This document shows positions 1-21,831 of a stretch of DNA of 21,831 bases, piece after piece. The stretch covers positions 1-21,831 of the IMG/VR virus record IMGVR_UViG_3300023180_000460; one strand, given 5' to 3'. The stretch comes from a virus. A program made the position numbers and the translations under genes. Within the stretch, counting starts at the first letter, position 1; each line of letters begins with the position of its first letter. The notes under the pieces were generated by a model. That model saw only the letters and a program-made list of their open reading frames with translations. It made no database searches and was not told the DNA's origin.

Positions 1-401
1 ATGTTGGTTCTGGTGTATCAATTACTAGTGGAATCATCACAGCAACAACAGGAATTGTTACTTACTATGGTGATGGCCAATACCTTCAGAATATTGTAAG
101 TGGTGTTGGTATTGCAACAGAGGGTGGAACAGTTGGGACTGGTGCAACTTTATTAGACTTTAGAGGAGCAGGAATTTCTACAGTCACTGTTTCTTCTGGT
201 ATTGCAACAATTAATGTAACTGGAGGAGGTGGATCTATAGGAACCACTGGAATTACAACACAAACATTCTTCTCTAATCCAAATATTATTAGTGAAGCAT
301 ATGTTTTAGATAATCCAAATCATAATTATGGAATGTTTGGTCCAGTTTCTGTTGGTGCTACCATCACTGTTGGTGTTGGAAATACCTTCGTAATCGTATA
401 A
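1..401 (+). CDS. Tail-fibre-like structural protein, C-terminal part (5' end outside window)
   Basis: An open frame runs from the window edge (first full codon at base 3) to TAA at 399-401, about 132 residues. The visible part is rich in Gly, Thr, Ser, Val and Ile. It has the low-complexity beta-repeat style of cyanophage fibre proteins: a TSGIITATTGIVTYYGDG stretch, then a GTGATLLDFRG block and a GGGGS linker. The C-terminal 45 residues (FFSNPNIISEAYVLDNP onward) look like a distinct end domain finishing in GNTFVIV. The GTG.T.L.F.G block resembles the repeat unit of the fibre gene at 8316-9080, so the two probably belong to one structural family. It is followed after 12 bases by a paralogous set of mini-proteins. 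Role as virion fibre or baseplate-associated protein is inferred from composition and context; no enzymatic motif is visible. Confidence 0.75.
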   Translation, partial: VGSGVSITSGIITATTGIVTYYGDGQYLQNIVSGVGIATEGGTVGTGATLLDFRGAGISTVTVSSGIATINVTGGGGSIGTTGITTQTFFSNPNIISEAYVLDNPNHNYGMFGPVSVGATITVGVGNTFVIV

Positions 402-413
402 GGAGTTTAGAAA

Positions 414-647
414 ATGTCTTCTTTAAGAGTTAATAAGATAGTAAACTACAATGATGATGGTCCAGTTGAATTTACAAAAGGTGTTTCTGTTCCTTCTGGT
501 CAGCAAATTGATGGAACATTAGTCATTAATACTGTTGGTGTAGTTACTGCCACATCTTTTAGTGGTGTTGGTGCTGGAATAACAACATTTGGAGTTGCAA
601 ATGAAGTTTCTACCAGTAAAGCTATAGCATACACAATAATAGGATAA
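414..647 (+). CDS. Small fibre-like protein, tandem paralogue 1 of 3
   Basis: A 77-residue protein preceded by an AGGAG Shine-Dalgarno at 401-405, which supports the ATG. It begins SSLRVNKIVNYNDDGPVEFT, continues with VPSGQ, then VVTATSFSGVGAG, and ends TSKAIAYTIIG. The same order of blocks occurs in the next two genes: start with VN.I, acidic loop plus GP/AP, VPSGQ, a V..VG/SGI.TAS.F.G.G turn, and an S..KAIA end. TATSFSG-type turns are typical of cyanophage fibre and tail proteins. No signal peptide or membrane segment is visible. It lies in the fibre operon with 4 bases to the next gene. Probably a small virion structural component or fibre-attached subunit; this is inference from repeat style and position. 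Confidence 0.75.
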   Translation: MSSLRVNKIVNYNDDGPVEFTKGVSVPSGQQIDGTLVINTVGVVTATSFSGVGAGITTFGVANEVSTSKAIAYTIIG

Positions 648-651
648 AAAA

Positions 652-885
652 ATGACAATAAACTCTAAACTTCAAGTTGATAGTATAGAAGCATTTGATC
701 CTGCTGGACCTGTTGTAGTTTCTTACGGAGCTTCTGTTCCTTCTGGGCAAACATTCACTGCACAAGGTAATGTAAATATAAGTGGAATTGTTACAGCATC
801 AAATTTTTCTGGTGATGGTAGTGGATTGTCCGGATTAAATATTGCAACTTCATCAAAAGCAATTGCATACACTCTTATAACTTAA
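652..885 (+). CDS. Small fibre-like protein, tandem paralogue 2 of 3
   Basis: A 77-residue paralogue of its neighbours. It begins MTINSKLQVDSIEAFDPAGP and shares VPSGQ, GNVNISGIVTASNFSGDGSG and the SSKAIAYT end. The turn IVTASNFSGDGSGLSGLNI is the closest of the three to the canonical cyanophage fibre repeat. Only 4 bases separate it from the upstream gene and 1 base from the downstream gene, so the three are probably translated as a coupled unit. GGAT before the start is a weak ribosome binding site. Function is unknown; a structural role is inferred from similarity to fibre repeats and the surrounding virion genes. Confidence 0.73.
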   Translation: MTINSKLQVDSIEAFDPAGPVVVSYGASVPSGQTFTAQGNVNISGIVTASNFSGDGSGLSGLNIATSSKAIAYTLIT

Positions 886-886
886 A

Positions 887-1132
887 ATGGCAAAAATAAA
901 AGTAAATTCTATTGTTAATCAGAATGATGATGGGGCACCTGAATTAACCAGAGGTGCCACAGTTCCTTCTGGGCAAAGTTTTGACGTTGAGGGAAATGTT
1001 AATGTTGTTGGTGTAATAACAGCATCTAATTTTGTAGGAAATGGTTCTGAATTAAGTGGAATAAATATATCCACACAAGGTAAAGCAATTGCTTTTAAAA
1101 GAATTCTTGGATTTGATGAATATAGATCATAA
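887..1132 (+). CDS. Small fibre-like protein, tandem paralogue 3 of 3
   Basis: An 81-residue member of the same set. It begins MAKIKVNSIVNQNDDGAPEL, followed by VPSGQ, GNVNVVGVITASNFVGNGS and STQGKAIAFK. It differs from its siblings in the C-terminus, where the KAIA block is followed by a unique RILGFDEYRS tail. Its N-terminus is closest to paralogue 1 (VN.IVN.NDDG), while its middle matches paralogue 2 (GNVN..G..TASNF.G.GSELSG.NI), so it reads like a mosaic of the two. It starts one base after the upstream stop with no clear Shine-Dalgarno, suggesting translational coupling. A late-promoter octamer follows six bases after its stop. Confidence 0.72.
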   Translation: MAKIKVNSIVNQNDDGAPELTRGATVPSGQSFDVEGNVNVVGVITASNFVGNGSELSGINISTQGKAIAFKRILGFDEYRS

Positions 1133-1137
1133 AATAC

Positions 1138-1145
1138 TATAAATA
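1138..1145 (+). promoter_or_regulatory. T4-type late promoter (TATAAATA)
   Basis: An exact TATAAATA octamer lies between two genes, 22 bases before the ATG at 1168, with a ribosome binding site (AGGAG, about 1152-1156) in between. T4-like phages use this octamer, without a -35 box, for late transcription by host polymerase with gp55 and gp33. Placement before a virion-type gene fits late expression. One strand and position is unambiguous, but AT-rich DNA produces some chance matches. Confidence 0.7.
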
Positions 1146-1167
1146 TAAAAAAGGAGAGAATTAAAAA

Positions 1168-1545
1168 ATGGCAGCCCCAAACATTGTAAATGTAACCACG
1201 ATTATAGGTAAAACTAGTTATTTGAATTTAGGAGACACTAATGACACCGTTCTCGTTAGTAATGCAGCTTCAAGTGGAAAGGTATATAAAATTAATTCAA
1301 TTATTGTTTCTAATGATGATGGCGTAGATACTGCTAATATTACAGTTGCACTTCATAATGCAGCAGCGGGTGGTGGATCTGGATTCAAACTTGCACATAC
1401 AATTGATGTTGTTGCAGATTCAACACTTGTAGTTTTAGATAAAGCATCATCAATCTATTTGGAAGAAGATCATTCTATTGTTGTTACCGCATCTGCAGCA
1501 TCAGATTTGGATGTTATATGTTCTTATGAAGAAATTTCTGCTTGA
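1168..1545 (+). CDS. Putative virion structural protein (beta-rich, 125 aa)
   Basis: 125 residues; the ATG is well placed after an AGGAG ribosome binding site and a late promoter octamer. The sequence alternates small and hydrophobic residues: SGKVYKINSIIVSNDDG near residue 36, DTANITVALHN, an AAAGGGSG loop, then ADSTLVVLDKASSIYLEEDHSIVV and an end SYEEISA. The chain VYKINSI..SN.DG...A.I.V.L, then V....L.VLDK...IYLEE.D, is a pattern I associate with small beta-sandwich structural proteins of T4-like cyanophages. No enzymatic motif, signal or membrane segment is seen. It is followed after 18 bases by the tail-assembly-chaperone-like gene, so a fibre, tail or decoration role is inferred. The exact family is not named with confidence. 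Confidence 0.72.
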   Translation: MAAPNIVNVTTIIGKTSYLNLGDTNDTVLVSNAASSGKVYKINSIIVSNDDGVDTANITVALHNAAAGGGSGFKLAHTIDVVADSTLVVLDKASSIYLEEDHSIVVTASAASDLDVICSYEEISA

Positions 1546-1563
1546 TACGGAGAGTAATTACCA

Positions 1564-2127
1564 ATGGCAAATCCAACAGCACTATACTCTTATCAGGGGC
1601 AAGCACCAGCACCACTTCCAAAAAAAATTCTTTTAAGTGACGGTAGAAAAAGAACAGACATAAATTCTTTTACTGACGAAGAATTATTAAAATCTGGATA
1701 TAGTGGACCTTACGAAGTCCCGAATTATGATCAAGAATATCAAAGAATTTTATGGAATTCAGAAACTCTCTCATTTGTTGTAGAAGATATTTCTGATGAA
1801 GAACTTTGGGATAAAGTTCGCAAAGAAAGAGACAATCTTCTTTCAAAATCTGATTGGACAATGTTTATAGATTCTTCAGAGACTTTAAATTATCGTGAGT
1901 GGGAGATGTATCGTCAAAGGCTTAGAGACCTAACAAACCTTTATGATAGTCCAAAGAATGTAGTTTTTCCTGAAAGTCCAGAAGGAAAATCCGATGAAGA
2001 TTTTGAACAACCTAGAGTTTATGAAGACAGAATTATTCGTAGAGTTCGTGCTTTAGAAGAAGAAATCAAAATACTTAATGCAAAAGTATTTTCAGAATCT
2101 GTAGGTATTGCTTCAACGGATGGGTAA
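1564..2127 (+). CDS. Tail fibre/tail assembly chaperone-like protein
   Basis: 187 residues, started by ATG after a GGAG site. The middle holds a strongly recognisable block at about residues 82-120: WDKVRKERDNLLSKSDWTM, then an acidic spacer and REWEMYRQRLRDL. This R..RD.LL..SDWT....W..YRQ.LRDL signature is characteristic of phage tail-fibre assembly and tail-assembly-chaperone proteins (Phage_TAC / XkdW / DUF4376-like groups). Upstream is an acidic domain of the kind found in such proteins, and the last 50 residues form a predicted charged helix (RIIRRVRALEEEIKILNAKV) that could be a coiled coil. It sits directly before the cysteine-rich receptor-type protein with 3 bases between, so it may help that protein or a neighbouring fibre to fold or attach. 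The chaperone family is recognised; the client is inferred. Confidence 0.75.
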   Translation: MANPTALYSYQGQAPAPLPKKILLSDGRKRTDINSFTDEELLKSGYSGPYEVPNYDQEYQRILWNSETLSFVVEDISDEELWDKVRKERDNLLSKSDWTMFIDSSETLNYREWEMYRQRLRDLTNLYDSPKNVVFPESPEGKSDEDFEQPRVYEDRIIRRVRALEEEIKILNAKVFSESVGIASTDG

Positions 2128-2130
2128 CTT

Positions 2131-2871
2131 ATGGCACCTTTTAGACCCACAAATATTAATAAAAGAGCATACCCAGGAAATGCAAGTGTAGTTGGACCAA
2201 CTATAGAAGCATCATTAGGAATTAGTACAACAACTTGTTGTAGTTCTACCAATGTGTGTGATGCTTGTACTGGTCCTAATAATATTTTAGGATGTAGATA
2301 TACTTATTGTTATTGCCCTTGTTGTAATATTTGTTGTTCTTGTGATTGTACAGTATGCACACAAACTGTTCCTAGTGGAATGTGGAAGTCTTCAGAGCAA
2401 TATACCGCATCTGTTGCTGGTGCATGGGGAAATAGTTCAACGTCCTCAAATACTGCACCAGTTTGCTTATGTTGTACTAATGTTGGTGCAACTTCACTTA
2501 GTTCTGCTTGTTCAGATTGTGGTGGATTTTTTATAAGATGTGGACCATCAACTGCAAAATGGTTTATAGCACCATCTTGTACTGAATTGTGTAGGGTTTG
2601 GACTTCTAGAAATGATGCAGTTACATGTGCAAATTCTGCAGTAGGTTCTTGTGGTTGGTTTATTCATTCAATTACACAATGGAGTGATACTTTATATCCT
2701 GGTGGAGCATATTGGGATTCTAAACAATCTGGTATAAGTCAATGGTATTGGAGTGATACTGAATCTAACGGAACCTACGCTTCCCTTGCCTGCTTCTTTA
2801 ATGGTAGGCCTTCAATCGGGACAAAGTCGTCCTCGCACTGGGTCCGAGCTACAAGATGTGTTCCATCTTAA
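2131..2871 (+). CDS. Cysteine-rich tail adhesin-like protein with Lcl/DUF1566-like C-terminus
   Basis: 246 residues with 26 cysteines. Fourteen of them lie at residues 36-76, including a run YCYCPCCNICCSCDC (about 59-73), an extreme density for a phage protein. A second Cys-rich patch covers 112-154. The last 60 residues contain YWDSKQSGISQWYWSDTES, then ASLACFFNG, then SSSHWVRATRCVPS. This order (YWS.TE, F..G, VRA.R) matches the Lcl/DUF1566-like C-type-lectin fold found in bacterial and phage adhesins. The cysteines could form disulfides once the virion is outside the cell, or bind metal. The 3' end (about 2765-2871) is visibly richer in G+C than the rest of the gene. It follows a chaperone-like gene by 3 bases. 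A receptor-binding tail-tip role is inferred. Confidence 0.7.
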   Translation: MAPFRPTNINKRAYPGNASVVGPTIEASLGISTTTCCSSTNVCDACTGPNNILGCRYTYCYCPCCNICCSCDCTVCTQTVPSGMWKSSEQYTASVAGAWGNSSTSSNTAPVCLCCTNVGATSLSSACSDCGGFFIRCGPSTAKWFIAPSCTELCRVWTSRNDAVTCANSAVGSCGWFIHSITQWSDTLYPGGAYWDSKQSGISQWYWSDTESNGTYASLACFFNGRPSIGTKSSSHWVRATRCVPS

Positions 2872-2899
2872 ATAACAAATTGAACATTATTGATTTTGA

Positions 2900-3400
2900 A
2901 TGTCTTCTATTAATTTTTTTAAAGCAAAAAATAAACACGAATATAATCAAAAATTTTTGACAAAAGTTCCTTCTTGGGAGCAAATAATTTACAATATAGA
3001 TTTAAATGTAAAGAAAAAAAACAAAATAATAAATAGAGATTATTATGGAATAGAAATTTTTAATATATTTGATATAGAAGAAGTAGATAAAATTATTGGT
3101 TGGATTAAAAAAAATAATCCAAACCATTTATATTCAGCACATGCTTATGTAAGTCTGTCAGAAAAAAGTCATACACTAGGAAAACATTTTGATAGTTCTG
3201 ATGTATGGTTTTGGCAGTGCATAGGAAAAACTAAATGGCATGTATATGAAAACAACAAAAATTATTCTTATATAATGAGTCCTGGCGATTTTATATATGT
3301 TCCAAAGAATATTTTTCATGAGGTAATTCCATTAACACCAAGGGTTGGAATTTCTTTTGGAATAGATTATAATGATTCTATACTTAAATACAGTTATTGA
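2900..3400 (+). CDS. Cupin/JmjC-like Fe(II)-dependent oxygenase-type protein
   Basis: 166 residues. The second half has the layout of cupin-like (JmjC-related) dioxygenases: HFDSSDVWFWQCIGKTKW, in which H96 and D98 form an HxD pair and WQ..GKTKWHVYE follows; then LSPGD-like MSPGDFIYVPKNIFHEV with H140 as the third ligand; and a downstream Arg (R148) that could hold 2-oxoglutarate. In this family such enzymes hydroxylate protein or small-molecule side chains. It opens cargo cassette A, starting 28 bases after the adhesin gene without a clear Shine-Dalgarno, and its stop lies only 5 bases before the ATG of the carbamoyltransferase gene. It is far more AT-rich than the fibre genes. Cupin-like proteins often accompany tryptophan-halogenase-family genes in bacteria, and one is present in cassette B. 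Substrate unknown. Confidence 0.72.
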   Translation: MSSINFFKAKNKHEYNQKFLTKVPSWEQIIYNIDLNVKKKNKIINRDYYGIEIFNIFDIEEVDKIIGWIKKNNPNHLYSAHAYVSLSEKSHTLGKHFDSSDVWFWQCIGKTKWHVYENNKNYSYIMSPGDFIYVPKNIFHEVIPLTPRVGISFGIDYNDSILKYSY

Positions 3401-3405
3401 ATAAC

Positions 3406-5136
3406 ATGAATATTTTGGGAATTTATGGTAGTTTTAATTGGGAAGCAAATACCTCATATGATGAAAATGGTTCAATATCATGGCTTCATGATTCTGGTGC
3501 ATCTCTCATAATTAATGGAAATCATGTATGTAGTATTTCAGAAGAAAGGCTTAGTAGAATTAAGTATGATGGCAATTTTCCTAAACTGTCCATAGATTAT
3601 TGCTTATCTGAAGGAAATTTGCATCCGGAAAATATAGATTTGATATGTATTACATCAATGTGTCTTGATATTTTTTATGAGAAATTGTATAACAATGAAA
3701 TTCATAAAAAAATAAATGAAATATTTCCAAATGCAAAAATAAAAATAGTTTCACATCATCTAAGTCATGCTGCAGCAGCAATTTTTACTTGTGATTTTAA
3801 TGAAGGAACTTTTCTTATATTAGATGGAGCTGGTAGTAAAATTTATGATCCATATAAAAATAATGAAATAACAACAGAAACTAATAGTATTGGATACTTT
3901 AATAAGTATGAAAATGTTTTAAGAATTCATCCAGGATATCATGAAGTTAATGATTTTGGTACTTATTATAGGGGATTATCTCAGATTATATATGAAAGAA
4001 AAACTCATAGGAAACTTTGGGATTATGAGGAAAATATTCGTGAAAGTTTGAGTGGAAAAATAATGGGTCTTTCTGCTTATGGTGAATATCAAAAACATGA
4101 TTGGAAAGACTATTCTGTGTCTTTAGATTATGAATTGCCATTTATTAAATTTAAATCAGAAAGAGGTGAAAAAAATTTATTTAATGATACCTATAGTTTT
4201 AAAAATCCAGAAGATATGAGTTCGATACTACAGAAAAATTTTGAAAGTGCATTGTTAGATTATATAATTGCTCTTAAAAATCAAACATATCTCACAGATA
4301 ATGTATGTTTTTCTGGAGGTTGTTTTCTTAATGTTCTAGCAAACACTAGTATTAAAAAACTTAATTTATTTAAAAATATTCATATTCCTCCATGTACGAA
4401 TGATAGTGGATTGCACTTTGGTGCTGCTTGCTATGGTGCATTTTTAAATAAACAAAAAATAAAACTTCCTGAAAACATTGCACTTCTTGGAAAAAAATAT
4501 CAAGATGCAGAAATTTTACAAGAACTAAAAAATCATCAGGTAAAATATCAATATTTCAACTCTTTTGATGATTTGTGTGATGATGTTGCATCATATCTCC
4601 ACGATAATAAAATTATTGGATGGTTTCAAAATAGATCTGAATTCGGACCTAGAGCATTAGGATCTCGTTCTTTATTAATGAATCCATCTATTAAGGAAAA
4701 TAAAGATATAATGAATACTAGAGTGAAGCACAGAGAATATTGGAGACCTTTTGCTGGAATAATATTAGAAGAAGATTTTCATGATTATTTTAATGAAAAT
4801 TTTACTTCAGATTACATGCTTTACTCTTTTTCTGTGAAAGAATCTAAAATTTCAGAATTAGGTGCAATTACTCATGTTGATAATACTTGTAGAGTTCAGA
4901 CTGTGAACAAACAATTAAATCCAGAAGTTGCAATTTTATTGAAAAAATATAAAAAAATATCAGGAATTCCCGTATTACTTAACACATCATTCAATGACAA
5001 TGGTGATCCGATTGTGGAAACACCAAAAGATGCTATTATGTCTTTTTTAAAAATGGATTTGGATTACTTAATAATTGGTAATTATATCGTAGAAAAAAAT
5101 ATTAGTAAAAAAAATAAAATTACAGTAATATATTGA
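3406..5136 (+). CDS. Carbamoyltransferase, NodU/CmcH/TobZ family
   Basis: Family members transfer a carbamoyl group from carbamoyl phosphate, via carbamoyl-AMP, to a hydroxyl on a sugar or antibiotic. With the ATG at 3406 the protein has 576 residues, the normal family length. Motifs in order: N-terminal GIYGSFNW and HDSGASL (28-34), EERL.R.K (47-53), the metal-binding HHLSHAAAA (117-125), LDGAGS (139-144), SGGCFLNV (303-310), then the C-terminal YrdC-like domain with NRSEFGPRALGSRS (409-422), YWRPFAG (445-451), and NTSFNDNGDPIVETP (526-540). All hallmark residues appear intact, so it should be active. An in-frame TTG at 3397 is a less likely start. It sits between two oxygenase-like genes; the substrate may be a glycosylated or hydroxylated product of its neighbours. 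Family assignment is firm, substrate is unknown. Confidence 0.93.
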   Translation: MNILGIYGSFNWEANTSYDENGSISWLHDSGASLIINGNHVCSISEERLSRIKYDGNFPKLSIDYCLSEGNLHPENIDLICITSMCLDIFYEKLYNNEIHKKINEIFPNAKIKIVSHHLSHAAAAIFTCDFNEGTFLILDGAGSKIYDPYKNNEITTETNSIGYFNKYENVLRIHPGYHEVNDFGTYYRGLSQIIYERKTHRKLWDYEENIRESLSGKIMGLSAYGEYQKHDWKDYSVSLDYELPFIKFKSERGEKNLFNDTYSFKNPEDMSSILQKNFESALLDYIIALKNQTYLTDNVCFSGGCFLNVLANTSIKKLNLFKNIHIPPCTNDSGLHFGAACYGAFLNKQKIKLPENIALLGKKYQDAEILQELKNHQVKYQYFNSFDDLCDDVASYLHDNKIIGWFQNRSEFGPRALGSRSLLMNPSIKENKDIMNTRVKHREYWRPFAGIILEEDFHDYFNENFTSDYMLYSFSVKESKISELGAITHVDNTCRVQTVNKQLNPEVAILLKKYKKISGIPVLLNTSFNDNGDPIVETPKDAIMSFLKMDLDYLIIGNYIVEKNISKKNKITVIY

Positions 5137-5141
5137 TTAAT

Positions 5142-5678
5142 ATGAAAATAACAGCATTTGAAATACCAATTTTTAAATATAAAGTTTCTGAATGGCAAAT
5201 TAAAAAGAAAAAATTATTAGATTTATTTGATTCTTTTGACAATCAAATAGTTGGTAATGTTATTACAAGTCCAATATTTTATAAAACAGATATATTTTCT
5301 GAAGAAATGCATCTGTTCGAAAAAGAAGTTAATCTAAAGTTAAAAATAGATAATATTTGGTTTCAGAAATATGAAACAAAAATGGATCATGGAGTTCATA
5401 ATCATGGATCATCTACATTTTCTTCTGTTTGTTTTATAGAATATGAGAAAAATTTTCATAGTCCGACTATTTTTGTATCTCCCTTTACAAATAATATTAC
5501 AAATGAATTTATTACTTATGCACCAAATGTAGAAGAGGGTGATATAATATTTTTTCCATCAAATCTTTTACATTATGCACCTCCAAATTTTTCAGATAAA
5601 CATAGAACTATTATTTCATTTAACTTATTAATTGATAATATAAATGAAAATAAAATAAAGTACAATTATAGTTGTTGA
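5142..5678 (+). CDS. 2OG-Fe(II)-oxygenase-like protein (2OG-FeII_Oxy_5-like)
   Basis: 178 residues from the ATG at 5142; an in-frame TTG at 5133 overlaps the upstream stop and is less likely. The pattern IWFQKYETKMDHGVHNHGSS (about 72-91), then EEGDIIFFPSNLLHYAPP (131-148) and HRTIISFNLL (154-163), matches the jelly-roll core of the putative 2OG-Fe(II) oxygenase family 5 common in cyanophages. Candidate metal ligands are H86 and/or H88 and H144; R155 is the candidate 2-oxoglutarate anchor. No Asp or Glu stands two positions after the first His, so the classical HxD pair is not visible. The gene follows the carbamoyltransferase by 5 bases and lacks a clear Shine-Dalgarno. The family is inferred from motifs; substrate unknown. 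Confidence 0.7.
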   Translation: MKITAFEIPIFKYKVSEWQIKKKKLLDLFDSFDNQIVGNVITSPIFYKTDIFSEEMHLFEKEVNLKLKIDNIWFQKYETKMDHGVHNHGSSTFSSVCFIEYEKNFHSPTIFVSPFTNNITNEFITYAPNVEEGDIIFFPSNLLHYAPPNFSDKHRTIISFNLLIDNINENKIKYNYSC

Positions 5679-5700
5679 AATAAAATATATGTGATATAAT
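5672..5700 (+). promoter_or_regulatory. Candidate extended -10 sigma70-type promoter
   Basis: TGATATAAT at 5692-5700 is an exact extended -10 element (TGnTATAAT). A weak -35 candidate, TTGTTG at 5672-5677, lies 17 bases upstream and overlaps the end of the previous gene. The predicted start, near 5707, is 17 bases before the ATG at 5724. This is the one clear gap inside cassette A (45 bases), which otherwise has almost no intergenic space. Such a promoter would let the second half of the cassette be expressed early and independently. Confidence 0.5.
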
Positions 5701-5723
5701 AAATTTAAGTATTAAAAAAAACT

Positions 5724-6329
5724 ATGAATTTACTCACCATATATTCAACTGCAATATGGCAAGCAGAATATTCTGAGTTTGAAAACGAAAAGGAAATGAT
5801 TCTTGATGTATGCAAAAGATATAGACAGGAGAATCCACACTCATTTCAAGTATCGGGTGTAGGTGGATATCAGTCACCAAAGCTTCTTCATTTAAATGAA
5901 GAATTAAGGTCGGTTTTTAATTATATTACTCTTTTGTCAAATATTGCAGCAGAAAATCTTAATTTTGTTGAAAGAGAACTTTTTATCACAAATTCTTGGG
6001 TAAATTATAATGATTCAAGACAAGCAATGAATTCTGAACATGTTCATGGAGATGTATTTTCTGGTGTGTTTTATTTGAAAGTACCGGAGGGAAGTGGAAA
6101 ACTCTGCATAAGTAATCCTGGAATTAACAGAATGTGGATGGGATGTGATCTTGTTAAAGAAAAAAATCAATTTTGTGCAGAAAGTATAAAAATAATACCC
6201 GAAGAGGGTAAAATTTTGCTTTGGCCATCATATTTACCACATTCAGTGGAAACAAATGATCATGATGAAGAAAGAATTTCCATTTCTTTTAATATTATTG
6301 CACTTCCAAAAAATAGTATTAATTCATAA
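5724..6329 (+). CDS. 2OG-Fe(II) oxygenase-like protein (2OG-FeII_Oxy_5 type)
   Basis: 201 residues and the clearest member of this family in the window. SWVNYNDSRQ is followed by EHVHGDVFSGVFYLKVPEG (105-123), then GKLCISNPG, EEGKILLWPSYLPHSVE (160-176) and EERISISFNI (182-191). The W.N....... H.H....SGVFYL.....G.L, G....WPS...H.V and R.SISFN blocks are those of the cyanophage 2OG-Fe(II) oxygenase family (PF13759-like). Candidate ligands are H106, H108 or D110, and H173; R184 would contact 2-oxoglutarate. A candidate extended -10 promoter lies just upstream; no Shine-Dalgarno is seen. It is followed after 8 bases by a glycosyltransferase. Substrate unknown; surface glycan or fibre protein modification are both possible. 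Confidence 0.82.
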   Translation: MNLLTIYSTAIWQAEYSEFENEKEMILDVCKRYRQENPHSFQVSGVGGYQSPKLLHLNEELRSVFNYITLLSNIAAENLNFVERELFITNSWVNYNDSRQAMNSEHVHGDVFSGVFYLKVPEGSGKLCISNPGINRMWMGCDLVKEKNQFCAESIKIIPEEGKILLWPSYLPHSVETNDHDEERISISFNIIALPKNSINS

Positions 6330-6337
6330 CCAAAAGA

Positions 6338-7066
6338 ATGAAAAAACTTTTAATTACATTTGATATTAATACTTACACGAAAGAAATTACAGATATTACA
6401 TATCCGTATATGAAATCTTATGCAAATAAGATTGATGCAGACTTTAAGATAATTACTGAAAGAAAATATCCAAATGAACCTGTAATCTGTGAAAAATTTC
6501 AAGTATATGATATAAGTAAAGAATATGATTGGACAATACTAATAGATTGTGATGCAATCATTCATCCAAACTGCCCTGATGTTACTGAAGTTTATAACAA
6601 AGATGCTGTAATTTTTAATGCATATGATTTATATCCATTAAGATTTAAACACAACAATTACACACGAAGAGATGGAAGAAATATTGGAGCACCTCCTTGG
6701 TTTAGCGTATTTAGTAATTGGACAAGACATCTTTGGAAACCTTATGACAATCCAACACAATACTTAAGTGAAATAAATTTAACAAATAAAGAAAAAAATT
6801 TCGGATATAAACCAGAGCATATTTTAACCGATTACCTTGTAAGTAGAAATATTGCAAAATACGGTCTTAAAGTAAAAACAATATTGCATGATATGTTTGC
6901 ATCATATCCTAAAGATGGTTATCCTTTGTTTTTTATTCATCAGTATTGTATAACACAACAAGAAAAAATTGAATATTTGAACTATTGGAATAATTTTATA
7001 AAAAATGAAATACATTCAATATATGATGATGGTTTAAAACTAAAAAATAATATGAATTATTCATAA
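6338..7066 (+). CDS. GT-A type glycosyltransferase-like protein with DxD motif
   Basis: 242 residues. The N-terminus KKLLITFDIN, YMKSYANKIDADFKIIT, a conserved-looking EKFQVYDI and YDWTILIDCDAIIHP (64-77) match the nucleotide-sugar-binding half of GT-A glycosyltransferases. D70-C-D72 is the metal-binding DxD. Later blocks NIGAPPWFSVFSNWTRHLWKP and PEHILTDYLVS resemble the acceptor side of GT8-like or phage glycosyltransferases of similar length. It would move a sugar from a nucleotide sugar to an acceptor in the cytoplasm; no membrane segment is seen. Its TAA overlaps by one base the ATG of the truncated sulfotransferase fragment (TAATG), indicating that an intact sulfotransferase once followed it in the operon. 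Donor and acceptor unknown. Confidence 0.72.
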   Translation: MKKLLITFDINTYTKEITDITYPYMKSYANKIDADFKIITERKYPNEPVICEKFQVYDISKEYDWTILIDCDAIIHPNCPDVTEVYNKDAVIFNAYDLYPLRFKHNNYTRRDGRNIGAPPWFSVFSNWTRHLWKPYDNPTQYLSEINLTNKEKNFGYKPEHILTDYLVSRNIAKYGLKVKTILHDMFASYPKDGYPLFFIHQYCITQQEKIEYLNYWNNFIKNEIHSIYDDGLKLKNNMNYS

Positions 7067-7134
7067 TGAAACAATATTATTTCATCTCTGGACTTCCAAG
7101 GTCTGGTTCTACATTACTTTCTGGTATTCTTAAT
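7066..7134 (+). pseudogene. Fossil sulfotransferase N-terminus (truncated)
   Basis: From the ATG at 7066 the frame reads KQYYFISGLPRSGSTLLSG, then ILN, after which it loses family resemblance and stops at 7177-7179. GLPRSGSTLL is the 5'-phosphosulfate-binding loop of PAPS-dependent sulfotransferases, and the stretch aligns with the intact gene at 12987 (KKYYFLGGLMRSGNTLLSSILN). The break comes at exactly the point where the intact protein continues with QNPD. After about base 7134 the DNA looks like the leader of the next gene, with its GGAG site at 7157-7160. So about 23 codons remain of a roughly 270-codon gene. This is a deletion or replacement scar; the short product could not be an enzyme. 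Confidence 0.82.
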
Positions 7135-7165
7135 CGGAAAATATATTTTATTAAATGGAGACAAA

Positions 7166-8104
7166 ATGAAAATTATTAATATTGACGGTGGAATTGGAAG
7201 AATTATTACTGCTCTTCCAGCACTCCTTAAGTACCATAAAAATCATCCAGATGAAGAATGGTATCTATCAATTATGGGATGGGATTATGTTCCTTTAGGT
7301 ATTCCAGAACTTCAAGAAAGAACCTTTAATCCGGATACAAAAGGATGCTGGGAAAATTATTTCTTGAAAGCAGATGAGGTAATTTATTCTGAGCCTTATC
7401 GTCTTCCAAATTTTTATAAAGGAAAAATCTCACTTGTTGAAGCATTTGATGAAATCATTAATGAAACGGAAGATCATACAGATTTAAATTATGAAACTTT
7501 GAATCTTTCTCATGCAGAGATTCGTAAAGGTCAAGAAATAATTTATAAAGCATATGAATCTCAAGGAAAAGAACAAACGATTGTTATCAATCCATATGGT
7601 TCTACTGCACAAACATGTCCTATAGGAGTCTATGATGATTCCTTAAGGTCTTTGCCAGAAAATATGTTCATTCAACTCTGCGAACTACTTTCGGAGGATT
7701 ATAATATCATCTATATGGGATATCGACATCTTCTTTCAGAGGATAATAAGTTTGTTTATGTTCCAGATCAAGATCTTCATATGCGTGAATGGATGGGAGT
7801 AATTTCTCAAATTGATTATTTTATTGGATGTGATAGTGTTGGCCAGCACATTGCAAGGGCAACAGGAACTCAAGGATGCGTGATTATGGGAGGAACTAAT
7901 CCGATTAATATGTCTTATCCGGATTATTTTAGAATCATTCAAAGAAAAGAAGCAGTGTACTCTCCAATGAGAATCTCTGCACTCCAATCTAATCTTGCAG
8001 AAAGATTAAATAAAGAATGTATTGAATATACTGAAGAAGAAATTTTAGATGTTTACGAAAAAATTAAAAAAGATATGGCTAAAATTTTAAAAATAGTTTG
8101 TTAA
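7166..8104 (+). CDS. Glycosyltransferase family 9-like (GT-B) protein
   Basis: 312 residues with a GGAG site 5 bases before the ATG. It starts MKIINIDGGIGRIITALPAL, the N-terminal GT9 pattern in which heptosyltransferases have a GD.....P.L. The C-terminal half has TIVINPYGS (138-146), a mid-strand IIYMGYR, and the diagnostic IGCDSVGQHIARATGTQGCVIMGGTNP (about 220-246), which parallels the heptosyltransferase D-S-G..H.A.A.G.P....FG.T.P block; D223, S224 and H228 are the key matches. GT9 enzymes transfer heptose or related sugars to lipopolysaccharide or other glycans. It is less AT-rich than cassette A genes upstream and lies between two gene fossils, so it probably arrived as a separate insertion. 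Substrate unknown. Confidence 0.75.
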   Translation: MKIINIDGGIGRIITALPALLKYHKNHPDEEWYLSIMGWDYVPLGIPELQERTFNPDTKGCWENYFLKADEVIYSEPYRLPNFYKGKISLVEAFDEIINETEDHTDLNYETLNLSHAEIRKGQEIIYKAYESQGKEQTIVINPYGSTAQTCPIGVYDDSLRSLPENMFIQLCELLSEDYNIIYMGYRHLLSEDNKFVYVPDQDLHMREWMGVISQIDYFIGCDSVGQHIARATGTQGCVIMGGTNPINMSYPDYFRIIQRKEAVYSPMRISALQSNLAERLNKECIEYTEEEILDVYEKIKKDMAKILKIVC

Positions 8105-8123
8105 AGTTAAAAATGAATTTTAA

Positions 8124-8303
8124 CTACTTTTAATATTAAACTTCGGTCAAAAGCCCTTCAAGTTCCCACCACCAGCAGGTTTCCAACCATTAAATGCTGC
8201 TAATGTTCGTCCTTCTACTGTGATTGCTCGTCCTGATCAGTATGTTGATATTGTGACTTATACTGGGGATGCTTCCACTTTTTTATTTCTTATAAATAAC
8301 TAA
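8124..8303 (+). pseudogene. Fossil SPRY-type tail fibre fragment
   Basis: This frame has no start codon and opens after a stop at 8121-8123. It encodes ILNFGQKPFKFPPPAGFQP, then LNAANVRPSTVIARP and YVDIVTYTGDAST, and ends at TAA 8301-8303. The NFGQ.PF.F.PP.GF.PLN pattern is the usual end of a SPRY (B30.2) domain found in cyanophage fibre proteins, where it is followed by more repeats beginning with a TYTGD..T block. Here both ends are missing: upstream is AT-rich DNA after the GT9-like gene, and downstream it runs into a late promoter. It is the remnant of a fibre gene whose 5' part was replaced by cassette A. Its base composition matches the fibre genes, not the cassette. Confidence 0.75.
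8291..8298 (+). promoter_or_regulatory. T4-type late promoter (TATAAATA)
   Basis: An exact TATAAATA octamer stands 17 bases before the ATG of the repeat fibre gene at 8316, at the end of the fossil SPRY frame. Position, strand and exact match to the T4-like late consensus support it. It gives the second fibre module its own late transcription start, independent of the cargo genes upstream. Confidence 0.75.
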
Positions 8304-8315
8304 AAAGACTATGAA

Positions 8316-9080
8316 ATGACAAAAGCACGGGACATATCTTTTTATGGTTTGGGCGTTGGAATTCAGTCTGCTGGCTCAGTAATTTCTGGAACTGGTGTCA
8401 CTACACTCAACTTTATTGGTGCAGCAAATACCTTCACCGTTGTTGATGATAGAGTTGATATTAGTATTGCTGGTGGCATTGGGATTCAGTCTGCTGGATC
8501 AGTAATTTCAGAATCCGGTGTTACACAATTAAATTTTATTGGCGCAGCAAATACCTTTGCTGTTGTTGATGATAGAGTTGATATTAGTATTGCTGGTGGC
8601 ATTGGGATTCAGTCTGCTGGATCAGTAATTTCAGAATCCGGTATTACACAATTAAATTTTATTGGCGCAGGTAATACCTTTGCCGTAAATGGAAATACTG
8701 TAGATGTCAGTATTGCTGGTGGTGGCGGCGGTGCTGGAGGCATTGGTATTCAATCTGGAGGTTCTAGAGTTGCCTATGGTATCACTGATGTAAATATTGC
8801 AATTGGATCTACAACTTCTAGAAATATTACTGCAATTGGTGATACATCTACTATTTCTGTTGATCTTGGTGAATATTATATTTTTAGGAAACCTTCAGTC
8901 GGATTTGCTACAATGAGGGTGTTGATTGCTGGATCTAATGGAGGTATTGCCAAATCTGATTATCTTGGTGGGAGTGAACATGTCGGAATGACTACCGTTA
9001 ATACCGACCAATTCCCATGGGTGGCTGGGATTGGAATTACCATCAGTTCACTTGGTCACTTGATTTTTACAGTACCCTAA
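8316..9080 (+). CDS. Repeat-containing tail fibre-like protein
   Basis: 254 residues, starting 17 bases after an exact late promoter. Residues about 13-135 are three copies of a 41-residue unit, GIQSAGSVIS..GVT.LNFIGAANTF.VVDDRVDISIAGG, with copies 2 and 3 nearly identical in DNA. A Gly-rich linker (GGGGGAGG) leads to a different C-terminal domain with GSRVAYGITDVNIAIGSTTS, then DLGEYYIFRKPSVGFATMR and a final VAGIGITISSLGHLIFTVP. The repeats match the G.GIQS.G..I..G.T.LNF.GAGNTF.V.G..VDISI.GG pattern seen in cyanophage fibres. Such units form extended beta-rich trimeric shafts in related phages. It is followed by two carbohydrate-binding-like paralogues. Role as a fibre or whisker component is inferred; the repeat number is likely to vary between relatives. 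Confidence 0.82.
   Translation: MTKARDISFYGLGVGIQSAGSVISGTGVTTLNFIGAANTFTVVDDRVDISIAGGIGIQSAGSVISESGVTQLNFIGAANTFAVVDDRVDISIAGGIGIQSAGSVISESGITQLNFIGAGNTFAVNGNTVDVSIAGGGGGAGGIGIQSGGSRVAYGITDVNIAIGSTTSRNITAIGDTSTISVDLGEYYIFRKPSVGFATMRVLIAGSNGGIAKSDYLGGSEHVGMTTVNTDQFPWVAGIGITISSLGHLIFTVP
8352..8720 (+). repeat. Three in-frame 123-bp direct repeats
   Basis: Three tandem units of 123 bp (41 codons) begin near 8352, 8475 and 8598. Units 2 and 3 share long identical stretches, for example the 20-mer beginning at 8475 and again at 8598, while unit 1 and the end of unit 3 have diverged. The exact multiple of three keeps the fibre frame open, so slippage or unequal recombination would lengthen or shorten the fibre shaft without breaking it. 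Confidence 0.9.
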
Positions 9081-9117
9081 CTCATTTTAATCCCAACTAT
9101 AAACAAGGAGTATAACC

Positions 9118-9945
9118 ATGGCAATTACCATAGACGTAGGCAAAATCAAGCTTCAATGGAGAAGCACCTACTCTGGATCCACTGCATATGAGGTTGATGA
9201 TGTAGTTCTTTATGATGATTCCATTACCAATAGTGCATATATTGCTGTCGCTAATAGTACAGGACAAAATCCATCCAATTCTGGAACAGTAAATACCACT
9301 TATTGGAACCTTCTAGCACAAGGAGCCTCAGCAACGTCAGGAGGGACTAGTGATGGGCAAATTCAATTCAAAAACAGCACCGGATTTGCAGGAACAAGTT
9401 TGTTATTCTATGATAGTACTAATAACTATTTGGGTATCAGTAGTGAAATTCCGACAAGAACTTTAGATGTTCTTGGGACATTTCAGAGCACTAATCTGAA
9501 TATTACTGGCATTGCAACTTTCACTGATGCTAATGTTGATGATAAACTCTCATTTGATACAATTCTTGAGACCACCACTATCACAGCGGGAGCAGCAAAC
9601 GCTACTTCTAACCTCGATGTAAAGAATGGAAGTATATTTCTTTTCACCACAAACTCTGGATCTACTTGGACACACAACCTCCGTGGTGATGCATCTACAA
9701 CACTAGATAGTATTATGGATGTTGGCCAATCACTTGTAGTGACGGTAATCTCTAAACAAAACAACACAAGTTACTATACTGCAAATATCAATATTGATGG
9801 TGCTGCCCAGACAGAATATTGGTTTGCTGGTTCTGCACCTGTCGCTGGTATGTCATCTTCTGGTTATGATGCGTATAGTTGGACCATTATTAAAACTGGT
9901 TCATCCGCATTTATTGTTTTGGCAACTCAATCTCAATTTGGTTAA
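9118..9945 (+). CDS. Tail fibre-like protein with CBM5/12-like N-terminus, paralogue 1
   Basis: 275 residues after a good AAGGAG site. Residues 5-68 read VGKIKLQWRSTYSGSTAYEV, then DDVVLYD, AYIAVANSTGQNP and TTYWNLLAQGA. The W...Y.....Y...D.V.Y.....Y.......G..P.....YW..L..G layout is that of small carbohydrate-binding modules of the CBM5/12 type, which often sit in phage fibre proteins. A linker DGQIQFKNSTGFAGTSLLFYDS and a fibre-type NYLGISSEIPTRTLDVLG repeat follow. The second half (about 165-275, from ATSNLDVKNGSIF) is a separate domain with WTHNLRGDAST. It is paired with a near-copy immediately downstream. A glycan-binding fibre or tail-tip role is inferred. Confidence 0.78.
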   Translation: MAITIDVGKIKLQWRSTYSGSTAYEVDDVVLYDDSITNSAYIAVANSTGQNPSNSGTVNTTYWNLLAQGASATSGGTSDGQIQFKNSTGFAGTSLLFYDSTNNYLGISSEIPTRTLDVLGTFQSTNLNITGIATFTDANVDDKLSFDTILETTTITAGAANATSNLDVKNGSIFLFTTNSGSTWTHNLRGDASTTLDSIMDVGQSLVVTVISKQNNTSYYTANINIDGAAQTEYWFAGSAPVAGMSSSGYDAYSWTIIKTGSSAFIVLATQSQFG

Positions 9946-9951
9946 TAACTC

Positions 9952-10782
9952 ATGACAGAAGCAATTAGACAATTAGATGTAGGCAAAATTAAACTCCAAT
10001 GGAGAGGCACCTATGCTGGTGGAACTACATATGAAATTGATGATGTAGTGATGTATGACGATACAATCACTACCAGTGCTTATGTGTGTGTTGCTAATAG
10101 CACAGGAAATGTTCCATCTAGTTTGGGTACAGTAGATACCACTTATTGGAACCTTATGGCACAAGGTGCCCAAGCAGTGGCTGCGGGAACTGGTGATGGT
10201 CAAATTCAATATAAAAACACAACTGGATTTGCCGCAACAAGTTTATTATTTTATGATACTACTAATAATTATTTGGGTATTTCATCTACAATACCGACCA
10301 ATGAGATAGATGTTCTTGGCGACACATCAGTTACATCATTTACCAATATTACAGGTATTGGAACTATAAAAGACTTGGTTGTTGATAATGTTTTTGACGT
10401 AAAAAGTATCAGAAATGATGTAAATGTCATTGCTGGAGGAGCAGAGTCTACCAGTCATATTGATGTTCTAACATCTAGTTCTGTTTTATTCACCGCAAAC
10501 TCTGGAGGTACTTGGACACATAATATTCGTGGTGATGCATCTACATTATTAGATAGTATCATGTCCACTGGACAAACATTAACAGTAACTGTCATTTCAT
10601 CTCAAAATAGTGCAAGTTACTACAGTAATCAAATCACGATTGATGGATCTGCAGTAACTGAATATTGGATAAATAATACTACCCCAAGTAGTGGTAGTGC
10701 ATCAGGATATGATGTTTATAGATGGGTCATTACGAAAACTGGAGCATCTACTTTCCTTGTCTTCGCATCACAAAATCAATAG
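9952..10782 (+). CDS. Tail fibre-like protein with CBM5/12-like N-terminus, paralogue 2
   Basis: 276 residues, 6 bases after its paralogue and aligned with it along its full length. Shared blocks include DVGKIKLQWRGTY, DDVVMYDD, TTYWNLMAQGAQA, DGQIQYKNTTGFAATSLLFYD, WTHNIRGDAST.LDSIM and a VITKTGAS.F end. Divergence is greatest in the middle (DTSVTSFTNITGIGTIKDL), where receptor or packing contacts may differ. Two copies that have diverged but kept all domains suggest an old duplication maintained for separate roles, for example hetero-oligomeric fibres. No clear Shine-Dalgarno precedes its ATG. It is followed by an AGGAGGT site and the glycine-rich protein. Function as glycan-binding virion protein is inferred. 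Confidence 0.77.
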   Translation: MTEAIRQLDVGKIKLQWRGTYAGGTTYEIDDVVMYDDTITTSAYVCVANSTGNVPSSLGTVDTTYWNLMAQGAQAVAAGTGDGQIQYKNTTGFAATSLLFYDTTNNYLGISSTIPTNEIDVLGDTSVTSFTNITGIGTIKDLVVDNVFDVKSIRNDVNVIAGGAESTSHIDVLTSSSVLFTANSGGTWTHNIRGDASTLLDSIMSTGQTLTVTVISSQNSASYYSNQITIDGSAVTEYWINNTTPSSGSASGYDVYRWVITKTGASTFLVFASQNQ

Positions 10783-10794
10783 GAGGTAAAAAAT

Positions 10795-11793
10795 ATGTTT
10801 GGCAATAGTTGGTTTAGAAAAGAAAAACCTCTTCTTGGTTCTTTTGGTTCTGGTGCATCTGGATTTGGTTTTTCTAGAAAAAAGAGAGGTTTAAGGTTAA
10901 ATTTATCTGGTTCCTATAGCACCACTGATGATGGAGATTATCGTATAGTTGAATGGTCTGGTGGAGGATCCGTTTCAGTTCTCAGTTATGCTGAAAATGG
11001 ACCTGATAATAATGTCGATATTTATGTTTGTGCTGGTGGCGGCGGTGGTGGAACAAATAATCCATCAAATGCATGGGGAACCGCCGGCGGTGGCGGCGGA
11101 GGAGGAGTTATTGATGCTCCAGGTTACGATATAAGAAATTTGCCGTCATCTATACCAATTACTGTTGGTGGCGGTGGTGGTGGAAGTGGTTCCACTCCCT
11201 CTCCTGGCGGAAATGGATCTCCTTCAATTTTTGGAACATTTACTGCTATTGGTGGTGGGGGTGGTAGATCTCAAAATTCATCAACACCTGGAGGAAATCC
11301 TGGTGGTGCTGGCGGAGGAGGTGGAGGCGGATATAGATGTAGAGGAGCTTCTGCAGGTGGATTTGGGTATCAAAGTCCCCCAAGAAGTGGTGCTCCTTCC
11401 CCAAGTCCTTTTGGACAATCTGCTGATAGTATAACTTATGGATATGGTTACAATGGTGGCAGCTGCGGCAATGGTAGTGCAAGCGGAGGTGGTGCAGGTG
11501 GCGCTGGGCAAGGAACTACTTATGGAAACTCTAACGGAGGTTCTGGTAGATCTTTACCAGCACCACTAAACATACCAGGAACAAGAATTTTTTCTGGTGG
11601 TGGTGGAACCGCTAGTGATAGAAGATCGACCAGTCCTGGAGCAGGGGGAAGTGGAATTGGTGGTAGAGGAAGTGGACCACTTGGTCCAACTTCAGCTGTT
11701 GCTAATACTGGTTCTGGAGGTGGTTCAGGAAATGGTCCCAGTGGTGGACCTGGTTCTACTGGAAGAGTTTTTCTCCGTTATAAATTTCAGTAA
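10795..11793 (+). CDS. Glycine-rich adhesin-like protein
   Basis: 332 residues after an excellent AGGAGGT site. The first 35 residues are basic (WFRKEKPLLG, SRKKRGLRLNLSG); then SYSTTDDGDYRIVEWSGGGS and DIYVCAGGGGGG lead into about 230 residues made of Gly blocks of 5-7 residues spaced by Ser, Pro, Asn and Thr. The V.VAGGGGGG entry is the mark of the glycine-rich domain found in many phage fibre-tip proteins. In the T4-like Salmonella phage S16, the adhesin gp38 uses such blocks as packed polyglycine-II helices whose loops choose the receptor; a similar architecture is plausible here. It ends GRVFLRYKFQ. G-rich codons make this the most GC-rich coding stretch of the window and generate several false ORFs in other frames. 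A receptor-contacting tip role is inferred from composition and position. Confidence 0.78.
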   Translation: MFGNSWFRKEKPLLGSFGSGASGFGFSRKKRGLRLNLSGSYSTTDDGDYRIVEWSGGGSVSVLSYAENGPDNNVDIYVCAGGGGGGTNNPSNAWGTAGGGGGGGVIDAPGYDIRNLPSSIPITVGGGGGGSGSTPSPGGNGSPSIFGTFTAIGGGGGRSQNSSTPGGNPGGAGGGGGGGYRCRGASAGGFGYQSPPRSGAPSPSPFGQSADSITYGYGYNGGSCGNGSASGGGAGGAGQGTTYGNSNGGSGRSLPAPLNIPGTRIFSGGGGTASDRRSTSPGAGGSGIGGRGSGPLGPTSAVANTGSGGGSGNGPSGGPGSTGRVFLRYKFQ

Positions 11794-11813
11794 ATTAATT
11801 AATCTGTCAAGAA

Positions 11814-12296
11814 ATGGAAAATCAAACATCGTATGCAAATTTAAATGATGAAGGTAAAGTCGTAAGAATTGTTTGCGAAAGTCTTGAGTATTTAAATGAA
11901 AATTATTATGGAACTTGGGTTGATGCATTACTGGATCATGATACAAAGCAAAGAGCTGAAATTGGTATGAAGTATAATGCCGATCTTCAAATTTTTTATA
12001 ATGAAGAATTACCTGATAATACTGGTTATTGGGTACTAGATCGTAATACTGGTAGATATAATAATATTAAACCATATCCAGATGATAGACCTGATGTTAG
12101 GCAGTGGAGTTGGAATCATTTAACTGGTGAATGGGAACCATACTCTAGTGCTGTTTATAAAACTGATCCAAGAATAACATCTGATTATCCAAATGATGGA
12201 CTTTATTATAGATATCATTTCGGAAGTGATACTTGGAGAAGAGTTGAATACATTGAAAATGAAGATGGAAATTATATTGAAACTGATGTTGACTAA
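11814..12296 (+). CDS. Conserved-looking cyanophage tail-region protein (160 aa)
   Basis: 160 residues. It begins with a short beta section, YANLNDEGKVVRIVCESLEY, then a KQRAEIGMKYNADLQIFYNEE stretch (about 44-64), WVLDRNTGRYNNIKPYPDDRP and a Trp-rich WSWNHLTGEWEPY. The RA.IGM.Y....D.F, then W.L......W....P.PDD pattern recurs in small proteins next to cyanophage fibre genes, where the upstream form is usually A.ID..N.V..V. They are thought to be virion or fibre-assembly proteins, but no function is established. It is the last gene before cassette B: a GATAAATA late-type octamer and then the oxygenase gene follow. No membrane or catalytic motif is visible. Confidence 0.68.
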   Translation: MENQTSYANLNDEGKVVRIVCESLEYLNENYYGTWVDALLDHDTKQRAEIGMKYNADLQIFYNEELPDNTGYWVLDRNTGRYNNIKPYPDDRPDVRQWSWNHLTGEWEPYSSAVYKTDPRITSDYPNDGLYYRYHFGSDTWRRVEYIENEDGNYIETDVD

Positions 12297-12301
12297 CAGT
12301 T

Positions 12302-12309
12302 GATAAATA
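12302..12309 (+). promoter_or_regulatory. Late-promoter-like octamer (GATAAATA)
   Basis: GATAAATA lies 29 bases before the ATG at 12339, in the only gap (42 bases) between the fibre module and cassette B. It matches the relaxed cyanophage late consensus NATAAATA but not TATAAATA. If active it would drive the cargo genes late with the virion genes. Chance matches to the relaxed form also occur inside genes (for example 3028-3035), so support is moderate. Confidence 0.4.
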
Positions 12310-12338
12310 AATTACTACTATGAAAGGTTGTAGACATT

Positions 12339-12983
12339 ATGGGACAAATTGTTAATGTATTTTCACCATGGTTTTATCAAACAAATATAAATTTAAATAA
12401 AAAATATAGAGAAAAAGTCACTTCTAAGCTAAGAAGATTATATTATAAAAATAAATTTCTAAATGCTAAAGATTGGAATTGTAATGTCCATTCCTCATTT
12501 GGAGAAAAAAGACTTCCAGATCATTTTAACTGGAGTCCATTATTAGATGCTTATAGTATTAAAATTACTGAATTCATTAATGAAAATAACTTAAATTGTA
12601 CATATTTTCATATTGAGGATATTTGGTACAATGTTTATGGTAAGATGCAGAACCAAGAAATGCACACACATCATGGTTCTGGGATAAATTTTAGTGCTGT
12701 TCATTTTTTACAATTTGACAATAAAACTGACCCTCCAATAAGATTTTGCAACACAAATGATTCTTTTGTTAAGAAAAGATCTGATTCAGAAATTAAAGAT
12801 TTGGTGAATACTGGTATCGGATATTATCAGAATTCATACGATCCAGAAATAGTGGAGGGATCTTTTTTAATATTTCCAAATTGTTTGAGTCATGAAGTTC
12901 CAATGAAATTTACTAGTAAATTACGAATGACAATATCAATGAATATTAATATTCAATTGAGATCAACAGGATGTGATTGTTAA
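12339..12983 (+). CDS. 2OG-Fe(II)-oxygenase-like protein (2OG-FeII_Oxy_5-like)
   Basis: 214 residues. The N-terminus NVFSPWFYQTNI has the short beta start seen in this family. The core is IEDIWYNVYGKMQNQEMHTH (about 92-111), HGSGINFSAVHFLQFD, EGSFLIFPNCLSHEVP (173-188) and LRMTISMNI (195-203). These match W.N.Y......H.H.....S.V.FL, G....FP....H.V and R.TIS.N. Candidate ligands are H109, H111 or H112 and H185; R196 would bind 2-oxoglutarate. As in the gene at 5142, with which it shares most, an HxD acid is not apparent. It leads cassette B and is followed by a sulfotransferase after 3 bases. Substrate unknown. Confidence 0.7.
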   Translation: MGQIVNVFSPWFYQTNINLNKKYREKVTSKLRRLYYKNKFLNAKDWNCNVHSSFGEKRLPDHFNWSPLLDAYSIKITEFINENNLNCTYFHIEDIWYNVYGKMQNQEMHTHHGSGINFSAVHFLQFDNKTDPPIRFCNTNDSFVKKRSDSEIKDLVNTGIGYYQNSYDPEIVEGSFLIFPNCLSHEVPMKFTSKLRMTISMNINIQLRSTGCDC

Positions 12984-12986
12984 TTT

Positions 12987-13811
12987 ATGAAAAATAAAAA
13001 ATATTATTTTTTAGGTGGATTGATGAGAAGTGGAAATACACTACTATCGTCAATACTTAATCAAAATCCAGACATTAAAGTTTCCCCTAACTCACTTGTT
13101 CCCGATTTATATCAATCATTAGATAGTTTAAGATTTAAACCAAATTTTGACTTGCATGACTCAAATTTAGATTTAATAGATAATTTTTTAAAAAAGTCTA
13201 TAGATATTTTTTACGAAAACATAGATTGTAAATATCTCATAGACAGAAATGGAGCATGGGGGACACCAGAGAATTTAGAGAAAATAAAAAAATATATAAC
13301 GGAAGATGTTAAAATAATATTTCCAGTAAGAAATATTACAGATATATTATCCTCTTTTATCAGAGCACTAAAAAGTCACCCAAATAATAACATAACAGAA
13401 GAAGCATACAATCATACATATCCATACCTCAGTGATGATGATAGAATATGTGATTACTTGATGTCAACAGGTTCACCCATGTTGGACTTGCAATTATATT
13501 CATTAAAAAATTTATTAAAAGAAGAAAATAGAAAATATTTACATATCATAGAGTATGAAGATTTAGTTTCAAATCCAAAAAAACAAATAAAAAAAATTTA
13601 TGATTTTTTAGAAATACCTTATTATGACCATGATTTTAAAAATATATGTCAATATTCTTTTGAGAAGAAATCATATAATGATATTGAATCTTTAGGTGTC
13701 CCTTTACATAGTATCAACACAGGAATTGTAAAAAAGAGATCTCCCAGGTCTAAAACAGTTCTATCAAAATATGCATATCAAAAATATTCTAATTTAGAAT
13801 TTTGGAGATAG
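12987..13811 (+). CDS. PAPS-dependent sulfotransferase
   Basis: 274 residues. The N-terminal KKYYFLGGLMRSGNTLLSSI (5-23) is the 5'-phosphosulfate loop, with R14, S15, G16 and N17 in the positions seen in bacterial sulfotransferases. IIFPVRNITDILSS (110-123) is the 3'-phosphate motif with R115 and S122/S123. The YLHIIEYEDLVSNPKKQIKKIYDFLEIPY block (about 184-212) is also typical. These enzymes move sulfate from PAPS to hydroxyls of glycans, lipids or proteins. The phage would depend on host PAPS. It shares its N-terminal region with the fossil at 7066, implying that this family is a repeated guest in both cassettes. It ends overlapping the ribosome binding site of the next, unrelated sulfotransferase. 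Confidence 0.87.
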   Translation: MKNKKYYFLGGLMRSGNTLLSSILNQNPDIKVSPNSLVPDLYQSLDSLRFKPNFDLHDSNLDLIDNFLKKSIDIFYENIDCKYLIDRNGAWGTPENLEKIKKYITEDVKIIFPVRNITDILSSFIRALKSHPNNNITEEAYNHTYPYLSDDDRICDYLMSTGSPMLDLQLYSLKNLLKEENRKYLHIIEYEDLVSNPKKQIKKIYDFLEIPYYDHDFKNICQYSFEKKSYNDIESLGVPLHSINTGIVKKRSPRSKTVLSKYAYQKYSNLEFWR

Positions 13812-13813
13812 TT

Positions 13814-14377
13814 ATGTTTTTGAATCGAAATAGACATGAAAAATTATTTTTGTTTGTCCACATACCAAAAACTGGTGGAACATCTATAAGATCAATCATA
13901 AAAGACAACTGGAATAGATCTTATCCATATTTTCATGATCCTCTTTTTAATCTTCAATTATTGAATGATATTGGAGATAATATTTTTAAATTTTGTGTAG
14001 TGAGAAATCCATACACAAGAACTTTTAGTTATTATAAACATTTTTTAAGAAATAATCCTCAGTTCAATAATTGGAATTTTGAAACTTTTCTATATCATCT
14101 TAAGAAAAAAGTATATTTTAAAAACACACCTATGATTGGTTACCCTCAATCTTTTTATGTGTATGATTTAAATGGAGATATATCACTAAATGTTTTTAAT
14201 TTTGAAAATCTTGTTAAATTAGAAAAAGTTCTAGACAGAAAACTTCCTATTCTGCATAATGGGGGTTATAATGTAGATGATTATTATCAATCATATTCTA
14301 AAAAGAATATTGAAACTGTTAAGGAAATGTTTTCAATTGATTTTGATAATTTCAATTATTCAACAAAATTTATATGA
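13814..14377 (+). CDS. Carbohydrate-type sulfotransferase (Sulfotransfer_2-like)
   Basis: 187 residues from the ATG at 13814, preceded by a TTGGAG site inside the end of the upstream gene; an in-frame TTG at 13802 is less likely. LFLFVHIPKTGGTSIRSI (11-28) is the PAPS-binding loop of the carbohydrate sulfotransferase type, and FCVVRNPYTRTFSYYKHFL (60-78) is the 3'-phosphate motif. Family members sulfate sugars. This is a different branch from the gene before it, which has the RSG.T loop. The C-terminal part (VFNFENLVKLEKVLDRK, then VDDYYQSYSKKNIETV) carries the usual FE.L and YY....I..V..... features. It overlaps the downstream beta-hydroxylase gene by 4 bases (ATGA), so expression is coupled. 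Confidence 0.87.
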   Translation: MFLNRNRHEKLFLFVHIPKTGGTSIRSIIKDNWNRSYPYFHDPLFNLQLLNDIGDNIFKFCVVRNPYTRTFSYYKHFLRNNPQFNNWNFETFLYHLKKKVYFKNTPMIGYPQSFYVYDLNGDISLNVFNFENLVKLEKVLDRKLPILHNGGYNVDDYYQSYSKKNIETVKEMFSIDFDNFNYSTKFI

Positions 14378-14940
14378 ATAAACCATATTCTTATAAGTTA
14401 CTAAAAAATATTGATGTTTCAAATCTTGTTGATTTTCTTGAGCAGTATCGACACAAAATTGATATCAACACTGATTTCAATACTTCTTATGGTAGAGAAA
14501 AGTGTTTTATCAATTGTAATTCATATCCCATAATTGATAATTTTATGATTAACGATATCCAATTGCATGAGATCTTTTTTAATACATTTGATGAAATAAT
14601 AAATCTTTTTTATTCAAATTATGGTCCAGGAAATTTCTGTAAGATACAATTTTCAAATTTAAAATCTTTTGGGAAAATAAAAACACACTATGATGGTGGA
14701 TTAGTATATTTGTGGTCGCATAGAATTCACATACCAATAATAACTAACGAAAAAGTAATCTTTAATGTTGATGGAATTAGGAAAAATATAAAACTAGGTG
14801 AAATTGTAGAGGTAAATAACAATAAGATGCACTCAGTAAAGAATGGTGGTAATCAAGACAGAATTCATTTGATACTTGATTATATGCCGAATGAGTACTA
14901 TAAAATTTTTTCAGAATTAAATTTGAGTCATGAACATTAG
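14374..14940 (+). CDS. Aspartyl/asparaginyl beta-hydroxylase-like protein
   Basis: 188 residues, starting at an ATGA overlap with the sulfotransferase stop. The second half has the family layout: GKIKTHYDGGLVYLWSHRIH (100-119), then IPIITNEKVIF, LGEIVEVNNNKMHSVKNGG (141-159) and DRIHLILDYMP (162-172). H105 and D107 form an HxD pair, H153 is the distal ligand and R163 follows as expected for 2-oxoglutarate binding. Asp/Asn beta-hydroxylases act on protein side chains, and related bacterial proteins act on small molecules or lipids. Animal AspH lacks the acid ligand; here D107 may supply it. The first 80 residues have no recognised motif. It overlaps the next oxygenase gene by 11 bases. The family call is good; the target is unknown. 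Confidence 0.82.
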   Translation: MNKPYSYKLLKNIDVSNLVDFLEQYRHKIDINTDFNTSYGREKCFINCNSYPIIDNFMINDIQLHEIFFNTFDEIINLFYSNYGPGNFCKIQFSNLKSFGKIKTHYDGGLVYLWSHRIHIPIITNEKVIFNVDGIRKNIKLGEIVEVNNNKMHSVKNGGNQDRIHLILDYMPNEYYKIFSELNLSHEH

Positions 14941-15472
14941 AAATTTAATTAAAAGACTAGTTTTAAATTTTTACGACATAAAGATATATGATGATTTTTT
15001 TGAATCCTATTGTCTAAACTTTATAGAAAAAAATATTTCAAATCTTCCCTTCTATAGATCAGAATATGATCTAGCAGGACGTTTAAAAAAGAAATCTGGA
15101 TTGGTCCATTATATTGACTATAAATCAGATGTGTATAATATAATTGAAAACAGATTAGTAGATAAGAATATATTGACAGATAAAAATAAAATTGATAGAA
15201 TGTATTACAATTTATTTTTGCCAAATGAAAATCCACAGTATCATGTAGATTCAAAAAATAACAATGATATTACGGTATTAGTTTATTTGGATAATATTGA
15301 AATTGATATGAATGAAAATGGATGCACCGAATTTGATATTGACAGTTTAGTTCTTGGTATTCCCCACATAAAAAATAGAGTTGTAGTTTTTAATTCAACT
15401 ATAAAACATAGAGCAACATCATTTTTAGATAAAGATAGATACTCTATAGCTGTAAAAATTGTAAAAGATTGA
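14930..15472 (+). CDS. Prolyl-4-hydroxylase-like 2OG-Fe(II) oxygenase
   Basis: 180 residues. A helical N-terminus is followed by MYYNLFLPNENPQYHVDS (91-108) with H105 and D107, ITVLVYLDNIE (114-124), an NGCTEF acidic loop, IKNRVVVFNSTIKHRATS (147-164) with H160, and DRYSIAVKIV with R170. This order (Y......H.D, L..YLN, G..G.T.F, V.F.S...H......, R.S..K) is that of prolyl-4-hydroxylase superfamily proteins. It overlaps the upstream hydroxylase gene by 11 bases and is 4 bases from the halogenase gene. Two different hydroxylases in series with a halogenase suggest successive oxidation of one scaffold or peptide, though no substrate can be read from sequence. Confidence 0.78.
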   Translation: MNIRNLIKRLVLNFYDIKIYDDFFESYCLNFIEKNISNLPFYRSEYDLAGRLKKKSGLVHYIDYKSDVYNIIENRLVDKNILTDKNKIDRMYYNLFLPNENPQYHVDSKNNNDITVLVYLDNIEIDMNENGCTEFDIDSLVLGIPHIKNRVVVFNSTIKHRATSFLDKDRYSIAVKIVKD

Positions 15473-15476
15473 TAAA

Positions 15477-17039
15477 ATGAAAAAAAGATTATTGGTTGTT
15501 GGCGGTGGAACTGCAGGATGGTTGACAGCTATGTTTGTCAGAAAGATGTTTCCAGAGGCAGAAGTCACTGTTATAGAAGATAAAAATTCAAAGGTTATAG
15601 GGGTTGGGGAAAGCACAGTTCCTGCAATCCTTGACGTGTTTAATTTTATTGATGTTCCTATCGAAGAATTAATTAAAAATTGTGGTGCTACGATAAAGAA
15701 TTCAATCAAGTTTACGAATTGGAATGGCGATGGTGACTCTTATTATCATGGATTTAATGTTCCTGGAAAGTCAATATCATTGTATAATTTTAGTAAAGCT
15801 TCTCCATACTCATTTAATGACATAGATATTGATTGTGATAAATCCTTCTTGTTTTTGAATCAATTATATAAAGGAAAAAATTTGAATGAGGTTGATTTTC
15901 CATCTAAACTTAGTATGGATTACAAAATACCTTTAGTTTTTGATCAAAAAAAGAAAAACGGAAGTAACAATAAAATAGAACATTTTAATCAATGTTGTTA
16001 TTATGCTCTTCACTTTAATGGACAAATAGTCTCTAAGTACTTAAGAACTTTTTCACATGAAAGGAACATTAATATAGTGGATGGTCTTGTAATTGATTGT
16101 GATCTTGATCAAAATAAAAATATTAAGAGTGTATTGTTGGAAGATAACAGAAAAATAGATTGTGATTTTATCTTTGACTGTACAGGGTTTTCTAGATTTT
16201 TCATTGATAAAATATACAAATCAGAATTCAAATCTTATAAAAAATATTTACCGATAAAGAGAGCAATACCATTTTATCTGGACAATAAAAAAAGAATTCC
16301 ACCATACACTGAAGCGATTTCTATGAAAAATGGTTGGATGTGGAAAATACCAGTAGAAGAAAGATTTGGATGTGGATATGCTTTTGATTCAGATTATTGT
16401 ACTGATGACGAGTGTTATGAAGAAATTTGTAAATTTTTAAATTTTGAACCAGAATTTAAATCTTCGATATCATTTGAACCTGGATATTATAAAAAAGTTT
16501 GGAATAATAATGTATTATCTTTAGGGTTATCCTCTGGATTTATAGAACCTTTAGAGGCTACTTCTATATGGGTTACAGTTATGTCATTGACAATGTTGAC
16601 AAAATATATTGCTGGAATTGTAGATTTGAATTCAAAAATAATAAATGAGTATAATATTGATTTTGAAAAGAAAACAGACAGTATCTTAAACATAGTTTAT
16701 TTTCATTATCTAAACAAAAGACAAGATACTCCTTTTTGGAAAGAGTTTAGGGAAAAGAATCAACATCCAGAATCTATAGTAGAAATACTAGAGACATTCA
16801 AATACAGAACTCCTTTCAAAAGTGATAAAATGTTTTATGATAGTTTTGCGATAGAAAGTTGGTTAATTGTTGCTGCGGGAAATAAGTATTTTTCTAATGA
16901 TGTAATAGAAAATGAATTCTTGACGTACAATGTAAGAGAAAATATTATTAACAATGTAAATCATCATAAAGAAAATCTTAGAAAGGTTTCAGGGATGTGC
17001 ATAGAACATGATTCATTCATAAAGTATATGAAAGGATGA
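15477..17039 (+). CDS. Tryptophan-halogenase-family flavoprotein
   Basis: 520 residues, normal for flavin-dependent halogenases. These enzymes use FADH2, O2 and halide to place Cl or Br on an aromatic ring. Visible motifs: FAD-binding VVGGGTAGWLTA (7-18), GVGESTVP (42-49), the GATIKNSIKFTNW stretch (70-82), in which K74 aligns with the essential lysine of PrnA-type enzymes, WMWKIP (the W.W.IP halogenase signature, mid-protein), and GFIEPLEATS, in which the first Glu aligns with the catalytic glutamate. All key residues are present, so activity is plausible. Not every family member is a halogenase of free tryptophan, and no flavin reductase is in the window, so the host would need to supply FADH2. 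ATGA overlap joins it to the DUF6445-like gene. Family firm, substrate unknown. Confidence 0.9.
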   Translation: MKKRLLVVGGGTAGWLTAMFVRKMFPEAEVTVIEDKNSKVIGVGESTVPAILDVFNFIDVPIEELIKNCGATIKNSIKFTNWNGDGDSYYHGFNVPGKSISLYNFSKASPYSFNDIDIDCDKSFLFLNQLYKGKNLNEVDFPSKLSMDYKIPLVFDQKKKNGSNNKIEHFNQCCYYALHFNGQIVSKYLRTFSHERNINIVDGLVIDCDLDQNKNIKSVLLEDNRKIDCDFIFDCTGFSRFFIDKIYKSEFKSYKKYLPIKRAIPFYLDNKKRIPPYTEAISMKNGWMWKIPVEERFGCGYAFDSDYCTDDECYEEICKFLNFEPEFKSSISFEPGYYKKVWNNNVLSLGLSSGFIEPLEATSIWVTVMSLTMLTKYIAGIVDLNSKIINEYNIDFEKKTDSILNIVYFHYLNKRQDTPFWKEFREKNQHPESIVEILETFKYRTPFKSDKMFYDSFAIESWLIVAAGNKYFSNDVIENEFLTYNVRENIINNVNHHKENLRKVSGMCIEHDSFIKYMKG

Positions 17040-17554
17040 AAATTATGAATAGTATTATTATAAAAGATAATTTCTTCTCAAATCCAAATTATTATAGGTC
17101 TCTAGCTTTAGATAAAAAAGATCAGTTCAAATCACCACAATATTCTAATGAAAATTGGAAAGGTTATCGTATTCCTTATTATGAAAAAAGTTTTGATAGA
17201 ATTTTAAAATTTGTCAAAAAACAGTTTTCAATAAAAGAAAAGGATATTTTATTTGAAACATATTTTCATTATTCTCTCGAAAAAACGAAAAAATCATGTT
17301 TTCCAACATTTAATAATTATAAAATGCATATAGATCCATGTTCTTACTCTGGAATTGTATACTTAACACCAGATGCGAATATAGAATCTGGAACTACATT
17401 TATTGATTCTTATAATAATTCAAAAATTAAAATTGAAAATTATTATAATAGATTAGTTTGTTATCCTGCAAACATTTTACATGGTCCAACTGATTTATTT
17501 GGTGACGATATATATGATGGAAGATTGACATTAACATTTTTTATTAATGTTTAA
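17036..17554 (+). CDS. DUF6445-like / 2OG-Fe(II)-type protein
   Basis: 172 residues; the ATG overlaps the halogenase stop by 4 bases, and a second ATG at 17045 is also possible. NYKMHIDPCSYSGIVYLTPD (94-113) gives H98 and D100, then SGTTFID, LVCYPANILHGPTDLFG (140-156) with H149 and GRLTLTFFINV with R163. The VYLTPD....SGT.F, Y.A...H......FG, RL....F order resembles DUF6445 proteins, which are often neighbours of tryptophan-halogenase-family genes in bacteria. The HxD...H...R spacing is that of a 2OG-Fe(II) jelly roll. It is likely a partner that acts on the same substrate as the halogenase. The co-occurrence is family knowledge; the chemistry is inferred. Confidence 0.72.
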   Translation: MKIMNSIIIKDNFFSNPNYYRSLALDKKDQFKSPQYSNENWKGYRIPYYEKSFDRILKFVKKQFSIKEKDILFETYFHYSLEKTKKSCFPTFNNYKMHIDPCSYSGIVYLTPDANIESGTTFIDSYNNSKIKIENYYNRLVCYPANILHGPTDLFGDDIYDGRLTLTFFINV

Positions 17555-17587
17555 TTTATTTCTTTATTGAGAATATGGAAATAGAGA

Positions 17588-17595
17588 AATAAATA
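17588..17595 (+). promoter_or_regulatory. Late-promoter-like octamer (AATAAATA)
   Basis: AATAAATA stands in a 67-base gap, 26 bases before the ATG at 17622. It fits the relaxed NATAAATA late consensus of T4-like cyanophages but not the strict TATAAATA. Given the very AT-rich surroundings it could be chance; the position in the only sizeable gap of cassette B is its main support. Confidence 0.35.
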
Positions 17596-17621
17596 ATATT
17601 TTTAAACTCGACTCAAAGTGT

Positions 17622-18182
17622 ATGGTGGAAGTAAAGGTTATAAAGAAATATGTTACATCTGATGTTTTGAATGAATTAAACTCTTGGACACTCAATAACT
17701 ACAAAAAACCTTTTTTTAATGAATCCGTCTATATGAATTCTGGTGGAACAAGATATACTACTAGACAATGTGTAAATAGAAATCGTGACTGGATGTTTAA
17801 TTACCCAAATGCTGTTTATAATTTACAGAAAAGAATATGTACTGATTTTTCTATAGAAAATGAACCAGTGATTCCTGTAGGAAAAAATGGTATTGTGACT
17901 GGAATTGGATTAGAGAATGATTATATCGAAGAACATACTGATCCAATTTGGGTTGAAAACACTGAGACAATTCATTTTAATATAATTTCCCAAAAATCAA
18001 ACATCGGCGGAATTACTATTATTGAAAATAAAATGTATGATATTGATGAAGGGGATTTGTTGGTGATTAATGTATCCAAACATAAACATAAAGTATCAAA
18101 AACTTCTGGAAATGTCTCTAGAATTTTATATGTATTTGGTTTCTGTTTAACAAATAAAAAAATTAAGGATATTTTTATTTGA
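17622..18182 (+). CDS. 2OG-Fe(II)-oxygenase-like protein
   Basis: 186 residues, last gene of cassette B. GIGLENDYIEEHTDPIWVEN (94-113) gives H105 and D107; ETIHFNIISQKSNIGGITII (115-134) gives the beta strand and G..G.... turn; DEGDLLVINVSKHKHKVSKT (142-161) gives H154 or H156; SRILYVFGF (166-174) gives R167. The spacing matches the HxD...H...R core of 2OG-Fe(II) dioxygenases, although the exact subfamily is not recognised. It is separated from the rest of the operon by 67 bases with a late-like octamer, so it may be expressed separately. Its stop codon is part of the -35 box of the strong promoter that follows. Substrate unknown. Confidence 0.68.
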   Translation: MVEVKVIKKYVTSDVLNELNSWTLNNYKKPFFNESVYMNSGGTRYTTRQCVNRNRDWMFNYPNAVYNLQKRICTDFSIENEPVIPVGKNGIVTGIGLENDYIEEHTDPIWVENTETIHFNIISQKSNIGGITIIENKMYDIDEGDLLVINVSKHKHKVSKTSGNVSRILYVFGFCLTNKKIKDIFI

Positions 18183-18207
18183 CATCCCTCCCAACATCCT
18201 ATATAAT
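18179..18207 (+). promoter_or_regulatory. Perfect consensus sigma70-type promoter
   Basis: TTGACA at 18179-18184, a 17-base spacer and TATAAT at 18202-18207 match the bacterial housekeeping consensus at all twelve positions with ideal spacing. The predicted start is near 18214, about 17 bases before the ATG at 18231. The TGA stop of the upstream gene lies inside the -35 box. Early genes of T4-like phages are read by unmodified host polymerase from such promoters, so the region downstream is probably early expressed, unlike the virion genes upstream. Confidence 0.88.
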
Positions 18208-18230
18208 ATAACTGAATACATTATTCAAAT

Positions 18231-18851
18231 ATGGCGTTTCAATCAGTTTGGTATTACACCAATCTGCCAGAAGATGTTGTGGATATTATCGAAAGAGATC
18301 TAACAGAGAATTTCGATTCACAAATGGCAGATTCTCGATTACACGGGGATGAACTGAACAAAGATAAGAGAAACTCGCAGAACACTTGGATTCCCACTAC
18401 ACATTGGGTTGCAGGTTTCTTGTGGCATTATGTTCAACGTGCAAACCGTGAGAACTTCTTGTATGACCTGAGGAATATTGATGGCGAAAGTCTTCAATAT
18501 ACCAGATATGGGGAAGGTCAGTTCTATGGATGGCACAATGATGCTGGACTTGCTACACAGTATAAACCTGTGAGTGTTGGTAACCATGATCAGGGATTGC
18601 ACCAAGACTTTGTGAATGAGAACCTTGAACTTGTACGTAAGTTGTCATTCTCTATTCAACTCTCTGATCCTGATGACTATGAGGGTGGTAATCTTCAATT
18701 GCTGGATGAGAACGGAAATAGTTATATTGTTCCACGACAGAGAGGATGTATCTGTCTGTTTGACTCCCGCACACAACATAGAGTTTTGAAAGTAACAAAA
18801 GGAACCCGCAAATCCGTTGTGGGTTGGGTAGTTGGACCAAGGTGGAAATAA
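18231..18851 (+). CDS. PKHD-type 2OG-Fe(II) hydroxylase-like protein
   Basis: 206 residues behind a perfect sigma70-type promoter. LQYTRYGEGQFYGWHNDAG (88-106) supplies H102 and D104; KLSFSIQLSDPDDYEGGNLQ (137-156) is the hallmark strand and G..G.L turn; GCICLFDSRTQHRVLKVTKG (172-191) supplies H183; RKSVVGWVVGP contains R193 as the 2-oxoglutarate contact. This order is that of PKHD-type (PiuC-like) prolyl-hydroxylase superfamily enzymes, a type widespread in cyanophages. Codon use is more balanced than in cassette B. It overlaps the next gene by one base (TAATG), making a two-gene unit. A target protein or small molecule is not known. Confidence 0.85.
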   Translation: MAFQSVWYYTNLPEDVVDIIERDLTENFDSQMADSRLHGDELNKDKRNSQNTWIPTTHWVAGFLWHYVQRANRENFLYDLRNIDGESLQYTRYGEGQFYGWHNDAGLATQYKPVSVGNHDQGLHQDFVNENLELVRKLSFSIQLSDPDDYEGGNLQLLDENGNSYIVPRQRGCICLFDSRTQHRVLKVTKGTRKSVVGWVVGPRWK

Positions 18852-19564
18852 TGGCAGTGTCAATGACAGTTGAACAACTTGCATTTCAAGAACAAATCAA
18901 TACTGGTACTGCCTGGACTCGTAACGATTCTTTTGAGAAGAATGGTTATCTGGTAATCAAAGACCTCTGGGACCCAGAAGAACTGTATCACCCTGTTCCC
19001 GAACAGAAGGGTCAGTATAACTACTGGGATAAGAATCCAGAACACTTCAATCACGTTCCAGTGGAGCAGCAGGTAGAAGGTTCTACTTCCCGTTACTGGC
19101 ACCCCCAGTATCGTGCGATTCATTCTGGTATTCGTATGAAACTGGAAGAAGCACTGGGTCGTAAACTGTATAATACCTATTATTATGATAGGTTCTATTA
19201 TCCTGGACAAGAACTCACTCGTCACGCAGACCGTGACGCTTGTGAGATTTCTGTGACGGTTCATATCAACACCAATCTGGAAGGTAAAGATAAGGATTGG
19301 CCCATCTGGATTAAAACTCCTGACACTTATACTGATAAGACTAAATCAACTGTCCTTGTTCCTGGTGAGAATCGTTCAGTAGTTCTTCAACCTGGTGATG
19401 GAATGGTATACAAAGGTTGCGAACGTCCACACTGGCGTGAAGCAATGCCAGGAAAGAAAAAATCTTGGTTTAACAAAAAAGAGTACTATTATCATCAAAT
19501 TTTCTTTCATTATGTTCTTGCTGATGGACAAAGAGCACATTGCGCTTGGGATAGAGCACGATGA
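18851..19564 (+). CDS. 2OG-Fe(II)-oxygenase-like cyanophage protein
   Basis: 237 residues from the ATG at 18851 in a TAATG overlap; an in-frame TTG at 18824 lies deep in the upstream gene and is unlikely. An N-terminal NDSFEKNGYLVIKDLWDPEE is a typical dioxygenase entry (F...GY.VI.......E). YYYDRFYYPGQELTRHADRD (110-129) gives H125 and D127; EISVTVHINT is the following strand; LQPGDGMVYKGCERPHWREA (179-198) gives H194. The usual Arg that binds 2-oxoglutarate is not obvious; H215 in YYYHQIFFHYV stands near its position. It pairs with the upstream PKHD-type enzyme and precedes the glutaredoxin gene. Oxygenase fold is likely; catalytic competence and substrate are uncertain. Confidence 0.72.
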   Translation: MAVSMTVEQLAFQEQINTGTAWTRNDSFEKNGYLVIKDLWDPEELYHPVPEQKGQYNYWDKNPEHFNHVPVEQQVEGSTSRYWHPQYRAIHSGIRMKLEEALGRKLYNTYYYDRFYYPGQELTRHADRDACEISVTVHINTNLEGKDKDWPIWIKTPDTYTDKTKSTVLVPGENRSVVLQPGDGMVYKGCERPHWREAMPGKKKSWFNKKEYYYHQIFFHYVLADGQRAHCAWDRAR

Positions 19565-19651
19565 TCGTGGATCTTAGATTTGGGAAAACTTGGATATCTA
19601 GGTCCGAATCTGCATTGCAGTAATAACAAAAATAAATAGGTGAAAAAAACT

Positions 19652-19894
19652 ATGAATTTTACAGTATACTCAAAAGAAAATTGCCCTTATTGCTATAAAG
19701 TCAAACAGGTATTGGAATTGACAAATAGCAAGTATGTGGTTTATAATCTCAATGAGGACTTTACGAAAGAAGAGTTCTATGCTGAATTTGGAAAAGGATC
19801 AACCTTTCCTCAAGTGATTTGTGATGATAAGAAATTGGGAGGTTCTGTTGACACAATCAAATTCCTCAAAGAACAACAACTCATCAAATCCTGA
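19652..19894 (+). CDS. nrdC: Glutaredoxin
   Basis: 80 residues from the ATG at 19652; a GTG at 19640 is in frame but gives a lysine-rich extension unlike the family. FTVYSKENCPYCYKVKQVLE (3-22) holds the CPYC redox centre; FPQVICDDKKLGGSVD (52-67) has the cis-Pro (TFPQV) and GG glutathione-binding motif. Glutaredoxins reduce ribonucleotide reductase and mixed disulfides in the cytoplasm, and T4-like phages encode one to support deoxynucleotide synthesis. The symbol is given by functional analogy to T4 nrdC. An AATAAATA octamer at 19631-19638 lies just upstream but is close to the start and may be chance. Confidence 0.9.
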   Translation: MNFTVYSKENCPYCYKVKQVLELTNSKYVVYNLNEDFTKEEFYAEFGKGSTFPQVICDDKKLGGSVDTIKFLKEQQLIKS

Positions 19895-19956
19895 CCTAAA
19901 TAAATTAGAGGTCCACAGGAATCGTGGCGTTGATCTCATTCTTTATGGAGGTAAAA

Positions 19957-20007
19957 GAAAGCAATCACAACCATTTCACATCATCTTCGAAAAGATGGTT
20001 TGCTTTC
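19957..20007 (+). other. Long imperfect hairpin after glutaredoxin
   Basis: An 8-bp outer stem (GAAAGCAA at 19957-19964 with TTGCTTTC at 20000-20007) encloses an inner perfect 6-bp stem with a CGAA tetraloop (CATCTT at 19982-19987, AAGATG at 19992-19997). No U-tract follows, so a simple intrinsic terminator is not supported. It may be an RNA-processing or stability element between the glutaredoxin and membrane-protein genes. Confidence 0.5.
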
Positions 20008-20036
20008 TGAATAGGGAAGTTACTATCTATTTCGAG

Positions 20037-20058
20037 TTTTCCTTTAAGTCAAGGAAAA
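20037..20058 (+). other. 8-bp hairpin upstream of membrane-protein gene
   Basis: TTTTCCTT at 20037-20044 and AAGGAAAA at 20051-20058 form a perfect 8-bp stem with a 6-base loop. It lies 15 bases before the GGAG site (20074-20077) of the gene at 20086, in the 191-base gap that contains no convincing gene. It could act in transcript stability or translation; A/U-rich stem strength is modest. Confidence 0.45.
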
Positions 20059-20085
20059 GAAAAGTAATTTCCCGGAGAAAGAAAA

Positions 20086-20316
20086 ATGTTAGCAGCTAGT
20101 TTAGTATTTGGCTCATTTCTGACTGTTTTATTTCTTATAGTGGGAGCACTGGTTGGTTGGACTGCCAGAGAATATATGATGAACTATCGGGAGATTCCAA
20201 GACCACATCCTGAGATGTTTGATGGTCAGGGCAACCTGATTCCTGACGAAGTAATTGCATTTAATTTTGACAACTATCATGACTACGAAGACACCAGCGA
20301 CGAAGACGACGAGTAA
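20086..20316 (+). CDS. Small single-pass membrane protein with acidic tail
   Basis: 76 residues after a CCCGGAG site. Residues 2-25 (LAASLVFGSFLTVLFLIVGA and on) form one hydrophobic membrane segment, followed by basic and polar REYMMNYREIPRPHPEMFDG, and a strongly acidic end (HDYEDTSDEDDE). The orientation expected is a short N-terminus outside and the acidic tail in the cytoplasm. I recognise this as the type of small conserved membrane protein found in cyanophage early regions, but know no function. The following gene starts inside its last 38 bases in another frame, so the acidic GAC/GAA codons also encode the Thr/Lys-rich start of that protein. Confidence 0.75.
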   Translation: MLAASLVFGSFLTVLFLIVGALVGWTAREYMMNYREIPRPHPEMFDGQGNLIPDEVIAFNFDNYHDYEDTSDEDDE

Positions 20317-20884
20317 GGCAAAGACAACAAAACAACCTGCCACACAAAGTCTAGATCTTCCAAACAATCCACTCATTTTTGAGATCTTTGATCTTGCATC
20401 AAAACAGAGATCAAAAGCAAAGAAAGTAGAAGTTCTCCAAAAGTATAATCATGATGCTCTGAGAATGCTTTTGATCTGGAACTTTGATGAGTCGATTCAG
20501 TCTGCACTTCCAGATGGACCAGTTCCTTATTCTGGTTATGCCGAACAGACAACTCAAAGTGGGACTCTTTCTACTAAGATTACGGAAGAAGTCCGTAGAA
20601 TGTATGAGGTAGGTTCTTTCTCATTAGGTGCATCCGATACTGATGGCAAGACCACTCTTCGTAGAGAGTGTAAGCACTTCTATCACTTCATCAAGGGCGG
20701 TAATAATGGTTTGACTTCTATTCGTAGAGAGACCATGTTTATCAACCTTCTGGAAGGTCTTCATCCTCTAGAAGCAGAGGTTGTTTGTCTTGTAAAAGAT
20801 AAGAATCTCTCCGACAAATACAACATTACAAAGGAAGTTGTTTCTGAAGCATTTCCTCAAATTGTATGGGGGAATCGTGGGTAA
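20279..20884 (+). CDS. Conserved cyanophage protein of unknown function (DUF6433-like)
   Basis: 201 residues from the ATG at 20279, which lies 38 bases inside the upstream gene; a TTG at 20255 is in frame but less likely. The first 25 residues are Thr/Lys/Ala-rich and probably disordered. Then NPLIFEIFDLASKQRSKAKK, EVLQKYNHDALRMLLIWNFD, ALPDGPVPY, and near the end ETMFINLLEGLHPLEAEVVC, VKDKNLSDKY and VVSEAFPQIVW. This order (L..WNFD......LP.G..PY, F...LE.LHP.EAE....VKDK.L...Y, EAFP) is a recurrent cyanophage family that I believe is DUF6433. No enzymatic motif is visible; mostly helical. It overlaps the next gene by 8 bases. Role unknown. Confidence 0.75.
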   Translation: MTTKTPATKTTSKAKTTKQPATQSLDLPNNPLIFEIFDLASKQRSKAKKVEVLQKYNHDALRMLLIWNFDESIQSALPDGPVPYSGYAEQTTQSGTLSTKITEEVRRMYEVGSFSLGASDTDGKTTLRRECKHFYHFIKGGNNGLTSIRRETMFINLLEGLHPLEAEVVCLVKDKNLSDKYNITKEVVSEAFPQIVWGNRG

Positions 20885-21137
20885 GGGAATCAATATCATT
20901 AATGTAGATTGCGATCCTTCTGCTGCCAATGATAAGAGTCTTCCACGAGATTCTTATCTGATTACCTATGGAGACAATGGCGAACAAAAATATGATGTTG
21001 TTCAGGGTCTCCAATCAGATATTTTTGACCAGTATTGGGATAAGTATCGTGATGTAAGAGGACTTAAGTGGACAGAGGGAACAGTGAACCCTAAGATGTG
21101 GGGTTATAAAGTAAATGAAAAGAAGAAAAAGAAATGA
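20877..21137 (+). CDS. Small unknown phage protein (86 aa, GTG start)
   Basis: I chose the GTG at 20877, just after a GGGGG run, giving MGKGINIINVDCDPSAANDK and 86 residues. This start overlaps the previous gene by 8 bases, in line with the coupled style here; the longer frame from a TTG at 20838 would overlap by 47 bases and add an AT-biased, unlikely N-terminus. The middle has LPRDSYLITYGDNGEQKYDV and VQGLQSDIFDQYWDKYRD, then WTEGTVNPKMWGYK and a terminal Lys-rich tail (EKKKKK). The fold looks alpha/beta and the basic end could contact nucleic acid. I do not recognise a family. Its stop overlaps the next ATG (ATGA). Confidence 0.72.
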   Translation: MGKGINIINVDCDPSAANDKSLPRDSYLITYGDNGEQKYDVVQGLQSDIFDQYWDKYRDVRGLKWTEGTVNPKMWGYKVNEKKKKK

Positions 21138-21388
21138 ATGAAGAAAATCTCCGAGATCAAATAAATCAAGTAATTCGTGATGAGATCCAACAGAATATCA
21201 ACGACTTTGTTGATATGAAAGAAGAAGAGAGAAAATCTGGACTTGGATTTGTTTCTGCAGACGATAACAATGACCTCACCGTAAAAATTCCCAACAGTGA
21301 GATCGATAAAATCATCAAGGAGTATAAGAAGATAAAAAAATATCAGAAGTCATCTTTGTTTGAGATCAAGAAGCTGAACCAAAATTGA
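21134..21388 (+). CDS. Small unknown phage protein (84 aa, helical)
   Basis: 84 residues starting at an ATGA overlap with the gene before it. It is mostly charged and predicted helical: LRDQINQVIRDEIQQNINDF (6-25), DMKEEERKSGLGFVSADDNN, then a middle DLTVKIPNSEIDKIIKEYKK and a basic end KIKKYQKSSLFEIKKL. No catalytic, membrane or export motif is seen. It is the last of four overlapping genes (20086-21388), which probably form one transcript. The following 137 bases hold no gene and lead to a new promoter. Function unknown. Confidence 0.7.
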   Translation: MNEENLRDQINQVIRDEIQQNINDFVDMKEEERKSGLGFVSADDNNDLTVKIPNSEIDKIIKEYKKIKKYQKSSLFEIKKLNQN

Positions 21389-21477
21389 CTTTTATTTCCC
21401 GGAATCGTCGGAAAAAATCCCGGCAAAATTTTGAGTCCTTAAAGTTTTCTAAAACTGTATCACATTTTACAAACCAT

Positions 21478-21498
21478 TGTTGCTAAATATCAGCAACA
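21478..21498 (+). promoter_or_regulatory. Inverted repeat over -35 box (possible operator)
   Basis: TGTTGCT (21478-21484), a 7-base spacer and AGCAACA (21492-21498) form a perfect 7-bp inverted repeat. It covers the -35 hexamer and most of the spacer of the promoter at 21480-21508. Such placement is typical of a repressor-binding operator; because it lies upstream of the predicted start it would act as DNA, not RNA. Confidence 0.5.
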
Positions 21499-21508
21499 GG
21501 GGTATAAT
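21480..21508 (+). promoter_or_regulatory. Sigma70-type promoter
   Basis: TTGCTA at 21480-21485 (4 of 6 to TTGACA), a 17-base spacer and an exact TATAAT at 21503-21508. The predicted start is near 21515, about 11 bases before the ATG of the 59-residue ORF at 21526. It follows a gene-free stretch (21389-21479). Likely an early promoter for the small ORF and the gene behind the riboswitch-like element. Confidence 0.68.
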
Positions 21509-21525
21509 ACCCTTACGTTCATCCT

Positions 21526-21705
21526 ATGTTATCACTAGCACTGATCTTTTTTAGTCACGTCGAACCTGAGCTTTTTCTTAGGTGCGAAGACTATCTTTGG
21601 TTAAAACAAGGGTTGGAAGAGAGTAGTCTCTTCACACCTGCGGAAAAGTTGGATATCACCCTTCATTGGATGGAACATACTAATCCAACCTGTTTTGATA
21701 ACTAG
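21526..21705 (+). CDS. Small ORF, 59 residues, unknown
   Basis: An uninterrupted frame from ATG 21526 to TAG 21703-21705 encodes MLSLALIFFSHVEPELFLRC, then EDYLWLKQGLEESSLF, TPAEKLDITLHWMEHTNP and TCFDN. It starts about 11 bases after the predicted transcription start of a well-formed promoter, with only a short leader and no clear Shine-Dalgarno. The hydrophobic start is too short and too acidic afterwards to be a clear membrane protein; two helices are likely. The stop codon abuts the riboswitch-like element. I do not recognise the family. Promoter placement and sensible composition support it; its size and lack of a ribosome binding site weigh against it. Confidence 0.55.
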   Translation: MLSLALIFFSHVEPELFLRCEDYLWLKQGLEESSLFTPAEKLDITLHWMEHTNPTCFDN

Positions 21706-21779
21706 GACGCAAGTAGGACGACGCGGAACGGATCGTTCATCCCCAAAAGGGACGCACACGCCGCCCGAAGGAACGGGAT
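21705..21779 (+). ncRNA. Glutamine-riboswitch-type element (downstream-peptide/glnA-like)
   Basis: The 3' half reads CGTTCATCCCC (21734-21744), an AAAA loop, GGGACG (21749-21754) and CCCGAAGGAACG (about 21764-21775). CGTTC pairs with GAACG, and TCCC pairs with GGGA. The 5' half has GGACGCAAGTAGG (21705-21717) and GGAACG (21725-21730). These pieces, CGTTCA..C, GGACG.AAGTAGG and CCGAAGGAACG, are the conserved parts of the glnA and downstream-peptide RNAs of marine cyanobacteria and their phages, which bind glutamine. The order here is not the canonical one, so a variant or rearranged copy is possible. It lies before a small gene at 21810, the typical context. Confidence 0.6.
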
Positions 21780-21809
21780 TTAACCATCTCATTTCTTTGG
21801 AGTAAAACC

Positions 21810-21831
21810 ATGTCTAAGGTCGTTTATCGCG
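21810..21831 (+). CDS. Start of a small gene behind the riboswitch-like element (cut by window end)
   Basis: ATG at 21810 follows a TTTGGAG ribosome binding site (GGAG at 21799-21802) and encodes MSKVVYR before the window ends. The start is well placed 30 bases after the riboswitch-like element. K.VYR followed by GV.Y would be the opening of DUF4278-type small proteins of cyanobacteria and cyanophages, but only seven residues are visible, so this is a guess. The downstream-peptide RNA class is defined by short genes in this position. Confidence 0.5.

Follow-up and report, generated by a model that had tools for sequence, protein, structure and literature searches.

Ten genes predicted to encode oxygenases or cupins of the double-stranded beta-helix superfamily lie in the window, a 21,831 nt stretch of viral DNA (IMGVR_UViG_3300023180_000460, positions 1 to 21,831), where they cluster with a flavin halogenase, a NodU-type carbamoyltransferase, two sulfotransferases and glycosyltransferase-like genes (Table 1). 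The enzyme blocks are located directly behind fibre genes, an arrangement that the window shares with a longer contig of this virus. The explanation that we favour, with a probability of roughly 0.5, is that these enzymes modify the receptor-binding tips of the phage's own fibres; the wider proposal, that marine phages tailor their own fibre tips by halogenation, hydroxylation, sulfation and carbamoylation and inherit the cassettes with the tip, is put forward more tentatively.

Enzymes of the region

The source virus probably has a genome of the Kyanoviridae type (T4-like cyanophage), at the family level: PHROG 461 and PHROG 2954 genes are found on the fragment, oxygenase P is syntenic in S-SM2 and the P–Q pair shares 79% DNA identity with that phage; the fragment yielded no core gene for replication or for the capsid.

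Table 1. Features of the window (family and function assignments are predictions).
Feature	Position	Strand	Basis and remarks
Three tandem small repetitive fibre-like ORFs (414, 652, 887)	414..1132	+	Precede module 1; suggested by sequence resemblance (repeated short fibre-like segments in translations)
Tail fibre assembly protein	1564..2127	+	PHROG 4912 'tail fiber assembly' 1.5e-18
Cys-rich protein (26 Cys/246 aa), putative module 1 fibre tip	2131..2871	+	Position and composition; no match in PHROG or Pfam profile searches
Oxygenase A, JmjC_2/cupin type	2900..3400	+	PF08007 1.7e-11, above cut-off; HFD motif
NodU/GdmN/TobZ-type O-carbamoyltransferase	3397..5136	+	PF16861 9.5e-65, PF02543 3e-30; PDB matches GdmN, TobZ
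Oxygenase C, 2OG-FeII_Oxy_5 (HxH variant)	5142..5678	+	PF13759 5.7e-11; PHROG 81 6e-36
Oxygenase D, 2OG-FeII_Oxy_5 (HxH variant)	5724..6329	+	PF13759 3.1e-22; PDB 2rg4 5e-11
Glycosyltransferase-like protein, weak assignment	6338..7066	+	Inspection only; no Pfam match
GT9/heptosyltransferase-like protein, weak assignment	7166..8104	+	PF01075 0.076, below cut-off
Module 2 repetitive fibre protein	8316..9080	+	Tandem internal repeats
Two tandem fibre-like paralogues (9118-9945, 9952-10782)	9118..10782	+	PHROG 5073 'tail fiber protein' 1.9e-7 (first copy)
Glycine-rich fibre tip	10795..11793	+	PF21722 Gly_rich_2 7.6e-12; PHROG 863 tail fibre assembly 5.7e-8
Small chaperone-like gene (MAHFA family) between tip and enzymes	11814..12296	+	PHROG 7759 2.3e-4; family member
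Oxygenase H, 2OG-FeII_Oxy_5 (HxH variant)	12339..12983	+	PF13759 2.3e-10
Sulfotransferase	12987..13811	+	PF13469 1.6e-14, PF00685 2.4e-13
Sulfotransferase (family 2)	13802..14377	+	PF03567 1.9e-6, above cut-off
Oxygenase K, aspartyl/asparaginyl beta-hydroxylase type	14374..14940	+	Asp_Arg_Hydrox PF05118 1.3e-11; HYD motif
Oxygenase L, P4H-like	14930..15472	+	PHROG 274 6e-22; PF13640 5e-5, below cut-off
Flavin-dependent halogenase, RebH/PrnA/VirX1 superfamily	15477..17039	+	PF04820 4.5e-105
Oxygenase N, DUF6445	17036..17554	+	PF20043 6.1e-8; HID motif; start overlaps halogenase stop
Oxygenase O, P4H/WelO5-like fold	17622..18182	+	HxD..H..R invariant in five sequences; P4H matches of low-confidence model
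Oxygenase P, PKHD/2OG-FeII_Oxy_3, conserved cyanophage gene	18231..18851	+	PF13640 8.2e-16; PHROG 61 4e-40
Oxygenase Q, P4H fold, conserved cyanophage gene	18851..19564	+	PHROG 2954 2.5e-63; AF2 pLDDT 91

Superfamily membership, which the original prediction had read from the sequence for all ten ORFs, is upheld by profile searches for seven of them (above the Pfam cut-offs), by PHROG 274 for oxygenase L and by predicted fold for the remaining two. The 'at least six' subtypes announced there became about eight families by profile and fold, and the HxD pair ascribed to most of the proteins was found, within a putative HxD...H metal triad, in seven; the three PF13759 members carry HxH instead, which is also common among the homologues of that family. 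Evidence from motifs alone was rejected as non-specific, the loose pattern H.[DEH]..H..[RK] being satisfied by 54% of shuffled sequences, and since the motif reading by itself is weak it is the HMM and fold results that carry the assignment. Other members of PHROG 274 show HxD...H...R, and the label 'DNA endonuclease V' of this family is a mislabel, as is 'ferrochelatase' for oxygenase Q.

Predicted structures cover two of the ten ORFs, 17622 and 18851. The latter had no match in the Pfam search; its model resembles prolyl 4-hydroxylases, and H125, D127 and H194 are invariant among its relatives. ORF 17622 gave only a sub-threshold WelO5 match in Pfam (0.09), and its H105-x-D107...H156...R167 set is invariant in relatives of 21–24% identity. 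Its AF2 model (pLDDT 53) matches prolyl hydroxylases, with PDB 5c5t among the structure matches, and because the model is of low confidence this fold match is taken as supporting evidence only. WelO5-type halogenases are devoid of the carboxylate of HxD; a function of this type was rejected for 17622, whose HTD retains it.

The flavin halogenase has the full motif set of GxGxxG, WxWxIP, catalytic Lys and EPLE segment, and K74, W287-x-W289-x-I-P and EPLE are invariant with its relatives in a 12-sequence alignment. The Pfam name 'Trp_halogenase' is no evidence for free tryptophan as its substrate.

The density of oxygenases in the window is unexceptional, syn9 having ten within ~7 kb. 'Numerous' 2OG oxygenases were already reported in 14 of 16 genomes (PMC3037559), and the earlier statement that cyanophages carry one or a few was too low: nine isolate genomes carry 7–22 homologues each.

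Linkage of the enzymes to fibre tips

The second module of the window follows the order of glycine-rich tip (10795), PHROG 7759-type gene (11814) and tailoring enzyme (12339), and this order is not peculiar to it. Members of the small-gene family to which 11814 belongs are preceded by a glycine-rich ORF in 28 of 30 dereplicated clusters (control 33/577), and in 20 of 30 the gene that follows is a tailoring enzyme (control 78/565). On a larger scale, 46 oxygenases or halogenases were observed within 20 kb downstream of gp34, a conserved fibre gene, in eight complete phage genomes versus 11.7 expected, an enrichment reached by none of 20,000 circular shifts. A direct next-gene test for enzymes beside glycine-rich ORFs gave a weak result in the loci (p = 0.015), and in whole genomes a negative one, because the small chaperone-like gene intervenes, whereas testing from the small gene gave a clear signal. 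The proximity of halogenases to glycine-rich ORFs is mixed evidence: it is strong in whole genomes (8/14 within 3 kb versus 13/935), and no enrichment was seen in the locus collection, whose loci lie mostly within fibre regions (10/49 versus 187/804 for local controls).

The association extends to particular tips. Twenty phage records contain the glycine-rich tip family of the syn9 gp38 type, and they are the same 20 that hold the closest relatives of VirX1, and the S-RIM44 isolates devoid of this tip are also devoid of the VirX1-type halogenase. The pairing is kept at two genome sites, down to ~40–45% protein identity and with no exception in the phage collection searched; ten lineages, again at two genome sites, show the order of tip(s), small gene, halogenase(s) and 3–10 oxygenases. 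At one and the same site, with 95% identity just downstream, two S-RIM44 isolates differ in both tip and enzyme set, and have exchanged tip and enzymes together. In 22 copies of the syn9 gp38-type tip, Y149, H179 and H202 are invariant beside the glycines and would be chemically plausible sites of modification. The glycine-rich tip of the window is of another type, with no match to the syn9 gp38-type tip model in its contig at E<=1e-20.

These observations bear on the idea that unrelated accessory enzymes simply gather where recombination is frequent, with no functional tie to the fibres. The fibre region differs strongly even among the S-RIM44 isolates and some halogenase or oxygenase genes sit elsewhere, as such an idea would allow; the persistence of the tip–halogenase pairing at both sites and at such divergence makes it improbable. 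It was likewise counted against tip tailoring that hypervariable fibre regions could collect cargo for recombinational reasons, and so were the absent local enrichment, the negative next-gene result in whole genomes, the ~27% identity of the window halogenase to the VirX1-type (syn9) enzymes and the halogenases not near fibres, which were found in S-B64, HTVC008M (adjoining terminase) and the loci L019, L025 and L027.

Proposed tailoring of the fibre tips

Support for the tip-tailoring reading is genomic throughout, and it is from this that we infer the tip as the substrate of the enzymes, the residues modified and the benefit. The region would be a fibre-tip tailoring island in which modules are stacked one after another, each made of a fibre shaft, a receptor-binding tip (often glycine-rich), a small chaperone-like gene and modifying enzymes whose post-translational targets would be the tip proteins of the fibres that the phage itself makes. 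Among these enzymes, the 2-oxoglutarate oxygenases may hydroxylate side chains (several of the families have protein-hydroxylase relatives, namely JmjC_2, Asp/Asn hydroxylase and prolyl-hydroxylase folds), the flavin halogenase may introduce halogens at aromatic or His residues, and further groups may be added or capped by the sulfotransferases, carbamoyltransferase and glycosyltransferase-like proteins, so that the adhesive surface that recognizes the host would be diversified or stabilized. The usual substrates of carbamoyltransferases and sulfotransferases are sugars or small molecules, which counts against the proposal.

Ten diverse oxygenases are compatible with the tailoring role first suggested for them. 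The single multi-step pathway in which they had been placed did not stand as worded: the genes are distributed over separate blocks, every one of them behind fibre genes, and members of the same families are combined differently behind other fibre tips. A pool of alternative modifiers, the second suggestion made at the time, agrees best with the data, the likely targets being the fibre tips of the phage itself.

The alternative that survives best, although unlikely, is that the cassette makes a halogenated amino-acid or sugar compound or decorates the host capsular polysaccharide, as Iyer et al. (2021) proposed for a cyanophage cluster with the same enzyme types (PMC7824862). The carbamoyltransferase, sulfotransferases and glycosyltransferase-like genes of the window agree with it; on the other hand, no scaffold-forming gene product such as an NRPS, a PKS or a precursor peptide was recognized among the proteins searched (Pfam, NCBIfam), the enzyme sets differ between phages and track the fibre tip, and the enzymes adjoin a fibre chaperone-like gene. 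Less probable still is that the infecting phage alters the LPS or surface proteins of its host, perhaps to keep out superinfecting phages. For this the same transferases would be typical glycan tools, and it may be added that the bacterial relatives of the halogenase are arranged in tandem, one annotated case adjoining a TonB-dependent surface receptor; neither the one-to-one link with a particular tip nor the order of tip, chaperone-like gene and enzymes is explained by it.

In some phages DNA bases are modified by an oxygenase together with sugar and carbamoyl transferases, which counts for a hypermodification of phage DNA of the TET/JBP type, yet none of the ten oxygenases matched the TET/JBP family in the Pfam search, the genes sit with fibres and away from replication genes, and we know of no DNA role for flavin halogenases or sulfotransferases, so that this explanation is highly improbable. 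Equally remote is a drain or sensing of 2-oxoglutarate that would influence NtcA-controlled expression, a signalling idea included in the original prediction and already present in Sullivan et al. (2010), who reported numerous oxygenases and NtcA sites in cyanophages (PMC3037559): nothing in the analysis supports it, turnover is substrate-coupled and would not need ten distinct substrate-binding families, and the co-clustered halogenase, sulfotransferases and carbamoyltransferase and the fibre linkage are left unexplained.

Comparison with known systems

VirX1 is a characterized viral halogenase with iodinating activity that has been studied for biocatalysis. It corresponds to syn9 gp42 (PDB 6QGM), which lies inside a cassette of tip, small gene and enzymes; a review describes its active site as large and accessible and assigns it to no gene cluster (PMC8407142). 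The syn9/Syn10 cassette resembles the window in having halogenase(s) and about ten oxygenases directly downstream of glycine-rich fibre and small chaperone-like genes. Unlike this cassette, the window also has the carbamoyltransferase, sulfotransferases and glycosyltransferase-like genes, distributes its enzymes over separate blocks and encodes a halogenase of only ~27% identity. The halogenase/2OGFeDO/carbamoyltransferase cluster of Iyer et al. contains the same enzyme classes, read there as secondary-metabolite or capsule chemistry, and the part of the article available does not mention a fibre-tip linkage (PMC7824862). An island of Synechococcus phage S-SCSM1 interleaves at least seven oxygenases with tail-fibre genes and holds the only homologue of ORF 17622 found in an isolate; unlike the window, it is devoid of a full-length halogenase.

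Glycine-rich receptor-binding domains are also found in the fibre/chaperone pair gp24–gp25 of Pam3 and in the S16 gp38 adhesin, and in Pam3 the fibre that carries them is assisted by the chaperone; unlike for the window, no modifying enzymes are described in the part of the source available (PMC9608196). The PBCV-1 prolyl hydroxylase and the collagen-modifying enzymes of mimivirus are virus-encoded and tied to the viruses' own collagen-like proteins (PMC9546862), although these are eukaryotic giant viruses with collagen-like substrates and no halogenase.

Concluding remarks

Cyanophage enzyme clusters of these types are already known, and a linkage of the enzymes to the fibre tip was not found in the literature search. 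Few unexplained accessory genes of cyanophages are as common as those for 2OG oxygenases and 'tryptophan halogenases', which are usually treated as auxiliary metabolism. If tip tailoring is true, virion-maturation enzymes would make up a large part of these 'auxiliary metabolic genes', and the fibre tip would be the natural substrate of VirX1, which is directly testable by virion mass spectrometry. Host recognition would then rest on chemistry that is invisible in sequence alone, adding to protein sequence a second level at which host range is diversified.

Oxygenases of the window and of other phages

The original prediction of about ten Fe(II)/2OG-type proteins was correct as an observation: the ten ORFs that it named are real, and Pfam, PHROG and predicted folds place them all in the double-stranded beta-helix superfamily. 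Seven of the ten lie above the Pfam cut-off (JmjC_2, three 2OG-FeII_Oxy_5, Asp/Asn hydroxylase, DUF6445 and 2OG-FeII_Oxy_3), and ORF 14930 matches PHROG 274. ORF 17622 carries an HxD...H...R set that is invariant among relatives sharing 21–24% identity, and its low-confidence predicted model gives prolyl-hydroxylase fold matches, as does the confident predicted structure of ORF 18851 (pLDDT 91). Three members have HxH instead of HxD. Some cyanophage labels appear to be misannotations, namely 'DNA endonuclease V/denV' (PHROG 274), 'ferrochelatase' (PHROG 2954) and 'minor coat protein' (PHROG 1644); the genes under them appear to be 2OG-oxygenase-like proteins with HxD...H...R.

The premise that ten such genes are exceptional is unsupported, since Hidden Markov models made from the ten window proteins gave between 7 and 22 homologues per genome for nine isolates (22 in S-SCSM1, 21 in HTVC008M, 15 in P-TIM40 and 14 in syn9, ten of the latter inside about 7 kb); nor did the reading of 2-oxoglutarate use as a nitrogen signal find support. 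Such oxygenases were already described as numerous in cyanophages (Sullivan et al., 2010; PMC3037559), and Iyer et al. (2021; PMC7824862) report a cyanophage gene cluster that combines halogenase, 2OGFeDO and carbamoyltransferases. The window island is a variant of a cyanophage enzyme cluster already known. Uncultured marine viruses harbor a recurrent cassette of three or four flavin halogenases with 11–12 oxygenases, conserved in loci L058–L090 with fibre genes on its flanks.

The IMG/VR record comprises exactly the complete 21,831-base window, and a second, longer contig of the same virus (>99.9% identity) reaches further upstream. The gene pair at 18.2–19.6 kb shares 79% identity with Synechococcus phage S-SM2, where its counterpart is likewise placed after tail-fibre genes; judged from this pair, the virus is probably of the T4-like cyanophage type.

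Enzyme modules and their linkage to fibre tips

The original prediction overlooked a carbamoyltransferase, sulfotransferases, glycosyltransferase-like genes and a halogenase, as well as the layout of the enzymes in blocks, each downstream of fibre genes. A third block lies upstream of the window in the same virus, and its halogenase-like protein has WQFGLP in place of WxWxIP and EPLQ in place of EPLE. The Cys-rich protein ahead of module 1 is possibly a disulfide-rich fibre tip; same-virus copies aside, it has a single weak relative (L132) among the fetched loci.

Enzyme genes and associated features (window positions; L-numbers are fetched comparison loci)
Feature	Position	Remark
Cys-rich protein	2131-2871	246 aa, 26 cysteines; immediately ahead of module 1
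Module 1	2900-8104	preceded by fibre-assembly gene and Cys-rich protein
NodU/GdmN-type carbamoyltransferase	3397	in oxygenase island
Two glycosyltransferase-like genes	6338, 7166	weak assignments
Module 2	12339-19564	preceded by glycine-rich tip (10795) and small chaperone-like gene (11814)
Two sulfotransferases	12987, 13802	in oxygenase island
Flavin-dependent halogenase	15477	full-length; catalytic Lys, WxWxIP and EPLE segments all intact
Halogenase-DUF6445 pair	15477-17554	recurs in third block
Similar pair in third block	L092:3896-5654	415-aa diverged halogenase-like protein, then second DUF6445 gene
Apparently mislabelled oxygenase-like genes	14930-15472, 17036-17554, 18851-19564; L006:24699-25181; L191:15267-15815	
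Recurrent uncultured cassette	L063:8166-20372	one example

The oxygenase/halogenase island shows a consistent linkage to receptor-binding fibre tips. In eight genomes having the conserved fibre gene gp34, 46 oxygenase/halogenase genes lie within 20 kb downstream of it (11.7 expected), a number attained in 0 of 20,000 circular shifts. Of 30 dereplicated clusters with a small chaperone-like gene of the window 11814 family, 28 have a glycine-rich ORF before that gene (33/577 controls) and 20 have a tailoring enzyme after it (78/565 controls). Related cyanophage loci retrieved via one of these enzymes account for part of the signal, but the followers belong to several different enzyme families. 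Tip(s), the small gene, halogenase(s) and 3–10 oxygenases succeed one another in this order in ten lineages (syn9/Syn10, S-CREM1, P-RSM6, S-WAM1, P-TIM40, S-SZBM1, S-RIM44, Sf-FP1, Sf-FR1 and the uncultured G001), the cassette being located after gp34-type fibres in some and ahead of the neck gene gp13 in others. Two S-RIM44 isolates, about 95% identical immediately downstream of the cassette site, differ at the site itself: ES_42_0910 carries three glycine-rich tips along with a giant fibre, two halogenases and five or more oxygenases, whereas in W2_10_0709 the giant fibre is diverged, the tip is unrelated and there is a single oxygenase.

The 20 phage records with a syn9 gp38-type glycine-rich tip are exactly the 20 that encode the closest relatives of VirX1 (PDB 6QGM), the characterised viral iodinating halogenase. 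VirX1 is syn9 gp42 and thus belongs to a tip-linked cassette, the small gene of which is gp40; according to a review that lists no gene cluster for the enzyme, VirX1 has a large, accessible active site (PMC8407142).

Halogenases away from fibres

Against this linkage, some halogenases adjoin recombination genes (S-B64) or terminase genes (HTVC008M) or lie away from fibres in several uncultured loci; across the locus set, halogenases were no nearer to glycine-rich ORFs than were other genes from that region. Of the 80 bacterial loci (L299–L378) with relatives of the window halogenase, 58 have at least two halogenases in tandem and 42 have large receptor-like ORFs close by. In L318, the one annotated bacterial locus, tandem halogenases directly follow a TonB-dependent receptor, which hints at surface-protein partners for the nearest bacterial relatives. 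Contig L299, assigned to Verrucomicrobia MAG TMED56, resembles a phage fragment, with a glycine-rich tip, a chaperone-like gene, five oxygenases and a halogenase.

Possible modification of the fibre tip

In the most likely reading, a chaperone-held tip would be modified by the linked enzymes. The tip would be kept by the chaperone while folding, as reported for cyanophage Pam3 (PMC9608196), and its exposed side chains would be altered before or during fibre assembly. Several of the oxygenase families are related to protein hydroxylases. In the syn9 gp38-type tips (22 copies), one Tyr (Y149) and two His (H179 and H202) are invariant among glycines and would be reasonable candidate sites for halogenation or hydroxylation. 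The linkage to fibre tips makes the old puzzle of cyanophage oxygenases and halogenases answerable by mass spectrometry.
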